Shown here: piece by piece, positions 1 through 64,000 of the stretch
Layout of the letters: each line of letters starts with the position of its first letter
How positions within the stretch are numbered: position 1 is the first letter of the stretch
Assembly: GCF_000302595.1 (NCBI RefSeq)
Contig: NZ_JH947126.1
Location: forward strand, 773,223-837,222
Origin: Pedobacter arcticus A12
GTDB taxonomy: Bacteria; Bacteroidota; Bacteroidia; Sphingobacteriales; Sphingobacteriaceae
Direction: 5' to 3'
Length of the DNA stretch: 64,000 nucleotides
The notes under the pieces: model-generated
The model's database searches: none
Seen by the model: only the letters and a program-made list of their open reading frames with translations
What the model was told of the DNA's origin: nothing
Program-made: the position numbers and the translations under genes

Positions 1-168
1 CTTTGTGGAAGTGCAATTTTCCCGCTGATTTACGGATACGTTGCTGACCTATATGATGTAAGAACCGCCTATTGGATTTTGTTTCCATGCTACCTGTATT
101 TAATTTTTTACGCCTTTTATGGTCATTTAATTAAAAATTGGCTACCAACATTAAAAGTCAAAAACTGA
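1..168 (+). CDS. C-terminal end of an MFS sugar permease (FHS-like), partial
   Basis: The window opens inside a reading frame that runs to a TGA at 166-168. The 55 visible residues hold the last transmembrane hairpin: a GSAIFPLIYGYVAD segment, then a hydrophobic helix and a basic tail. This resembles the C-terminus of Bacteroidota glucose/galactose or fucose permeases of the FHS family. Its place just before a SusC/SusD pair suggests it imports a sugar released by the polysaccharide locus. The substrate cannot be read from this fragment and most of the gene is missing. Confidence 0.65.
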   Translation, partial: LCGSAIFPLIYGYVADLYDVRTAYWILFPCYLYLIFYAFYGHLIKNWLPTLKVKN

Positions 169-292
169 CAATGTAACTCAATAGCGAAACACATTAATAA
201 ACGGGAGGAAAATTAAGAATAACCAACATAACCATTACAAACTAAAAACTAACGATTACATGAATTCTAAAAAAACTTAAAATTACCAGAAA

Positions 293-320
293 GATAAAAA
301 AGCCTAGGGCATCTTTTATC
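293..320 (+). other. Small hairpin in the susC leader
   Basis: A 7 bp stem (GATAAAA / TTTTATC) encloses a 14 nt loop about 70 nt before the susC start. The 220 nt between the permease stop and susC have no ORF and no clear TAnnTTTG promoter box. The hairpin could act in the 5' leader of the susCD transcript, but a short AT-rich stem may arise by chance. Confidence 0.2.
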
Positions 321-388
321 CACTCTTTAAATGTTAACTCAGGAATTAACAATTCCTGCAAATCATTAAAAATTTTAAACGCAAAAGA

Positions 389-3300
389 ATGAAAAAAAAA
401 CTATCACAAAGTACATCTTCTTTTTTGAGCTTTTACCGGGCTATTAATCCAAAGCACACCCTATTATGTGCTTCTGTATTAATGTTTTCGTCTAATGTAG
501 ATGCTGCTACAGAGAAATTTGTCAAAGCAACAAAAACCAACAGTATTGAGGTTAACTCAGGTTTTAGTATTACAGCTAGTAAAACTTTTTTAGCTAAGGA
601 TGTAGTAATTAAAGGAAAAGTAACTGGCGACGGTGGCGGTGCACTTCAAGGTGTTTCTGTTACGGTTAAGGGCAGCAAAACCAGTGCTGGAACTAATATG
701 TCTGGAGACTTCCAAATCACTGCACCAGAGGGGTCTACATTGGTATTCACTTATGTAGGATACATTTCTCAAAGCATTAATATCAGCAATAAGTCTGTAA
801 TTAATGTTACCATGGCAATGGATTTTGATAAATACAAAATTGATGAAGTAGTGGTTGTAGGTTATGGCACTCAGAAGAAGAGAGACGTAACCGGAGCTGT
901 TGGGTCAGTATCTATGAAAGATATAGAAAACGTACCTGTTACCAGAGCTGATCAAATTTTACAAGGAAGGATGAGTGGTGTACAAGTAACTCAGACTAAC
1001 TCAGAACCCGGTGGAAATGTTTCTATCCGTATTAGAGGAACAAACTCCATTACTGCTGGTAACGAACCGTTATTTGTAATAGATGGTTTCCCAGGTGCTG
1101 GAGATCTTAACTCAATCAACCCAAACGACATTGAGTCTATCGATGTTTTAAAAGATGCATCTGCTACAGCTATTTATGGTAGTAGAGGTGCAAATGGAGT
1201 TGTTATTGTAACCACAAAAAAAGGAAAAGCTGGACAAACAAACATCAATTTTGAGGCTTATCATGGTGTACAGGGAGTAAGTAAAACTTACGACATGATG
1301 AATGCTACCGAATATGCAACATATTTAAATGAGGTAGTTAGGTTGAATAATGCAGAAACAGGCAGTACAACAGCGCCAGCTTATACAACTGCCCAAATTG
1401 CAGCTTTGGGCACTGGAACAGATTGGCAAGATGCACTTTTACGCTCAGCACCAATTAGTAATTATCAGCTGAGCATTTCGGGCGGAAATACCGATACGCA
1501 ACAGAGCTTAAGCCTTAATTACATGAACCAAGAGGGTGTAGTACTTAACTCTGGTTTTAAAAGAGCAACCGTAAGGTATAGCTTAGATAAAAAAATCAGT
1601 AACAAGATTAAAATGGGATTTAATACCCAAACTTCTCGTACTGATGAAGACAGAGCTTTGGTAAATACTCCTGGCGGTAGTGCAGGTAGTGTGATTTTAG
1701 ATGCCTTAAGATCTAATCCGGCAATACCAGTTATTGACCCCGTTACAGGTCAATACACTTTTCAAAACGGCCCAGCTCCTTATGCAGATAACAATATAGG
1801 TAACCCCGTTGCTTACGCACAAAGAGTAAACAATAAATTCGCAACGCTAAGAAGTTTAATGAATGCTTTTGGCGAGTATGAATTTATAAAAGGCTTGAAA
1901 TTAAGAGTGAATGGTGGTGTTGATTTAGCTTACAACACACGTGACTTCTATTTACCAACTGATCTTTTCTTAGCGTCGGGACAGGGAACTGCTACTAGAG
2001 CTGCCGGAAACAGATACAGCTGGATCAATGAGAATTTTTTAACCTACGATAAGACATTTAGTAAAGATCATGTACTTACCTTATTAGCAGGTTTATCTGT
2101 TCAGCAATTTGATAACACCAATTTCGACACGTCTAATAGAGGTTTCTTTACAAATATCTTAGGTTCCGACAATATTGGTATCGGTTCTACCCTTCAAACC
2201 CCTTCGTCAGCAAGATCTAGAAAAAGTTTAGCTTCTTATTTTGGAAGAGCAAACTATAGCTTAATGGAAAAGTATTTATTTACTTTCACCATGAGAGCAG
2301 ATGGATCTTCTGTTTTTGGAGCTAACAACAAGTGGGGTTATTTCCCTTCTGCTGCGGTTGCATGGAGAGTTATTGAAGAAGATTTCATGAAAGACATCAG
2401 CTTCATCAGCGATTTAAAATTACGTACAAGTTATGGTATCACCGGAAACCAGGAAATTAACCCTTACTCTTCATTAGGTAGGTATTCTGATAAAAGATAC
2501 ACTGCTGGAGCTACAAGGTTAACTGGTATTGCTGCCGATAATATATCTAATCAAGATTTATCTTGGGAATCTACCGCTTCTTTAGATATAGGATTAGATG
2601 CTGCGTTTTTTCAAAACCGTGTAAACTTAACTTTAGATTATTATCAGAAAAAAACCAGCGATTTGCTATTAGAGGTATCTATCCCTAGAAGTACAGGTTA
2701 TTCAACAACGTTAATAAATGCCGGTAGTGTAGAAAATAAAGGTATAGAACTTGGTTTAAGTACGGTTAACTTTAACGGTAAAGACTTCCAATGGAGCACA
2801 AATGCTAACATCTCTTTTAACAAAAACAAAGTCACCAATTTAAATGGAGAATATCAGCGTTTTGTTGGAGATTTGAGTACTAGTGTTTTCCCTGGCGCAA
2901 ACCCAGGTAGTAACGTGTTACGTATTGGCGAGCCAATCGGGTCTTTTTATGGTTATACCTTCCTAGGTATTTGGCAAACTCAACAAGAAATTACAGATAG
3001 TCAAATTACTAATGCTGTAAAACCAGGAGACCCACGCTATAACGATACAAATGATGATAAAACCATCAATGCTGCAGATAGAACAATTATTGGAAAAGCA
3101 CAGCCAGATTTTATCTACGGTTTAACCAACAATTTCAGCTTCAAAGGATTTAATTTAAATGTATTTCTTCAAGGAGTGCAAGGCGTAAATGTGCTTAACC
3201 TAAACAGATACGAAATTGAGTCAGGTATAACGAATACAAATAAACTGAAAAGTGTAACAAATAGCTGGAGTGGTCCAGGCACAAGCAATACGCTTCCAAA

Positions 3301-3601
3301 AGTAAACAGTACTGTGAGAAGAACTACTGGAGTAACCAGTGAAGTTGTAGAAGATGCAAGTTTCTTGAGGATAAAAACAGTTTCCTTATCTTATAAGATC
3401 CCGGTTTTAAAATCAATGATGAAAACTGTAAAATCGTCAAGCATTTACTTTACAGCACAGAACCTATATACTTTTACTGATTACACAGGCTTTGACCCAG
3501 AAGTTAATTCTTTCGGTTCTAGCAACTTAAGTTTGAATACAGATTATAATGCGTATCCAAACGTGAGAACATTTATTGTAGGTCTAAAAGTTGGATTTTA
3601 A
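389..3601 (+). CDS. SusC/RagA-family TonB-linked outer-membrane transporter
   Basis: This 1070-residue protein is the barrel half of a SusCD glycan importer, which moves oligosaccharides across the outer membrane using TonB energy. An N-terminal hydrophobic segment (about residues 23-40) serves as signal peptide. A carboxypeptidase-regulatory-like domain spans about 72-145, followed by a TonB-box region with DEVVVVGYGTQ near 152-161. The plug domain holds the SIRIRGTNS and DASATAIYGSRGANGVV motifs, and a beta-barrel fills the rest up to a terminal FIVGLKVGF strand. It lies 11 nt before the susD gene, as expected for the pair. The glycan cannot be told from this protein; the downstream PL8/GH88 genes suggest a uronic-acid polymer. 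Confidence 0.95.
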   Translation: MKKKLSQSTSSFLSFYRAINPKHTLLCASVLMFSSNVDAATEKFVKATKTNSIEVNSGFSITASKTFLAKDVVIKGKVTGDGGGALQGVSVTVKGSKTSAGTNMSGDFQITAPEGSTLVFTYVGYISQSINISNKSVINVTMAMDFDKYKIDEVVVVGYGTQKKRDVTGAVGSVSMKDIENVPVTRADQILQGRMSGVQVTQTNSEPGGNVSIRIRGTNSITAGNEPLFVIDGFPGAGDLNSINPNDIESIDVLKDASATAIYGSRGANGVVIVTTKKGKAGQTNINFEAYHGVQGVSKTYDMMNATEYATYLNEVVRLNNAETGSTTAPAYTTAQIAALGTGTDWQDALLRSAPISNYQLSISGGNTDTQQSLSLNYMNQEGVVLNSGFKRATVRYSLDKKISNKIKMGFNTQTSRTDEDRALVNTPGGSAGSVILDALRSNPAIPVIDPVTGQYTFQNGPAPYADNNIGNPVAYAQRVNNKFATLRSLMNAFGEYEFIKGLKLRVNGGVDLAYNTRDFYLPTDLFLASGQGTATRAAGNRYSWINENFLTYDKTFSKDHVLTLLAGLSVQQFDNTNFDTSNRGFFTNILGSDNIGIGSTLQTPSSARSRKSLASYFGRANYSLMEKYLFTFTMRADGSSVFGANNKWGYFPSAAVAWRVIEEDFMKDISFISDLKLRTSYGITGNQEINPYSSLGRYSDKRYTAGATRLTGIAADNISNQDLSWESTASLDIGLDAAFFQNRVNLTLDYYQKKTSDLLLEVSIPRSTGYSTTLINAGSVENKGIELGLSTVNFNGKDFQWSTNANISFNKNKVTNLNGEYQRFVGDLSTSVFPGANPGSNVLRIGEPIGSFYGYTFLGIWQTQQEITDSQITNAVKPGDPRYNDTNDDKTINAADRTIIGKAQPDFIYGLTNNFSFKGFNLNVFLQGVQGVNVLNLNRYEIESGITNTNKLKSVTNSWSGPGTSNTLPKVNSTVRRTTGVTSEVVEDASFLRIKTVSLSYKIPVLKSMMKTVKSSSIYFTAQNLYTFTDYTGFDPEVNSFGSSNLSLNTDYNAYPNVRTFIVGLKVGF

Positions 3602-3612
3602 ATAGTAAACAC

Positions 3613-5034
3613 ATGAAAAAATATATTGTAGCAATGGCCGGACTGATGTCCATAACCATGATCTCTTGTGAAAAGTTTTTAGAAGAGAAACCTTATGACT
3701 TTATTGGTAATGCCAATTTTTATAAAACAGAAGGAGACGCTAACGCGGCACTAAACGGTGCTTTTGGAGCTCTTCAACCTCAAACCTATTTCGGAAGAAC
3801 AAGTTGGTTGGTTACTGAATTAAGCGGAGATTTGTTGAGAGTAAACGCAACGTTAGCTGATCGTGACAATTTGTATAACCAAACTTTTGACGAGAATAAC
3901 GGCGAAATTGGCAATTGGTGGAATAGCTCTTACCTATTAATTAATAGAGCTAATGATATCATTAAAAATGTACCTAATATCCAAATGGATGTTGCCAAGC
4001 GGAACAACATTGTTGGTAACGCTACCTTTTTAAGAGCTATGGGTTATTTTGATTTGGTAAGAAGTTTTGGGAGTGTTCCATTAATCTTAAGTCCAACAAC
4101 AGATTTAAGTAGCTTAAAACCAAGTAGAACTCCAATTGCAGAAATTTATGCAAAAATTATCGAAGATTTAAAATATGCGGAAGCCAATTGTCTTGCAGAA
4201 AATCTAATTCCTGCAGCTGCAAAAGGTAGAGTATCAACTGGTGCAGCATCTGCATTGCTGGCAAAAGTTTATTTAACTAAAGCAACAACAACTGCAAAGG
4301 AAGCCAGTGATTATACAAATTCATTAACCGCAGCTAATAAAGTAATTAACTCGGGCGGTGTATATGGCTTGGTTCCTTACGCAGATGTATTTGATGTTAA
4401 CAAAGAGAACAACAAAGAGCATATCTTTTCTGTTCAGTTTGACTTACCTCCAAGTGTTGGAAATATTGTTGTACGGATGAACTTACCTAGTAGTTTAACA
4501 GGCACCGCATCTTTTGTTGTTGAAAAATCTTTCGAACAGTCGTTTTTACCTGGAGATATAAGGAAAGACTTAACAATGAAGAAAGTAGCACCAAGTGACC
4601 AGTATGCTTATTACTCTAAATTTGCAGATCCATTAAGACAAACTAATAACGCAAGAAACAATGTTTTGATCACTAGATATGCCGATATTTTATTGTTGCA
4701 ATCTGAAGCTTTAAATGAAATAAACGAAGCTGATCCTAACAAACTTGCTGGTATCAACGCGGTAAGATTACGAGCTGGACTTCTTCCTTTACCGTTAACG
4801 CTAGCTGCTCTTGGGAGCAAAGACGCATTTATTGACGCTTTAGTACAAGAAAGAGCTTGGGAACTGAGCTTAGAAGGCCACAGACGTTTTGATCTGTTAA
4901 GATTAGGAAGATACCAAGCAAGACAACAAGTTGCATTTAACAGAACAGTTGCTGATAAGTATTTATTATTCCCAATACCTTTGGCAGAAACTACCCTAAA
5001 TCCAAATTTATTACCAAATAACCCTGGTTTTTAG
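3613..5034 (+). CDS. SusD/RagB-family outer-membrane glycan-binding lipoprotein
   Basis: This 473-residue lipoprotein is the lid partner of the upstream SusC. The signal peptide ends in a lipobox with Cys19 (MISCEKF), so the protein should be lipid-anchored at the outer membrane. Family features are visible: the N-terminal FLEEKPYDF start, a TPR-like helical middle (NATFLRAMGYFDLVRSFG), and the C-terminal RYADILLLQSEALNE, VQERAWELSLEGHRRFDLLR and LFPIPLAE blocks. It is somewhat shorter than many SusD proteins but looks complete. It is co-transcribed with susC, and a terminator-like hairpin follows its stop. Confidence 0.95.
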   Translation: MKKYIVAMAGLMSITMISCEKFLEEKPYDFIGNANFYKTEGDANAALNGAFGALQPQTYFGRTSWLVTELSGDLLRVNATLADRDNLYNQTFDENNGEIGNWWNSSYLLINRANDIIKNVPNIQMDVAKRNNIVGNATFLRAMGYFDLVRSFGSVPLILSPTTDLSSLKPSRTPIAEIYAKIIEDLKYAEANCLAENLIPAAAKGRVSTGAASALLAKVYLTKATTTAKEASDYTNSLTAANKVINSGGVYGLVPYADVFDVNKENNKEHIFSVQFDLPPSVGNIVVRMNLPSSLTGTASFVVEKSFEQSFLPGDIRKDLTMKKVAPSDQYAYYSKFADPLRQTNNARNNVLITRYADILLLQSEALNEINEADPNKLAGINAVRLRAGLLPLPLTLAALGSKDAFIDALVQERAWELSLEGHRRFDLLRLGRYQARQQVAFNRTVADKYLLFPIPLAETTLNPNLLPNNPGF

Positions 5035-5052
5035 AGCCTAAAAAAAGATTAC

Positions 5053-5087
5053 AGAGAAAGCCAGATCATATTGAAATGGCTTTCTCT
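5053..5087 (+). terminator. Hairpin after susD
   Basis: An 11 bp perfect stem (AGAGAAAGCCA / TGGCTTTCTCT) with a 13 nt loop sits 19 nt after the susD stop. No strong T-run follows on the plus strand. It may attenuate read-through or protect the 3' end of susCD mRNA, giving different expression of susCD and the downstream enzymes. Confidence 0.5.
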
Positions 5088-5286
5088 TAATAAAGCGAGT
5101 GTGCAAATTACTTCTTTATTAAAAATCAAAAATAAATCATCTTATTGAATTGAATGATTAGCCCTCAATTTTTGGTTAGCCATCAATCACAATCTCAGTC
5201 AAATAAAAAAGTAAAAAACAACAGACGGGGATATCTCAAAATTTAAATAGTAAACAAAAATCAAAGCTCACTCACACGCTTACCTA

Positions 5287-5934
5287 ATGAAAACATTACT
5301 TATTCCTTTAACAGATGAAGTGAATACTAATTCCAATGTGGAAGAGGTGGCATCCTTACTAGCTACTTTTCCAAAAAACAATATCGATTATCAACCTTGG
5401 GGTAACCATGAAATAAACTGCCAAACCAGCTTTAGCATTGCGCATAACGGTAAGGCCATTTTTTTAAAATATGAAGTTGCCGAAGACGTAATTAAAGTAA
5501 ATACTTATGAAACAAACGGACCTGTTAATAAAGACAACTGTGTAGAGTTTTTTGTGTCTTTTGGCTCCGAAAAAGGATACTACAACCTAGAAGTCAACTG
5601 CGTCGGAATTATCCGAATGGCTTATGGAGAAAAACGAGCTAATAGAATATCCTTAACAGAAGAAGCTATAAATAGAATTAAAACACATATAGAAATTAGA
5701 ACCTCACCTGCTAACAGCCTTACAAAATATTTATGGCAAATCAGTTTAACAATTCCAATCGAGGCATTCGAGTATAGCTCTTTAAAAACGCTACACCAAC
5801 AAACCTGCTTCGGAAACTTTTTTAAATGTGGAGATGATTTGCCCCAAAAACACTTTTACGCGTGGAATAAAATTGATGCTGAAGCTCCTGATTTTCATTT
5901 ACCAGCATTTTTTGGATCACTCCATTTTAATTAA
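5287..5934 (+). CDS. CBM9-like (DOMON type 9) carbohydrate-binding protein
   Basis: This 215-residue protein resembles the carbohydrate-binding family 9-like proteins of Bacteroidota polysaccharide loci. Supporting segments are an N-terminal DYQPWGN block, a beta-sandwich strand with KAIFLKYEV, NKDNCVEFFVSF, GYYNLEVNCVG, and WQISLTIPIEAF in the last third. No signal peptide or lipobox is visible, so it may be cytoplasmic or use another route. It sits 252 nt after susD and 65 nt before the nagA-like gene. The family is poorly characterised and the ligand is unknown. Confidence 0.7.
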   Translation: MKTLLIPLTDEVNTNSNVEEVASLLATFPKNNIDYQPWGNHEINCQTSFSIAHNGKAIFLKYEVAEDVIKVNTYETNGPVNKDNCVEFFVSFGSEKGYYNLEVNCVGIIRMAYGEKRANRISLTEEAINRIKTHIEIRTSPANSLTKYLWQISLTIPIEAFEYSSLKTLHQQTCFGNFFKCGDDLPQKHFYAWNKIDAEAPDFHLPAFFGSLHFN

Positions 5935-5999
5935 ACAACTAACCTCAAAAACTGAAACAACAAGTTTAAAATACAATTAGCAATTGTAAAAAGCCAAAC

Positions 6000-7196
6000 A
6001 TGAAAAAGATTAAGATAATTAACGGCCGTATCATCACCCCCTACCGCATAATAAATAACGGTGTGCTATTGATCAATGGCGAAAAAATAGAACTTGTTAG
6101 CGAGGTTGATGTTGAAACTACAGATTACGAAATAATCGATGCCAAAGGAAATTATGTTTCTCCTGGTTTTATTGATATCCATATCCACGGTGGTGGCGGG
6201 CATGATTTTATGGACGCAACCGAAGAAGCTTACTTAGGTATTGCAGAAATCCACGCAACTTACGGCACTACTGCAATGTCGCCAACCACGCTTACCTGTT
6301 CAAAAGAAGACTTATTAAAATCAATTGATTTGTACAAAAGCGTACAATCTAAAAATACAAACGGCGCTCAATTTATTGGTTTACACCTTGAAGGCCCATA
6401 TTTTGCCCTTAGCCAGAGCGGTGCCCAAGACCCTAAGTATATCAGAAACCCCGATGTGGAAGAATACAAAGAGGTAATTGCCTACGGTAAAGGTATTATA
6501 AAACGCTGGAGCGTTGCCCCCGAATTACCGGGCGCCATTGAACTGGGTAAATACCTGAGAACTCACGGAATTGTTGCCGCTATTGCACATACCGATGCCA
6601 TTTATGAGGAAGTTTTAGAAGCCGTTGAAAATGGGTACACTTTAGCAACTCACCTTTTTTCGGCAATGTCTACAATCTCTAGGCGTAATACTTACCGTTT
6701 TGCAGGTGTAATTGAGAGCGCATTTATCATCGATGTGATGGATGTAGAAATTATTGGCGACGGCATTCATGTTCCTCCGCCCTTATTAAAAATGACTTAT
6801 AAAATTAAGGGTGCCGATCGTATTGCGCTAATTACCGATGCTATGCGGGCGGCCGGAATGCCCGAAGGCGATAGTGTACTTGGACATAAAGAAACCGGAT
6901 TTAAAGTTATTGTAGAGAATGGTGTGGCTAAAATGGCCGATAGATCATCTTTCGCCGGCAGCGTTGCCACCACAGACAGGCTGGTAAGAACGATGGTTCA
7001 AATGGCCGATATACCTTTGGTAGAAGCCGTAAGAATGTTATCTAAAACGCCGGCTACAATAATGGGCATTGAAAGTACAAAAGGGACTTTAACGGCAGGT
7101 AAAGATGCAGATGTATTGATTTTTGATGAGAACATCAATATAAAAACTACAATAATCAACGGAAAAACAGTTTACGTATCCCAAGATTTTGGGTAA
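6000..7196 (+). CDS. nagA: N-acetylglucosamine-6-phosphate deacetylase (NagA-like)
   Basis: This 398-residue amidohydrolase is predicted to remove the acetyl group from N-acetyl-hexosamine 6-phosphate in the cytoplasm. Metal and catalytic motifs are present: H61 and H63 in FIDIHIHGG, E131 in HLEGPYF, H197 in AHTDA, H218 in THLF, and the catalytic Asp280 in ITDAM. The usual HLFNAM and LAGS motifs read HLFSAM and FAGS here, so the protein belongs to a diverged branch. It is 11 nt before a NagB-like gene, which supports an amino-sugar route. A different N-acyl sugar phosphate remains possible. Confidence 0.85.
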   Translation: MKKIKIINGRIITPYRIINNGVLLINGEKIELVSEVDVETTDYEIIDAKGNYVSPGFIDIHIHGGGGHDFMDATEEAYLGIAEIHATYGTTAMSPTTLTCSKEDLLKSIDLYKSVQSKNTNGAQFIGLHLEGPYFALSQSGAQDPKYIRNPDVEEYKEVIAYGKGIIKRWSVAPELPGAIELGKYLRTHGIVAAIAHTDAIYEEVLEAVENGYTLATHLFSAMSTISRRNTYRFAGVIESAFIIDVMDVEIIGDGIHVPPPLLKMTYKIKGADRIALITDAMRAAGMPEGDSVLGHKETGFKVIVENGVAKMADRSSFAGSVATTDRLVRTMVQMADIPLVEAVRMLSKTPATIMGIESTKGTLTAGKDADVLIFDENINIKTTIINGKTVYVSQDFG

Positions 7197-7207
7197 ATAA
7201 CATTAAA

Positions 7208-7969
7208 ATGAAAGAATTTAAAAAAGACAATTTAACGGTAAAAGTTTTTGAAAATAGAACTTTGATGGGCGAAGCTGTGGCTACCGTGGTTAGCGAAAAA
7301 ATAAACGAACTTTTAAGCAAGCAAGAATTTGTAAATATCATTTTTGGCGCAGCGCCATCTCAAAATGATTTCTTCAGCGCATTGGTTCAAAAAAATGTTG
7401 CTTGGAATAAGATAAATGCCTTCCACATGGATGAGTATTTAAACCTAGATGCAGATGCACCACAAGGTTTTGGGAACTTTTTAAAAGCGCATTTATTTAC
7501 CAAAGTACCTTTTAACAGCGTTAATTACATCAACGGAAACGCCACAGACTATAAAACAGAATGTGTACGCTACAGCGACTTATTAACCCAGTTTCCAACA
7601 GATATTGTATGCTTAGGTATCGGAGAAAACACCCATCTGGCATTTAACGATCCTCATGTAGCAGATTTGAACGATCCTTTTTTAGTTAAACGAGTTGATT
7701 TAGACGAACAATGCCGCAACCAACAGGTAAACGATGGTTGTTTCAGTAATATTAACCAAGTACCTACACATGCACTTACACTTACTTTGCCTGCACTACT
7801 AAAAGCACCGTATGCTGTTTGTACCGTACCAACTGATAAAAAAGCACAGGCAGTGTACCACACCTTAGTCGAAGGTGTAAGTGATAAGTTTCCTTCAACA
7901 CATTTAAGAAATCATCCAAATGCCACCCTATTCTTAGATGATCAAAGCAGTACAAAAATCACTTTATAG
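7208..7969 (+). CDS. nagB: Glucosamine-6-phosphate deaminase-like protein (divergent NagB)
   Basis: This 253-residue protein has the NagB/isomerase fold. It should convert the NagA product to a ketose 6-phosphate plus ammonia if it acts like NagB. It keeps the HMDEY motif with Asp75, the HLAFNDP block with His143, and NQVPTHALTLTLPALL. Two known catalytic positions differ from the E. coli enzyme: Asp141 is Asn (GIGENTH) and Glu148 is Asp. The phosphate-loop segment is FGAAPSQNDF rather than the usual GSTP form. The ENxH variant seems common in a Bacteroidota subfamily, so the reaction may be the same or shifted. It forms a tight pair with the nagA-like gene. Confidence 0.75.
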   Translation: MKEFKKDNLTVKVFENRTLMGEAVATVVSEKINELLSKQEFVNIIFGAAPSQNDFFSALVQKNVAWNKINAFHMDEYLNLDADAPQGFGNFLKAHLFTKVPFNSVNYINGNATDYKTECVRYSDLLTQFPTDIVCLGIGENTHLAFNDPHVADLNDPFLVKRVDLDEQCRNQQVNDGCFSNINQVPTHALTLTLPALLKAPYAVCTVPTDKKAQAVYHTLVEGVSDKFPSTHLRNHPNATLFLDDQSSTKITL

Positions 7970-8022
7970 ATTCTAAACAGCATAAAAAACCATATTCCAA
8001 TAACCCAAAATAAGCTCAAGAA

Positions 8023-8838
8023 ATGAAATGTGAACTAACTACAGAACAGATACAATTTTTCCAGACCAATGGATTTATTGTCATTGAAGATTTCCTCTCT
8101 CCAGAAGAATTGGCGAAATGGCGTGAAGCAGTTACGGAAGCTATAGCAGAAAGAAAAGGACTAAAAATGCCAGGAAAAGATGCCGTAGTAGGGATGGATG
8201 ATGGCATTAACAAAGATTCAGAATACTTTTCTAAAGTTTTTGATCAGCTCCTTAATCTATGGCAAACCAACGATAAGGTGAAAGACATTATGCTTGATGA
8301 AAGGATTGGTAAAATGGCAGCACAGCTTTCTGGCGCAGATGGCATTAGAATATGGCATGACCAAGCACTGTTTAAAAAACCATGGGCAAACCCAACTTCG
8401 TGGCATTTAGACACGCCGTTTTGGTCTTTTTCTGATAGAAGAGCATTATCTATTTGGGTAGCACTAGATGATGCCACTTTAGAAAACGGGTGTCTATATT
8501 TCATCCCCGCCTCATTTAAAGAAACCACTTTCGAAAATAAAGGAATAGGGAAAAACATGGATGGTATCTTTGAAGCTTATCCTCAATTTGCGCAAGTGGC
8601 ATCGGTTTCTGCAAATATGAAAGCTGGTAGTTGTTCTTTCCATAATGGCTTAACCATACATGGTGCCGGCGCAAACATGAGCTGTGGAAACAGAAGAGCT
8701 ATGACCTGTGCTTACATGCCAGACGGAAATGTTTTCAACGGCGAACCTAACATATTACCAGATGCCTATTTGAAAACAATAAAAGTTGGGGATTTATTAA
8801 ACAACGAGGAACAAAATCCTTTAATTTATAAAGCATAA
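8023..8838 (+). CDS. Phytanoyl-CoA dioxygenase (PhyH) family protein
   Basis: This 271-residue Fe(II)/2-oxoglutarate-dependent oxygenase candidate has the facial-triad HxD at His128-Asp130 (SWHLDTPFW), a distal His in LTIHGAGAN and a following Arg in NRRAMTCAYMP. PhyH proteins hydroxylate or demethylate many small molecules, so the substrate cannot be read from the sequence. It is encoded 53 nt after the NagB-like gene and 4 nt before a TIM-barrel isomerase-like gene. It therefore probably acts on a sugar made in the same pathway. A second PhyH gene lies on the minus strand at 21409-22206. Confidence 0.85.
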   Translation: MKCELTTEQIQFFQTNGFIVIEDFLSPEELAKWREAVTEAIAERKGLKMPGKDAVVGMDDGINKDSEYFSKVFDQLLNLWQTNDKVKDIMLDERIGKMAAQLSGADGIRIWHDQALFKKPWANPTSWHLDTPFWSFSDRRALSIWVALDDATLENGCLYFIPASFKETTFENKGIGKNMDGIFEAYPQFAQVASVSANMKAGSCSFHNGLTIHGAGANMSCGNRRAMTCAYMPDGNVFNGEPNILPDAYLKTIKVGDLLNNEEQNPLIYKA

Positions 8839-8842
8839 AAAT

Positions 8843-9679
8843 ATGAGCTTCGCAGTGAAATTCTTTTGCCCGCGTTGGGGATTTGAGACCATTTCTTGGG
8901 ATACTTTTTTAAAGCAAGTAAAAAAAGCAAACTATGCTGGCATTGAGTGGTTTCCGTTTGCAGAAAAAACCGATTATAAAGAGGTATTAGGTTTATTAGA
9001 ATACTATGATTTAGATTATGCGATAGTAATGGCGGTAACAAAACCTTACCATACCTTTGAGCAATATCTAGAAAACCTCAAGCAAGATCTACGTAGATTG
9101 TTAACAATTAGAGATGAGTATAAATCGCCGATTTTTGTAAGTGCGCAAACTGGTAGAGAGTTTTTCGACTATCCTCAAATTAAACAGTGTTTAGCTATTT
9201 GTGATCAGCTGGAACTTGAATTTAAAACGCCTATTTATCAGGAAACCCACAGAAACAAATGGTCATTTGCGGCGCATACTGTAGCTCCTGTGCTAGATAA
9301 ACACACAAATCTGAAACTAACATTGGATGTTTCTCACTGGTTTTGCGTTTCCGAAAGCTATTTAGAAGACCAACAACCTGCCGTAAACAAAGCTATAGCA
9401 CATGCAAAGCATATTCACGCCCGTGTTGGACATACGCAAGGTCCGCAAGTTTGGGATCCTGCTTTACCAGAATATGCTGAAGCTTTAGAAGCTCATCTTC
9501 AAATTTGGGATAAATGGGTTGCTCGAATGAGAAAAACCAATACGCCTATTACCATTACACCAGAATTTGGACCTACCCCCTATTTAACAAAAGGTAACAG
9601 AACATCCTCTTTAAGAGACGAACAGTGGCGAGTAAATTTATGGATGAAAGATTTTTTAGGAGATCGGTACGCACAATAA
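8843..9679 (+). CDS. Sugar phosphate isomerase/epimerase-like TIM-barrel protein
   Basis: This 278-residue protein belongs to the xylose-isomerase-like (AP endonuclease 2) TIM-barrel superfamily. Likely metal ligands are Glu134 (QETHR), Asp162 (LDVSHW), His192 (HARVG) and Glu241 (PEFGP). There is no signal peptide, so it should act in the cytoplasm. It starts 4 nt after the PhyH stop, suggesting translational coupling. It is clearly paralogous to the protein at 24486-25307: both share SQTGxxFF-type, ETHR, SHW, HARVG and EFGPxPY blocks. Isomerase or epimerase activity is inferred from the fold; the substrate is unknown. Confidence 0.75.
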   Translation: MSFAVKFFCPRWGFETISWDTFLKQVKKANYAGIEWFPFAEKTDYKEVLGLLEYYDLDYAIVMAVTKPYHTFEQYLENLKQDLRRLLTIRDEYKSPIFVSAQTGREFFDYPQIKQCLAICDQLELEFKTPIYQETHRNKWSFAAHTVAPVLDKHTNLKLTLDVSHWFCVSESYLEDQQPAVNKAIAHAKHIHARVGHTQGPQVWDPALPEYAEALEAHLQIWDKWVARMRKTNTPITITPEFGPTPYLTKGNRTSSLRDEQWRVNLWMKDFLGDRYAQ

Positions 9680-9684
9680 AAACT

Positions 9685-12552
9685 ATGAAAAGAAAATCAT
9701 TTTTACAGCAAAGTGCTATTTTATCTGCTGCTGGCCTATTCACGCTAAACAGCAACGCTTTCTCTAAATCAATTGTAGCAACGTTGATAAAAGATGGCGA
9801 CGATGATTTGTACCAGCTTTTTAAAAACCCGGGAAGCAATTATCGTCCGTTTGTGAGATGGTGGTGGAACGGCAATAAAATTGAAAAATCTGAATTGGCC
9901 CGCGAACTTAAATTATTGAAAGACGCAGGTATCGGCGGTGTAGAAATCAACCCAATTTCTTTTCCGTCCAATACAGACGATATGGGCATTGCTTCTGTTG
10001 AATGGTTAAGTGATGAATGGATTGACCTTTTAAAATTCACCTTGGCGGAAGCCAAAAAACTAGACATGACCTGCGATCTTTTAGCGGGCACAGGCTTTCC
10101 TTTTGGTGCCGAGTTTTTAGAGGGTGAAGAAAGAGCGCAAGTGGTTGTAGTTGCTATCAAAAAACTGGAAGGACCAATAAAAACAGAATTCTCCGTTTTT
10201 GATCTTTTAAAAGAAGCAGACCCCGCAACCTTAAGCCCTTATACCGGGCGTAAAATGGAAATTTTAGAACTAAAACTAGTTCCAGATCCTTTAATAAACC
10301 TTGACCAAGCTATCAATTTAAAAGAGCAAGTGAAGGATGATGTGTTAAAAGTCGACTTGCCAAAAGGAAAATTTGCCATATATGCCCTTGTAAAAATTGA
10401 TGGCTTTATGCGTGTGATACAAGGTGCACCAGGCGGAAGAGGCCCTGTACTTAACCACTATAACGAAAAGGCAGTCAGTAAATATTTAAACAAAATAAGC
10501 GATACTATTCAAAACAGAATTGGACCACTTGCACCAGATATCCGTTCGTTTTTTGTGGATAGTTTGGAGATGGAGGGAGCAAATTGGACCAGCGATATGA
10601 TGGCGGAATTTGAGAAAAGACGAGGCTACGATTTGTATCCTTACCTACCCTTTATTTTGTTTAAAACTGGCAGAATGGGCAATACCGTTGATTTAAATTA
10701 TACGGTAAATTTTGGTCCAGAAATGCAAGAAAAGCTGGACCGGATGCGGTATGATTTTGAATATACCAAGGCCGAACTCTTTAGAGAACGTTTTGTAAAA
10801 ACTTACACCCAATGGTGTACAAAAAACAAAATAAAATCAAGAGCGCAAAGTTACGGTAGAGGTTGGTTTCCATTGGAAGGCAGTTTTGAGGTAGATATAC
10901 CAGAATGCGAAACTTGGTTAAAATATGGCGTTGGCGAAGAAATATCCGAAGCTGATTTTACCAAATATCCATGGCATTTAGGTCGTGGAAATACGATGAT
11001 CAACAAATATGTTTCGTCTGCAGCACATTTAAAAGACAAAAAACTCATCAGTTCAGAAGAATTGACAAATACCGACATGGTATTTAACGAGTCATTAGAA
11101 ATCTTTAAAATAGCAGGTGATCAAAGTACCATTTCTGGTGTAACTCATCCCATTTTTCACGGCTTTAATTACTCTCCACCAGCGGCGGCTTTTCCAGGTT
11201 GGATAACCTACGGTGGATACTTTAATGAGCAGAATACCATGTGGCCGTATTTTAACAACTATACGGATTATCGGGCCAGGCAGTCGGCACTATTACAGCA
11301 AGCCACCATGTTTGCAGATATTGCGATTTTAGCTCCTACGGGCGACATGTGGTCAACCGTTGGTGCACAAATGGAACCTTTTCCATCACGGGTTACGCCA
11401 CCCTACCAAAGTCTGATTTGGGAATCTATCCACCAGAACGGAAACGCCTGTGATTATGTATCGGAACAGGTAATTGCTGATATGCAGTTCAAAAAAGGTT
11501 GGATGACTTATGGTTCCAGAAAATACCATACCCTGTTTTTAATTGCAGTTAAAAGTATAGAACCAAAAACAGCAAAAAAACTTTACGATTTTGTAAAAAA
11601 TGGCGGTAGGATATTCTGTATCGAATCATTTCCAGAACAATCTTTAGGTTGGTTTAATCATCAACAAAAAGATGTAGAAGTAAAAAACTGGATCAGTAAA
11701 CTAAAAACCTTTCCAAAACAATTCATTTTATTAGAAAAGCCAGAGGTCAATTTTAACGATTGGTACAAGGCTATCCAAACAAAATACAGCATTACCCCTT
11801 ATGTAAAAATTGCAAAACCAAACACTTTTGTAACGCAGGTGAGGTACCAAACTAAAGATTCGGAAATCTTTTTGTTCAACAATGCAAGCGCTCATAAAAC
11901 CATTGATTTAGATGTAACTTTTCTATCAGAGATTAGCGCTAAAAAACAAGCTTGGATTTGGGATGCAGCCCGCGGAACCAAATTCAAATTAGACCTTAAA
12001 AACGGATCGCTAAATATTAAACTATATCCGGCTGATTCACGAATTATCGTTTTTAACAACGATAAAATCGGAGAAATATGGAAACCCATTCCAGAGGTGG
12101 TAGCAAATACAAAACCTTTAGCAAAAACTTGGAAAGTAGATTTTAAACACATGAACGGTTCGGTGAAAAGCAAAGAAATGAGCCAACTTGTAGATTTAAA
12201 AGATTTACCAGAGCTTATTGATTTTTCCGGAACGGTTTCTTATAAAACCACTTTAAACACAGCTATGCCAGCAAGCACCCATTATCTGGATTTAGGTAAG
12301 GTTTGGGGCATTGCAGAGCTCATCATCAACGGTAAAAACTTAGGCACTACTTGGTACGGCAGAAGAGCCTACAACATTGAAAAGTTGTTAAAAACCGGCG
12401 AAAACACCATCGAGATTAAGGTGACTACCGTTATGCTGAATTACATGAAATCCTTAACAGAAAACGAAACAGCGCAATATTGGTCGAATAACAAAAGAAA
12501 AGCACAACCACTTCAATCTATGGGTTTATTAGGCCCAATCTATTTATTTTAA
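9685..12552 (+). CDS. GH106-like glycosidase (putative alpha-L-rhamnosidase)
   Basis: This 955-residue protein resembles GH106 enzymes. The chosen ATG at 9685 gives a Tat-like or Sec leader (KRKSFLQQSAILSAAGLF). An upstream in-frame ATG at 9625 would overlap the previous gene by 55 nt. Family marks are RWWWNGN at residues 58-64, the GIGGVEINP segment, FFVDSLEMEGANW in the middle of the catalytic TIM barrel, and a C-terminal galactose-binding-like module with GKNLGTTWYGRRAYNI. The predicted role is removal of terminal rhamnose from an oligosaccharide in the periplasm. GH106-like clades are diverse, so specificity is an inference. It starts 5 nt after the TIM-barrel gene. Confidence 0.8.
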   Translation: MKRKSFLQQSAILSAAGLFTLNSNAFSKSIVATLIKDGDDDLYQLFKNPGSNYRPFVRWWWNGNKIEKSELARELKLLKDAGIGGVEINPISFPSNTDDMGIASVEWLSDEWIDLLKFTLAEAKKLDMTCDLLAGTGFPFGAEFLEGEERAQVVVVAIKKLEGPIKTEFSVFDLLKEADPATLSPYTGRKMEILELKLVPDPLINLDQAINLKEQVKDDVLKVDLPKGKFAIYALVKIDGFMRVIQGAPGGRGPVLNHYNEKAVSKYLNKISDTIQNRIGPLAPDIRSFFVDSLEMEGANWTSDMMAEFEKRRGYDLYPYLPFILFKTGRMGNTVDLNYTVNFGPEMQEKLDRMRYDFEYTKAELFRERFVKTYTQWCTKNKIKSRAQSYGRGWFPLEGSFEVDIPECETWLKYGVGEEISEADFTKYPWHLGRGNTMINKYVSSAAHLKDKKLISSEELTNTDMVFNESLEIFKIAGDQSTISGVTHPIFHGFNYSPPAAAFPGWITYGGYFNEQNTMWPYFNNYTDYRARQSALLQQATMFADIAILAPTGDMWSTVGAQMEPFPSRVTPPYQSLIWESIHQNGNACDYVSEQVIADMQFKKGWMTYGSRKYHTLFLIAVKSIEPKTAKKLYDFVKNGGRIFCIESFPEQSLGWFNHQQKDVEVKNWISKLKTFPKQFILLEKPEVNFNDWYKAIQTKYSITPYVKIAKPNTFVTQVRYQTKDSEIFLFNNASAHKTIDLDVTFLSEISAKKQAWIWDAARGTKFKLDLKNGSLNIKLYPADSRIIVFNNDKIGEIWKPIPEVVANTKPLAKTWKVDFKHMNGSVKSKEMSQLVDLKDLPELIDFSGTVSYKTTLNTAMPASTHYLDLGKVWGIAELIINGKNLGTTWYGRRAYNIEKLLKTGENTIEIKVTTVMLNYMKSLTENETAQYWSNNKRKAQPLQSMGLLGPIYLF

Positions 12553-12568
12553 ACTAAACACAACGAAC

Positions 12569-14035
12569 ATGAAGCATCAAAAGAAAATGATTTTAATGTT
12601 ATTAATCTTGATACAGTCAGTAGCTGTATCTGCGAAAGATTATAAAGCATCTTTTTTCCATATCAAACATGACGGAACTACGTTAAATACTCGTTCTATT
12701 CAATTTGCCATAGATTATATCCATAAAAATGGCGGTGGTAGATTGGTTTTCCACGTTGGAAGATATTTAACTGGCTCTATTCATCTTAAATCTAACGTAA
12801 CCTTACAATTAGAAGAAGGTGCGGTTTTATTAGGTTCAACCAACCCCTTTGATTACGATAGAATTGGACAAACTGCGCTTATCCATGCCCGCGATTTAGA
12901 AAACGTAGGTATCACCGGTAAGGGAATGATTGACGGACAAGGAAGAGCTTTGGCCAATAACTCCATTGCTTATGCAAATGACGGTTTGATTGAAGATATT
13001 CTAAAATACGACCGTACCCGAGAATCCATTAGACCAATGATTATTTATTTTTACAACTGTACCAACGTAACTATTAAAGATCTTATTTTACAAAACTCGG
13101 CTTGTTGGTTACAAACCTATGAACGTTGTAAAAACATGGTTATTGATGGTATTACGGTAAACAACGTTGCCTTTTGGAATAGCGATGGAATTGATATTGT
13201 AGATTGCGACAACGTAGTAATTACCAACAACAATATTGATGCGGCAGATGATGGCATTTGCTTAAAATCACATACGGAAGGTTACTATTGCAACAACATC
13301 CTCATCGAAAACAACATTGTGCGTACCAGCGCAAACGGTATAAAACTGGGTACTGCTGGTAAAGGTGGTTTCAGAAACATCAAAGCCATTAATAATACGG
13401 TTTACAACACTTACCGCTCGGCCATTGCTTTACAGAGTGTTGATGGTGGCTTTTTAGAAGATATCGTTATCGATGGTTTAAAGAGCATCAATACTGGAAA
13501 CGTTATTTACCTAAGATTAGGAGAAAGAGTTGCTGGTAAAAAATCAACGATGGACCGGATTTCCATTAAAAACGTGGTAGCAGATGTGCCTTTTGAAAAA
13601 GCCGATGCAGGTTATGATTACGAAGGACCAATTGAGGACATGCCGAGAAATATCTCCCCTATCATTATTGCTGGTTTACCTGGCCAATACATTAACGATG
13701 TAACTTTCACAAATTTTGAGGTTTCCTACCCTGGTCGTGGAAGTAAATTTATTGCTTATGTTCCTTTAGATAAATTGGATAGCATCCCAGAACAACCAGC
13801 ACAATACCCAGAGTTTTCTCAGTTTAAAGAAATACCTGCTTGGGGAATTTATGTTAGACATGCGAAAAACATCAATTTTTCTAATATCCATTTAACTGCA
13901 GAAAAGAAAGATTACAGATTGCCAATTATAATGGACGATGTACACGGTGCGCAATTGAAAAAAGTAACTTTTAAACAAATAGATCAGAAAAAACTATTGT
14001 ACACACAAAAATCGACCAACATTAAGGTTGATTAA
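12569..14035 (+). CDS. GH28-family glycoside hydrolase (polygalacturonase-like)
   Basis: This 488-residue secreted protein has a signal peptide cleaved near residue 22 (VAVSA|KDY). A right-handed parallel beta-helix follows, with GAVLLGSTNPFDY and ITGKGMIDGQG. The catalytic Asp residues are visible as Asn204-Ser-Asp206 (WNSDGIDI) and Asp227-Asp228 (AADDGICLKS). The GHG motif of classical polygalacturonases is replaced by SANGIKLGT, as in many rhamnogalacturonase-like or exo-acting members. It probably cleaves galacturonic acid or a related uronosyl linkage. It lies 16 nt after the GH106-like gene, so the two may act in turn on a rhamnose/uronate side chain. Confidence 0.85.
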   Translation: MKHQKKMILMLLILIQSVAVSAKDYKASFFHIKHDGTTLNTRSIQFAIDYIHKNGGGRLVFHVGRYLTGSIHLKSNVTLQLEEGAVLLGSTNPFDYDRIGQTALIHARDLENVGITGKGMIDGQGRALANNSIAYANDGLIEDILKYDRTRESIRPMIIYFYNCTNVTIKDLILQNSACWLQTYERCKNMVIDGITVNNVAFWNSDGIDIVDCDNVVITNNNIDAADDGICLKSHTEGYYCNNILIENNIVRTSANGIKLGTAGKGGFRNIKAINNTVYNTYRSAIALQSVDGGFLEDIVIDGLKSINTGNVIYLRLGERVAGKKSTMDRISIKNVVADVPFEKADAGYDYEGPIEDMPRNISPIIIAGLPGQYINDVTFTNFEVSYPGRGSKFIAYVPLDKLDSIPEQPAQYPEFSQFKEIPAWGIYVRHAKNINFSNIHLTAEKKDYRLPIIMDDVHGAQLKKVTFKQIDQKKLLYTQKSTNIKVD

Positions 14036-14074
14036 ATTCAATAGCTAAAGCCTACAATTTAAAAATCTATCGTA

Positions 14075-16393
14075 ATGAAACAGCTCAGTAAATGTTTATT
14101 GATTACCGCTTTAATAGGGCAAACGGCTTATTTTGTAAATGCTCAAAATAAAACCGAATTATATAAATACATCAAACCTATTATTGGTACCCAAAAAATG
14201 GGACATACTTTTCCGGGCGCTACCGTACCTTTTGGTTCGGTACAGTTAAGCCCAGATACGGATACGCTTTCTTACGAAGAAAACGGAAAGTACAATAAAG
14301 ATATGTATAAATACTGCGCTGGCTATCAGTACGATGACCCAACAATTGTAGGCTTTAGTCATACCCATTACAGCGGTACAGGTCACTCAGACTTGGGCGA
14401 CTTTTTAATTATGCCAACGGTAGGCAAGGTTCAGCTTAATCCGGGAACGGCTAACAATCCAGAGAATGGTTACCGTTCAAGATATAGCCATGCAAATGAG
14501 GTTTCTGAAGCAAATTACTACAAAGTAAAATTAGATGATGATAATATTTTGGCAGAATTAACTACTTCTACAAGAGTAGGTTTTCACCAATATACCTTCC
14601 CAAAATCAAAGGAAGCCAATATTATTTTAGATTTAATGCATGGCATTTACAACTACGACAATAAAAACGTTTGGACCTTTGTTAAGGTTGTGAATGATTC
14701 TTTGGTTGTTGGTTACAGGCAAACAAGCGGATGGGCAAAACAGCGTACCGTATATTTTGCCATGTCTTTTTCTAAACCATTTAAATCTTACGGTGCTAAA
14801 GATTTCACTCCAAAAGAAGTTTACAAAGGTTTTTGGGCAAAAATCGATCAAACCAAAAACTTCTCGCAACTGGCAACAAAACAGCTTAGAATGCATTTTA
14901 ATTTTGATACAGAAGATGCAGAAAAAATCAAAATCAAATTTGCCATATCGCCTGTGAGTAGTGATAATGCTTTGATGAATACGCAAGCCGAAATACCGGG
15001 TTGGGATTTTGACCGCGTTAAGCAACAAGGTCAGCAAGCTTGGAACAAAGAATTACAGCGTATCGAAGTGCAAACCAAAAAACCAGAAGAGGCTATCAAT
15101 TTTTACACGGCCATGTACCACGCTTTTTTAAGCCCAACCGTTTATATGGATACCAATGGCGACTATAAAGGGCTTGACCAGCAAGTACACCAAGCAAAAG
15201 ATTTCACCAATTACACTACATTTTCTTTATGGGATACCTACAGAACCCTACATCCACTTTTTAACATTATACAACCAAAAAGAAATAGTGACATGGTGAA
15301 ATCCATGCTGGCCCATTTTGATCAAAGTCCCTTGCCTATGCTACCGGTTTGGTCTAACTCGGCAAATGATACTTGGTGCATGAGTGGCTACCATAGCGTA
15401 TCTGTAATTGCAGATGCTATTATTAAAGGCAATTTCACTGGCGATGTAAATAAAGCTTTGGAAGCTTGCGTAACTACCGCCAACCAGCGCAATTACGAAG
15501 GCATTGGCGATTATATTGACAAAGGATATGTTCCGTTTGATAAAAACCGAACAGCCGTATCTAACACTTTAGAATACGCTTATGATGATTGGTGTATTGC
15601 GCAATTGGCAAAGAAAATTGGAAACACCAAGGTTTACGATACCTTTATCAAACGTTCAGAAAACTGGCGAAATGTTTATGATGCATCTATCGGTTTTATG
15701 CGTCCCCGTTTATCTGATGGTACATTCAGAAAAGATTTTGATGTTTTAGAAACAGAAGGGCAAGGTTTTATTGAAGGTAACGCATGGAATTATAGTCTGT
15801 ACGTTCCGCAAAACCCAAGCGAAATGATCAAAGTAATGGGCGGTGATAAAAAATTTATTCCTCATTTAGATTCATTGTTTACCATGGATTTGCCCGATGC
15901 ATTTTTTGCCCATACAGAGGATATAACCAGAGAAGGCATCATTGGGAATTATGTACACGGAAACGAACCCGCACATCATGTTGCGTATTTGTACAACTAC
16001 ACTTCGCAACCTTGGAAAACACAAAAAACGGTACGCATGATTTTAGAAAAGCAATACCACAACGGCCCTGATGGCTTGGGTGGAAATGATGATTGCGGAC
16101 AGATGAGCGCTTGGTACATGATGTCATCATTGGGTTTTTATCCGATAGCACCAGCTTCTGACCGATATGATTTAGGCAGTCCATCAGTGCTAAACGCTAA
16201 ACTTAACCTCGAAAACGGAAAGCAATTTATTGTAGAAGCTAAAAACCAATCGCCTAAAAACGTTTACGTGAAAGCAGTACTACTAAACGGAAAATCATTA
16301 AATCGTTCTTACATCAGCCACAGCGAAATAACAGCTGGAGGTAAATTAACCTTTATAATGTCAAGCTTACCCAATAAAAAGCTATATAATTGA
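14075..16393 (+). CDS. GH92-family alpha-mannosidase
   Basis: This 772-residue exported enzyme has an N-terminal signal peptide (ALIGQTAYFVNAQ). The N-terminal sandwich holds the family signature IGTQKMGHTFPGATVPFG and the FSHTHYSGTGHSDLGD segment. The C-terminal (alpha/alpha)6 domain holds QGFIEGNAWNY and GGNDDCGQMSAWYMMSSLGF. GH92 enzymes are Ca-dependent exo-alpha-mannosidases acting on N-glycans or mannosylated polymers. Here the enzyme would remove terminal mannose from a heteropolysaccharide or glycoprotein side chain. The length is normal for the family and the C-terminus is intact. Confidence 0.93.
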   Translation: MKQLSKCLLITALIGQTAYFVNAQNKTELYKYIKPIIGTQKMGHTFPGATVPFGSVQLSPDTDTLSYEENGKYNKDMYKYCAGYQYDDPTIVGFSHTHYSGTGHSDLGDFLIMPTVGKVQLNPGTANNPENGYRSRYSHANEVSEANYYKVKLDDDNILAELTTSTRVGFHQYTFPKSKEANIILDLMHGIYNYDNKNVWTFVKVVNDSLVVGYRQTSGWAKQRTVYFAMSFSKPFKSYGAKDFTPKEVYKGFWAKIDQTKNFSQLATKQLRMHFNFDTEDAEKIKIKFAISPVSSDNALMNTQAEIPGWDFDRVKQQGQQAWNKELQRIEVQTKKPEEAINFYTAMYHAFLSPTVYMDTNGDYKGLDQQVHQAKDFTNYTTFSLWDTYRTLHPLFNIIQPKRNSDMVKSMLAHFDQSPLPMLPVWSNSANDTWCMSGYHSVSVIADAIIKGNFTGDVNKALEACVTTANQRNYEGIGDYIDKGYVPFDKNRTAVSNTLEYAYDDWCIAQLAKKIGNTKVYDTFIKRSENWRNVYDASIGFMRPRLSDGTFRKDFDVLETEGQGFIEGNAWNYSLYVPQNPSEMIKVMGGDKKFIPHLDSLFTMDLPDAFFAHTEDITREGIIGNYVHGNEPAHHVAYLYNYTSQPWKTQKTVRMILEKQYHNGPDGLGGNDDCGQMSAWYMMSSLGFYPIAPASDRYDLGSPSVLNAKLNLENGKQFIVEAKNQSPKNVYVKAVLLNGKSLNRSYISHSEITAGGKLTFIMSSLPNKKLYN

Positions 16394-16414
16394 GGTTACT
16401 ATTTTTCAAACTAA

Positions 16415-18529
16415 ATGAACAAGTTTTTGTACAAATTTTATGTTGCCCTAGCTTCGCTATGCCTGATAAGCATTGTGGGCTACAGTCAGGATGAATTTCA
16501 AACCATTGAGACTAGAATAACTCAATACCTAAAAGAGGAAATTAACACCGCAAAACTTGATCAGGATGTAAAAACAAATAGTACCTCTTTAAAGGCTAAC
16601 GGAAGCTGGTCAACTATTGATTATTCATCCACGGCTGGCACTGGTTGGGCTCCGCTCATCCATTTAAACCGAATTAAGCAGTTTGCAGTAGCGCTAAATG
16701 AAAATATTGAAAACGTTCAATTAGCCGATCAAACGGTTAATGCCTTACGTTACTGGTTAAAAGTTGATCCAACCAGCACCAACTGGTTCCAAGGCGAAAT
16801 TGCGTCGCCTACTAATATTGGCGAAATATTGATGCTTTTAAAAAACACAAACATTCTCCCAAAAACTCTGCAAGATTCCTTATTGACACAGATGAGCCAA
16901 GGAAATGTGGTAAAAGCAGTTGGCGCCAACAAATTAGACATCGCCATACACATGATTTACCGAGCTTGTGTAACCAGAGATAAGGCTTTAATGGATTCTG
17001 CCGTTCACCAAGCATTTTTACCCATTACTTTAGCTAATAAGCAAGGTTTACAAAGCGATTATTCTTATTTACAGCATGGCCCACAGTTACAGATAGCCAG
17101 TTACGGACAGGTTTTTTTAAACGGCGAATACAAAGTTGCTTCTTGGTTATTGGGTACTTCCTATGCCCTATCCGCAGAAAAAGTAAAAATACTGGACCAC
17201 TATCTTGTTGATACGTTTTTGAAAACAATTAGAGGCAGATATATCGATTTTAATACTGAAGGCCGAGGAATTTCGCGGAATGATGTTTTAGACAAAAAAA
17301 ATATCAGCGAACAAAAAAACGGTCATGCTTTGCTCACATTAGCAAAAAAAGTTAGCCAGAAAAACACAGAAAAACTAGAAGAAGCGCAACAGCGCATTTC
17401 GGAGAAACAAGCTCCATCGTTTAAAATAGAACCCTTACACACGCACTTTTGGAAAGGCGATTATACGCTACACTTACGACCAGCTTATTCGTTCAACGTA
17501 AGGTCGGTTTCTAAACGTACCATTAGGGCCGAACAAGGAAACAATGAAAACCTGTTAGCTAAGTTTTTACCAGACGGCTCTACAAATATTCAAAGAAGTG
17601 GTTCAGAGTATTTCAACATTATGCCCATTTGGGAATGGGATAAAATTCCGGGAATTACTAGCCGAGATTATCCAGTTGATCAAAAAATGACCATCGAATG
17701 GGGAGAAAGAGGCTTAAGTCCTTTTGTTGGGGGAGTTTCTGACGGCGTTTATGGAGCTTCTGTTTATCAACTAAACTACAATGAGGTTAGGGCAAAAAAA
17801 GCGTGGTTTTTCTTTGATGATGAAGTGGTATGCCTTGGCGCAGATATCAATAGTTTTGCTAAAGAATCCATTACCACAACGGTAAATCAGGCATGGGCAA
17901 AAGGTGCGGTAAAAGCTTTTGCAAACGGCAAATTAAGCACCGTCAATAAAAAACTATCTACCAATAATTTACAATGGGTATGGCATGATAGCATTGGTTA
18001 TTATTTCCCAAGCCAAGGAAACGTGGAGCTAAGCAAACAGACACAAAAAGGTAGTTGGGCTAAAATAAACACCAACAGATCAACGGATGCAGTAAAAGGA
18101 GATGTATTTAAGCTCTGGTTTAACCACGGTACAGATCCTGTTAAGCAATCTTATGCTTATATCGTGAAACCCGGCGTAAGCGAAAAAGATATGCAAAACC
18201 AGCCGAAGAGTGCAGTGCAAATATTAGCGAATGATGAAACCATGCAGGCTGTAAAAAACGAGAACCTAAACATGATGCAGATTGTATTTTACCAAGCGGG
18301 TAAATTACAAAATCAGAAAATAGCTATTTCCGTAGATCAAGCTTGTGTATTATTAATCAAAGACATTGATTCTGAGCAACCAACCATATATATTGCAGAT
18401 CCTACGCAAACATTAACAGATTTAAAGCTAACTTTCAGCTCTGAAATGCTCAAAGTAACGGAACCGATATCGGTAACTTTACCACAAGGCAATCAAAAAG
18501 GAGCTACGGTAAGTATCAAACTGAATTAA
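16415..18529 (+). CDS. Polysaccharide lyase family 8 (hyaluronate/chondroitin AC/xanthan lyase-like)
   Basis: This 704-residue exported lyase starts with a signal peptide ending near GYSQ. The helical toroid carries a tetrad that fits the PL8 pattern: Asn172 (VGANKLD), His221 (YLQHGPQ), Tyr230 (SYGQVF) and Arg284 (EGRGISR). The spacings nearly equal those of chondroitin AC lyase, known as N175/H225/Y234/R288. Beta-elimination next to uronic acid would give a 4,5-unsaturated sugar, which the GH88 enzyme 27 nt downstream can remove. Members cut hyaluronan, chondroitin, xanthan and other glucuronate polymers, so the substrate is open. The nearby nagA/nagB-like genes would fit a hexosamine-containing polymer. 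Confidence 0.9.
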   Translation: MNKFLYKFYVALASLCLISIVGYSQDEFQTIETRITQYLKEEINTAKLDQDVKTNSTSLKANGSWSTIDYSSTAGTGWAPLIHLNRIKQFAVALNENIENVQLADQTVNALRYWLKVDPTSTNWFQGEIASPTNIGEILMLLKNTNILPKTLQDSLLTQMSQGNVVKAVGANKLDIAIHMIYRACVTRDKALMDSAVHQAFLPITLANKQGLQSDYSYLQHGPQLQIASYGQVFLNGEYKVASWLLGTSYALSAEKVKILDHYLVDTFLKTIRGRYIDFNTEGRGISRNDVLDKKNISEQKNGHALLTLAKKVSQKNTEKLEEAQQRISEKQAPSFKIEPLHTHFWKGDYTLHLRPAYSFNVRSVSKRTIRAEQGNNENLLAKFLPDGSTNIQRSGSEYFNIMPIWEWDKIPGITSRDYPVDQKMTIEWGERGLSPFVGGVSDGVYGASVYQLNYNEVRAKKAWFFFDDEVVCLGADINSFAKESITTTVNQAWAKGAVKAFANGKLSTVNKKLSTNNLQWVWHDSIGYYFPSQGNVELSKQTQKGSWAKINTNRSTDAVKGDVFKLWFNHGTDPVKQSYAYIVKPGVSEKDMQNQPKSAVQILANDETMQAVKNENLNMMQIVFYQAGKLQNQKIAISVDQACVLLIKDIDSEQPTIYIADPTQTLTDLKLTFSSEMLKVTEPISVTLPQGNQKGATVSIKLN

Positions 18530-18556
18530 ATTAAAACCTATAAGAAAACAGAAAAT

Positions 18557-19738
18557 ATGATCATTAAAAAAATTGCCCTTTCCCTTTTGTTGGCAAGCAC
18601 TATGGTTAGTGCAATGGCCCAAAAACCTTTGGTAAATGTGAAGAAGGAATTCGCTTTTGCTACCAAACAGTATGAAAATATGTTGGCCAGCCACCCAGAC
18701 ATTAGGAAGTTTCCACAATCTACTAAAAAAGACGGATCGCCCGATAATAGAACCTCAGAATGGTGGTGTAGTGGATTTTTCGGTGGTTCACTATGGTATT
18801 TATATGAATTTACCGGCGAAGACAAATGGAAAACCGCTGCCGATAAATGGACCAAAGCATTGGATAAAGAAAAATACAATACCCGTACTCATGATTTGGG
18901 TTTTATGCTTTATTGCCCCTACGGAAATGGTTACCGCCTTACAAAAAACAAAGACTATATAGAACCAATGGTTACGGGCGCAAACTCTTTAGCCACCAGG
19001 TTTGATCCAAAATATGGTGTAATCAAATCTTGGGATAAGCATGCCGACTGCGAGTATCCGGTGATTATTGATAACATGATGAACTTAGAATTTTTGTTTT
19101 GGGCAGCTAAAGAATCTAAAAACAATAAGCTACGCGATATTGCCATAACACATGCAGACAACACTTTAAAGCATCATTTCAGAGATGATTTTAGCAGTTA
19201 CCATGTAGTTTGCTATTTACCCGGAACAAAAGTTTTTAGAAAGAAAACGCATCAAGGTGCTGCAGATTCTTCTGCGTGGGCCCGTGGACAAGCTTGGGCT
19301 TTATATGGTTACACGATGATGTATAGAGAAACGAAAAACAAGAAATATCTGGCTCAGGCAGAAGGTATAGCAAAGTTTGTTATCAATCACCCAAACATGC
19401 CTAAAGATAAAGTGCCTTATTGGGATTTTGACGCACCAAAAATCCCTAACGAAGAAAGAGATGCCTCTGCAGCCGCAATTTTTGCATCATCGCTATTGGA
19501 GCTAAGCACTTTTACAAAAGCAGAAAACAAAAAGCTATACTTTTCTACCGCAGAACAGATGTTGGTTAGCTTGGCGTCACCGGCTTATACCGCTAAACTA
19601 AACGAAAACAACAACTTTATTTTGAAACATTCGGTTGGGCACAAACCTGGGAATTCTGAGATCAATACGCCTTTGGTTTATGCAGATTACTATTATTTAG
19701 AAGCATTGTTAAGATACAAAAAGCTTACAAAACAATAA
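18557..19738 (+). CDS. GH88 unsaturated glucuronyl hydrolase
   Basis: This 393-residue (alpha/alpha)6 protein has a signal peptide (STMVSAMAQ). It matches GH88, with Asp113 in THDLGFM and Asp172 in IIDNMMNLE placed about 59 residues apart, close to the known D88/D149 pair of the Bacillus enzyme. GH88 hydrates the 4,5-unsaturated uronosyl residue left by lyases. It is the expected partner of the PL8 lyase immediately upstream. It is the last gene of the co-directional polysaccharide run and is followed by a terminator hairpin. Confidence 0.93.
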   Translation: MIIKKIALSLLLASTMVSAMAQKPLVNVKKEFAFATKQYENMLASHPDIRKFPQSTKKDGSPDNRTSEWWCSGFFGGSLWYLYEFTGEDKWKTAADKWTKALDKEKYNTRTHDLGFMLYCPYGNGYRLTKNKDYIEPMVTGANSLATRFDPKYGVIKSWDKHADCEYPVIIDNMMNLEFLFWAAKESKNNKLRDIAITHADNTLKHHFRDDFSSYHVVCYLPGTKVFRKKTHQGAADSSAWARGQAWALYGYTMMYRETKNKKYLAQAEGIAKFVINHPNMPKDKVPYWDFDAPKIPNEERDASAAAIFASSLLELSTFTKAENKKLYFSTAEQMLVSLASPAYTAKLNENNNFILKHSVGHKPGNSEINTPLVYADYYYLEALLRYKKLTKQ

Positions 19739-19766
19739 GGCGATACAAAAGGCTCGAAAACAAAAG

Positions 19767-19793
19767 GACAAGTCGGAATAGGCTTGTCTTTTT
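19767..19793 (+). terminator. Intrinsic terminator after the GH88 gene
   Basis: A 6 bp GACAAG / CTTGTC stem with a 10 nt loop is followed directly by TTTTTAATTT on the plus strand, 28 nt after the GH88 stop. It marks the likely end of the polysaccharide operon. Confidence 0.7.
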
Positions 19794-19800
19794 AATTTAA

Positions 19801-19922
19801 GCTAGTGTCCGTGTCAACCTTAACATGTCGGTTCGGTTGTCACCCTGAGCGGAGTCGAAGGGTCATTCGCAAAGGCTTCGACTCCGCTCAGCCTGACACA
19901 ACATACTTGACACGACACTGGT
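19801..19922. repeat. MITE-like palindromic repeat, copy 1
   Basis: This 122 bp element can fold almost end to end. The inner arms (TGTCACCCTGAGCGGAGTCG... and its near-complement ...CGACTCCGCTCAGCCTGACA) pair over 23 bp with two mismatches. Outer ends carry GTGTCAA / TTGACAC. A second copy about 90% identical lies at 21289-21410. It sits between convergent genes and ends 2 nt before the lacI stop codon, so it could also serve as a terminator. No transposase gene is inside. Confidence 0.8.
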
Positions 19923-19924
19923 TT

Positions 19925-20986
19925 TTAATTGCTGTACGATTTATAATTCTCTTTGGTAATGATATCTATAGGCATAAAATGCGTCGCTTCTACATGTGTA
20001 TTTAGTACAACGCTCTGATACAATGCCATAATACCTTTATAACCTTGTTCTTGTGGTTTCTGACATATTAAAAAGTCTATCGTTCCTCTTTTTAACTGTG
20101 CTATGCTTTCTGTTAAAAAATCGTAACCTACTAAAAATAAATGATTAAGGTTATACTTCTCTATATATTGGGCAACAGAAAATACCCTCGAATTAGTTAC
20201 AAAAATTGCTTTTATATCGCTATGCTCAGAAAAAACCTCTTTAAGCTTGGCCTCTACAGATCTATAGTCTGTTTGCGTGGTAATATCTGTTTTAATAATA
20301 TTTACCTTCTTCTCATGATCTTTAAAATAAGAAATAAAACCTTCTTCTTTTCTTAATAAGTGGTGATAACTGTCAATTTCTTTAGAGATGTTAACAATCA
20401 AAATTTTATCGCCTTTTTTTACCAGATAATTGATCATGTGCGCACTCAAATGCCCACTCTGGAATAAATCTGGACCTATATAACTTAGCCGCGAATCATA
20501 AGGAATATCTGAATTTATAAAAACCTGTGGAACCTTTGCTTGGCTACATTCCTTGGAAAACGCTAAGCATTCATCCATAAAAATGGGCGCTACCAGTATC
20601 CCATCAATATTGTTTTTTAAAATTTCTTTAGACTGCTTTACAAAAGATTCTTTATCGTTTTGATCGTAAAAGTATTTATCCACTACAATTCCAAACTGCC
20701 TAATTTCTGCTTCGGCAAACTCAATACCTTTAATCGGTGCTTTCCAAAACTCTGTCTCGGATGATACTGCTGGAATTAGACTTGCAAAATGTAAAACTTT
20801 TTTCGAGGCTAAGCGCCGAGCTAAAATGTTGGGCTGGTAATCCAGCTCTTTCATTATTACCAATATCTTATTTTTTGTCTCTTCAGAAACACCTTTTCTA
20901 CCGTGTATAACTCGGTCAACAGTACCGGTAGAAACTTTTGCTCGTCTCGCAATTTCCTTTACGCCAGTTAGCATATTTGTTTTCAT
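19925..20986 (-). CDS. LacI-family transcriptional regulator
   Basis: This 353-residue protein has an N-terminal LacI helix-turn-helix (VKEIARRAKVSTGTVDRVIHGR) and a hinge helix near residues 53-62 (NILARRLASKK). The periplasmic-binding-protein-like effector domain contains IDGILVAPIF and the LSYIGPDLFQSGHLSA region. It probably senses a sugar or sugar phosphate and represses or activates nearby catabolic genes. It lies convergent to the GH88 gene and is bracketed by two palindromic repeats. No HTCS, ECF sigma or SusR-type regulator is seen in the window, so this and the AraC gene are the local regulator candidates. Confidence 0.93.
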   Translation of the reverse strand: MKTNMLTGVKEIARRAKVSTGTVDRVIHGRKGVSEETKNKILVIMKELDYQPNILARRLASKKVLHFASLIPAVSSETEFWKAPIKGIEFAEAEIRQFGIVVDKYFYDQNDKESFVKQSKEILKNNIDGILVAPIFMDECLAFSKECSQAKVPQVFINSDIPYDSRLSYIGPDLFQSGHLSAHMINYLVKKGDKILIVNISKEIDSYHHLLRKEEGFISYFKDHEKKVNIIKTDITTQTDYRSVEAKLKEVFSEHSDIKAIFVTNSRVFSVAQYIEKYNLNHLFLVGYDFLTESIAQLKRGTIDFLICQKPQEQGYKGIMALYQSVVLNTHVEATHFMPIDIITKENYKSYSN

Positions 20987-21288
20987 TTCTCCACACTCTG
21001 TTATTGTCTGTAAAAGTATTAAACTATTCGATAAAAGATAGTGAAAATTAAATTTAAAAACAACGATAAAAATGATTTTAGTTGCCGATTATCAAGCCGT
21101 TGCGAATAAAAGCCTGCCTTGTAATTTATTGCTCAAGATTAACGAAAGCTGAAAAAGAAAATCAAAATGAAGACGAGCTGAGGGAGTAGAGTTTGTGGCG
21201 TAGTTGAATGACCAAAAGAAGAAAAATTAGACGAGTAAAATAAAGTTACACTCGCCTAATTTTATAGTGGATATTAACAAAAAAAGGA
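20987..21288. other. Gene-free stretch upstream of lacI
   Basis: About 300 nt of AT-rich DNA lies between the lacI start and palindrome copy 2. It holds the predicted lacI promoter near 21033-21063 and no ORF with coding character. The GAAAGCTGAAAAAG-type purine-rich part near 21140-21230 shows no recognisable feature. Confidence 0.5.
21033..21063 (-). promoter_or_regulatory. Candidate Bacteroidota-type promoter of lacI
   Basis: On the minus strand TTG (21061-21063) is followed after 20 nt by TATCTTTT (21033-21040), a near match to the Bacteroidota TAnnTTTG -7 box. It lies about 47 nt before the lacI start. The final G of the box is missing, so the call is tentative. Confidence 0.3.
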
Positions 21289-21410
21289 GCTAGTGTCATG
21301 TCAACCTTAAAATGTCGGTTCGATTGTCACCCTGAGCGGAGTCGAAAAGTCATTCGCAGAGGCTTCGACTCGGCTCAGCCTGACACAACATACTTGATAT
21401 GATACTAGTT
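21289..21410. repeat. MITE-like palindromic repeat, copy 2
   Basis: This is the second copy of the ~120 bp palindrome at 19801-19922, in the same orientation. Arms are CACCCTGAGCGGAGTCGAA and TTCGACTCGGCTCAGCCTG, with outer ends GCTAGTGTCATGTCAA and TTGATATGATACTAG. It overlaps the TAA of the PhyH gene on the minus strand by two bases. The two copies enclose lacI and its promoter. Confidence 0.8.
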
Positions 21411-22206
21411 ACTTAATTAAAAAGTTTGCATCTTCCTGTATTCCTTCGCTGTTAGATTGCATCAACACATCATCATTTACCATATCAATAGCTTCGGTTG
21501 CAGATGGGTAATTGCCTTTATAAGGTTTGTTGCTGATTAAATTATACGCAGAAATTAACGACCATCTTGGTGCATCACTTAAATTAGCATCAGAGCGGTG
21601 TAAGGTATTGCTATGGAAAAACAAAGTATCACCTGCCTCCATTTCTACATAAACCAGTTCTAATTGCTCCATCAATACATCTATCCGTTCTTGGTTTGCA
21701 CCAACTTGTTCTCCACTAAAACCATGTTCTATTCTGCCCAATAAATGAGATCCTTTTAGCACTTGCAGGCAGCCATTTTCTTTAGTGGACGGACTTAATG
21801 CTGTAAGTACGCTCAGCATCTGTGGGTATAAAAAGCCATCGCGGTACCAATAACCATAATCCTGATGCCACTCCCAAGCGCCACCAACTTTTGGTTCTTT
21901 TTGCATCAGTTTAGAATGAAAATGTGCAGGTTTACCGGCTAACAAAAGTTCGACACCTGCTACAATTCGTTCGCTTCGAGCTAACAAACTATAAGCATCA
22001 TCGCCCAAAGAGTACCATAATGCAAGTTTAGTTCTTAAACCGTTGGCATCTCCCCTATCAAATGATTTATGACTAATCACTTCATCGTGGATGGCAATGT
22101 CGTACAGTTTTTTAACTTCTTGCGATTTCAGCATGCCTTTAATCAGTACATAACCATCTTTATCAAAAAGATCTTTGTCTGCTTTACTTAGTTTTTTATA
22201 ATCCAT
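21409..22206 (-). CDS. Phytanoyl-CoA dioxygenase (PhyH) family protein, second copy
   Basis: This 265-residue Fe(II)/2-oxoglutarate oxygenase candidate has HxD in WEWHQDYGYW, a distal His in HSNTLHRSDAN and an Arg in APRWSLIS. It starts inside the last codons of the upstream MFS gene (11 nt overlap), so the two are translationally linked. The substrate is probably the solute brought in by that transporter. It is only distantly similar to the PhyH at 8023-8838, but both are associated with a TIM-barrel isomerase paralogue. The stop codon lies within a palindromic repeat. Confidence 0.87.
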   Translation of the reverse strand: MDYKKLSKADKDLFDKDGYVLIKGMLKSQEVKKLYDIAIHDEVISHKSFDRGDANGLRTKLALWYSLGDDAYSLLARSERIVAGVELLLAGKPAHFHSKLMQKEPKVGGAWEWHQDYGYWYRDGFLYPQMLSVLTALSPSTKENGCLQVLKGSHLLGRIEHGFSGEQVGANQERIDVLMEQLELVYVEMEAGDTLFFHSNTLHRSDANLSDAPRWSLISAYNLISNKPYKGNYPSATEAIDMVNDDVLMQSNSEGIQEDANFLIK

Positions 22207-23443
22207 TTTCTTGAGTTTGATTTGTTTTTATTTCGGGTATTAAACGAGTAAGTAAGAAATAGCCAAGTAGATAGGTACAGCCCACCATCATAAATATACC
22301 ACCGTAGCCACCGGTGAATTCTAAAATCCTTCCGGTTAAAAGTGATAATACAATACCTCCGCTTACCGCAGAAAGTGTTGCTACGCCCATTACGGTGCCC
22401 ACCTCATCTGATGGAAAAAGATCTGTAATGGTGGCGAAGATGTTTGCGGTCCAGCCACAATGCGCCGCCGCACCTAAGCCAATTAGTATTACGGCCGTCC
22501 ATAAATCGTCTGTAAAACCAACGCCGCAAAGTAATAATGCCATTAAAGCACATACCAAAAGTGCCTGTTTCCGGGCTGCGTAAATCCCTTTCCCTATTTT
22601 TATCAAGTACGAAGAATAAGTTCCACCAGCCAAACTACCCACATCTGCCATCAAATAAACAGCAACCAAGGGCCAACCTAAAGATGAAGTACTGACGGCT
22701 TTTGTCTCGTTCAAAAATTTTGGTAGCCAGTACAATAAAAACCACCAAGTTGGGTCAGAGATAAATCTTACCAAACAAATGGTTAAAACTTCTCTTTTTA
22801 ATACCACCTGTTTCCAAGTTTTAGAGCTTTTTACAGCTACTTGTTCATTCACAATTACCTGTTCATGAACAATCAGTGGCAGTTCTGGCTTTTTATAAAT
22901 CAATAACCAAAAGAACAACCATATAAAACCGAGCGCTCCTATTAAAATAAAAGCCCATTGCCAACCAAATCTGTAGGCAATAAATGGAATTAATAAAGGC
23001 GCTACAATAGCTCCTATGTTAGAACCGGCATTAAAAAAACCAGTTGCAAATGCTTTTTGCGATGGGGGAAATAATTCGGCGACGGTTTTAACGCTTGCCG
23101 GAAAGTTGACAGATTCTCCTAAACCCAAGCTAAAACGGGCAAGCCCAAAACCTACAGCGCCTTTTGCAAACGCATGTGCCATTCCCGCTGCGCTCCATAA
23201 AGCAACACCGATTGCAAATATCCACTTGGTGCCAAACTTATCCAGCAATTTACCTGTCAATACCACGCCCAAGCCATAAGAAACCTGAAATGAGGTAACG
23301 ATATAGCTATATTCTACCTCGCTCCAATTATACAAGTGCTGTAATTCGGGTGCCAGAATACTGAGTACATGTCTGTCCAAATAGTTGATGGTTGTACTAA
23401 AAAAGAGTAGGATACAGATTTTCCAAGCATAAGAGATTTTCAT
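22196..23443 (-). CDS. MFS transporter, hexuronate (ExuT/ACS)-like
   Basis: This 415-residue protein has 12 predicted membrane segments. It shows anion:cation symporter features: TINYLDRHVLSILAPEL in the first helix, the loop motif GKLLDKFGTKWIF, and RFSLGLGESVNFPASVKTVAELFP, typical of ExuT-like hexuronate carriers. It likely imports a sugar acid across the inner membrane, which fits the PL8/GH88/GH28 enzymes nearby. It is divergent from the AraC gene, with 163 nt of shared promoter space, and overlaps the downstream PhyH gene. Confidence 0.88.
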   Translation of the reverse strand: MKISYAWKICILLFFSTTINYLDRHVLSILAPELQHLYNWSEVEYSYIVTSFQVSYGLGVVLTGKLLDKFGTKWIFAIGVALWSAAGMAHAFAKGAVGFGLARFSLGLGESVNFPASVKTVAELFPPSQKAFATGFFNAGSNIGAIVAPLLIPFIAYRFGWQWAFILIGALGFIWLFFWLLIYKKPELPLIVHEQVIVNEQVAVKSSKTWKQVVLKREVLTICLVRFISDPTWWFLLYWLPKFLNETKAVSTSSLGWPLVAVYLMADVGSLAGGTYSSYLIKIGKGIYAARKQALLVCALMALLLCGVGFTDDLWTAVILIGLGAAAHCGWTANIFATITDLFPSDEVGTVMGVATLSAVSGGIVLSLLTGRILEFTGGYGGIFMMVGCTYLLGYFLLTRLIPEIKTNQTQENGL

Positions 23444-23606
23444 ATTTATTTAAAACAGAAAGATTTTCCGAAAAACGGATTTAGGTGAATTGGTTATTAC
23501 GAAGCTAATTCAAAAACTCAGGAGTACTTAGCTCTAATTTTGCCAACTATAAAACAAATTTTGCCCTTATAATCATTTATACAAAAAAATTAGTAACTTT
23601 TGTTCA

Positions 23607-24479
23607 ATGAAACCAGTTCATTTAAAGGTACCGGCTTATAGTAAGTTTTATATTGATGCTCGACGAGAAAAGGTGAGCTATTTTGCAAATCCTTGGCATT
23701 TTCATGATGAGCTGGAACTTACTTTTATTATCAAAAGCGAAGGCACAAAATTCATTGGCGATCATATTTCGGAGTTCAAACCCGGGGAAATCATACTTTT
23801 AGGTTCACGTTTACCTCATTATTGGCGCAACCATCAAAGTTATTATCAAAACACAGACGGTGACGGCGCCGAGGCAATCATCATCAGGTTTAACCCTGAT
23901 TATGCGGGTAGCGAATTTCTTAAAATTCCGCCGATGAAACCGGTGTTGGATTTATTAAATGACGCTAAGCGAGGAATTGCAGTGAATACAAAAAGCAATT
24001 TATTGTTGCCTCAGCAATTGATTCATTTTTTAACACTTGACGAAGGCGAAAGGATTGTTGCTTTAACAAACATTCTGCTAACCATCGCCACGCAAAAGCA
24101 ATACACCTTTTTATGCAGCATTGGTTTTGCGCATCAATACAAAAGCAATGATATCGAAAAAATAGATGCAGTTTATAATTATGTATTAAACAATTTCAAA
24201 AGCGATTTAAGCGTAAAAGACATCGCTCTAAAATGTAATATGAATACCGCTGCGTTCTGTAGATATTTCAAAAAGAAAACGGGCAAAACCTTTAAAGATT
24301 TTATGAATGAAATTAGGCTAGGAAACGCCTCGGGATTACTCCTTAAAGGCGATTTAACCATTGCACAAGTTGCATTTGAATCGGGTTTTAATAATCCATC
24401 TTATTTTAACCGTTTATTTAAAAGAACAAATGGCAAAACCCCCAAAGAATATCAGCAACAATACCTAAATCCAAACTAA
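23607..24479 (+). CDS. AraC-family transcriptional regulator
   Basis: This 290-residue regulator has an N-terminal cupin-like effector domain (NPWHFHDELELTFI, FKPGEIILLGSRLPHYW) and two C-terminal helix-turn-helix units (VKDIALKCNMNTAAFCRYFKK and IAQVAFESGFNNPSYFNRLFK). It probably senses a sugar or sugar acid. It is divergent from the MFS-PhyH pair and lies 6 nt before the TIM-barrel gene, so it likely controls both transcripts. A TAACTTTTG sequence just before the start resembles a -7 box with one extra T. Confidence 0.93.
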   Translation: MKPVHLKVPAYSKFYIDARREKVSYFANPWHFHDELELTFIIKSEGTKFIGDHISEFKPGEIILLGSRLPHYWRNHQSYYQNTDGDGAEAIIIRFNPDYAGSEFLKIPPMKPVLDLLNDAKRGIAVNTKSNLLLPQQLIHFLTLDEGERIVALTNILLTIATQKQYTFLCSIGFAHQYKSNDIEKIDAVYNYVLNNFKSDLSVKDIALKCNMNTAAFCRYFKKKTGKTFKDFMNEIRLGNASGLLLKGDLTIAQVAFESGFNNPSYFNRLFKRTNGKTPKEYQQQYLNPN

Positions 24480-24485
24480 TAAAAC

Positions 24486-25307
24486 ATGAATATCATTTTT
24501 TTTATCCCTCGGTGGGGAAACCGAGATTTAACATGGGCTGATTTTGCTTTGAAAGCTAAAAAAGCTGGCTACCATGGCGTTGAGGCTGGCTTACCAACCG
24601 GCAAAAGTGAGCAGACAGAGATGTTTGATGCGTTCCGAAACAATGGTTTAGCATGGATTGGACAACATTTTGAAACCGCTACTGCTGATTTTGAGGAGCA
24701 CTGCAAGCAATACGAAACCAGGCTATTACAGTTAGCGTCGGCGAAACCGATTTTCATTAATTCGCAAACGGGTAAAGACTTTTTTCCTTTTGAACAGAAC
24801 AGTAAATTGATTGACATTGCAACTGCCGTAAGTGAACAAACTGGTATCAACATCCTACATGAAACGCATCGTGGCAAGTTCAGTTTTTGTACATCGGCTA
24901 CTGCTCCATATTTAGAACAGCACCCCAATTTACGCTTAACCGCCGATTTTTCTCATTGGTGTTGCGTCGCAGAATCGTACTTACAGGACCAAAAAGAGAT
25001 TTTAGATGTAGCCATTAGCCGGAGCAATCATTTTCATGCTCGGGTGGGTTTTCCGGGAGGTCCTCAGGTCAATAACCCCGCCGCTCCCGAATGGCAGGAA
25101 GCGATCGATTTCCATTGTGTTTGGTGGGATGCGATTGTACAGCATCACCTAGTTAAAAAATCAGAGACACTGACCATCACCTGCGAATTTGGTCCATTTC
25201 CCTACATGCCACAGTTACCATTTAGTAAACAGGATGTGAGTTCTTTATGGGATGCAAATATGTTTATGAAAAACCTTTTAGAAAAACGATACGCTAGCTT
25301 AAAATAA
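24486..25307 (+). CDS. Sugar phosphate isomerase/epimerase-like TIM-barrel protein, second copy
   Basis: This 273-residue xylose-isomerase-like TIM-barrel protein is a paralogue of the one at 8843-9679. Likely metal ligands are Glu126 (HETHR), Asp154 (ADFSHW), His184 (HARVG) and Glu234 (CEFGP). Starting 6 nt after the AraC stop, it is likely co-transcribed with that regulator and co-regulated with the divergent MFS-PhyH pair. The recurrence of PhyH plus this barrel suggests the two enzymes act in one pathway. The substrate is unknown. Confidence 0.75.
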   Translation: MNIIFFIPRWGNRDLTWADFALKAKKAGYHGVEAGLPTGKSEQTEMFDAFRNNGLAWIGQHFETATADFEEHCKQYETRLLQLASAKPIFINSQTGKDFFPFEQNSKLIDIATAVSEQTGINILHETHRGKFSFCTSATAPYLEQHPNLRLTADFSHWCCVAESYLQDQKEILDVAISRSNHFHARVGFPGGPQVNNPAAPEWQEAIDFHCVWWDAIVQHHLVKKSETLTITCEFGPFPYMPQLPFSKQDVSSLWDANMFMKNLLEKRYASLK

Positions 25308-25380
25308 CAGTTTGTACTTGTTAAAGCAGGGTTCTCGAAACAGAAACCTTACTCGGACAAAAACGCTTAAAGAACACACC

Positions 25381-25549
25381 TGCTCCGTTAGGAGCTACCG
25401 CTTTGTAACCTCTAGCTACTATATAGGTGCTTTGCTCCGTAGGAGCTACCCTTTGCAGTCTTTTATCTACAAAGTGGACTAGGTAGCCCCTACGTAGCAT
25501 TTCCTGTCATATGTGGACTCTTACAAAGCGGTAGCCTCTACGAGGCTTA
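25381..25549. repeat. Cluster of four REP-like repeats in inverted arrangement
   Basis: Two forward copies (25381-25408 and 25433-25459) read TGCTCCGT(T)AGGAGCTACC, each with an internal GCTCC/GGAGC hairpin. Two inverted copies follow at 25468-25500 and 25521-25549. The outermost pair match over AGCTACCGCTTTGTAA, allowing a large cruciform. The cluster fills the gap between the convergent TIM-barrel and GH52-like genes; no ORF is present in 25308-25734. Confidence 0.7.
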
Positions 25550-25685
25550 TTGTCGAGAGGTATTAATCTCAATGGCGAAAACAAAAAAAATTACCAACAA
25601 ATAAGTAACGTCATTCCATATTGGTTTATATGAAATATATTAAGCCTCGATATGACGGTCTAAAGAGAAAAACCACTAAACATTT

Positions 25686-25730
25686 CCTCACCCCCGGCCC
25701 CTCTCCTTCGGAGAGGGGCCGGGGGTGAGG
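25686..25730. terminator. Perfect 21 bp GC-rich hairpin at the end of the GH52-like gene
   Basis: The arms CCTCACCCCCGGCCCCTCTCC and their exact complement flank a TTC loop, giving a 45 nt perfect inverted repeat with a very GC-rich stem in an AT-rich genome. It lies 4 nt after the minus-strand stop at 25735. No T-run follows, so it is either a dispersed intergenic palindrome or a strong mRNA 3' end block. Confidence 0.7.
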
Positions 25731-25734
25731 CTCC

Positions 25735-27924
25735 CTACTTCCGCAATAACCAATAACCTAACGAAGAAATCCCCCGCGGATACCAGTAACCAATCCACAC
25801 ATCATCCTTTTTAAGCAAACCGTCGTTATAAGCGTACGGACTATTTTTGTTCCAATTGTAGACATAAGACGCAGATGAATGTTTAATACCGTACCATTGG
25901 TCGGCAACAACATCGGCGACAATGGTTTTGCTAAACCACGTAGTACCTTCATCAGTAGTTAATTTAATGCCATAATCGGTAATGCTTTGTGCATAAGTTG
26001 TGGCATAATCTTTCTTCAACACTGCTGCCAGCTCACCTAATAATGGTGCTTTTGATCCAGCTAATCCGGGTAAAAACAAACCTTCGCCAATAACCACCGA
26101 ACGTTGTTTCCACTTAGGAAAAGCTTCATCCAAACTCACTGGGATAAAACCATATTTACTTTGCGCTGCTTTTAAAGTTGCAAGAATCGTTTTCGCTTCG
26201 CTTTCTAAACGGTTTGCCTGCTTCTCTCTTAACGATTCGTTATTTACTGCAACACCAGCTTTTTTATAGCCAACACCTTCCCCATCAACAACACCAACAG
26301 CGGTTGCATCAATTGTTTTTGCTTTTTCTTTGTTAGATAACGCCCTAAACATTTCTGCCGCTACCACATAAGCGCTAAACTGTTTGGCTCCTAAAAAAGT
26401 ATTATCCGGCGAAAGCTTCAAAGCCTCGTTAGCATCGTAAGTTGTCCAACCGTAAGCTTTATCGGCTATCCCATTACCATTTGTGTCTCTGTTCATTACA
26501 GATTGCATCAAAACATCAACTGTACCTAGCATTGACCTCACGAAGCTATCATCGCCACTAATTTTCCAGTACCAGTACAATAGCAACACAAACGAAGTAT
26601 TCTCTTCTACCGCCATATGCGGACCGTAATCGTAATTGGCAGTTTCACTTACAAAAGGCAAATCACCAACGTCATGGTATAAATACGGACCATATTCTGC
26701 AGCCGTCATTCCTTGCTGATAAGCGGGTTTGTTCTGAACCGGATTTGCTGCTACCGTTAATTCTGCCCGAGCGATGTAATGTGTCCATTGTGCCAGTTGC
26801 AGTTTTAAACGCCAAGGAGCAAAAACAGCACTTACTTCTGTTTCGTGTGCAACGTCTACAGTGCTTAAATGTTTAAACCTACCTTCCGAAACATAAAAAC
26901 TAGGTTGCTTATTTTTATCGATCAAGAAAAAAGTATTTGCCAGATCTGTATGAAACGATAATGCCAAAACCCATTTTTCCTGAGCGTTTAAGGTGTTGTT
27001 CATCAAACTGTTTTCAAATTTTTGCGTCAGGCTGATGTTTTGCGTAGCATTATCTTCGGCATATTTTACAACCTCGGCAATGTTTTTCCAGTATTGCGTA
27101 TAGTAAAACTTAAGCGGTAAGTTTATACGTCGGTCTTCAATAACCGTACTGTCATTATAGGTAGCATAAATCTGTGTAAACTCCTTTCTTGCTTTTTTCG
27201 GCAAGTTAAACTCGTAATATAAACCTCCAAAACCGTTTTCGGTAAACACACCTTTGGCAGGAGTTTTAATTGCTTTTAAAGCTAGCTTCGCATTTAAATG
27301 TGCCATATCTCTAAACAGCATACTTTGATCAGTATTTTCTGGCTTGGTAGGCTCGAGCGCCATATAATTGAAGCTCTTTACCGGTGTTTTTGCCAATCCA
27401 ATCTGAAGTTTACAGCTTTTGTTTGCAGCGCTTGAGTTGTCTACATTCACCTGCATATAAAAACCCGGAAATATTTGGGTTTTTATCGCCACACTATCTT
27501 TCAAATCTTTAGAAGGTGTAAAAGAGGATATCAGGGTGAAATTAACTTTGATTCCCTCTGGCGTTTCGCCTGTGATTTCCATGGAAGTTGGTCCAAATTT
27601 CAACTGCTGGTTTTTAAGATAGCTCGCATTTCTGGGTAGTTTGGTCGTTCTAAAACAGTAAAGCTTTTTATCTACCGTTAAACCGATCAATAAACCAGTC
27701 TGGTCATCCATATCAAAACCCAAACTACTAGTTTGCATACTCTGTTTCTCATTTAACAACGAGAATGTAAACCTGCTACCCAACCTTGAGTTAAGCAAAG
27801 AAAAATCTGTACTATCTGTTAAAGGTGTGGAGATTAAATTTTGATCAACCTTAAAACTTTGCGCATAATTAGCTAAGTAAAAGCCAGTTAGCACCAGTGT
27901 AAATAACGTTTTTTTAAAATTCAT
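25735..27924 (-). CDS. GH52-like glycosidase (putative beta-xylosidase)
   Basis: This 729-residue exported protein has a signal peptide (TLVLTGFYLANYAQ). From memory of Geobacillus GH52 beta-xylosidase I see matching order and motifs. A nucleophile region, YVSEGRFKHLSTVD (Glu347), corresponds to the known NEGEYR segment with E335. An acid/base region, GWTTYDANEAL (Asp497), corresponds to TTYDSLD with D495. The tail YWYPRGISSLGYW matches YYPRGVTSILW. An extra ~35-residue stretch near residues 545-580 is not in the Geobacillus enzyme as I recall it. It should remove xylose in the periplasm. It lies 26 nt after the acetylesterase gene in one transcript. Confidence 0.75.
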   Translation of the reverse strand: MNFKKTLFTLVLTGFYLANYAQSFKVDQNLISTPLTDSTDFSLLNSRLGSRFTFSLLNEKQSMQTSSLGFDMDDQTGLLIGLTVDKKLYCFRTTKLPRNASYLKNQQLKFGPTSMEITGETPEGIKVNFTLISSFTPSKDLKDSVAIKTQIFPGFYMQVNVDNSSAANKSCKLQIGLAKTPVKSFNYMALEPTKPENTDQSMLFRDMAHLNAKLALKAIKTPAKGVFTENGFGGLYYEFNLPKKARKEFTQIYATYNDSTVIEDRRINLPLKFYYTQYWKNIAEVVKYAEDNATQNISLTQKFENSLMNNTLNAQEKWVLALSFHTDLANTFFLIDKNKQPSFYVSEGRFKHLSTVDVAHETEVSAVFAPWRLKLQLAQWTHYIARAELTVAANPVQNKPAYQQGMTAAEYGPYLYHDVGDLPFVSETANYDYGPHMAVEENTSFVLLLYWYWKISGDDSFVRSMLGTVDVLMQSVMNRDTNGNGIADKAYGWTTYDANEALKLSPDNTFLGAKQFSAYVVAAEMFRALSNKEKAKTIDATAVGVVDGEGVGYKKAGVAVNNESLREKQANRLESEAKTILATLKAAQSKYGFIPVSLDEAFPKWKQRSVVIGEGLFLPGLAGSKAPLLGELAAVLKKDYATTYAQSITDYGIKLTTDEGTTWFSKTIVADVVADQWYGIKHSSASYVYNWNKNSPYAYNDGLLKKDDVWIGYWYPRGISSLGYWLLRK

Positions 27925-27950
27925 TTGGTAAATGTTAAAATGTATATTGA

Positions 27951-29876
27951 TTAGTTACTTTTAAAACCTGAGGCTGGCAAACCTTCCTGATTGTATAAAT
28001 TGGCACCTTCTGGATCATCTGCCCAAGCGTAACGGACAGCTTGTGGATTTTTAATTGACGGATTCCAAACCACAACTTGTTCGCTCACTATGCTAGCCTG
28101 TGCGGGTACAAAGTTTTTCCCATCAGCAGATATGCTAAACTGGTTAAGTTGATTTCCTAAGTTTTTTAATCCCGTACCTATGTGGTCAAAAGAAACATAA
28201 ACTTTATCGCCTACCACCTTCATTGATTTGTAAATAGGCCCAGAAAACACCACGTTTTCATGGTAAGCAAGCTTTTGCGCAGCCAAAGCAAGGCGTTTCC
28301 CTACATCTCGCTTATTAGCCGGATGGATATTGTTTTTCTCGCCAAGATCATGAATAACAACCATGGCGGTGTTAGGAACAGTTAATGTTTTTAGCTGTGC
28401 TTCCCGCAACAGCGCAAAATTGCTAATCTCGGGTTTCGCGTTTGGTGGTAAATAATTTGCCAGCTGAACATACAAAAACGGAAGTTTTTCTTGTTGCCAG
28501 TCTTTCCGCCACAATTTAATTAAAGAAGTAAAAATCTCTTGATACTCGTAAGCCCTTGCAACGTTACTTTCGCCTTGGTACCACACAAAACCCTTAATAT
28601 TATAGTTAGCAACAGGTTTAATCATGCTATAATAAAATGCCGTTGGCGTACGGAACGATAAACCATTGCCATCCGCCAAGTACGTTTTTTGAATACCAAA
28701 TCTAAATTGCCAAGGCTTATTTAAGGCTATTGAATCGTCTTTAAATTTTAATTGATAAATATTTTTTGGATGAAAACTGAAGCCGTTGGCATTACTCATG
28801 AGCCTAATGGTAATCGTGTTTTTTCCGGATTTTAAAATGCCGGCGTTAACTACATAATCACGATCGCTATAGCTACTGTTGATGCCACCAACCTTTTGAC
28901 CATTAATGTAAGTTTCATCTAAGGTGGACATGGTTCCTAATATTAAATTTGCAGATTTCCCCGCCAATGAAGCTGGTATTTCTACCTCGGTTTTAAACCA
29001 CATTACACCGTACTTTAATCCTAAAAACTGCTTGATGAACTGATCTAAGCCGGTCATCTCTTTCCATTGTGCATCTTTAGCATAAGGCGTTTTTGCCCAG
29101 TTTTCACGGATGCCTAAATCATCTTCTTCGGCAGATTTATGCCAGGCGATAGTTTTTAGGTGGTGATCCGTTAATACCCGAGATACTTCGGCAGTGTCTT
29201 TTAAAGGATCGGAAACCTTTCTATAATCAGGAAAACTGGTTAAAGACTCGCTATCTACCCAAGACTGTATGGGTGTTCCACCTACGCTTGAATGGATAAT
29301 CCCGATTGGAATTTTGTACTTCTCATATAAATCTTTGGCAAAAAAATATGCAACAGCAGAAAAATTCAGAACAGTCTCTGGATTTGCGCTAATCCAACCT
29401 TTCTCTGTTGTAACGTCCTCTAGTGGATTAAAAGCCATATTTCTTTGCACTGTAAACTGCCTAATCATAGGATTTCTGCTGTTTTCAATAACATCGGGAT
29501 AATTGGCTTTAATGTTTGGCCTACTCATTAAAGCTTCCATGTTTGACTGCCCAGAGCATAACCAAACATCTCCAACCCATACATCATCTAGCTCAATATT
29601 ATTAATCAACATTTTAAACGGACCGCCAGCTTGTTGAGGTTTAATTGTTAACAACCACTTACCATCTGCTTGGGTTTTAGTTTTGTAGATTTTGTGCTTA
29701 AAACTTACAGCAATTGCTTCGCCTGGCTTTGCCCAGCCCCAAATTTTAATGTTTTGATCGCGTTGCAGTACCATTCCACTGCTTACCAGTTTTGGAAGTT
29801 TAACTTCCGCTTGGGCAACCAGCGTAAATAGCATGGTAATTAATAAACAGTACATTAATCGTTTTAGAAGAAGCAT
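27951..29876 (-). CDS. Sialate O-acetylesterase-like (SASA family) carbohydrate esterase
   Basis: This 641-residue exported SGNH-type esterase has a signal peptide ending near VAQAE. The nucleophile Ser is in WLCSGQSNMEALM, the Asn/Gly block is in GFVWYQGESNVARAYEYQ, and an inserted beta-sandwich lies near residues 270-400. A C-terminal Asp-His dyad candidate is in DLGEKNNIHPANKRDVG. Such proteins remove O-acetyl groups from sialic acid, xylan or xyloglucan side chains. Pairing with the GH52-like xylosidase argues for an acetylated xylose-containing glycan rather than sialic acid. Confidence 0.87.
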   Translation of the reverse strand: MLLLKRLMYCLLITMLFTLVAQAEVKLPKLVSSGMVLQRDQNIKIWGWAKPGEAIAVSFKHKIYKTKTQADGKWLLTIKPQQAGGPFKMLINNIELDDVWVGDVWLCSGQSNMEALMSRPNIKANYPDVIENSRNPMIRQFTVQRNMAFNPLEDVTTEKGWISANPETVLNFSAVAYFFAKDLYEKYKIPIGIIHSSVGGTPIQSWVDSESLTSFPDYRKVSDPLKDTAEVSRVLTDHHLKTIAWHKSAEEDDLGIRENWAKTPYAKDAQWKEMTGLDQFIKQFLGLKYGVMWFKTEVEIPASLAGKSANLILGTMSTLDETYINGQKVGGINSSYSDRDYVVNAGILKSGKNTITIRLMSNANGFSFHPKNIYQLKFKDDSIALNKPWQFRFGIQKTYLADGNGLSFRTPTAFYYSMIKPVANYNIKGFVWYQGESNVARAYEYQEIFTSLIKLWRKDWQQEKLPFLYVQLANYLPPNAKPEISNFALLREAQLKTLTVPNTAMVVIHDLGEKNNIHPANKRDVGKRLALAAQKLAYHENVVFSGPIYKSMKVVGDKVYVSFDHIGTGLKNLGNQLNQFSISADGKNFVPAQASIVSEQVVVWNPSIKNPQAVRYAWADDPEGANLYNQEGLPASGFKSN

Positions 29877-30090
29877 TGTTTTCGAGAATTATAATTGGTT
29901 TTTAATCAGTTTATGAATTACAATAATAAGCTATTATTTACAATAATTTAAATAAATACCCCCATCGTCTGCGTACACGAATCAACATGTTGATTAAAAC
30001 GTTTAGGAGTGCCTTTTTCAATTAGGAAGTGCTAATTTCTTTTTTTGATGTGAAAGTAAAAGCCGATTTAAAAAATCGCTAACAATAAAA

Positions 30091-30119
30091 AGCCCGATAG
30101 AAAAAAATTCTATCGGGCT
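30091..30119 (-). terminator. Intrinsic terminator after the HlyD-type adaptor gene
   Basis: A 12 bp perfect stem (AGCCCGATAGAA / TTCTATCGGGCT) with a 5 nt loop lies 20 nt beyond the adaptor stop. On the minus strand it is followed by TTTTTATTG. It ends the TolC-adaptor transcript before the acetylesterase promoter region. Confidence 0.85.
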
Positions 30120-30139
30120 AAACTCTCTTATAAAGAATT

Positions 30140-31477
30140 CTATTTCTTATCGCCCATAAAAAGCTTGCTCTTCTCTACAACTTCCACATCCATTTTATCT
30201 TTTAAATCTTTAGAAATAGCCGCATAAGGTGCGCTTACCACCTGTTGTCCAACTTTTAATCCCGACAAAATCAAAATATTCTGGTCGTCCTGAATTCCAG
30301 TTTTAACCTCTACCTGCTTGGTTTTACCGTTCTCCACTACAAAAACGTACTCCTTAGCCTTTGATTTTCCTTTTTTAGTATTCTCAGATTCGTCTTTAGG
30401 TTTATCAACGTTGTTTTCTTCCGGCTTTTCTTCTTCGCGTACCGTTACAGATTGAATTGGCACCACAATACCCATTGTTTTTTCTGTTTGGATATCAACC
30501 GTAGCAGATAAACCTGGTTTAAACGGAGAGTTAGTTTGCCCCTTGTTACTCAATTTACTGTACGACTCAGCTAAAATCCGAACCTTCACCCTAAAATTTG
30601 TAACCTCGTCTGTTCCGGTACCCACCACATTCGCCGAACTCGCAATCTCCGTTACAATGCCTTTAAACTTCTTATCCAAAAATGCGTCAACCTCAATTAG
30701 TGCGGTATCACCCAAACTTACACGGTTAATATCGTTCTCATTTACATCCACATTAACTTCCATACTGTTTAGGTTGGCAATGGTCATAATTTCGGTACCG
30801 CTCATTTGCGCTGTACCAACCACACGTTCGCCTTTTTCTACCAAAAGTTTAGATACTACACCATCAACTGGCGCATATATATTGGTACGGGCCAAATTAT
30901 CACCAGCTTCTTTCACGGCCGCTCCAGATTGCTCTAAACCAAACTTTGCGCCTACTACGCTTTGCTTTGCAGACTCTAAACTCGCTTTCGCTGATAAGTA
31001 TTCGGCCCTTGCTGCATCAAATTCAGATGCCGAAACAACCTTGTCTTTATAAAGCTTTTCTGTTCTACGATATTTGGCTTCAATGTTTTTAAAACTAGCT
31101 TCCGACTGTATCAACTGTTGTTGGCTACCCGCTACAGAGGCTTTTTGCGCATTGTAAGATGCTACACTACGCTCGTAACCCGAAACCAAGATATCTGGTT
31201 TTATTTTACAAAGCAATTGCCCTTTTTTAACCAGATCACCTTCTTTAACATTCAGCTCCACAATTTCTCCCGATACTTCTGGGCTCAGCTTTACTTCAAC
31301 CTCTGGCTGTATTTTACCACTGGCAGAAACCGTTTCTACGATATTCTTTTTTTCGACTTTAGTTACCGCAACCTGTGTGGTTTTGCCTTTACCAATCCAG
31401 CCCATTTTATTTGCCACTACTACAATCACAACCAAAACAGCGGCTATAATCAGTACGTTTCTAAGTGTCTTATTCAT
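30140..31477 (-). CDS. Efflux periplasmic adaptor subunit (HlyD/MacA-like)
   Basis: This 445-residue membrane-fusion protein has one N-terminal transmembrane helix (VLIIAAVLVVIVVVANKMGW). A lipoyl/barrel-sandwich half follows (SGKIQPEVEVKLSPEVSG, VKEGDLVKKGQLLCKI), then a long coiled-coil hairpin (about 85-190), the second half (NIYAPVDGVVSKLLVEKGERV) and a beta-barrel. A charged low-complexity insertion (EEEKPEENNVDKPKDESE) lies near residue 350. It joins an inner-membrane pump to the TolC protein encoded 24 nt upstream. No ABC or RND pump gene follows; the transcript ends at a terminator. Confidence 0.92.
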   Translation of the reverse strand: MNKTLRNVLIIAAVLVVIVVVANKMGWIGKGKTTQVAVTKVEKKNIVETVSASGKIQPEVEVKLSPEVSGEIVELNVKEGDLVKKGQLLCKIKPDILVSGYERSVASYNAQKASVAGSQQQLIQSEASFKNIEAKYRRTEKLYKDKVVSASEFDAARAEYLSAKASLESAKQSVVGAKFGLEQSGAAVKEAGDNLARTNIYAPVDGVVSKLLVEKGERVVGTAQMSGTEIMTIANLNSMEVNVDVNENDINRVSLGDTALIEVDAFLDKKFKGIVTEIASSANVVGTGTDEVTNFRVKVRILAESYSKLSNKGQTNSPFKPGLSATVDIQTEKTMGIVVPIQSVTVREEEKPEENNVDKPKDESENTKKGKSKAKEYVFVVENGKTKQVEVKTGIQDDQNILILSGLKVGQQVVSAPYAAISKDLKDKMDVEVVEKSKLFMGDKK

Positions 31478-31501
31478 ATTCTTGTATTCTTAATTTTTAG
31501 C

Positions 31502-32878
31502 TTATAAGGTTAAAGGGTTGCCCAAATAAAAGTCTATCACTTTTTTTCGGAAGATAACATTGTATTTTGCCTGTATAAAATCAAACTCGGCTTTGTTGTA
31601 ATTTGTTTGCGAGGTATTGAGCTCAATTACGTTTGCTAAACCCACATCATAACGCTGTTTAATGGCGTTGAATGCATCTTTCGATGAGTTAAATGCACTC
31701 TGTGTGGCGCTATAACTTTTTATAGCAGATTTTAAATCCTGCACCGCTTGATTAACAACTTTGTTGAGGTTGTTTTTCACCAACTGCTCGCTTGCTTTTG
31801 CATTTTCGAAACGGATTTTAGCTATATTATAACTAGAGCGAGAGCGGTAATTATTAAAAATTGGAATCGATAAGTTGAAACCCAAAGCTTGTCCAAAATT
31901 TCGGTTCAGCTGTTCGCTAAACGGAATTTTAGTACTGATCACTTGACCGCCAGTTCCAATAGCCCGATCATAAGCATTACTCGAATAGCTGTTGTAAAGC
32001 TGACCGCCAAAGCTTAGCGTAGGATACAAACCACCTTTTGCAATTTTAACACCAAATTCAGAAGCCTTGGTACTATATTCCGCAGCCTTAATATCGGGAT
32101 AATTGGTCACGGCTTTGCTGTAAACCTCATAACCGCTGTACTTACTTTCCATGGTTTCTAAATTTTCAATTACCGGCACTTGTAACGTAATGTTACGCTC
32201 AGGATCCATTTCCATCAATTGCTTTAGGTTAAGCATAGAAAGTTCAAAGGCATTTTGCGCATTGGTTAAACTTAGCTCATTATTGGCAACTTGAGCCTGA
32301 GCTTGGGAAAGATCTGCTTGGGTGTTATTACCAACCTTAAAATTCTTTTGCGCCACACCCAACTGTTGCTGAGACAGCGATAATTGTTGCTCGCTGGCTT
32401 TAGTTAAATCCTGATTGTTTAAGATCTGTAAATAGGTATTCACCACAGAAAGCGAAAGGTCGTTTTTCACTTTCTCTACATTGCTTTGATCAGATGCCAA
32501 CAATGCTTTGTTCTGTAAAATTTGATTTTGCAGTCGAAAACCGCTGAATAAATTGATGTCTGTGGATAAATTCCCGCTAGCGGTATTGCTACTTTCGCTA
32601 GTTATTCCTCCAGAGGTTTGATCAAAATACAAACCGAAACGCTTGTTTGCAGAAAACGAGCTGTTTAAACTTGGATAGAGCTCAAATTTAGATTGCTTTA
32701 AATTTTCATCGGTAATGGCAGACTGAAACTGCGCTTGCTTAATCTGCAGGTTGTTCTGCAAGGCAATATCCACCGCCTGCTTTAGCGTGACAGTCTCACC
32801 GCCTTGTGCAAAAACGTTTGTGGCAACAGAAATAGCCAACAGTACAAACAGTGGCAATTTTAATTTACTGTATTTCAT
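31502..32878 (-). CDS. TolC-family outer-membrane efflux protein
   Basis: This 458-residue outer-membrane channel protein has a signal peptide (LAISVATNVFAQG) and two OEP repeats rich in helical heptads (LKQAVDIALQNNLQIKQAQ; QLGVAQKNFKVGNNTQADLSQAQAQVAN; the second at KAVTNYPDIKAAE and RYDVGLANVIELNTSQTNYNKAEFD). It forms the exit duct of a tripartite efflux or secretion system with the adaptor gene just downstream. The pump component must be encoded elsewhere. Confidence 0.93.
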   Translation of the reverse strand: MKYSKLKLPLFVLLAISVATNVFAQGGETVTLKQAVDIALQNNLQIKQAQFQSAITDENLKQSKFELYPSLNSSFSANKRFGLYFDQTSGGITSESSNTASGNLSTDINLFSGFRLQNQILQNKALLASDQSNVEKVKNDLSLSVVNTYLQILNNQDLTKASEQQLSLSQQQLGVAQKNFKVGNNTQADLSQAQAQVANNELSLTNAQNAFELSMLNLKQLMEMDPERNITLQVPVIENLETMESKYSGYEVYSKAVTNYPDIKAAEYSTKASEFGVKIAKGGLYPTLSFGGQLYNSYSSNAYDRAIGTGGQVISTKIPFSEQLNRNFGQALGFNLSIPIFNNYRSRSSYNIAKIRFENAKASEQLVKNNLNKVVNQAVQDLKSAIKSYSATQSAFNSSKDAFNAIKQRYDVGLANVIELNTSQTNYNKAEFDFIQAKYNVIFRKKVIDFYLGNPLTL

Positions 32879-33090
32879 TTGGTTAAATTATCTGCAATTC
32901 TAAATTTATAGCTACTTTAGTTGGGAAGAGCATGTTTAAAATTCATCTAATAATTTGTTTATGATTCTTTTTGGCTACAACTGCGTTAAATTCTTCAAGA
33001 TAGCTTCCGGCTATCTCTCCAAAATTTGCCTTGTTTCACTCAAAAATAACCTCTAAACAATTTTAAAATATAAATTTAAACAGGCTCTTA

Positions 33091-33873
33091 ATGTTCTTTT
33101 TAACAAAAACCCCTTACTTACTCAAAAAGTTTTACCCCAAACAGCTTATCTGGAACAAAAGCAGAGCCGAAAAGGTAATTTATTTAACGTTTGACGACGG
33201 CCCCATCCCTATTGTTACACCTTGGGTAATAAAAACCCTAAAAAACTTTAATGCCAAAGCTACCTTTTTTTGCATTGGCGATAACATTACAAAACATCCC
33301 GAAATTTTTGAACAGCTTAAAGCCGATGGACATACCATTGGCAACCATACTTTTAACCACTTAAAAGGTTGGAAAACCGATGATGAAACGTATTTGGCAA
33401 ACTTTTTAAAATGCCAGGAACTAACGCAGACAAATTTATTTCGCCCACCTTACGGGAGGATTAAGAAATCGCAGATTGAGAAAATTTTGAATAATGGGTA
33501 TCAAGTAGCTAGTATCGAGTATCAAGATGATTTGAAGGGTCAAGAATCAAGTATCAAGTATCAAGATGATTTGCAGATTCAAGAATCAAGTATCAAGTAT
33601 CAAGATGATTTGCAGAGCCCTTACACCTTAAACCCTAAGCCTCAGACCTCTATAAAGCCTCACATCTCCATCATCATGTGGGATGTTTTAAGTGGTGATT
33701 TCGACCCGAGTTTAAAGCCTGAGAAATGTTTACGGAACGTTTTAAACTACACAGAAAATGGATCTGTAGTTGTTTTTCATGATAGTTTGAAGGCTTGGGA
33801 TAGGTTGGAGTTTGTTTTGCCTAAAGTGTTGGAGGTTTGGAGGGATGAGGGATTTGAGTTTGGGGTATTATAG
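33091..33873 (+). CDS. Polysaccharide deacetylase (CE4/NodB) with an internal tandem repeat
   Basis: This 260-residue protein has all NodB motifs: TFDDGP with Asp35-Asp36, HTFNH with His86 and His90, RPPYGR, the MWDVLSGDFDP block and VVFHDS. It should remove N- or O-acetyl groups from peptidoglycan or another polysaccharide. Between the RPPYG and MWD motifs (about residues 141-175) lies a 13-residue unit repeated 2.7 times, encoded by a 39 bp DNA repeat that keeps the frame. The site corresponds to a surface loop, so activity may be retained. The gene stands alone between the TolC promoter and the BtrH-like gene. Confidence 0.88.
   Translation: MFFLTKTPYLLKKFYPKQLIWNKSRAEKVIYLTFDDGPIPIVTPWVIKTLKNFNAKATFFCIGDNITKHPEIFEQLKADGHTIGNHTFNHLKGWKTDDETYLANFLKCQELTQTNLFRPPYGRIKKSQIEKILNNGYQVASIEYQDDLKGQESSIKYQDDLQIQESSIKYQDDLQSPYTLNPKPQTSIKPHISIIMWDVLSGDFDPSLKPEKCLRNVLNYTENGSVVVFHDSLKAWDRLEFVLPKVLEVWRDEGFEFGVL
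33511..33616 (+). repeat. 39 bp tandem repeat inside the deacetylase gene
   Basis: About 2.7 copies of a 39 bp unit built from AGTATCAAGTATCAAGATGA and TTTGCAGATTCAAGAATCA. The multiple of three keeps the frame. The sub-motif ATCAAGTATCAAGA is itself repetitive, which favours slipped-strand expansion. Confidence 0.9.
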
Positions 33874-34030
33874 CTATTTTCCCGAGTGGTTAGTTAAATT
33901 AATTTTCTAAATTGGAAAATTATCACTGTTAACAAATTGTACATATACAATCAACGGCTGTTGTGTTTGTGCAATTGAATTGCAGATATATGTAAGTTAG
34001 CGGTCCGCTAAAATAACATCACAGTAGACA

Positions 34031-35011
34031 ATGAAAATAGAGAAAATTAAACCATTTGACGGACAACATTGCGAAACAACTGCGACAGGAACTTTGTTGC
34101 GACAACTTGACATTGAACTTTCTGAACCAATGCTTTTTGGTTTGGGCGAAGGTCTTGGATTTATATTTTGGAATATGAAATCAATGAATTTTCCTTTCAT
34201 TGGTGGACGAGTAAAACCAGATGTTTTAACTGAAAATATTGCAAGAAATCTAAATCTTGAATTTACAGTAAAAGAAACAGCTTCAACTCAAAAAGCTTGG
34301 GACAATGTAAAGAAACTTATTGACAGCGGTCAAGCAGTCGGCTTAAAATTAGACTGTTTTTATTTACAATATTTTTCAAGACCTTTTCATTTTGCAGGAC
34401 ATTATACAGCACTTTACGGCTATGACAACGAAAATGCTTTTTTGGTGGACACAAAACAACAAGGTGGACAAGTACAAACAAGTTTGAAAAGTTTGGCTTT
34501 GGCAAGAGCAGAAAAAGGTCCGATGTCATCAAAAAATTTGTATTATACATTGAGTAAAACAAACAAAATGTTTGACTTGAAAACTGCAATTATTTCAGCA
34601 ATTAGAAATAATGCAACTGAATATATTAATCCACCAATTACAAATATTGGGTACAAAGGAGTTTTAAAAACAAGCACCGAAATAGTTAAATGGTTCAAAA
34701 CAAGTAACGACATTGAAAATGAGTTCAAGACATCTGCAATGCTTATGGAAAAAGCAGGAACAGGTGGAGCATTATTTAGAAACTTGTACCGAGACTTTTT
34801 AATAGAAAGCTACGACTTGCTTAAACTTGACAAACTAAAAACAGGACACGAAGCATTTGTAGAAATTGCAGCACTTTGGACTTCGGTTTCTCAACTATTT
34901 GAGAAAGTAAGCCAAACGAAAGACTTTAAATTTATTCAACAAGCATCAGATATTTTAAAAACAATATCAGACAAAGAAAAAAAGACAATGGAAATATTGG
35001 CGACAATATAG
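34031..35011 (+). CDS. BtrH N-terminal domain / DUF4872 protein
   Basis: This 326-residue soluble protein resembles proteins with a BtrH_N domain followed by DUF4872. The N-terminal half has a cysteine-protease-like layout: FDGQHCETTATGTLL with Cys15, GEGLGFIFW, and a His in AGHYTALYGYDNENAFLVDT. The C-terminal half is helical. BtrH transfers an aminoacyl group from a carrier protein to an aminoglycoside in butirosin synthesis. No carrier protein or synthetase is encoded here, so the role is unknown. It is a single-gene unit with a glutamine- and lysine-rich, AT-rich composition, next to a REP/transposase area, which suggests acquisition. Confidence 0.75.
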   Translation: MKIEKIKPFDGQHCETTATGTLLRQLDIELSEPMLFGLGEGLGFIFWNMKSMNFPFIGGRVKPDVLTENIARNLNLEFTVKETASTQKAWDNVKKLIDSGQAVGLKLDCFYLQYFSRPFHFAGHYTALYGYDNENAFLVDTKQQGGQVQTSLKSLALARAEKGPMSSKNLYYTLSKTNKMFDLKTAIISAIRNNATEYINPPITNIGYKGVLKTSTEIVKWFKTSNDIENEFKTSAMLMEKAGTGGALFRNLYRDFLIESYDLLKLDKLKTGHEAFVEIAALWTSVSQLFEKVSQTKDFKFIQQASDILKTISDKEKKTMEILATI

Positions 35012-35072
35012 CCGAACTACTAACAGGGGTTTTGCAAAAAAGCGGGTTTAGTGCCAAATTGAACATCCAGCT

Positions 35073-35130
35073 GTTCGACATGTTCCGCAGGGCATGTCGA
35101 ACTCATAAATAATGTGGATTTGCAATCCAC
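35073..35130. repeat. REP-like element at the 3' end of the transposase gene
   Basis: Two adjacent perfect hairpins are present: GTTCGACATG / CATGTCGAAC with a 10 nt loop (35073-35102), and GTGGATT-TGC-AATCCAC (35114-35130). The same two hairpins occur in opposite order and orientation in the array at 35709-36417. The element ends 4 nt from the transposase stop codon, so the gene is bracketed by inverted copies. Confidence 0.8.
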
Positions 35131-35134
35131 CACG

Positions 35135-35664
35135 CTAAGCAAATCTACTCAACTCCAACAAGCCCTCCCTCACACCATAAACTGTTCCACAGCTACTATA
35201 TAAATATTCCTCCTCTTTCTCCACCAAGCCTGCTCGAACCGGATTAAAATGAATATAATCTTGCTTGACATTAAAAAAATCTAGTTCTCTAATTTCTTCG
35301 GCATAATAACCTTCCTGCCAAAACAAAACAGATTCATCTTTCTTCAGAAGCCATAACAGCCAATTTTTTCTGCTCTCCTTTTCGTTGTTTTTAATCGCTA
35401 CGGTAATTTGAGAAGCGGTGAACTTTTTAAAATCTCTGATAATATCACTGAGATTATCTTTTTTAGTGCTGATGATTAAGTGGATATGATTCGTCATTAC
35501 TACCCACGAAAATATTTCCAGTCCTTTATTTTGCTGACAATACCTCAAACTTTCTAGCAGAATATCAATATAGCTTTTCGAGTAAAAACATCTACCCATT
35601 GGTTTATTGTACAGGTAATAAAATAAACTCCTTTCTGGTCGTAAATTCTATAAGTTAAAGCCAT
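35135..35664 (-). pseudogene. REP-associated tyrosine transposase (RAYT, Y1/IS200-like), frameshifted
   Basis: The intact-looking C-terminal frame (35135-35599) holds the HUH motif in MTNHIHLIIST and the tyrosine region KQDYIHFNPVRAGLV. The normal N-terminus lies in another frame starting at ATG 35664: it reads FITCTINQWVDVFTRK and then runs into a stop. The two frames meet at an AAAA run near 35577-35580 where one base is missing. The total of 530 nt is one short of a multiple of three. RAYTs mobilise REP sequences as single-stranded DNA. Here it is flanked by REP-like elements on both sides. A sequencing error in the short A-run cannot be excluded. Confidence 0.85.
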
Positions 35665-35708
35665 TTATAAATATTGGATTTTTAAGCTTATTCTACAAAT
35701 TAAACAAC

Positions 35709-36417
35709 GGGGATTATAAACCGTTTTCGAGGTTGAGATACCCTGCGGAACATATCAAACAGCAAAAATGGAAATATTTACTTACCTAGAGACGAAAAGG
35801 GGATTACAAATCCCTTTCATCTTTAAGTTCGACATGCCCTGCGGAACATATCAAACAGCAAAAATGGAAATATTTACTTACCTAGAGACGAAAAGGGGAT
35901 TACAAATCCCTTTCATCTTTAAGTTCGACATGCCCTGCGGAACATATCGAACAGCTAAGGGGATTATAAACCGTTTTCGAGGTTGAGATACCCTGCGGAA
36001 CATATCAGACAGCAAAAATGGAAATATTTACTTACCTAGAGACGAAAAGGGGATTACAAATCCCTTTCATCTTTAAGTTCGACATGCCCTGCGGAACATA
36101 TCGAACAGCTAAGGGGATTATAAACCGTTTTCGAGGTTGAGATACCCTGCGGAACATATCAGACAGCAAAAATGGAAATATTTACTTACCTAGAGACGAA
36201 AAGGGGATTACAAATCCCTTTCATCTTTAAGTTCGACATGCCCTGCGGAACATATCGAACAGCTAAGGGGATTATAAACCGTTTTCGAGTTTGAGATGCC
36301 CTGCGGAACATATCAAACAGAAAAATGGAAATATTTACTTACCTAGAGACGAAAAGGGGATTACAAATCCCTTTCATCTTTAAGTTCGACATGCCCTGCG
36401 GAACATCTCGAACAGCT
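35709..36417. repeat. Array of nine REP-like repeats with alternating 96/58 bp spacing
   Basis: The core CCCTGCGGAACAT occurs nine times, at 35741, 35837, 35933, 35991, 36087, 36145, 36241, 36299 and 36394. Spacings are 96, 96, 58, 96, 58, 96, 58 and 95. The 96 bp type carries GGGATT-ACA-AATCCC and GTTCGACATG...CATATCGAAC hairpins; the 58 bp type carries GGGGATTATAAACCGTTTTC. The higher-order unit is about 154 bp. Copies are nearly identical, so expansion is recent. The gene-free stretch from 35665 to 36467 is almost all repeat. ORFs inside it are repetitive and not real. Confidence 0.92.
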
Positions 36418-36467
36418 AAATTATTTGTAGTTAAACTGTCCATATAAATTAAGGCAATTAGCTTCAA

Positions 36468-36830
36468 TCATCTGCTGGAAAGAACTTTTAGTGCTTCTTC
36501 CTTAGAGACCATGAAATTAATATGTTTGGCTTTATTACTTTCATAGACAAACTGATGCAAGCTTTCACTGGTGTATTTAGAGAAGTCGCCAACGATTGCT
36601 AAGCGAACACGATAAGTGGAAAATTTCTGGAGCACTTCTCCTGCAATTCCAGTTTTAAGATCAAAAAAATCGGGCGTAATGTTTTTTTCATAAATTAAAA
36701 TTTCATCAAATCCCTGATAGTATAAATTTCCCAATAAGTCAATTCCATCTTCAGATTTATTGATAATCATGTCATCCGAAATTACTTCTGCAACCTCTAT
36801 ATTATTTATTCTATGAGTTTCAATCTTCAT
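36468..36830 (-). CDS. DUF4180 domain protein
   Basis: This 120-residue protein is recognisable as DUF4180: an N-terminal strand pair (IEVAEVISDDMIINKSEDGIDLLGNL), the central FDEILIYEKNITPDFFDLKTGIAGEVLQKF block, and RLAIVGDFSKYTSESLHQFVYESN. No catalytic function is assigned to the family. It is soluble, without a signal peptide. It begins the minus-strand set of small stand-alone genes after the repeat array, 43 nt downstream of the cupin gene and possibly co-transcribed with it. Confidence 0.85.
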   Translation of the reverse strand: MKIETHRINNIEVAEVISDDMIINKSEDGIDLLGNLYYQGFDEILIYEKNITPDFFDLKTGIAGEVLQKFSTYRVRLAIVGDFSKYTSESLHQFVYESNKAKHINFMVSKEEALKVLSSR

Positions 36831-36873
36831 TTAATTTTTATGTTGTTATAAATCTCTTATAAAGTTCAAGTTC

Positions 36874-37302
36874 TCAATATCCACGTTTGTTTTGTTGAGG
36901 ATGGTCTCCAAACCATTTTACGATTGCAGGCATATCTTTTTCAAAACCGCCGGGAATAAAAAAGTTTAATACGCCTGTTTTCTCAGTGGTTCTGTTGGCA
37001 AAATCGTGAATTGTATTGGCAGGAATCCGGAGAAATGTCCCTTTTTCTGCATCAATCCATTTTTCGCCAACAAGAAATGAGGTAATACCTTCCAAAATAT
37101 AAAACACCTCGGCGTTTTCTGCATGTTTGTGCACACCGGGTCCTTGGGAGTTAGGCGCTAACCACCATTCGGAAACGCTGTATCTCTCATCGGTTTCGTT
37201 TTCATCTGCTTTAAAAATTGCCGTCATTGTTCCGCAGTTGTAAACTCTGCCTTCGTCGGGTTTCAGTATAATTTCGTCTGATTTATTTTTGTGGTGTTTC
37301 AT
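36874..37302 (-). CDS. Cupin-domain protein
   Basis: This 142-residue single-domain cupin has the two conserved motifs: GPGVHKHAENAEVFYILEG (two His and Glu as metal ligands) and FLRIPANTIHDFANRT (third His). Such proteins bind a divalent metal and may act as dioxygenases, isomerases or small-molecule sensors. The substrate cannot be named. It lies upstream of the DUF4180 gene on the same strand. Confidence 0.85.
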   Translation of the reverse strand: MKHHKNKSDEIILKPDEGRVYNCGTMTAIFKADENETDERYSVSEWWLAPNSQGPGVHKHAENAEVFYILEGITSFLVGEKWIDAEKGTFLRIPANTIHDFANRTTEKTGVLNFFIPGGFEKDMPAIVKWFGDHPQQNKRGY

Positions 37303-37389
37303 AATTGAAACTGAGTTTTCTAAAGATATTATGCAAATAAATTTAGTTTACAATTCTTTAAATACCATCTGGATATTGCCATCATTAGC

Positions 37390-37779
37390 TTAGCCCACCA
37401 AAGGCAAATACTTTCTACGATTATTAACCATTATCCAAATTAAAATAGCCCATAAAACAACTACAAGTGGAAGACCGCTACTGTCTTGGACGATATTGGT
37501 CAATGTAATACCGAACATTACAGGTAAAATTATCAACGCACCCAGCGCTCTGGTTTTTGGAATAATTATTAATAATCCTCCAACAATTTCAGCTACACCA
37601 ACAAGTGGCATTACCCACCCAATTTCGTTAAAGGCAGCTACTGCTCGGCGCATTTTTTCTGATAAATTTTCTGGCATTGGCATGTAGTTAAGGAACTTAT
37701 TTAGACCAGCGTTGATAAACATTAGCCCAAATAACAAGGAGAATAGAAATAAGATTTTGTGTTTGATTGAACTTTTCAT
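37390..37779 (-). CDS. DoxX-like membrane protein
   Basis: This 129-residue protein has four hydrophobic helices and the DoxX signature: LFGLMFINAGLNKFLNY in helix 1, GWVMPLVGVAEIVGGLLIIIP in helix 2, and a polar Asn in helix 3. DoxX-like proteins are inner-membrane proteins linked to redox or thiol stress. Its start overlaps the stop of the RibD-like reductase by 4 nt (ATGA type), so the two are co-translated. Confidence 0.82.
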   Translation of the reverse strand: MKSSIKHKILFLFSLLFGLMFINAGLNKFLNYMPMPENLSEKMRRAVAAFNEIGWVMPLVGVAEIVGGLLIIIPKTRALGALIILPVMFGITLTNIVQDSSGLPLVVVLWAILIWIMVNNRRKYLPLVG

Positions 37780-38327
37780 TTTATGGTTGGTTTATAGTAA
37801 ATTATTATAGCACCGCTACTTAGCGTTTTTGTTTTTATAAGTTTAAAGATAGCCCTCCTGCTTATGTTTTCAAACAAAGACAAACCGCTTCCTGCTACAA
37901 CAGGGTGAATGCAAAGTTGAAATTCATCAATTAAATCAAGTTCAATCAACTGTATAATTAAGCTCCGGCAGCCTACCAAAATAGGCTTACCCGATTGCTT
38001 TTTGAGCGCTAAAACGGTTTCTTCAAGATCTTGGTTTGCCAACTTTGCACTTTTCCAATCTACCTTTTTAAGCGTACGAGAAAACACCACTTTGGGAATA
38101 TTGTCCATTACTATCGCGAAATCATCCATTGATTTTTCGCCCGAAGGGTGCTCTGCCAAGGTTCTCCAAAACTCCATCAATTGGTAGGTTATCCTTCCAT
38201 ATAACACCACGTCGGCATTCTTCAATAAGTCTGCGTAATGCTGATGTAATTCACCGTCTGCATCAACTGCGGTATGGTCACAAACCCCATCAAGCGTCAT
38301 ATTTATTCCTGCGATAAGTTTTCTCAT
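37776..38327 (-). CDS. Dihydrofolate reductase/RibD C-terminal family protein
   Basis: This 183-residue protein has the RibD_C/DHFR-like fold. Markers are MRKLIAGINMTLDGVCDH at the start, ADVVLYGRITYQLMEFW, a strand with KVVFSRTLKKVDW, the GKPILVGCRSLIIQLIELDLIDE block and HPVVAGSGLSLFE near the end. It probably uses NADPH to reduce a small molecule; true folate reductase activity is doubtful for this branch. It is translationally coupled to the DoxX-like gene. Confidence 0.85.
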   Translation of the reverse strand: MRKLIAGINMTLDGVCDHTAVDADGELHQHYADLLKNADVVLYGRITYQLMEFWRTLAEHPSGEKSMDDFAIVMDNIPKVVFSRTLKKVDWKSAKLANQDLEETVLALKKQSGKPILVGCRSLIIQLIELDLIDEFQLCIHPVVAGSGLSLFENISRRAIFKLIKTKTLSSGAIIIYYKPTIK

Positions 38328-38433
38328 ATCTTTTTCTAACGCTCATTATGGTTGGTTAGGTCCATCGTTTTATCTTTGATTCCAATTTTTCCATTTACCT
38401 ACCATTTATTGATAAGGTAAGTGCGGTATTCAG

Positions 38434-38685
38434 TTATTGGAAACATCTGTAGCTGAAGAGCTCGGTAGTATCAACAAGAACTTGAACGCTAAAGCCGAAG
38501 TTATTCAGTAAATCAACAATCTTAAACACCTCAATAGTCTCTAAATCCGATTTCACCCTTAAGATGTTATCGCAATCGTCTAAATCAAAGTTAATTTCAT
38601 ATACAGGAAATAGTTCGCACAGCTGATTTAATAAAAAATCTGCTTCTTTATGATTCTTAACGTTTGTACTAAATACCTCCACCAT
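38434..38685 (-). CDS. Small conserved protein with ferredoxin-like fold (hypothetical)
   Basis: This 83-residue acidic protein has a beta-alpha-beta-beta-alpha-beta pattern: VEVFSTNV, KEADFLLNQLCELF, EINFDLDDCDNILRV, TIEVFKIVDLLNNFGF and QVLVD. This is like heavy-metal-associated domains but without the CxxC metal site. Similar short proteins occur in many Bacteroidota; none has a known role to my knowledge. It lies 32 nt after the VOC gene at 38718-39152, on the same strand. Confidence 0.65.
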   Translation of the reverse strand: MVEVFSTNVKNHKEADFLLNQLCELFPVYEINFDLDDCDNILRVKSDLETIEVFKIVDLLNNFGFSVQVLVDTTELFSYRCFQ

Positions 38686-38717
38686 ACCTTTAAAAATTCG
38701 AACCGAAAAGTCTGCAA

Positions 38718-39152
38718 CTACTTCGGCAAATCATAATTAATCATCCAGTTAACCCCAAATCGATCTTCCCACATACCGAAATAAGCTCCCCAAAAAGTAG
38801 TTTCTAAAGGCATGGTAACTTTACCACCTGCTGAAAGCGCCGCAAATAATTTATCGGCTTCCTCCTTAGAATTTACGCCTATCGAAACTGAAAAATTATC
38901 CCCAACTTTAAAACTAGTGCCCATGTTCGGCAAAATATCACTTCCCATCAAGGTAGTTTCTGTACTGATTGGGAGATTTACATGCATTAACCGTTGTTTT
39001 AATTCTTCAGAAAGTGGAGGTATTCCTTCTTGGGGAGGCATTTCGCCAAAGCGGGTTAAGTCTTTAAATTCTCCGCCAAAAGCAGATTTATAAAATTCAA
39101 ATGCTTGCTCGCAATTTCCGTCAAATGTTAAATAAGTGTTTACTGTTGCCAT
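38718..39152 (-). CDS. VOC-family protein (PhnB/glyoxalase-like)
   Basis: This 144-residue protein is a PhnB/3-demethylubiquinone methyltransferase-like VOC protein. It starts with VNTYLTFDGNCEQAFEFYKSAF, has MHVNLPISTETTLMGSDILP in the middle, and ends with WGAYFGMWEDRFGVNWMINYD. The fold binds metals or small ligands. No specific reaction is known for this branch. It is in line with the small hypothetical gene 32 nt downstream. Confidence 0.88.
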   Translation of the reverse strand: MATVNTYLTFDGNCEQAFEFYKSAFGGEFKDLTRFGEMPPQEGIPPLSEELKQRLMHVNLPISTETTLMGSDILPNMGTSFKVGDNFSVSIGVNSKEEADKLFAALSAGGKVTMPLETTFWGAYFGMWEDRFGVNWMINYDLPK

Positions 39153-39183
39153 TCTTTTAGTTTTATTTAATTAAATATCATTT

Positions 39184-39324
39184 TCATCCATGAACGCTCT
39201 TAACGCTTCTTACTTGATCAATTAGTTCCTTCAGCACTCCGAAAGGAGTTTTCTCGGAACACGGCTCTTCTGCTTTATGTGTAAAGAAAGCGCTAATTTC
39301 CTGAAGGTTTGGATTGTCAAAATT
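39184..39324 (-). pseudogene. Possible gene remnant (46 codons without a start)
   Basis: On the minus strand an open stretch of 46 codons ends in TGA at 39184-39186. It reads with coding-like composition (DNPNLQEISAFF, TPFGVLKELIDQVRSV) but has no start codon and follows a TAA. The 184 nt gap between two VOC genes holds nothing else. It may be the tail of a deleted gene. I do not recognise the family, and chance is possible. Confidence 0.3.
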
Positions 39325-39336
39325 TTAGTTTCTAAA

Positions 39337-39723
39337 TTACTTTAAAGAATGAATCCCCACCGTATTTCCTTCTGTATCAGAAATTAACACCATAAAACCA
39401 TACTCGCCCAAGCTTTCTTTTGACGTTAGAATCTTCCCACCTGCCGATACCACACGGCTCTCTTCTATACTACAATCCTCTCTTTCAAAATAAACTATTG
39501 TACTGTTGCCGCCGGCTTTCATCCCATCCATTTTCACCAATGCACCTGAAGCCGTATTTTTAGATTCCATATTCATTGGGAAAGCCAGCATTTGCATCTC
39601 AGTTGATGCTGGAAAAGGTAAATCTTGCATTTCAAGGTCAAATACTTGCTCGTAAAATTTTTTAGCTCTCTGCAAATTGTCTACATAAATTTCGAACCAA
39701 CAAACTGGGTTAACATTTTTCAT
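39337..39723 (-). CDS. VOC-family protein (glyoxalase/bleomycin-resistance-like)
   Basis: This 128-residue protein has one VOC domain: CWFEIYVDNLQRAKKFYEQVF, MLAFPMNMESKNTASGALVKM, STIVYFEREDC and a final YGFMVLISDTEGNTVGIHS with a possible metal Glu. It lies 17 nt after the SRPBCC gene and is likely in the same transcript. It is not a close copy of the VOC protein at 38718-39152. The ligand is unknown. Confidence 0.88.
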   Translation of the reverse strand: MKNVNPVCWFEIYVDNLQRAKKFYEQVFDLEMQDLPFPASTEMQMLAFPMNMESKNTASGALVKMDGMKAGGNSTIVYFEREDCSIEESRVVSAGGKILTSKESLGEYGFMVLISDTEGNTVGIHSLK

Positions 39724-39740
39724 TTTTTTATGATTTAGGT

Positions 39741-40181
39741 TTATATTTTTTGTTCAGCAAGTTGTTTCACCAAAGTCAGGCTTTTAGGGAAAGCATCTGC
39801 AAAATATTCTTCCATGTTTGAAGCCACATCAACAATAACCTGTAATTCTGTGCTGGAATCGGTTTCTTTTTTTAGATGATAAATCTCTCTTGCACCTTGC
39901 CAAGCAAAATCGGTTTCGATACCATCTTTTATTTGCTTTTGGTGAACGAAAACGATTTGCTCATTTTTAACCAATTTCTGAATATACGAGGTCATCCCTT
40001 CTCGTTCTTCCTTCAAAAATTTGATCGTGTTACCTTGTTTTAGCTCGCCGGTGTAATAATTACCTTCACAAAATACGCTCGTCCATTTTCCATAAGTTCT
40101 AGGATTCCAAAGTGTATCCCATACTCCTTCCCGATCCGAATCGATAAAAATTGAAAACGACAGCGTTTTTAGGTTTTTCAT
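39741..40181 (-). CDS. SRPBCC-domain protein (polyketide cyclase/START-like)
   Basis: This 146-residue protein has the START/Bet v1-like SRPBCC fold: LSFSIFIDSDREGVWDTLWNPRTYGKWTSVF at the start, beta strands in the middle and the long C-terminal helix MEEYFADAFPKSLTLVKQLAEQ. The family binds hydrophobic ligands in a cavity. It begins a two-gene unit with the VOC gene downstream. Confidence 0.82.
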   Translation of the reverse strand: MKNLKTLSFSIFIDSDREGVWDTLWNPRTYGKWTSVFCEGNYYTGELKQGNTIKFLKEEREGMTSYIQKLVKNEQIVFVHQKQIKDGIETDFAWQGAREIYHLKKETDSSTELQVIVDVASNMEEYFADAFPKSLTLVKQLAEQKI

Positions 40182-40251
40182 TTCTGGCTTATTTGGTTTA
40201 TCAAAAATAGAAACACACCAGTTAAAAAAACTTAACTTATGTCAAGAAATA

Positions 40252-40830
40252 TCAACTAGAAACCAATTCTTTACGGATGCGACTGAGCGAAGTATCTGCA
40301 ATTCCTAAATACGATGCGATTTGCTTTAAAGGTGCTTGTTGGATAATTGGTGGGCGTTGCTCCATAAGTTGTAAGTATCTAAAAGAAGCCGATTGCGTAA
40401 TCATTTCTATCGAACGCTGTTGAATTTGAAAAAGCTGAGCAGACATCCACTCACGGCCCCACTCTCTTACAGATTCCATACTGTGGTATAAATACTGAAA
40501 ATCATTGAACTCAATTTTCCAAACGATGGCATCTGTAACTGCTTGGATATTCTGCACCGATGGAATACGCTGAAACAAAGACGACACCTCGTTCACGATC
40601 TCGTTTTCACAAATAAACTGCGTGGTAATCTCATTACCGTTAAAGTCGTTTACATAAAAACGGATTAAGCCTGATTCTACCAGATAGTATGCATTTGCAA
40701 TTTTCCCTTCCTTCAAAAGGAAATCATTTTTTTTTAAAATAACCTTTTGATGTAGCGAAACAGTTTTTTGCAGGTCGAGCGAAGTAAACATTGGATGACT
40801 ATAAACAGTCTGAAATAGTGTAGGTTCCAT
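40252..40830 (-). CDS. Crp/Fnr-family transcriptional regulator
   Basis: This 192-residue regulator has an N-terminal cyclic-nucleotide-binding-like barrel (VILKKNDFLLKEGKIANAYYLVESGLIRFYVND), a dimer helix, and a short C-terminal helix-turn-helix with QIASYLGIADTSLSRIRKEL. It lacks Fnr-type iron-sulfur cysteines. Upstream of the SRPBCC-VOC pair on the same strand, it may control that set. It is one of three such regulators in 6.5 kb. Confidence 0.9.
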   Translation of the reverse strand: MEPTLFQTVYSHPMFTSLDLQKTVSLHQKVILKKNDFLLKEGKIANAYYLVESGLIRFYVNDFNGNEITTQFICENEIVNEVSSLFQRIPSVQNIQAVTDAIVWKIEFNDFQYLYHSMESVREWGREWMSAQLFQIQQRSIEMITQSASFRYLQLMEQRPPIIQQAPLKQIASYLGIADTSLSRIRKELVSS

Positions 40831-41059
40831 AGGTGTTATTTAAAATAAAAGTACAAATTGTCGGTTTAAAACAAAAAATCAGACGGCTTTAATTTCGATA
40901 ATGTATCTGCTTTTCAAACATTTTGTGTTGAGCACAAAAATTATTTTTTTACTCTACAAACACTATCTGATAATTTGTAGTTTACACCCTTGAAAACAAC
41001 AGCGAAATTTAACTTTGAGCAGAATGACTTTAAGACACAAGGTTAACTACAAACCTTAT

Positions 41060-41593
41060 TTATTTTAACGCCAACAATCCCACAAAATCATCAATAAACT
41101 TCTTCAGTTTTTTAAGAGTTAATTCGTCCTGCAAATCACCATCAGCATCAAACTTCCCTTTTATTCCTTGAATCAACAAGGAGGTTTCATTACTCAGCGT
41201 TGCCATTGCTGTCTGCATAATTAATTGTAATTCTTCATGCGCTTTAATTCCGCTTGCAGAAGCAGTAATAATTCCAACTGGCTTATTTGAGAACACGGTT
41301 GTAGAAATGCACCATTCAATAGCATTTTTTAATCCGCTTGGGATACTGAAAACATATTCAGGCGAACATATAATTACTCCATCCGCTTTTTCTACTGCTA
41401 ACCTAAAATCTTTGATTAACTGAGGAGGATTGTCCACAGAAAGATCAGGATCAAAACTGGGTAGTAATTTTAGACTATTAAAAACTGTTATGCTTAGTTT
41501 TCCTTCTGCCAACGTTTTTATTTTTTCTACGAGTTTAAGATTTGCAGACGCTGAGCTTGCGCTACCAACAATTGCTAATACGTTTTTCATCAT
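41060..41593 (-). CDS. NADPH-dependent FMN reductase family protein
   Basis: This 177-residue flavodoxin-fold protein has the FMN phosphate loop VGSASSASANLKLVEKI, a central SPEYVFSIPSGLKNAIEWCIS motif typical of ArsH/YieF-like quinone or FMN reductases, and the GIITASASGIKAHEELQLIMQ segment. It probably reduces quinones or other electrophiles with NAD(P)H. It is a single-gene unit divergent from the histidine kinase. Confidence 0.9.
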   Translation of the reverse strand: MMKNVLAIVGSASSASANLKLVEKIKTLAEGKLSITVFNSLKLLPSFDPDLSVDNPPQLIKDFRLAVEKADGVIICSPEYVFSIPSGLKNAIEWCISTTVFSNKPVGIITASASGIKAHEELQLIMQTAMATLSNETSLLIQGIKGKFDADGDLQDELTLKKLKKFIDDFVGLLALK

Positions 41594-41886
41594 TATAAAT
41601 TATGCTATTATTTCAATTTTCAACCTTGTTCATTAATTACTTTCTCACACATACGCTCCATTTATTTTTAGCTATTTTCCATTGTTACGGGTTTTTATTT
41701 CCGTTTCAATATTGTTGTTATAACTAACATTAGTCAAAAAAATCAATGTTGTTTATCGTCAAAAACAAACCTTCTATCTCCTTAATCTACTATTAACCAC
41801 GTTTTTATATATTTCTGCTGTATATTAGATTCCAATTACAAAAAACCTAATAAAGTGCCTGCATTAACTAAGGAAACGTTGCCGAT

Positions 41887-43755
41887 ATGAATATTAAGAA
41901 AGCTTTTCTTTTCCTCTCTTTTTATCTCAGTATTAATTATACGGTAGCTGCCAATTCTATAATTGATCAACTACAAGCCAATCATATTCCTTTCAGCAAA
42001 GAACTCGAGATAGCAAAAGTGCATTTAAAAAATAATATGCCTGATTCGGCCATGGTCCGACTAGCTTCCGCCAAGAGGATGTTATCTTCTGAAACAGTGC
42101 GAACCAAAAAACCAGAATATCGCCAATACCTAAAAGTTTATTTTGATGCACTCATAAAACAAAACAAATATAAGTTGGCTTTGCAAGTGGCGCAACAAAT
42201 ATTGGTGTTAAGCAACCAGTTTAACGATAAGCAAGAAATAGCAGAATCTTACTATTCGGTGGCATTAGCTCAAAGTAGACTTGGACAACAAAAACAAGCC
42301 ACCGAGAATGTTACCACTGCACTTAAAGTTTCTGAAAACTTAACAAACTACAGTGAACAGGGGAAATATTATATTTTTTTATCTAAGATATTTTTTGAAT
42401 TAAGAGACGGTAAAAAAGCACTTTATTATTCAACCAAAGGATATGATTTACTTAGAAAAAGCGGTAATAAAAACCTCGTGAAAAGTAAAATAACCTTGCC
42501 TGCTAGCGAGATGCTAAGTGGGAAGGACGACCTTGCATTAAAACACTTAAAACAGGCAGAACTAAGCATCGACAAAAAAAAAGAACCTTTCCAAACGGCG
42601 CAGATCTATTTGTTTTTGAGCCATGTTTATTATAAAAAGAAGCAGTTTAACAATTCTTTAATCGAATTAAAAAAAATACCAGCCTATTACCCCTTTACAG
42701 AAAAAACATACCCCGACTTGAGGTTGCATGTTGAAATGGCAATGGCGCAAACGCTGTGTGGTTTAAATAACTTCGAAAGTGCAGCATATTATTTCGAAAG
42801 AAACATTGCCAAAGCGTTTGAGAAAATGGATTCGAGCGACATTAAGGAATGCCTGCAATTGGGATCTAAAATACAAGAGGGAATAGGCAACAATACCAAA
42901 GCATTATTTTACCTTAAGAAATACACCAGTTATAGCGACTCCCTCAACAATTTATCTATTGAGAAAGCCATACACGAAACTGATGTTAAATACCAATCAT
43001 CTGTTAAAGAAAAAGCAATCTCAGATCAAAAATTATTACTCGCTAATAAAGACAATGAACTTTACAAAAAAAACCGTTATATCCTGATCAGCTTCTCTGC
43101 TATTATACTCCTTGTTCTAATTACTTTTATCGGTTTCTTGGTATATCGAAATAGAAATCAGTCTATAAAATTGAGTCTGCTTAAAGCGCAGATTCACCCC
43201 CATTTTCTGTTCAACACGCTTAATAACCTTTACGCTTTAAGCATCACCAAATCAAATGATGCGCCAGCGGTAGTAATGGGTCTTGCTAATATTTTAAGAT
43301 ATGTGCTTTACGAGTGCAACACCGCTACCACCAATCTAAAAAAAGAAATGGATATCATTTCTGAATATATTTTGCTCGAAAAAATAAGATATGGTCAACG
43401 TTTAGAAGTAAATGTGCACAACCAAAACGATTTAAATAGCTATCAAATTGTTCCATTATTGCTACTTCCATTGGTGGAAAATGCCTATAAACACGGCGCC
43501 AGTAAGCTAAAACAGGATTCTTGGATAAATATAGAAACTAGGATAAAGGAAGGACATTTCATTTTTAAGATTTCGAACAACAAACCAACTATTCAAAATG
43601 AAAGCGGTACAAAACCCGAACACGGTAACATTGGTTTAAAAAACATTAAAACAAGATTAGATATTCTATATCCCAAAAAACACAGATTAAAAATAACCGA
43701 CGCGGAGGATATCTTTATTGTATTGCTAGAGGTTCCTGTTTCTACATCCGCGTAA
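41887..43755 (+). CDS. LytS-type sensor histidine kinase with TPR sensor domain
   Basis: This 622-residue protein has a signal peptide (FYLSINYTVAAN), an N-terminal periplasmic domain of TPR-like helix pairs (about 30-390), one transmembrane helix (YILISFSAIILLVLITFIGFL near 398-420) and a His_kinase domain. The phospho-acceptor is His439 in IHPHFLFNTLNNLYALS. The ATPase has the N-box LVENAYKHGA and the G-box GNIGLKNIKTRL. No LytTR response regulator is adjacent; the nearest is at 51661-52386. It may sense cell-envelope state through the TPR domain. Confidence 0.93.
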   Translation: MNIKKAFLFLSFYLSINYTVAANSIIDQLQANHIPFSKELEIAKVHLKNNMPDSAMVRLASAKRMLSSETVRTKKPEYRQYLKVYFDALIKQNKYKLALQVAQQILVLSNQFNDKQEIAESYYSVALAQSRLGQQKQATENVTTALKVSENLTNYSEQGKYYIFLSKIFFELRDGKKALYYSTKGYDLLRKSGNKNLVKSKITLPASEMLSGKDDLALKHLKQAELSIDKKKEPFQTAQIYLFLSHVYYKKKQFNNSLIELKKIPAYYPFTEKTYPDLRLHVEMAMAQTLCGLNNFESAAYYFERNIAKAFEKMDSSDIKECLQLGSKIQEGIGNNTKALFYLKKYTSYSDSLNNLSIEKAIHETDVKYQSSVKEKAISDQKLLLANKDNELYKKNRYILISFSAIILLVLITFIGFLVYRNRNQSIKLSLLKAQIHPHFLFNTLNNLYALSITKSNDAPAVVMGLANILRYVLYECNTATTNLKKEMDIISEYILLEKIRYGQRLEVNVHNQNDLNSYQIVPLLLLPLVENAYKHGASKLKQDSWINIETRIKEGHFIFKISNNKPTIQNESGTKPEHGNIGLKNIKTRLDILYPKKHRLKITDAEDIFIVLLEVPVSTSA

Positions 43756-43874
43756 TTATCCTGATTGTTTTGGGTACATTATCCATAAATCTATTTCCCT
43801 GTTTCGCATTACTTTGAAGCATTTGATTACTAAAAGCCATTAATCTCGATTACGCAAGATTATGTTATCATAAA

Positions 43875-43918
43875 AAACCCTTACAAAAAATTGATTGATC
43901 AATTTTTTGTAAGGGTTT
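43875..43918. terminator. Bidirectional terminator hairpin
   Basis: A perfect 21 bp inverted repeat (AAACCCTTACAAAAAATTGAT and its complement) with a TG loop lies between two convergent genes. Its A/T-rich ends give A- and T-tracts on both strands, so it can end transcription from either side. Confidence 0.85.
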
Positions 43919-43941
43919 AATAATTTAAATATTAGTATTAC

Positions 43942-44610
43942 CTACTTCTTAACTGCTTTTCCCGAGCCAGAGATTTCTGTGGTTAAAACAGGATTTCCGT
44001 AATAATACACATTCCCGCTACCAGCTATTTTTACGTCAAGTTTATCTGTTACGGTGGTCGTAATACTTCCGGAGCCTCGTGTTTCTGCATTAGCGTTTTT
44101 GGCGATTATTTTTTGTAAATCGCAATTACCTGAACCGTAAATTTCTGCTTCAAGATTATTGACCTTTAAAATCCCGTCGAACTTAATATCTCCAGAACCG
44201 CTTATGTTGGCCAAAAAGATTTCTTGCGAACCAAAATTGCCCGAGAGTTCAACAGTTGCGCTTCCATAAGTACTTACTCTATTAATTTTAGGCATGTTGA
44301 TATAAACTTCAATATCGTCAGACTGTACATTAACATCCTTGCTATACTTTAATATGAGTTCTCTATTTTCAACCTTGGTTATAAATTTTGAAACCAAATT
44401 TTCTGAGCCCTTTACTTCTATTTTAAAAGTACTGCCAGGCAATATATACACTTTTGAAGCTCCAGAAACACCTACTTTATCAAATTCGCCAGTGGTTCTT
44501 GTCACAGTTATCTGTTTGCCACTTGGCGAAATTTTCTCTTTACTACACGCTAAAACAAGTAATAGTAATACCCCTATCGGAAATAATTTTGTGCTGATTA
44601 ATGTTTTCAT
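43942..44610 (-). CDS. DUF2807 (head GIN domain) lipoprotein
   Basis: This 222-residue protein is chosen from ATG 44610, which gives a lipoprotein signal (LFPIGVLLLLVLACSKEK) with Cys about 23. The alternative start 11 codons upstream would bury the signal. The mature part is a beta-helix DUF2807 domain with repeated G-S-G-x-(V/I) turns (VGVSGASKVYILPG, YGSATVELSGNFG, ISGSGDIKF, IYGSGNCDL, TRGSGSITT, IAGSGNVYY, EISGSGKAV). Function is unknown, probably structural or adhesive at the cell surface. Confidence 0.87.
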   Translation of the reverse strand: MKTLISTKLFPIGVLLLLVLACSKEKISPSGKQITVTRTTGEFDKVGVSGASKVYILPGSTFKIEVKGSENLVSKFITKVENRELILKYSKDVNVQSDDIEVYINMPKINRVSTYGSATVELSGNFGSQEIFLANISGSGDIKFDGILKVNNLEAEIYGSGNCDLQKIIAKNANAETRGSGSITTTVTDKLDVKIAGSGNVYYYGNPVLTTEISGSGKAVKK

Positions 44611-44778
44611 ATCTATTTTAAATTTATTCCGCAAAAAAAACAAATTCTATTCAAACAAATAGCTAACGTAGACAGAAAGCAAGTTTAACACCTCCATCGG
44701 CAGTAACAAGTTGTCGGTTTGTATTTTACATGAAAATTTTTGGATGAAAGAGTATAGCGTATCAATTGCGTTAGTTTC

Positions 44779-45222
44779 TTATTGAACAACTTTACAGCTA
44801 TTGTTAGTGTTCTTTAACTGATTTTCTATAGCGTTGCCGTCAATTAATGCCCAATGTTCTTTTATTTTCCCTTCTTCCATTCTATAAAAACGAAAACCGT
44901 TTATAGAAAACTCTAAATGGGTAGGTTTTATATCCCGCCAAACACCTATATGCTTTAGCTTCATCGTTATTTTGAGCATCACTTTATCATCTTCACAAAC
45001 CATATCGCCAATTATCGTTTCGTGTTCAAACGATTTACCAGTCGCTGTAATCCAAAATAAGGTACCTTCTTTATTAGGGGATAGCGTAGGTAATAAGGAA
45101 TGATCAACATAATCTGCACTTAAGTAATTTTCAATGTCCGTTAACCGATTTTTATTCCAGATTACATCAATAAACTCCCGCACTATTGATTTATTGGTTT
45201 CGATATTGCTTTTTGTGCTCAT
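44779..45222 (-). CDS. SnoaL-like / NTF2-fold protein
   Basis: This 147-residue protein has the NTF2-like fold of ester cyclase/SnoaL polyketide cyclase proteins: NKSIVREFIDVIWNKNRLTDIENYLSADYVDH, then DDKVMLKITMKLKHIG and RFYRMEEGKIKEHWALIDGNAIENQL. It probably binds a small hydrophobic molecule; the reaction is unknown. It lies 96 nt from the stop-proximal side of the Crp/Fnr gene at 45319-45897, on the same strand. Confidence 0.82.
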   Translation of the reverse strand: MSTKSNIETNKSIVREFIDVIWNKNRLTDIENYLSADYVDHSLLPTLSPNKEGTLFWITATGKSFEHETIIGDMVCEDDKVMLKITMKLKHIGVWRDIKPTHLEFSINGFRFYRMEEGKIKEHWALIDGNAIENQLKNTNNSCKVVQ

Positions 45223-45318
45223 TTATAAAATTTATGATGCGTTAGTGAATCCCAACACAGCACAAAGATTATTGCTTTAAAAATCTGATACCTGAGACAA
45301 AAGTCACAAAATAAAAAG

Positions 45319-45897
45319 CTAGTTCTTTTTTCTAATCCTAGTTAAGGTTTCACGGCTTAACCCTAAATAAGAAGCTAATTGCGTTAAACTGATGCGTTGT
45401 AAATACTGAGGATGGTGTTTGGCAATGTAATGATAGCGTTCTGTAGCCGAGTAGAGCTTAAATAGATTGCTATGCTCTTCCTGCGCCATTAATATCTGCT
45501 CTAAAACTTCTCTCCCAAAAAAGGTAATTTCTGGCGAATATTCGTACAAATCAATCAGCTGGGTTTTGTCAAATTGATAAATTAAAGCATCTTCGCCTGC
45601 TTGTATCACAATATCAGAACCTAACTGAGAACGTAGACTCTTTAGGTTGGTGGCAAACTCCCCTTCAAAACTAAAGTTTAGGTTTATAATTACGCCGTCT
45701 TTATTATAAGATGATTTTAAATATCCTTTTTCAACAAATAAAATATTCTTACAAATTTGCCCTTCTTTTAAAACGACAGCTCCCTTAGCGTATTTTTTTT
45801 GTTGTGCAATTCCTAATACTTTTTCAATACTTTTATTAGAAATATTGTGGTGATGTTTTAGTTGCTTGTACAACAAAGTATCAGAAGAACAAGTCAT
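45319..45897 (-). CDS. Crp/Fnr-family transcriptional regulator
   Basis: This 192-residue protein has a cyclic-nucleotide-binding-like barrel (KKYAKGAVVLKEGQICKNILFVEKGYLKSSY) and a C-terminal helix-turn-helix (ISLTQLASYLGLSRETLTRIRKK). It may control the downstream SnoaL-like gene. It is divergent from another Crp/Fnr gene across a 93 nt shared promoter gap, which hints at cross-regulation. Confidence 0.9.
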   Translation of the reverse strand: MTCSSDTLLYKQLKHHHNISNKSIEKVLGIAQQKKYAKGAVVLKEGQICKNILFVEKGYLKSSYNKDGVIINLNFSFEGEFATNLKSLRSQLGSDIVIQAGEDALIYQFDKTQLIDLYEYSPEITFFGREVLEQILMAQEEHSNLFKLYSATERYHYIAKHHPQYLQRISLTQLASYLGLSRETLTRIRKKN

Positions 45898-45990
45898 TAG
45901 CTCGATGAATATTTAGAAATGACACAACATATTTTTAGGTTAAAATACTAATTTAGATTATTTCATCATATAAAAACAATTAACTAGGCA

Positions 45991-46500
45991 ATGATTGATA
46001 GCTTACGCTCCCTTTCTGAGAAAACGATTACGGTAAACAGAAACCAATATTTAAAAGTAGCTGGAAGTATTGATACCAATATCTATTTTATTGAAAGCGG
46101 TAGCCTACGTATCTTTGTTTTGAATGATGATGATGAACAAGTAATCAGGTTTGGCTATAAAGAAAACCTGATTGTCGCATTAGATTCATTTTTAAGCAAC
46201 CGGCCATCGGGTTTATTTATACAGGCCATTAAAAAAACAGTAGTTAGGGTTATTAATAAAGTACAATTTAACGCTTTGTTAAAAGATGAAACGGTAAAAG
46301 AATTATGGATTAAAACACTAGAAAACCTAATTATACAACAACACGAAAGGGAGATTGATTTATTAACGAGTTCTCCAAAAAAACGTTATGAAAGCGTTAT
46401 GAAACGAAGCCCTAAGTTGTTTCAAGAAATCCCCGAAAAGCATATCGCAAACTACTTGCGCATGAGTGCAGAAACTTTATCGCGGTTAAAAAAATCATGA
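45991..46500 (+). CDS. Crp/Fnr-family transcriptional regulator (short)
   Basis: This 169-residue regulator keeps the sensor barrel (NRNQYLKVAGSIDTNIYFIESGSLRIFV) and a C-terminal recognition helix in IPEKHIANYLRMSAETLSRLKK. It is shorter than its two relatives here because the N-terminal lead is reduced. It lies 51 nt before the DinB gene, which it may control. Confidence 0.9.
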   Translation: MIDSLRSLSEKTITVNRNQYLKVAGSIDTNIYFIESGSLRIFVLNDDDEQVIRFGYKENLIVALDSFLSNRPSGLFIQAIKKTVVRVINKVQFNALLKDETVKELWIKTLENLIIQQHEREIDLLTSSPKKRYESVMKRSPKLFQEIPEKHIANYLRMSAETLSRLKKS

Positions 46501-46551
46501 TTCAAATCAAGATTTAGAAAATGTTAATCTTCCATTTTTGTAAAAAAAATT

Positions 46552-47115
46552 ATGGAATCAGAAAAATTAATTCAAACGCTTATAGAGCAAACTAGGCAAA
46601 ACATGAATGCCGTTGAAAACCTCAAAGAACTCGATACGGGCTATTTAAACTCCCGCTTATCAGAAAATTCATGGAGTATTTTAGAATGTATTGAACACCT
46701 TAATCTGTATGGCGATTTTTATTTGCCAGCCTTAGAAAAAAACATCCAAAAATCAACCACTATCCCGAGTTCTGATTTTAATACTGGCTTTTTAGGAAAC
46801 TACTTTGCAAATAGCATGTTGCCAAAACCGGGATCTAAAATGAAAACATTTAAAGATAAGGATCCAATTTATACAGATTTAAACCGAGCAGTAATTGATA
46901 ACTTTATCAACCAACAAATCAAACTTTTAAAACTGATAGAATTATCCCGTTCAAAAAACTTGAATAGCATTAGAATTCCAATATCAATTACAACACTTAT
47001 AAAGTTAAAATTGGGTGATACTTTTCGCTTTTTGATCAATCATAACATTCGGCACATTCACCAAATTGAAACCATTAAAAGCCACTTACCCCAAGTTCTA
47101 ACGCATCAAATCTAA
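46552..47115 (+). CDS. DinB-family protein
   Basis: This 187-residue four-helix-bundle protein matches DinB_2: the first helix LIQTLIEQTRQNMNAVENL, WSILECIEHLNLYGDFYLPALEK with a metal-binding His, and a C-terminal LINHNIRHIHQIETI with the other His residues. DinB proteins bind a divalent metal; some are thiol-dependent transferases (bacillithiol or mycothiol). The substrate is unknown. It follows a Crp/Fnr gene in the same direction. Confidence 0.87.
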   Translation: MESEKLIQTLIEQTRQNMNAVENLKELDTGYLNSRLSENSWSILECIEHLNLYGDFYLPALEKNIQKSTTIPSSDFNTGFLGNYFANSMLPKPGSKMKTFKDKDPIYTDLNRAVIDNFINQQIKLLKLIELSRSKNLNSIRIPISITTLIKLKLGDTFRFLINHNIRHIHQIETIKSHLPQVLTHQI

Positions 47116-47121
47116 ACAAAA

Positions 47122-47171
47122 AGCCAGTGTAAAAACCGATTTCCCTCTCTACCTTGGGTTTTAAACTGGCT
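47122..47171. terminator. Hairpin after dinB-like gene
   Basis: An imperfect 16 bp stem (AGCCAGTGTAAAAACC / GGGTTTTAAACTGGCT) with an 18 nt loop lies just after the DinB stop, between convergent genes. It may serve both directions. Confidence 0.55.
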
Positions 47172-47239
47172 TCTTCCATAACATCAAAAAAAGCCCACAG
47201 ATAATCAAATCTACAGGCCTCACCGCTCCTATTTTAAAA

Positions 47240-47872
47240 TTAATTTCTTGTAGCCTTAAGCTCTAAATTTACGCCTACATTCTTTAGAATTCGGTCCGCA
47301 TCCGGATAAGAATTATCTACATGATAATTCATTCCCCACACGGTTCTGTCAAACTCAAAATCGGCTTTTATCTTCAGATTATCTCCATCGAGCGTAATAA
47401 CCGCCGGAAATTGTACCGGATGTGTGTGCCCCAATAAGGTCATTTCTGCTTCAACCATAAACTTATCGTCAGAAATCTGACGATTAACATGCTTTGCAGA
47501 AATAACTGCAATTTTTACATTGGGATGCATGATTGCATAAAAGAAATCAGCTGTTTTTAAATGCTGTTCCAAAACGGGTTTAAGATCTGGAGGTAGATTA
47601 GTAACATCAATTGAAGATATTGGAACATCAAACTCGCCACGTTTTAAATTCCCTAAAACATTGGTTTTAAAAATTTCAGCATCAATTCTTCCGTAAACTT
47701 TAATATTTCCCTCGTTTACACGCCCGTCGCCGGCTTTTCCTATCCATTTGATTTTAGAATTTTCGGCTAGCGTAAAATTAGTTAGGTTTGGTAATGGCTT
47801 TTCTTTATCGTGTTTGCATGCACTGAAAGCCATAACGCTGATAAAAGCGAAAGTTAAAATTTTCTTTTTCAT
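47240..47872 (-). CDS. YceI-family lipoprotein
   Basis: This 210-residue protein has a lipobox signal (FAFISVMAFSACKHD, Cys about 19) and a YceI lipocalin-like barrel: NSKIKWIGKAGDGRVNEGNIKVYG, EFDVPISSIDV, KTADFFYAIMHPNVKIAV, MTLLGHTHPVQFPAVITLDGDNLKIKADFEFDRTVWGMNYH. YceI proteins bind polyisoprenoids such as quinones. It should sit at the outer or inner membrane facing the periplasm. A dihaem cytochrome c gene is encoded divergently beside it. Confidence 0.93.
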   Translation of the reverse strand: MKKKILTFAFISVMAFSACKHDKEKPLPNLTNFTLAENSKIKWIGKAGDGRVNEGNIKVYGRIDAEIFKTNVLGNLKRGEFDVPISSIDVTNLPPDLKPVLEQHLKTADFFYAIMHPNVKIAVISAKHVNRQISDDKFMVEAEMTLLGHTHPVQFPAVITLDGDNLKIKADFEFDRTVWGMNYHVDNSYPDADRILKNVGVNLELKATRN

Positions 47873-48162
47873 TGTTTTATAAAATTATTTTGCAAAAGGA
47901 GGTCTTTAGGCTTTTTATAACAAAATTTATCGACCAAAACACAATAATTAGCTCTGTAATGCACTTTATCGATTCTATATTTCATTTTCTCAGGCTCAAA
48001 AATTAGCAGGAAAATGCAATTGGAGTTAATCTTTAAAAATTGTACATCGGCTATAGCAACAATAAATATTATTCGTTCGTACGCTCAATATTGTCGTTTG
48101 TCGACAGCATTTCCTATTTATTGTTTTTTATCCCACTTTTGAAGAAAATAAAATCTTTAAAA

Positions 48163-49134
48163 ATGAAAATTTTAAAATCGATAGGAATTATTTTATCAGT
48201 AATTGTGTTGTTAGCACTTGCAGGTGGCATTTATGTAAACTCCACTTTACCCAATACCGGAAATGCTGAAGTTATTAAAGTAGAAGCAACAGCACAACGT
48301 ATAGAAAGAGGCGAATATTTAGCAAACCATGTGGCCGCTTGTATGGATTGCCATAGCAAAAGAGACTGGAACTTATACGCAGGCCCAATGGTTAGCGGAA
48401 CTTTAGGAAGTGGTGGCGAATTGTTTGACGAAAACCTGGGTTTTCCGGGAAAAATCTATGCGCCAAACATTACTCCGCATACATTAGCTGGTTGGACAGA
48501 TGGCGAAATCATCAAAGCAATTACCACTGGAAAAAGTAAGGATGGTAGCGCACTTTTCCCGCTGATGGCATATCCCAGATTTGGAAAAATGGACAAGGAA
48601 GACGTATTAAGTATAGTTGCTTACCTAAGATCTATTGCACCTATTACGAATGTTATTCCCAAAACTGAGCTCGACTTTCCGGTGAATCTGATTAATAAAA
48701 CTTTGCCTAGGAAGGCACAATTTAAAAAGATTCCAGCCGAAAAAGACAGCGTAAGTTACGGGGCATATTTAGTAAATGTTGCCGGTTGCGTAGATTGCCA
48801 CAGCAAGACAGATAAAGGGCAGGTTATTGCAGGTACCGAGTTTGGTGGTGGTATGGAATTTAAGTTCCCAGACGGTACTTTAACATCGCCCAACATCACC
48901 ATGCATAAAACAAATGGCATAGGAAATTGGAGTAAAGAGGCTTTTGTACAGCGTTTTAAAATGTATAGCGATACTACTTACCAGCCCGAAGTTGTTGGAT
49001 TGAGTGTAAATAATACGCCAATGCCTTGGAGTATGTATACCGGGATGAAAAACAAAGATTTGGAGGCGATATACGCTTACCTTAAAAACTTAAATCCAAA
49101 AGACAATAAGGTTGACAAACGTGTTTATAATTAA
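48163..49134 (+). CDS. Dihaem cytochrome c family protein
   Basis: This 323-residue protein is chosen from ATG 48163, which gives an N-terminal membrane anchor (SIGIILSVIVLLALAGGIYV). An upstream TTG start at 48040 would add a 41-residue extension of poor coding character. Two haem-binding CxxCH motifs are present: Cys60-Cys63-His64 (CMDCH) and Cys209-Cys212-His213 (CVDCH). Each sits in a similar cytochrome c domain, the first followed by PNITPHTLAGWTDGEIIKAI. It likely passes electrons in the periplasm, as in alcohol/sugar dehydrogenase cytochrome subunits. No dehydrogenase is next to it. Confidence 0.9.
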   Translation: MKILKSIGIILSVIVLLALAGGIYVNSTLPNTGNAEVIKVEATAQRIERGEYLANHVAACMDCHSKRDWNLYAGPMVSGTLGSGGELFDENLGFPGKIYAPNITPHTLAGWTDGEIIKAITTGKSKDGSALFPLMAYPRFGKMDKEDVLSIVAYLRSIAPITNVIPKTELDFPVNLINKTLPRKAQFKKIPAEKDSVSYGAYLVNVAGCVDCHSKTDKGQVIAGTEFGGGMEFKFPDGTLTSPNITMHKTNGIGNWSKEAFVQRFKMYSDTTYQPEVVGLSVNNTPMPWSMYTGMKNKDLEAIYAYLKNLNPKDNKVDKRVYN

Positions 49135-49169
49135 TTGTACCGGGTTATCTCGATAAAATATTTTTAAAA

Positions 49170-49703
49170 TTGAGCAGAAAACTAATTTTATACATCGCAA
49201 CAAGTTTAGATGGTTATATAGCGAAAACAAATGACGACTTAAGTTTTCTTTCCTTAGTTGAACAAGAAGGACAAGATTATGGTTATGCCGATTTTGTTAA
49301 AACTGTAGACACCGTGATTGTTGGCCGTAAAACTTATGATAAAGTATTATCCATGGGCTATGATTTCCCCCACGTTGATAAGGACTGCTATATCCTCACA
49401 AGAACTCCTAAATCTACCAATGGTTCTTTAAAGTTTTATACAGGCAATATTAAAACGTTAGTTACACTGCTTAAGTTAAAAGACGGAAAAACTATTTTTT
49501 GCGATGGTGGAGCAGAGACCGCAACCGAACTGATAAAAAACGATTTGATTGATGAGTATATCATCTCCGTTATTCCGATTTTGTTGGGCGACGGAATTAG
49601 GCTTTTTAAGGACGGCAGGCCCGAGCAACAGCTTGAACTGCTTTCAACAAAACAATTTGAAAAAGGACTTACACAACTACATTACAAGCGTTTGAAAAAA
49701 TAG
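49170..49703 (+). CDS. Dihydrofolate reductase/RibD C-terminal family protein, second
   Basis: This 177-residue DHFR-fold protein starts with TTG at 49170 (SRKLILYIATSLDGYIAK), since no ATG precedes the conserved N-terminal strand. Family marks: VDTVIVGRKTYDKVLSMGYDFP, YILTRTP, LKDGKTIFCDGGAETATELIKNDLIDEYIISVIPILLGDGIRLF. It probably uses NADPH; the substrate is unknown. It lies 35 nt after the cytochrome gene and could be in the same transcript. Confidence 0.87.
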   Translation: MSRKLILYIATSLDGYIAKTNDDLSFLSLVEQEGQDYGYADFVKTVDTVIVGRKTYDKVLSMGYDFPHVDKDCYILTRTPKSTNGSLKFYTGNIKTLVTLLKLKDGKTIFCDGGAETATELIKNDLIDEYIISVIPILLGDGIRLFKDGRPEQQLELLSTKQFEKGLTQLHYKRLKK

Positions 49704-49748
49704 ATCAATCGCTAACTATCATTGATAAAAATCCAAAATGCTAACAAG

Positions 49749-50213
49749 ATGATGATCAGACAAGGTAGGTGTAACGATGTAACACAACTAAAAACCTTGG
49801 TTATAAACACCATTGAAAACACTTGCAAATCGGATTACAACAGTATACAGATTGAGGCTTGGATTTCGGCGATTGACGATGACCAACGGTGGCAAGACAT
49901 CCTCAACAATCAGATGGCATTCATCGCACAGGATGGAGAAATAATCACCGGGTTTTGCACCTTAGCCGAGGGTAATTATATCGATCTTTTTTATATTCAT
50001 CACCACTATCAACGGAAGGGAATTGCCAAGTTGCTTTACGCTGAGCTTGAGAAAGAAGCGAAACGGCAATTACAAAAGGAATTAACAGCCAACGTTAGTA
50101 AAACAGCAAAAAGTTTTTTTGAAAACGTGGGATTTTTAGCTGTAAAAGAACAATCTGTAAAAGTAAAAGGTGTGGCCTTAACAAATTTCAAAATGGTAAA
50201 AAAGATTGAGTGA
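49749..50213 (+). CDS. GNAT-family N-acetyltransferase
   Basis: This 154-residue acetyltransferase is taken from ATG 49749 (MMIRQGRCNDV); an upstream TTG is less likely. The acetyl-CoA site is visible as DLFYIHHHYQRKGIAKLLYAELE (motif A, QRKGIA). The catalytic C-terminus has NVSKTAKSFFENVGF. The acceptor (amino sugar, amino acid or protein) is unknown. It follows the RibD-like gene by 45 nt. Confidence 0.87.
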   Translation: MMIRQGRCNDVTQLKTLVINTIENTCKSDYNSIQIEAWISAIDDDQRWQDILNNQMAFIAQDGEIITGFCTLAEGNYIDLFYIHHHYQRKGIAKLLYAELEKEAKRQLQKELTANVSKTAKSFFENVGFLAVKEQSVKVKGVALTNFKMVKKIE

Positions 50214-50324
50214 ATAAGTTGCAGTCTAAACTTCAAAAAAGTCCATCTGTCGACAAAATACGATCATTCAACCTCACTAATTTCAACCCTTTTTAACAAG
50301 CCCTAAACTTGTTGAAAAAACAGA

Positions 50325-50621
50325 ATGAAAATGAAATTAACAAAAGTATTTTTTGGACTAGTATGCACAACAACGCTATTGTCTTCTTGCTACTCTTACA
50401 CAGCTGTAGTTGGAAAAGGTCCTCAAACCAATGAAAAAGTTGTAAAATGGAATCACTACGTAGTGTACGGGTTAGCACCAGTTGCAGTAAGTGATGCAAA
50501 AACTTTAGTGGGCGATGCAAAAGATTATTCGCTAAACATTCAGCATAGCTTTGTAAATGGATTAATAGGAGCTATAACCTTCGGTATTTATACACCAACA
50601 ACCGTTACCGTAACAAAATAA
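50325..50621 (+). CDS. Bor/Iss-family-like lipoprotein
   Basis: This 98-residue lipoprotein has a signal peptide with lipobox Cys22 (LLSSCYSY). The mature part matches the Bor/Iss pattern known from phage lambda and E. coli: WNHYVVYGLAPV in the middle and HSFVNGLIGAITFGIYTPTTV near the end, compared with FVNGLLGFITLGIYTP in lambda Bor. Bor/Iss proteins sit in the outer membrane and aid serum survival in E. coli; in this organism the role is unknown. It precedes two small membrane-protein genes in the same direction. Confidence 0.75.
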   Translation: MKMKLTKVFFGLVCTTTLLSSCYSYTAVVGKGPQTNEKVVKWNHYVVYGLAPVAVSDAKTLVGDAKDYSLNIQHSFVNGLIGAITFGIYTPTTVTVTK

Positions 50622-50691
50622 AATTTATTCCGTCTGGTCACTCTCGGTTTTAGTTTCAGTGTTCGGCCAGGCGGATAAATTTTTATTAGAT

Positions 50692-50916
50692 ATGAAAGTT
50701 TTCTTTAAAATTATTCTTTTCCTGGTTCTCGTCATAAGTGCAAGAGAGGTTATCAATGTATTGAGATATAATGAAACACTAAATAGCTACGGAATTGGTT
50801 ACGTTTTAGGGAATAGCATTATTAGCCTCGTATCAATTTTCACTATCATTTTAATCTCATTTAAAAAACCGAAATTGCCTAAAAAATTTATCTTAAATAC
50901 TGAAGTCAGCAAATAA
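50692..50916 (+). CDS. Small two-helix membrane protein (hypothetical)
   Basis: This 74-residue protein from ATG 50692 has two hydrophobic segments (VFFKIILFLVLVISAREVI and YVLGNSIISLVSIFTIILISF) and a basic tail (KKPKLPKKF). I do not recognise the family. It is set between the Bor-like gene and a seven-helix membrane protein on the same strand, so it may be co-transcribed. No function can be assigned. Confidence 0.55.
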   Translation: MKVFFKIILFLVLVISAREVINVLRYNETLNSYGIGYVLGNSIISLVSIFTIILISFKKPKLPKKFILNTEVSK

Positions 50917-50946
50917 CATCGGTGTTTTAAACAAAACCTTTAAGAA

Positions 50947-51648
50947 ATGATAGAGAACCTGCCAATCTATATCTCCATCACATTTGCATTAACGACAGCA
51001 ATGGCTTTTGTATTCATTATGCTATCGATCAAAAACTCTGGCTCAAGGAAGAATATTGCGATAGCGATGAGCCTATGGCTGGCTGTTCATGCTTTACTCA
51101 CCATAAAAGGAGTTTACAATGCAGAAACGGATTTGTTTCCACCAAAAATAATGATTTTCGGAATCTTCCCTCCAATCGTCACCATTATCATATTATTCTT
51201 ATCCGCTCAAGGACGAGACTTTATTGATAGTTTATCGATAAAAACGCTAACGTATTTACACCTTATTAGGCTACCGGTTGAGATAGTATTATTCTGGCTT
51301 TTTTTGAACAAAGCTGTCCCAGAATTAATGACTTTTGAAGGGCGTAATTTTGATATTATTGCAGGAATAACCGCACCTTTTATCGCATATTTTGGGTTAA
51401 CAAAAAAAATGCTTCACCGAAATGTGATTTTGATCTGGAACTTCGTGTGCCTAGGTCTACTAACAAACATTATTTTTATCGCTCTTTTATCTACACCTTC
51501 ACCAATCCAGCGATTCGCATTTGAACAACCGAATATCGCGATCTCAAATTTCCCGTTTAGCTGGCTTCCAACATTTGTGGTGCCAATTGTCCTGTTTGCA
51601 CACTTAGCTTCTATTAGAGCTTTATTAAAGCAAAAAACACTTATTTAA
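50947..51648 (+). CDS. Seven-helix membrane protein (hypothetical)
   Basis: This 233-residue protein has about seven hydrophobic helices with short loops, including MAFVFIMLSIKNSGSRK, MIFGIFPPIVTIIILFL, PFIAYFGLTKKMLHR and FSWLPTFVVPIVLFAHLASI. There is no signal peptide or catalytic motif. It looks like a hypothetical family found in Bacteroidota. It is convergent with the LytTR regulator, with only 12 nt between them. The sensor or transporter role is unknown. Confidence 0.65.
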   Translation: MIENLPIYISITFALTTAMAFVFIMLSIKNSGSRKNIAIAMSLWLAVHALLTIKGVYNAETDLFPPKIMIFGIFPPIVTIIILFLSAQGRDFIDSLSIKTLTYLHLIRLPVEIVLFWLFLNKAVPELMTFEGRNFDIIAGITAPFIAYFGLTKKMLHRNVILIWNFVCLGLLTNIIFIALLSTPSPIQRFAFEQPNIAISNFPFSWLPTFVVPIVLFAHLASIRALLKQKTLI

Positions 51649-51660
51649 ATTGATGCTAGC

Positions 51661-52386
51661 CTAGCTGAGTACTCTTAATTGTCTCTGGCTTTCTAGTTTG
51701 TAGTTTCTACCGATAGGCAATTCTTTACCTAAAACCTCAATACTGTAAGAGTTATAGCTTTCTATTTTATCTATCGAAACCATAAAAGAACGGTGGATCC
51801 GCAAAAATTTATCATCGGGCAACAGTTCCTGCAACACACTTATTTTCTGTTTACTGACTAAAATCTTGTCTTTTAACGCCACTTTAATATAATCTTTAGC
51901 GCTTTCAACCCAGTAAATCTCGTCAACTTTAACCTTCACCATTTTTCTATCTACGCGTAAATACAGAACGGTTTCATTAGGTAACTGTAAAGGTTCATTT
52001 GCAATGCTAATTTTAGAAGTTGCTTTCAGTTTAAATAACTCAAACACTTTTTCTATCGCTTTCAAAAACCGGTCGAACGGAATGGGCTTTAACAGATAAT
52101 CTACAACGTTTAAATCAAAAGCTTCAAGAGCATAATCTTGATAAGCGGTAGTAAAAATCACTTTAGGCGGGTTTTTCATACTTCTCAAAAAATCTATCCC
52201 AGATAAGCCTGGCATATTAATATCTAAAAAAATTAAGTCGACCTGGTTTTTTTGTAAAAAACTAAAAGCTTGAATAGCATTATTGCATTTTGCTACTACC
52301 TCAATCTCAGAGAAGTTTTCAACGTAATTTGCAATTACTTCGATAGCGTAAGGCTCATCGTCGACGATTAAAGTTTTTATTTTCAT
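51661..52386 (-). CDS. LytTR-family response regulator
   Basis: This 241-residue protein has an N-terminal receiver (VDDEPYAIEVI with Asp9-Asp10, phospho-acceptor Asp55 in LIFLDINMPG, FTTAYQDYALEAF, and the Lys in LLKPIPF). A C-terminal LytTR DNA-binding domain follows (YLRVDRKMVKVKVDEIYWVESAKDY, FLRIHRSFMVSIDKI). LytTR regulators usually pair with LytS-type kinases. None is adjacent; the only one in the window is at 41887-43755. Confidence 0.94.
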   Translation of the reverse strand: MKIKTLIVDDEPYAIEVIANYVENFSEIEVVAKCNNAIQAFSFLQKNQVDLIFLDINMPGLSGIDFLRSMKNPPKVIFTTAYQDYALEAFDLNVVDYLLKPIPFDRFLKAIEKVFELFKLKATSKISIANEPLQLPNETVLYLRVDRKMVKVKVDEIYWVESAKDYIKVALKDKILVSKQKISVLQELLPDDKFLRIHRSFMVSIDKIESYNSYSIEVLGKELPIGRNYKLESQRQLRVLS

Positions 52387-52770
52387 TGATTAAAATTATA
52401 ATTTTCTATTGGTTAGTTGTGCATCTGCTATACTTATTGTTGCTCAAAAAAACGTCTTCCACTTCCAAAGTTTTTAGCTGATGGCTTAAGGTTAGATGCT
52501 TTGACGTTTAGATTGTTACAGTGGTAAAGGCAATACGTAATTGAGGAGAAAACCGTAACAACCTTGCTGAAAAAAGAATCGAACTTTGAACCTTTTTGAA
52601 TGAGAAACAATCGATACTAGACTAGTTATAAAATACGCAGGTATCATCGGTAAAACAGAATTTTATATAAATATTTTAGAGTCGAATCTATTGTAAAGAA
52701 TAATCGCAAAAACAAAAACGGCATCTGTTTTTAACCGATGCCGTTTGCAAATACGAAAAGACAGTTTGCT
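52387..52770. other. Gene-free stretch upstream of the LytTR gene
   Basis: This 384 nt region is AT-rich and holds the presumed promoter of the LytTR gene and the terminator at 52716-52746. No ORF with coding character and no RNA gene is seen in it. Confidence 0.5.
52716..52746 (-). terminator. Intrinsic terminator after the lipoprotein gene
   Basis: A 10 bp perfect stem (AAACGGCATC / GATGCCGTTT) with an 11 nt loop lies 25 nt beyond the minus-strand stop at 52771. On that strand it is followed by a TTTTGTTTTTG tract. Confidence 0.8.
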
Positions 52771-53589
52771 TTATTTACTAATTTTAAAGAGTGTTAATTC
52801 ACTCAAACCGCCGTCAGAACCCTCTGTTATGGTTAGCACATCACCGATCCCAGGTGCAGTCCACACTGCGATTTTATCTGTGGTGATAGTTGTATTGGTT
52901 AAGTTCCCGTTTAAATAATTCTCGATTTTACTGTCAATATTGTAAATCCATACAGTACACTTAAATTTCCCTGCTGGTGTTTCTATGGTCTCTTTCCTGG
53001 TTGCTTTTCCATCGTGACGGGTAATTGTTTGCTTAGTTTCAATAATTGCATTGTTATCAGTTCCAACAGATGCCTTGAAATAAAACTGTGTGGGACCACC
53101 CGTAAATTTTAAATCGCTACCAACTATTGGTGTGTTACTAATAGACAGGTTATATGGCACACCAGTTACTTTGTTTTCTAGCACCTGACCTCCTCCTTCC
53201 TCAACGGAGGTTGTAAGCAGCTTTACAAACTTATCCCATTCTGAGAACTGATAAAAGGTTGAAATGGTAAACCCACCAAGGTCATAAATTTTATTTTTAA
53301 AATGTAAATCCTCACCCTCATAGGTAAACGTACTCTGTAGCTCGTAAACTTTAGTACCCAGAGAATCTTTACTCCCAGTAACAGTTTTTACAAGTGTGGC
53401 GTTTTCTAGCTCATCACCGGTAAACTTATAAGTGTAAGTGTAGCCTTTTTGTGGGATAAAATTTTTGAAACCACTTGCGGTATCTTTCTTAACTGGGTCT
53501 TTTTTACATGAGGTCACAAAAAGGGCAAACAAGCAAATCATCACTAACTTCCCTAGAAAGCCAATATGCCTAAATTTTTTAAGAATCAT
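52771..53589 (-). CDS. Hypothetical lipoprotein
   Basis: This 272-residue protein has a lipobox signal (LVMICLFALFVTSCKKD, Cys about 28). The mature part is rich in beta strands (YTYTYKFTGDELENATLVKTV, YELQSTFTYEGEDLHF, TIETPAGKFKCTVWIYN) with no catalytic motif I recognise. The TPAGKFKC stretch resembles a general feature of secreted beta-rich Bacteroidota proteins. It is a single-gene unit with its own terminator. Confidence 0.6.
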   Translation of the reverse strand: MILKKFRHIGFLGKLVMICLFALFVTSCKKDPVKKDTASGFKNFIPQKGYTYTYKFTGDELENATLVKTVTGSKDSLGTKVYELQSTFTYEGEDLHFKNKIYDLGGFTISTFYQFSEWDKFVKLLTTSVEEGGGQVLENKVTGVPYNLSISNTPIVGSDLKFTGGPTQFYFKASVGTDNNAIIETKQTITRHDGKATRKETIETPAGKFKCTVWIYNIDSKIENYLNGNLTNTTITTDKIAVWTAPGIGDVLTITEGSDGGLSELTLFKISK

Positions 53590-54072
53590 AAATAGTTTTT
53601 TTTAAAATATTGATGCAAATGTGAAAGTTTGATTATTCGCTATACAACAAAGTAGATAGAACACCGGCTTACGCTTGCAGACTCAATAATTTAAAAATAA
53701 ACACCACTTGATTGCTGAATTATGCTTTTCGTCGTTAAGGGAACTTAAGCTGATGCTTTGTTAGGTTATAAATAGGTAATGATTTGGAGATTAGATTGCA
53801 AATTCAAGCAAAAAATTACAGTTGAGATGGATTAAAAAGGATTATTATAGACTGTTAAAAAACAGAAAACCCTCTAAATTATGATATTTAGAGGGTTTTG
53901 TACTCATTTAGACTGTGTTTCAGTCGGGATGGCAGGACGGTTAAATCCTTCCGCAAATATTTATATATCAATAAGTTGATTGAGCGTTACGATAGCTACT
54001 CACTGTTTTACTCACATTAAGTTTAATAGCTATTGGTTCAAATTTAACCATTCTATTTTTATAATGCAACTC
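53590..54072. other. Gene-free stretch between the lipoprotein and the toxin-like gene
   Basis: This 483 nt stretch contains the terminator at 53866-53899 and AT-rich sequence with no coding ORF. The part nearest 53590 should hold the promoter of the lipoprotein gene. Nothing else is recognised. Confidence 0.5.
53866..53899 (-). terminator. Terminator after the toxin-antitoxin-like unit
   Basis: A 14 bp perfect stem (AAAACCCTCTAAAT / ATTTAGAGGGTTTT) with a 6 nt loop. On the minus strand it leads into TTTTCTGTTTTTTAAC. It lies about 170 nt beyond the nucleotidyltransferase stop. Confidence 0.75.
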
Positions 54073-54726
54073 CTATTCCTCGGAAGAGTTCGCTAGAGCA
54101 TCTTCAAAATCCTCTTTTATGAAGGCCCATTCTTTTCCTCGTAAACAAATTGGAGTCAAATCATCCTCTGCTTCTCCGAAATTCGTGAAATTTTCTCTTA
54201 TTAGCTTTTCATCATGAGTCCATTCAAATCTTTGCTTATGAAGATCGAGCATTTGACTGATATTATAACGAGGTAACATTTCATGTAAATCCCAAAAATC
54301 TTTCTTCCTCCCTCCTCTCTGAATAATATCCACTTTCATGGCTATAATCTCTTCTAAACTTGCCATTCTAACACCTTCTTCTTCAACAGGATTTTGAAAA
54401 AAGGGATCCATCGAATAGTATAAATCCAGTTTCACAACTTCATCCCTAGATTTTCCAACAAGATATGATTTACCAAGTCCAGGATTTCCTCCGAAATCTC
54501 CCTTCACATAAGCGAAACTTCTCTGAAGGAATTTGTCAATCTCTTCGAAGTTTATAGACCCATATTTAGCATCTGTAAAAAGATCAATATCTACAGACAT
54601 TCTATGACCCAGATACAAACTCATCGCCGTACCTCCGACCAATCTAAACTCGCTTAATTCCTCCGCCTGCATTAAGGCTAGCAAAGTTTCTTTTAAAAGT
54701 ATTTCAACCGTATTCCAGTAAAGCAT
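54073..54726 (-). CDS. AbiEii/AbiGii-type nucleotidyltransferase (toxin-like)
   Basis: This 217-residue protein belongs to the nucleotidyltransferase superfamily of AbiEii toxins. Motif I is GGTAMSLYLGHRMSVDIDLF with Asp46 and Asp48 as metal ligands. Motif II is VVKLDLYY (Asp101), and RGGRKKDFWDL (about 139-147) matches the AbiEii motif with Lys and Asp. AbiEii-like toxins add nucleotides to tRNA acceptor stems or block growth during phage infection. The ATG at 54726 follows the antitoxin stop by one base (TAACATG), so expression is coupled. An upstream TTG in the track would overlap by 23 nt but is not needed. Confidence 0.82.
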   Translation of the reverse strand: MLYWNTVEILLKETLLALMQAEELSEFRLVGGTAMSLYLGHRMSVDIDLFTDAKYGSINFEEIDKFLQRSFAYVKGDFGGNPGLGKSYLVGKSRDEVVKLDLYYSMDPFFQNPVEEEGVRMASLEEIIAMKVDIIQRGGRKKDFWDLHEMLPRYNISQMLDLHKQRFEWTHDEKLIRENFTNFGEAEDDLTPICLRGKEWAFIKEDFEDALANSSEE

Positions 54727-54727
54727 G

Positions 54728-55213
54728 TTAACTAGTTTTAACGTGATCAAGAATTTTTAAAGAAATTTTCTGATCATTATCTCCGGTAACTTCTTTCACT
54801 TTTTCTATACCGTAAAATCGAATAATCTCGCTTTTTTCTCCTTCGTTCCCTCGTTCAAATACTCTTTTTATAACGGATTTAAATTGCTTACTCCAATTTA
54901 TTTTCTCTATATCAGTATCCCAAAAAAGAGCGTTTCTAAGCAGAGAAAGATTTGGTCGATTTTCTAGTTTCAATTTTTCTTTCCCTATCTCATAATAAGC
55001 CTGCAAAACAAGCATAGTTCCTTCTTCGAACTCCAATGCTTTATCTATTTTTAGAGATAAAGCTGGCGTAATACCGCGTCTCCCTTTCGTGATTTCATTT
55101 AAGGTCTGTGGGTATTCTTTTAGAGAGATTGCAAAAGGCGCTTTTTTAAGTTTTCTTTTCTTCAACTCTCTTTCCAATACTATTCCAGGGTGTATACCTT
55201 TATATTTATCCAT
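54728..55213 (-). CDS. XRE-type HTH protein with DUF6922-like C-terminal domain (antitoxin-like)
   Basis: This 161-residue protein starts at 55213 (DKYKGIHPGIVLERELKKR); ATG 55225 is an alternative. Residues 1-75 form a HigA-like helix-turn-helix (SLKEYPQTLNEITKGRRGIT, PALSLKIDKALEF). Residues 85-140 carry RNALFWDTDIEKINW and KRVFERGNEGEKSEIIRFYG, which fits a DUF6922-type domain. It probably binds DNA at the upstream palindrome and neutralises the AbiEii-like protein. It is not the winged-helix AbiEi antitoxin of the classic pair. Confidence 0.75.
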   Translation of the reverse strand: MDKYKGIHPGIVLERELKKRKLKKAPFAISLKEYPQTLNEITKGRRGITPALSLKIDKALEFEEGTMLVLQAYYEIGKEKLKLENRPNLSLLRNALFWDTDIEKINWSKQFKSVIKRVFERGNEGEKSEIIRFYGIEKVKEVTGDNDQKISLKILDHVKTS

Positions 55214-55228
55214 TACGATTTGCATATT

Positions 55229-55250
55229 CAAATATAAACAAATTTGTTTA
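55229..55250 (-). promoter_or_regulatory. Operator-like palindrome and -7 box of the antitoxin unit
   Basis: A perfect 16 bp palindrome TAAACAAATTTGTTTA at 55235-55250 overlaps TATATTTG (55229-55236, minus strand), an exact match to the Bacteroidota TAnnTTTG box. It lies about 15 nt before the possible start at 55213, well placed for autorepression by the XRE protein. No -33 TTG is obvious at standard spacing. Confidence 0.45.
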
Positions 55251-55533
55251 CATTATAAGTGTAATATTTATCTCGTTAATCTTTGAATAAGTACTTTAAA
55301 TAACCCAAAGATTACTACAAAAACAAGTTCAAAATCCTTTTCCAAGGTGTGAATCATGTAACATATTCAACTAGTTATGTAATTCTTATCATAAGCAGAA
55401 TCCCACCTTTATAATGTTACGCAGAGCCTGTTGCATTTTCATAAGTAGATGAAAAACATATCACAAAACATCTAATATCTTTTGACACTTGGTAACGGTC
55501 GGCACAAAAGAGCAATTTCAATAAAAAAATCTC
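55251..55533. other. Divergent promoter region between the antitoxin unit and the HAD gene
   Basis: About 280 nt of AT-rich sequence separates the two divergent units. TATCTTTTG near 55479-55487 resembles a -7 box with one extra T, upstream of the fermentation/stress block. No coding ORF or RNA gene is seen. Confidence 0.35.
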
Positions 55534-56172
55534 ATGGTTAATAAAAATCCTATTACAACTTTATTTTTGGATATCGGAGGTGTTTTGCTTTCCGACGGAT
55601 GGGATCATTACGCCCGGCAAGATGCGGCTAAAGAATTCAAGCTTAATTACGATGAAATGGAGGAACGCCATCGCCTCAATTTTGAAACCTACGAACTTGG
55701 TCAAATGACATTGGCAACATATTTAGAACGTGTGGTCTTTTACCAAAAAAGAGATTTTTCACTGGATGACTTTAAAACGTTCATGTTTCAACAATCCCTT
55801 CCTCATCCTGAAATGATTTCACTCTTCATCCATTTAAAGAAAAAATACGGTTTAAAAGTCGGGGTCATTAGTAATGAAGCCAGAGAACTCAACGAATATC
55901 GAATAAAGAATTTTAAACTGAATGAGTTCGTCGACTTTTTTGTTTCTTCTTCTTTTGTGAATCTGCGAAAGCCAGATGTAGCTATTTTTAGTCTGGCAAT
56001 AGATATCGCTCAAATAAACCCAAGTGAGAGCATTTACATAGATAACCAGCCCCTATTTGTGGAGATTGGAAGAGGTTTTGGAATGAAGGGCATCTCTCAT
56101 ATTGATTATAAATCTACAGTCGAAAAATTAAAAGAATTCGGCTTAAATCTAACCCAAACTACCCATGGATAA
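55534..56172 (+). CDS. HAD-IA superfamily hydrolase
   Basis: This 212-residue phosphatase-like protein has the HAD motifs: motif I FLDIGGVLLSDG (Asp nucleophile, with the second Asp replaced by Gly as in YihX-like members), motif II VGVISNEA, the Lys in NLRKPDVAIF and motif IV SIYIDNQPLFVE. It likely dephosphorylates a sugar phosphate or related metabolite. Its last 8 nt overlap the start of acetate kinase, so the two are co-translated. Confidence 0.87.
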   Translation: MVNKNPITTLFLDIGGVLLSDGWDHYARQDAAKEFKLNYDEMEERHRLNFETYELGQMTLATYLERVVFYQKRDFSLDDFKTFMFQQSLPHPEMISLFIHLKKKYGLKVGVISNEARELNEYRIKNFKLNEFVDFFVSSSFVNLRKPDVAIFSLAIDIAQINPSESIYIDNQPLFVEIGRGFGMKGISHIDYKSTVEKLKEFGLNLTQTTHG

Positions 56173-57367
56173 TTTGCCACGAAACTGTTTGCTAACCATA
56201 AATGGAGGTTCATCGAGCATAAAATACGCCCTTTACGAAATAAAAGAACCTCTTAATCAATTGCTTTCTGGCGAAATGGAAGGCATTTGGAGTGGGCAAG
56301 CTCAACTTCATTTCACACACGCTAATGGAGTTAAAAATCATCATATCGATATCCCCGTAACCAACCACACCGAAGCTGCAGAATGGCTGTTTAATTGGCT
56401 CCAAAAAGAAACCGAGTATATCAAAGTAACGGCGATAGGTCACCGAATAGTGCAGGGTATGAAGCACACGGCTCCTGAAAAAATTACCGATGAATTTTTA
56501 GCGCAATTGAAAGCAATCAGTGCTTTTGACCCAGAACATTTACCTGCGGAAATTGAATTGATTGAAGTGTTTAGAAAGCGTTATCCGGATGTAGATCAGG
56601 TTGCTTGTTTTGACACGTATTTCCATACTTCCATGCCGGCAATTGCCAAGCTAGTTCCTATCCCCAGAAAATATCGTAACAAAGGCATCAAAAGATATGG
56701 TTTTCACGGACTTTCCTACGCATATCTGTTGCAAGAATTTGAACGAATCGCAGGTACCGAAAAATCGAAAGGAAAAATAATCGTGGCTCACTTGGGTAGT
56801 GGTGCAAGTATGGTCGCTATTAAAAATGGAAAAAGTATAGATACCAGTATGGGTTTTACGCCTGCATCGGGTTTAACTATGAGCACTCGGACAGGAGATC
56901 TTGATCCAGGCGTTGCATGGTATTTACAGCAATTCGAAAAGTTGAGTCCTGCCCAATTTAACCACATGGTCAACCATGAATCTGGGTTACTCGCTATTTC
57001 AGGGACTACCGCTGATATGCAACAGCTACTTAAAATTCAGCAACAAGATTCAAGAGCAACTGAGGCTGTTGATTTTTTTTGCTACCAATGCATCAAATGG
57101 ATAGGTGCTTTTACCGCAGTGTTAGGTGGCTTGGATACCTTGATATTTTCAGGAGGAATTGGCGAGCATTCGCCAGAAGTGAGAAGTAAAATTTGTGATG
57201 GTTTGGAGTTTCTGGGAATTGAACTAGATGAAGTGCATAATATGAATAACACCACCATCATATCTACAGAAAAAAGTAGAACACCGGTGTATATGATGCA
57301 CACTAATGAGGAATTAATGATAGCACAACTGGTTTGTGATACTTTGAAATATAATATTAAACAATAA
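56165..57367 (+). CDS. ackA: Acetate kinase
   Basis: This 400-residue enzyme converts acetyl phosphate and ADP to acetate and ATP. Family motifs are present: NGGSSSIKYALYE at the N-terminus, DTYFHTSMPAIAK with the catalytic Asp, KRYGFHGLSYAY, the phosphate loop VAHLGSGASMVAIKNGKS, STRTGDLDPGVAWYL and FSGGIGEHSPEVR. The length is normal. It lies between the HAD gene (8 nt overlap) and the phosphoketolase gene (6 nt gap), forming the acetyl-phosphate branch with it. Confidence 0.96.
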   Translation: MDNLPRNCLLTINGGSSSIKYALYEIKEPLNQLLSGEMEGIWSGQAQLHFTHANGVKNHHIDIPVTNHTEAAEWLFNWLQKETEYIKVTAIGHRIVQGMKHTAPEKITDEFLAQLKAISAFDPEHLPAEIELIEVFRKRYPDVDQVACFDTYFHTSMPAIAKLVPIPRKYRNKGIKRYGFHGLSYAYLLQEFERIAGTEKSKGKIIVAHLGSGASMVAIKNGKSIDTSMGFTPASGLTMSTRTGDLDPGVAWYLQQFEKLSPAQFNHMVNHESGLLAISGTTADMQQLLKIQQQDSRATEAVDFFCYQCIKWIGAFTAVLGGLDTLIFSGGIGEHSPEVRSKICDGLEFLGIELDEVHNMNNTTIISTEKSRTPVYMMHTNEELMIAQLVCDTLKYNIKQ

Positions 57368-57373
57368 ATACCC

Positions 57374-59767
57374 ATGGAAGTAGAAATAATTGATCAAGAG
57401 CTTGAAGCACTAACGCCCGATTTATTACAAAAAATGAATGCCTATTGGCGAGCAGCTAATTATCTTTCCGTAGGGCAAATCTATTTATATGACAACCCTC
57501 TTTTAAAAGAACCTTTAAAACTTGCTCATGTAAAACCACTTGTTGTAGGTCATTGGGGTACAACTCCCGGACAAAATTTTATCTACGTTCATTTAAATCG
57601 TGTAATCAAAAAATACGATTTAGATATGTTTTATGTCGCAGGCCCAGGTCACGGCGGACCTGCAATTGTGGGGAATGTTTATTTGGAAGGCACATGGACA
57701 GAAATTTATCCTGAGTTTACACAAGACGAAGCTGGCTTAAAACATTTATTTACTAAATTTTCGTTCCCTGGCGGGATTTCAAGTCACGTTGCGCCAACTA
57801 CGCCTGGCTCGATACATGAAGGTGGCGAGTTAGGTTATTCGTTAAGTCATGCCTTTGGGGCAGCCTTTGATAATCCAGAATTAATTATAGCCTGTGTTAT
57901 TGGAGACGGCGAAGCCGAAACTGGCCCATTGGCAACTGCGTGGCATTCTAACAAATTTTTAAACCCCATTACGGATGGCGCAGTACTACCAATTTTGCAC
58001 CTAAACGGATATAAAATAAGCAATCCTACACTGCTTGCTAGAATAGACCATGAGGAATTAGAAAAGTTTTTAGAAGGCTGTGGCTGGACACCCTACTTTG
58101 TGGAAGGCGATGACCCCGAAAAAATGCACCAACTAATGGCTAGCGTGTTAGACGAAGCTGTCGAAAACATCAAATCGCATCAGGAATATGCCAGAACACA
58201 TAACGACAATACCCGCCCGCGTTGGCCTATGATTGTAGTAAAATCGCCAAAAGGATGGACTGGTCCAAAAGAAGTGGATGGTTTGCCCAATGAAGGGACT
58301 TTCCGTTCTCACCAAGTTCCTATTTTAGTTGATCCAAAACATCCAGATCATCTGAAACAATTGGAAAGCTGGATGAGAAGTTACAAACCAGAAGAATTAT
58401 TTGATGAAAACGGAACGTTAATTCCAGAATTGCAAGAGCTCGCACCAAAAGGCGACAAGCGCATGGGTGCCAATCCACATACCAATGGTGGTGTTTTATT
58501 ACAAAACCTTTGTATGCCCGATTTTAGAATTCATGCGGTAGATATTCCTTCACCAGGAGAAGTAGTGCTGGGCGATACACCAATTTTAGGGAAGTTTTTA
58601 AGAGATATTGTTAAGCTTAACAGAAATAATTTTCGTGTTTTTGGTCCGGATGAAACACTGTCTAATTTATTAGGGGCTGTTTTTGAAGTGAGCAACCGCC
58701 AATGGGACGCAAAAGAAGAAGAAAATGATGAGTTTTTAGCACCTTCAGGGCGAATAATGGATTCGCAATTGAGCGAACACCAATGCCAAGGATGGCTAGA
58801 AGGCTATTTGTTAACCGGAAGGCATGGTCTTTTTAATAGCTATGAGGCTTTTATCCGCATTGTCGATTCGATGTTCAGTCAACATGCTAAATGGTTAAAA
58901 GTAACTAAAGAATTGCCTTGGAGACGTCCGATAGCTTCATTAAACTACCTTTTAGCTTCCCACGTGTGGCAACAAGATCATAATGGTTTTACCCATCAAG
59001 ATCCTGGATTTTTAGATCATGTTATCAATAAAAAAGCCGATATCGTAAGGGTTTATTTACCGCCAGATGCTAATTGCTTACTATCTGTTTTTGATCATTG
59101 TTTGCGAAGCAGAAATTATGTGAATGTGGTGGTTGCTGGTAAACATCCGCTGCCACAATGGCTAAATATGGATGCCGCAATCATACATTGTACACAAGGT
59201 ATTGGAATTTGGAAATGGGCTAGCAACGATCAGGATTCTGAACCGGATGTTATTTTGGCCAGCTGTGGAGACACCCCTACTTTAGAGGTAATGGCAGCAG
59301 TGTCAATTCTTCGGGAACATTTGCCTGATTTAAAAGTTCGTGTGGTTAACGTGGTTGATTTGATGAAATTACAATCTGCAAGCGAGCATCCACACGGTTT
59401 AAGCGATGCGGATTATGATTCGTTATTTACCAAGGACAAACATATTGTTTTTGCTTTCCATGGTTATCCATGGTTAGTGCATCGCTTAACTTATCGCAGA
59501 ACCAATCGCAACCTTCACGTAAGAGGTTATAAAGAAGAAGGAACCATTACCACACCTTTTGATATAAGAGTGCAAAACGACATCGATAGGTTTCATTTGG
59601 TTCAGGATGTAGTAGATCGTGTGCCTAATTTAGGTGCAAAAGGCGACTATTTAAAACAAATGATGAAGGATAAACTGATTCAGCATAAACATTTTATTGA
59701 TGTTCATGGTGAAGATATGCCAGAGATAGTAAACTGGAAATGGACGGCAATTGAACGGAAAAAATGA
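57374..59767 (+). CDS. xfp: Phosphoketolase (xylulose-5-phosphate/fructose-6-phosphate)
   Basis: This 797-residue thiamine-diphosphate enzyme splits xylulose 5-phosphate (and often fructose 6-phosphate) into acetyl phosphate and a triose or tetrose phosphate. Motifs: [19 protein letters not shown] at the start, [12 protein letters not shown], the TPP site [35 protein letters not shown] and the C-terminal [18 protein letters not shown]. With acetate kinase next door it allows ATP formation without the lower glycolytic steps. It is 6 nt after ackA and 34 nt before the aldolase gene. Confidence 0.96.
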
Positions 59768-59801
59768 TATTTTGACTAATAAATGAAAAAAAATCCTAGC
59801 A

Positions 59802-60839
59802 ATGCATAAACAAATTTTGATAGCTACTGTAACCAAATTATTTGAAAATAATAAAGGATTACTGGCGATGGATGAAAGTATAGTAACCTGTAATAAACGC
59901 TTTGCTAAATTGGGTATTCCGCAAACAGTAGAGATGCGGAGAAAATACCGTGAACTACTTATAACCACCCCCGGCCTTAATGAAAGCATAAGCGGAGCGA
60001 TTTTGTTTGATGAAACTAGCAGACAGCAAAAAGCAGATGGTACTCCTTTCATCAAAATTCTGATAGATGCAGGCATTGTCCCCGGAATTAAGGTGGATAT
60101 AGGAGCTAAACCATTGGCGGGGTTTCCCGGTGAGAAAGTAACGGAAGGGCTTGACGGCTTACGTAAGCGACTGGTAGAATACCAAGAAATGGGCGCTCGT
60201 TTCGCTAAATGGCGGGCGGTTTTAACTATTGGCGATGGCATTCCTAGCTCCGCTTGCATTGAAGCGAACGCACATTCTTTAGCCCGATATGCAGCCTTGT
60301 GTCAGGAAGTAGGTTTGGTGCCTATTGTAGAGCCGGAGGTAATGATGTTGGGAGACCATTCGTTAGCCCAATGCCGGCAAGTAACTTCCGATGTGCTCAA
60401 CCACGTATTTGCGCAACTTCATCAACAAAAAGTATTACTGGAAGGAATAATTTTGAAGCCGAATATGGTAATTTCTGGATCGGAAAACAAAAAACACCAT
60501 AGCATTGAAGAGGTCGCAGAAGCCACGATAAATTGTTTGCTAGAATCAGTTCCTGCAAATGTTCCGGGAATTGCATTTCTATCGGGCGGGCAATCAGCAG
60601 AAGAAGCAACGGCCAATTTGAATGCAATGAACAGATTATATAAATCTAAAGTACCGTGGAAACTTACATTTTCATTTGGCAGAGCGTTACAACAACCCAC
60701 TTTGGAGATTTGGAAAGGCGATGACGCAACTGTTGTAACAGCACAAAAAGCATTATATCACAGAGCTAAATGTAACGCAGCTGCAACTCGTGGAGAATAT
60801 GATGTTTCCATGGAAAATGATTCAATTACCAATCACTAA
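59802..60839 (+). CDS. Class I fructose-bisphosphate aldolase
   Basis: This 345-residue protein is the class I (Schiff-base) aldolase of the animal/plant type, also found in some bacteria. Motifs: NNKGLLAMDESIVTCNKRF, ETSRQQKADGTPF, RFAKWRAVLTIGDG, and the lysine of the imine in LEGIILKPNMVISGSE; the tail GRALQQPTLEIWKG is typical. It cleaves fructose 1,6-bisphosphate to triose phosphates, and fits next to phosphoketolase in re-routing sugar phosphates. It ends with NDSITNH rather than the C-terminal Tyr seen in animal enzymes. Confidence 0.94.
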   Translation: MHKQILIATVTKLFENNKGLLAMDESIVTCNKRFAKLGIPQTVEMRRKYRELLITTPGLNESISGAILFDETSRQQKADGTPFIKILIDAGIVPGIKVDIGAKPLAGFPGEKVTEGLDGLRKRLVEYQEMGARFAKWRAVLTIGDGIPSSACIEANAHSLARYAALCQEVGLVPIVEPEVMMLGDHSLAQCRQVTSDVLNHVFAQLHQQKVLLEGIILKPNMVISGSENKKHHSIEEVAEATINCLLESVPANVPGIAFLSGGQSAEEATANLNAMNRLYKSKVPWKLTFSFGRALQQPTLEIWKGDDATVVTAQKALYHRAKCNAAATRGEYDVSMENDSITNH

Positions 60840-61008
60840 ATCCCAAAGAGCAGTTGAGGAACACTATTCTAGATGCTTAAAAATTCAAGGATGAAGACAA
60901 TTCTTCAGCATCCAAAAGTGTGAAAGATGTAACTTAACTACATAATTGCGTAACAGGGCCATTAAACTATATGCTGAACTTTATCATTCACTAATTTAGG
61001 AAGACTGC

Positions 61009-61656
61009 ATGAAGAATGACCTCGATTTGGAAAAAGATATTCAGGATGCTTTCAAATGGGATCCATTATTGAAAACGGCAAAAATTACTGTACAGAGCCA
61101 TGATGGTCTGGTTAGCTTATCAGGAGTTGTTCAAAGTTATTTGATAAAACTTCAAGCAGAAAACATTACCAAAAGCATTGTGGGGGTAAAAGCAATTATA
61201 GAGCATATCACAGTGAAAACCGCTTCCGTGTCGGAAGATACAGACGAAGAAGTTGCTGATCAGGTGCTACATCATCTAAAATTAAATTGGCTTCCGCTTG
61301 ACTGTATTGATATAAAAGTAGAAAACGGACATGTCACTTTGGATGGCCATGTAAAGTACAACTTCCAAAAAGAAGACGCTAAAAAATCGGTTGGAAATGT
61401 AAAAGGGGTCAAAATTTTCACCAACAACCTCAAAATGGTGACAGAAACACCTGTTCAGCTTGAAAAACTGAGTATCGAGCAAGCGCTTTTACGATACTCG
61501 GCAACCTATGATCAAAACATACGTGTTTCCGCGGACGGCAACTTAGTATCACTTAAGGGCACAGTAAAATCACTCTATCAAAAAGAAGAAGCAGAAAAAA
61601 TTGCGTGGAATGGGCCGGGTGTGCTGGCTGTAAATAATGAGCTACTCATTGAGTAA
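61009..61656 (+). CDS. BON-domain protein with three BON domains
   Basis: This 215-residue protein consists of three BON modules: residues 5-70 (VQSHDGLVSLSGVVQSYLIK), 78-145 (IKVENGHVTLDGHVKYNFQK) and 150-215 (VSADGNLVSLKGTVKSLYQK). BON domains bind phospholipids or osmotic-stress proteins. No signal peptide or TM is seen, so it is probably cytoplasmic, unlike OsmY. It lies in the stress/fermentation block, on the same strand as the universal stress protein gene. Confidence 0.9.
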   Translation: MKNDLDLEKDIQDAFKWDPLLKTAKITVQSHDGLVSLSGVVQSYLIKLQAENITKSIVGVKAIIEHITVKTASVSEDTDEEVADQVLHHLKLNWLPLDCIDIKVENGHVTLDGHVKYNFQKEDAKKSVGNVKGVKIFTNNLKMVTETPVQLEKLSIEQALLRYSATYDQNIRVSADGNLVSLKGTVKSLYQKEEAEKIAWNGPGVLAVNNELLIE

Positions 61657-61748
61657 ATGATGTCCAATTTTATAGCATCCTTTGCAATCAGAAAAAAGTT
61701 CAAGCAATTTTAATAAAACAATTGTCTTTTTCACAGATCCATAACATT

Positions 61749-62630
61749 ATGAAAACGATAGCTGTACTAACAGATTTCTCTAAAACTGCAGAAAACGCCA
61801 CCATATACGCATTGCATTTAGCGGAACATCTTCAGGCTAATATTAAACTGTATCATTCTTTTTCAACGCCTTCAATCAACCCCCTGGGTATCCAAATGGT
61901 TTGGCCAAGAGAAAACGGAGTTGATTGGAAGGCGGACAATATGCGTCAGCTTGAACAACTTGTTGACGAATTAAAAAAAGAAGTATCAACCACAACAGCT
62001 ACGCACTTTAAACTAAAAATAGCGTATGAATGCTACGATGCTGATTTTGCCACATTTTTAAAAATGCTAGAGTTGGACCAATCAAATACAGTAATGCTGG
62101 TGTTGGGAAGTCACGAGAAAAGTGGATTAAGTTGGTTAACAGGCAACCATGTAAACGAGGTAATGGATCATGCTACTTTACCCCTGCTAGTTATTTCGGA
62201 AAATCAAAGGTTTGTAAAAATCAACAAAATCGCTTTCGCCACCGATTTAAGCACAACAGATATCGCTCAAATCCATTCATTAACTAGTTTAGCAAGTGCA
62301 TTTAAGGCGATTATTTTACTGACACATATTGCTGATGAATCTACCGATGAAAGCAAATTGCAGTTAAAGGTAGATTCACTTTTGAAACAGGTAACTGCGA
62401 AAGCAAATTATGCCAATGTTTATTACCGCGGTGTTAAAAAAGATGACATTATTGATGGATTAAATTGGATGATTGAAAATGGACAAATAGAAATGCTGGT
62501 ATTGGTTCATCGACATAAATCATTTTTCAAAGACCTATTTAACAGTAGTATAAGCAAAAAAATGGCGGTTACGAACGACGTTCCTTTGCTTATTTATCCA
62601 GCTCAAAACAGTTGTTTACCAGTTTTCTAA
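61749..62630 (+). CDS. Tandem universal stress protein (UspA family)
   Basis: This 293-residue protein, taken from ATG 61749, holds two UspA domains. The first (about 1-150) starts KTIAVLTDFSKTAENATIYAL and has VMLVLGSHEKSGLSWLTGNHV. The second (about 155-290) starts INKIAFATDLSTTD. ATP-binding glycines are partly preserved in the first domain. Such proteins help survival under hypoxia or starvation. A TTG nine codons upstream is a weaker start. It is encoded 51 nt before the P-type ATPase. Confidence 0.92.
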   Translation: MKTIAVLTDFSKTAENATIYALHLAEHLQANIKLYHSFSTPSINPLGIQMVWPRENGVDWKADNMRQLEQLVDELKKEVSTTTATHFKLKIAYECYDADFATFLKMLELDQSNTVMLVLGSHEKSGLSWLTGNHVNEVMDHATLPLLVISENQRFVKINKIAFATDLSTTDIAQIHSLTSLASAFKAIILLTHIADESTDESKLQLKVDSLLKQVTAKANYANVYYRGVKKDDIIDGLNWMIENGQIEMLVLVHRHKSFFKDLFNSSISKKMAVTNDVPLLIYPAQNSCLPVF

Positions 62631-62681
62631 AATTGGTCTATTAAAAAAATTATAAAAGGATATCAACACTGAAAACACCAT

Positions 62682-64000
62682 ATGGAAATTGAATATCCTA
62701 TAAAAGACGCTTATTCCTTAACTGCTGAATCGTTAGAAAAAACCTTATCAACTTCGAAAACGGAAGGCATATCTGATGCTGAAGCATTAAAGCGTACCAA
62801 ACATTTCGGACTCAACAGCTACAAAAGCCAAAAACAAAAAAGCCTGTGGCGCATGGCTTTAGAGCAATTCAATAGTCCTATTGTTTATCTTCTTTTTGTG
62901 GCGGCCTTTGCTTCTTTATATTTTAAAAATAACGTCGAAGCCATTACCATATTTATCGTGATTTTGATTAACGCCATCATCGGATTTTTTATGGAGTTGC
63001 AGGCTCGGAGTTCGATGAAAGCGCTACGAGAAATGGATGTCAGCTATTCCAAAGTCGTTAGAGATGGCAAAACCCTTGAAATTCCTTCCGAAAATCTTGT
63101 ACCTGGTGACCTGCTGTTGCTTGAAGCTGGAGATATGGTTTCTGGCGATGGACGAATTGTATTTTTAAATGCGCTTCAGGTAGATGAATCTTCACTTACG
63201 GGAGAGTCTTTTCCGGTTTTCAAAGCTGTCGAAATCCCAACTGAAAAAACAGAATCTGCCCATGCGCAAAATATGGTTTACAAAGGGACGGCTGTGCTTA
63301 ACGGAAATGCAAAAGTAATTGTTACGGGTATTGCGGAGGAAACAGCACTCGGAAAAATAAGTGAATTGGTGGGCAGTTCAATCTCTAAGAAAACGCCACT
63401 AGACCTTAAAATTAGCAGACTGACGAAAAAGCTGATTTGGATTACTTTGGTCATGACTACTTTATTCGCTGTTTCTGGCTTTATTGAAGGAAGACCGTGG
63501 TTACAAATTTTAAAAACTTCTATTGCGTTAGCTGTTGCTGCGTTCCCCGAAGGGCTTCCAATTGTGGTTACGGTAGCGCTGGCTTATGGAATGTTGCTGA
63601 TGGCCAAAAAGAATTCCATCGTAAAAAAACTCTCGTCGGTAGAAACGCTGGGTTCGGTAAATGTAATCCTAACCGATAAAACGGGAACGCTAACGGAAAA
63701 TAAGATTTATGTGGAGGTACTCTCCTTCCCTACTGAAGAAATTAGGGTTTCTATAAAAAACGGAACGCTAGAGTTTAAAGATGCAAAAATTGGACAAAGT
63801 CAATTGAACTTCGAGTTATTGGTAAGGATTGGTAGCCTTTGCAATAACGCACCGTTAGATCCATCGGCACATAACCAAAAATCTTATGGTGACCCAGTTG
63901 AAGTTTCACTTTTACTTTTGGCGGATGCTGCAGGGTTTCCCGCAAAAACGGCGGTCAATGAATTTAAAAGGATTTCCGAAATCCCTTTCAGTTCTAAGAG
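62682..64000 (+). CDS. P-type cation-transporting ATPase, partial (cut by window edge)
   Basis: From ATG 62682 the frame stays open to the window end (about 440 residues). Visible motifs: an N-terminal cation ATPase domain (LKRTKHFGLNSYKSQKQKS), the actuator SLTGES near residue 173, the PEGLP ion-binding motif in AAFPEGLPIVV, and the phosphorylation site DKTGTLT with Asp332. The PEGLP motif and order fit type II (Ca2+/Mg2+ or PMA1-like) pumps. It belongs to the co-directional stress block with the Usp and BON proteins. Confidence 0.93.
   Translation, partial: MEIEYPIKDAYSLTAESLEKTLSTSKTEGISDAEALKRTKHFGLNSYKSQKQKSLWRMALEQFNSPIVYLLFVAAFASLYFKNNVEAITIFIVILINAIIGFFMELQARSSMKALREMDVSYSKVVRDGKTLEIPSENLVPGDLLLLEAGDMVSGDGRIVFLNALQVDESSLTGESFPVFKAVEIPTEKTESAHAQNMVYKGTAVLNGNAKVIVTGIAEETALGKISELVGSSISKKTPLDLKISRLTKKLIWITLVMTTLFAVSGFIEGRPWLQILKTSIALAVAAFPEGLPIVVTVALAYGMLLMAKKNSIVKKLSSVETLGSVNVILTDKTGTLTENKIYVEVLSFPTEEIRVSIKNGTLEFKDAKIGQSQLNFELLVRIGSLCNNAPLDPSAHNQKSYGDPVEVSLLLLADAAGFPAKTAVNEFKRISEIPFSSK

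Follow-up and report, generated by a model that had tools for sequence, protein, structure and literature searches.

Recurrent pairing of PhyH-family oxygenases with a family of TIM-barrel proteins in carbohydrate loci of Bacteroidota

PhyH-family oxygenase genes recur beside genes for one family of TIM-barrel proteins across relatives of Pedobacter arcticus, a pairing that is well supported and that occurs twice within the 64,000-nucleotide stretch of the P. arcticus A12 genome analysed here (the window). Comparison establishes the gene association, found in many Bacteroidota and in varied carbohydrate loci, and the conservation of the active sites; the chemistry and the substrate we infer. 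The window may carry a recurrent catabolic module in two versions, in which a cytosolic Fe(II)/2-oxoglutarate (2OG) oxygenase would oxidise an uncommon sugar and a metal-dependent TIM barrel would then eliminate or isomerise it, a proposal considered quite possible if somewhat short of probable. The open-licence full texts searched contained no description of PhyH with a TIM barrel in Bacteroidota polysaccharide loci, no relevant title on 2OG demethylation of sugars, and nothing on DUF1501, DUF1549 or DUF1553.

Results

Organization of the two modules

Open reading frames were present where a sequence-only reading of this DNA had placed a PhyH/TIM pair (8023-9679) and a second set of genes (21409-25307); the PhyH genes of the first and second sets score 117.8 and 117.7 bits for PF05721 against a cut-off of 22. 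In module 1, PhyH1 (8023..8838, forward strand), a predicted Fe(II)/2OG oxygenase of the PhyH family with no export signal seen by eye at its N-terminus, is followed after 4 bp by TIM1 (8843..9679, forward strand), a predicted enzyme with a xylose-isomerase-like TIM barrel. The pair sits in a polysaccharide locus on the same strand that includes profile matches to a SusC/SusD-type pair (389-3601 and 3613-5034) and a CBM9-like protein (5287-5934). The two genes that follow had been described as NagA/NagB-like; the first is NagA (6000-7196; TIGR00221, 310 bits, cut-off 226), and the second (7208-7969) remains NagB-like only, scoring below the NagB cut-offs (115 bits against 237). The block formed by the CBM9-like, NagA and NagB-like genes (5287..7969) is also retained in several other Pedobacter loci. 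Downstream of TIM1 lie a GH106 alpha-L-rhamnosidase conserved in that place (9685..12552; PF17132, 182.5 bits) with a signal-like N-terminus, whose reading frame was called from 9625 with 9685 as the likely start, and a GH28-like enzyme kept after GH106 (12569..14035; PF00295, 78 bits). These are followed by GH92 (14075-16393), a PL8 lyase (16415-18529) and a GH88-like enzyme (18557-19738), each with a signal-like N-terminus by eye. A LacI-family regulator (19925..20986, reverse strand; profile match) separates the two modules.

Module 2 consists of two divergent gene pairs, in the order previously proposed. On the reverse strand, PhyH2 (21409..22206), a predicted PhyH oxygenase of a lineage other than that of PhyH1, overlaps by 11 bp the gene of an MFS sugar or sugar-acid transporter (22196..23443; PF07690), for which the nearest model is the galactonate transporter TIGR00893 (224.8 bits, below the cut-off of 395). 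On the forward strand, an AraC-family regulator with a cupin-like N-terminus (23607..24479; PF12833 and PF00165, with PF07883 below cut-off) is followed after 6 bp by TIM2 (24486..25307). Between the divergent genes is the direct repeat TTTTGCC-14-TTTTGCC (23538..23565, forward strand), the sole exact copy among five sites with up to two mismatches in the window, where 2.05 were expected. The right half of the repeat is also present in locus L067, and the element is a weak candidate for an AraC-type operator.

TIM1 and TIM2 are paralogues (36% identity over 274 columns) and have in common the ETHR, SHW, HARVG and EFGP blocks, in agreement with the sequence-only reading. That reading had further supposed a duplicated PhyH-TIM pair. 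PhyH1 and PhyH2, however, are only 24% identical and fall in separate clades of the PhyH tree, so they are not recent duplicates, and duplication of the whole pair was rejected although the TIM barrels are paralogous.

The TIM-barrel family

TIM1 scored 20.9 bits against PF01261 (cut-off 31.1) and TIM2 gave no match at 1e-3. Among 20 members of the TIM family, 19 matched PF01261 at E 0.01, the best at 2e-11, so kinship is likely even though TIM1 and TIM2 lie outside the cut-off. What stands of the earlier term 'TIM-barrel isomerase' is this probable kinship of the barrel; 'isomerase' is a fold label rather than a demonstrated activity. Glu134 and Asp162 are present in 117/117 TIM loci and His190 and Glu241 in 116/117, and with His136 these positions are invariant or nearly so across the 117 loci. 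Glu134, Asp162, His190 and Glu241 are the putative counterparts of the four metal ligands that the sequence-only reading saw in both proteins, a role drawn from motifs.

The best profile match of the TIM family among solved structures was AsbF (3dx5; E=1e-4), with ETH aligned on ETH and D-x-x-H also aligned, over an alignment that spans only model positions 12-158 of 272. AsbF is a 3-dehydroshikimate dehydratase that serves siderophore synthesis. An eliminase or dehydratase would account for the E-x-H...D...H...E site of the family no less well than an isomerase.

A second resemblance is to the 3-keto-glycoside beta-eliminases AtOGE and the C-glycoside eliminases (CGE), which are TIM barrels that carry a divalent metal and act after an oxidation step (PMC10628242). 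Their site is described there as an [E/H]-x-H on strand 5 that includes the catalytic His, with Asp, His and Glu on strands 6, 7 and 8 respectively (PMC10628242). Glu134-Thr-His136, Asp162, His190 and Glu241 of TIM1 agree with this layout, a likeness of motif to that published description (PMC10628242). In these systems C3 is oxidised by a dehydrogenase (PMC10628242), whereas the TIM family has an oxygenase as neighbour. The family also differs in having no sequence-profile match to them: structures 8BVK, 7EXZ, 7DNN and 7EXB were not recovered by the TIM profile search, even at E 10.

The L-rhamnose isomerase RhaA (PF06134) had no match anywhere in the genome nor in any of 151 genomes of the taxonomic family, so that its absence is uninformative as a clue. 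A RhaI-like gene, UxaC and KduI are present elsewhere in the genome, so that a role for the TIM barrel as a replacement rhamnose or uronate isomerase is unlikely.

The PhyH proteins and their relatives

The residues His128-x-Asp130, His213 and Arg224 are conserved in 66/66 aligned TIM-linked PhyHs, and the same columns are invariant in a 25-row alignment that includes PhyH1 and PhyH2. In PhyH oxygenases, H-x-D...H forms the iron triad and the Arg binds 2OG. With PF05721 above its cut-off and both triad and Arg kept, PhyH1 and PhyH2 are assigned, as predicted enzymes, to the PhyH family of Fe(II)/2OG oxygenases.

Among the best solved relatives of PhyH1 were SnoK, EvdO2 and SnoN (E 2e-17 to 5e-13), SnoK being nearest at 2e-17. 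The closest of PhyH2 include amino-acid and ectoine hydroxylases, with leucine hydroxylase nearest, also at 2e-17. SnoK (5epa), EvdO2 (4xab), MysH (9c9n), leucine hydroxylase (5nch) and EctD (3emr) are all distant matches within the superfamily of PhyH1 and PhyH2, and none of them is known to act in sugar catabolism. The substrates of SnoK, EvdO2 and SnoN are sugar moieties in natural products, which would suit a PhyH that either epimerises a sugar carbon by radical chemistry or modifies a sugar ring as an oxygenase, the TIM barrel carrying out, earlier or later, an ordinary aldose-ketose isomerisation or a 3-epimerisation; the fold family of the barrel, by the name of its weakly matched Pfam entry, includes both isomerases and epimerases. 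This explanation is unlikely, given that the hydroxylases closest to PhyH2 point elsewhere and that the E-x-H of the TIM family aligns with AsbF and not with an epimerase.

In the PhyH tree, TIM-linked proteins are spread over several lineages, with 11 changes needed when both window PhyHs and L183 are labelled, so partners were exchanged while the link to the TIM barrel persisted. All 39 non-window rows of the PhyH1 clade are TIM-linked, a figure that is inflated because the PhyHs of the tree were drawn mostly from TIM loci and homologues of PhyH1 without an adjacent TIM gene also exist. Background PhyHs were counted as unlinked where no TIM gene lay within about 1.5 kb on each side; one of these background proteins, L162, is the PhyH that lies 6.6 kb from the TIM gene in L085. 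The PhyH1 contexts on Mesorhizobium and Deinococcus plasmids were discarded as a functional clue, having no TIM gene and no evident common neighbour.

Co-occurrence across genomes

Outside the window, a PhyH gene lay within 4 kb in 68 of 117 TIM-family loci, against an expectation of about 0.4% (about 0.0035 per locus). The idea of a functional association thus survived the co-occurrence analysis in other genomes that had been preset as its refuting test. The pair was same-stranded and separated by at most 400 bp in 59 loci, with PhyH upstream in 58 of them; in 54 the second gene starts no more than 30 positions after its neighbour ends, and in 19 the genes overlap. Across 61 Sphingobacteriaceae-family genomes, PhyH occurred in 20/20 that bear a TIM gene and 17/41 others, as raw counts that ignore kinship and genome size. 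That PhyH and TIM merely share a type of glycan locus, with no common pathway, would fit the finding of each apart from the other, and is nevertheless most improbable in view of the near-uniform gene order, the overlaps, an enrichment far above expectation and the linkage of several PhyH lineages.

Loci were drawn from 66 of the 74 non-own rows of one match list (leaving out G114, G134, G098, G104, G119, G129, G047 and G102) and from all 22 non-own rows of a second (21 new, one already included), and TIM1 itself was the query that found 25 of the 117. The counts exclude the short loci L001-L006 and L032-L061, most of which duplicate other loci, and 5 of 52 plasmid records matching TIM2 were examined. 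The TIM1 clade (30 loci) includes two identical-protein pairs, L012/L148 and L027/L149, and counting each once gives 66/115. Removal of this clade, in which 28 of the PhyH-linked loci lie, leaves PhyH within 4 kb in 40/87.

The 49 of 117 loci with no PhyH within 4 kb comprise all 29 of the DUF1501 clade, 18 of the 49 outside named clades and 2 of the 30 in the TIM1 clade. Among the 18 are the three loci with an Fe/2OG oxygenase of another family and one with a PhyH 6.6 kb away, and both TIM1-clade loci have a PhyH1 elsewhere in the same genome (69% and 74%). Of the route for a modified sugar suggested from the sequence, an unusual sugar as substrate is plausible; these 49 loci and the PhyH1 homologues that lack an adjacent TIM gene speak against a strict pair.

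Neighbourhoods of the TIM family

With seeds drawn from the counted loci themselves, GH106 and GH28 were found within 4 kb of the TIM gene in 29/30 and 26/30 TIM1-clade loci. When the TIM1 clade and its sister are set aside, 31 PhyH-linked loci are left, and in these MFS was near 12, AraC near 13 and Gfo/Idh/MocA within 4 kb of TIM in 6. By the same seeds, Gfo genes were near TIM in 0/30 TIM1-clade and 0/9 sister loci. DUF1080 was near one of the 31, and none of the 29 window genes scanned was DUF1080, or Gfo/Idh/MocA or a flavin dehydrogenase, the kinds of enzyme expected to supply a beta-eliminase with its 3-keto sugar. A Runella plasmid carries AraC-DUF1080-Gfo-TIM-MFS-PhyH-TIM in one cluster. 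MFS_1 was matched by 17 of 95 neighbour proteins scanned, chosen by hand from 179.

In the proteobacterial records examined (3/3), the TIM gene is directly followed by an Fe/2OG oxygenase of an IPNS/EFE-like family, an assignment based on the nearest structure, determined for the Klebsiella oxygenase; these oxygenases matched 0 NCBIfam families at 1e-8. A separate, partly exported TIM clade occurs without PhyH in DUF1549/1553-DUF1501 cytochrome operons.

Co-occurrence of TIM and PhyH is mostly in carbohydrate loci. The glycosidase partners vary, which makes one substrate for all modules unlikely. Pectic glycans carry O-methyl sugars, and the GH106 and GH28 that accompany module 1 would suit such glycans; PhyH might then strip the O-methyl group oxidatively from a methylated sugar (such as 2-O-methyl-fucose, 2-O-methyl-xylose or 4-O-methyl-glucuronate), with the TIM barrel isomerising the freed sugar, a demethylating route of the kind raised by the sequence-only reading. 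Both proteins look cytosolic from their N-termini by eye, and an oxygenase needs O2, in keeping with this idea. It is nonetheless improbable: the demethylated forms are ordinary sugars with their own isomerases, and UxaC, KduI and a RhaI-like isomerase are already encoded elsewhere in the genome, no formaldehyde gene was found among the 25 neighbour families listed of 84, and the modules are found with several glycosidase types.

Discussion

In the favoured reading of oxidation followed by elimination or isomerisation, the substrate of module 1 would be a small uncommon sugar freed by the co-encoded surface glycosidases (GH106 and GH28, with more in Pedobacter), and that of module 2 a small uncommon sugar brought in by the MFS transporter. 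By oxidising a C-H bond of the sugar, PhyH would turn it into its keto or hemiketal form. The TIM barrel, with a divalent metal on Glu134, Asp162, His190 and Glu241 and His136 as base, would take the acidified alpha proton and then beta-eliminate or isomerise to give an ordinary sugar intermediate. A precedent is the small oxidation-elimination gene set for levoglucosan, LgdA/LgdB1/LgdB2/LgdC, in which LgdB1 and LgdB2 carry the annotation of sugar phosphate isomerase (PMC7676230). That pathway differs in being driven by a dehydrogenase and in having an established substrate (PMC7676230).

More speculatively, and with doubt prevailing, the TIM family might constitute a new class of metal-dependent sugar lyase/isomerase dedicated to sugars oxidised in an oxygen-dependent manner: in the cytosol by Fe/2OG oxygenases of two families, and in the exported clade by the cytochrome-linked DUF1549/DUF1553-DUF1501 system. 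If true, the 3-keto-glycoside pathways, which dehydrogenases drive, would have an aerobic counterpart driven by oxygenases.

Many glycan-use loci of Bacteroidota contain genes with the vague names PhyH and 'sugar phosphate isomerase', and their recurrent pairing offers a concrete aerobic sugar route to test and a handle for assigning the two families. Should the barrel act on the product of the oxygenase, the scheme of oxidation followed by elimination by which levoglucosan and C-glycosides are broken down would extend to oxygenases, and the pairing of TIM barrel and oxygenase may also illuminate the DUF1549/DUF1553/DUF1501 operons.

Conservation of the PhyH–TIM pair

A total of 117 loci encoding the xylose-isomerase-like TIM-barrel protein (TIM) were collected outside the window, 25 from a genome-contig search, 87 from Bacteroidota genome stretches and five from annotated plasmid-collection records. 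PhyH, a member of the Fe(II)/2-oxoglutarate oxygenase family, was encoded within 4 kb of TIM in 68/117 loci, against approximately 0.0035 PhyH expected per locus, as calculated from 87 PhyH matches across 61 family genomes. The association that a sequence-only reading had drawn from this genome is thus real in other genomes, and stronger than that reading could have known. At 59 loci PhyH lay on the same strand within 400 bp of TIM, upstream in 58; 54 of the 59 start no more than 30 positions past the end of the neighbour and 19 overlap. Linkage within 4 kb was found at 28/30 loci of the TIM1 clade, 9/9 of its sister clade, 0/29 of the DUF1501 clade and 31/49 of all others, and at 40/87 loci when the TIM1 clade was left out. 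Both TIM1-clade loci that lack PhyH nearby belong to genomes with a PhyH1 elsewhere (69% and 74% identity). Across the 61 family genomes, PhyH was present in 20/20 with TIM versus 17/41 without (one-sided Fisher p = 2.6e-6, a value uncorrected for relatedness and genome size). The TIM family is patchy, occurring in 59/151 genomes of the taxonomic family and, at a strict cut-off, in 21/395 of the phylum. A description of the pairing was not found in the open-licence full-text literature searched.

The partnership is not absolute. PhyH was absent within 4 kb at 49/117 loci, and the 18 of these outside the named clades include three with another oxygenase and one with PhyH 6.6 kb away. PhyH1 homologues without TIM adjoin AraC or SusC-type genes in two genomes, and others occur on two Mesorhizobium plasmids and one Deinococcus plasmid.

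Arrangement of the two modules

The 4.23 Mb genome holds four PhyH genes and two TIM-family genes, only TIM1 and TIM2. PhyH1 (8023–8838) and TIM1 (8843–9679), both on the plus strand, lie within a polysaccharide locus ordered SusC/SusD-type pair, CBM9-like, NagA, NagB-like, PhyH1, TIM1, GH106, GH28, GH92, PL8 and GH88-like; the nearest named loci to TIM1 are from Pedobacter (70% identity). Past a LacI gene, PhyH2 (21409–22206) and an MFS gene (22196–23443) overlap by 11 bp on the minus strand, divergent from AraC (23607–24479) and TIM2 (24486–25307) on the plus strand. The AraC/MFS intergenic region contains an exact direct repeat, TTTTGCC-14 bp-TTTTGCC (23538–23565, 21 bp period), which could be a candidate AraC operator; one half is conserved in a relative (L067), and looser matches are hardly more frequent than chance. 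Elsewhere in the window, a BtrH_N and DUF4872 protein (34031–35011) adjoins a polysaccharide deacetylase, and consecutive acetate kinase, phosphoketolase and class I fructose-bisphosphate aldolase genes (56165–60839) form a phosphoketolase-type cluster.

The sequence-only reading rightly recognised PhyH and TIM-barrel genes in both modules, but its description of the pair as duplicated does not hold for PhyH. TIM1 and TIM2 share 36% identity end to end. PhyH1 and PhyH2 share 24%, have different closest solved relatives (SnoK and leucine hydroxylase, respectively) and fall in separate clades of a 118-row PhyH tree, built by a quick method and with several long branches. By these comparisons, the element common to both modules is the barrel family, with oxygenase partners that differ.

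Inspected by eye, the N-termini of PhyH1, TIM1, PhyH2 and TIM2 showed no export signal, whereas those of GH106, GH28, GH92, PL8 and GH88 were signal-like. PhyH and TIM should therefore work on small sugars in the cytosol.

Carbohydrate setting

Module 1 (PhyH1-TIM1-GH106-GH28) recurs in the TIM1 clade, in Pedobacter, Chitinophaga, Niabella, Flavobacterium, Mucilaginibacter and others: the 4 kb around TIM include GH106 at 29/30 loci of the clade and GH28 at 26/30, which points to a glycan bearing rhamnose and galacturonate. At a Niabella hibiscisoli locus (L024), GH106 and GH28 beside PhyH1 and TIM1 are split into several open frames, which may reflect sequencing error or decay. Because a RhaI-like isomerase (409.6 bits, below the cut-off of 531), UxaC and KduI are encoded elsewhere in the genome, module 1 more likely targets a third residue of a less ordinary kind. 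A PF06134-type L-rhamnose isomerase was found in 0/151 taxonomic-family genomes, that of P. arcticus included.

Module 2 resembles many relatives. Among 31 PhyH-linked loci outside the TIM1 and sister clades, MFS lies near 12, AraC near 13, Gfo/Idh/MocA genes near six and other AP_endonuc_2 genes near five; 95 neighbour proteins, selected from 179 listed, gave 17 MFS_1 and 11 Sugar_tr matches. On a Runella plasmid, a single array combines AraC, DUF1080, Gfo, a second TIM protein, MFS, PhyH and TIM. The glycosidases adjoining TIM vary (GH78, at a PhyH-less locus, GH120, GH30, amylase and others), so substrates probably differ between loci.

A branch linked to DUF1501

DUF1501 lies within 4 kb of 26 TIM loci (L091, 3642–10220; L071, L073, L086, L087, L089, L090, L094, L098, L100 and others), none with PhyH within 4 kb, which together with three further loci form one distinct 29-row TIM clade. 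A PSD1 (DUF1549/DUF1553) protein is present at 25/29, and the one operon scanned is ordered PSCyt1-DUF1549-DUF1553, DUF1501, TIM, DUF2231-PSCyt1. By a crude hydropathy rule rather than a signal-peptide program, the TIM N-terminus is strongly hydrophobic in 13/26 DUF1501-linked loci versus 0/68 PhyH-linked and 1/23 remaining loci, and the three additional loci have RR-type N-termini by eye; part of this branch is therefore probably exported. Little 2-oxoglutarate would be available outside the cytosol; instead, genes for a system with planctomycete-type cytochrome proteins adjoin TIM in this branch. We infer that this system substitutes for PhyH.

Active site and proposed chemistry

TIM residues E134, R137, D162, S164, H165, R194, Q202 and W222 are invariant in 117/117 loci, and H136, H190 and E241 each differ in one. 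Among solved structures, AsbF fits the family profile best (E = 1e-4), with ETH aligned on ETH and D-x-x-H also aligned; the profile search did not retrieve the eliminase structures. In the published account of the 3-keto-glycoside β-eliminase AtOGE, metal is bound by His132, Asp163, His189 and, weakly, Glu233, the catalytic residue is His134, whose replacement in H134A abolishes activity, and C-glycoside eliminases have Glu in place of His132 (PMC10628242). Compared by motif with that account, E134, D162, H190 and E241 of TIM1, together with H136, follow the same order with the same two-residue offset. The iron triad and arginine are kept in 66/66 aligned TIM-linked PhyHs. A demethylase role for PhyH is conceivable. 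The motif likeness of the site to AsbF and AtOGE favours a route in which PhyH would oxidise the sugar and the barrel would then abstract a proton, leading to elimination or isomerisation.

Exchange of the oxygenase partner

The TIM-linked label requires 11 changes on the PhyH tree (least forced 8; shuffled mean 37.9), so TIM-linked PhyHs come from several lineages, and PhyH-linked rows are distributed across most clades of the TIM tree. In 3/3 opened proteobacterial records (L064, 8995–10883; L065, 6977–8892; L066, 6797–8871), which come from Kozakia, Klebsiella and Paraburkholderia, TIM is followed directly 3' by a 2-oxoglutarate/iron oxygenase of a non-PhyH, IPNS/EFE-like family; the structure nearest by sequence to the Klebsiella enzyme is 9ovh (2e-68), an ethylene/succinate-forming enzyme. 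Two of the three lie close to genes for a class II aldolase, for GhrA and for an amino-acid-type ABC transporter, a hint at a different substrate class. To us, nothing speaks more strongly for a shared pathway than a linkage that persists when the oxygenase comes from another lineage, or even another family.
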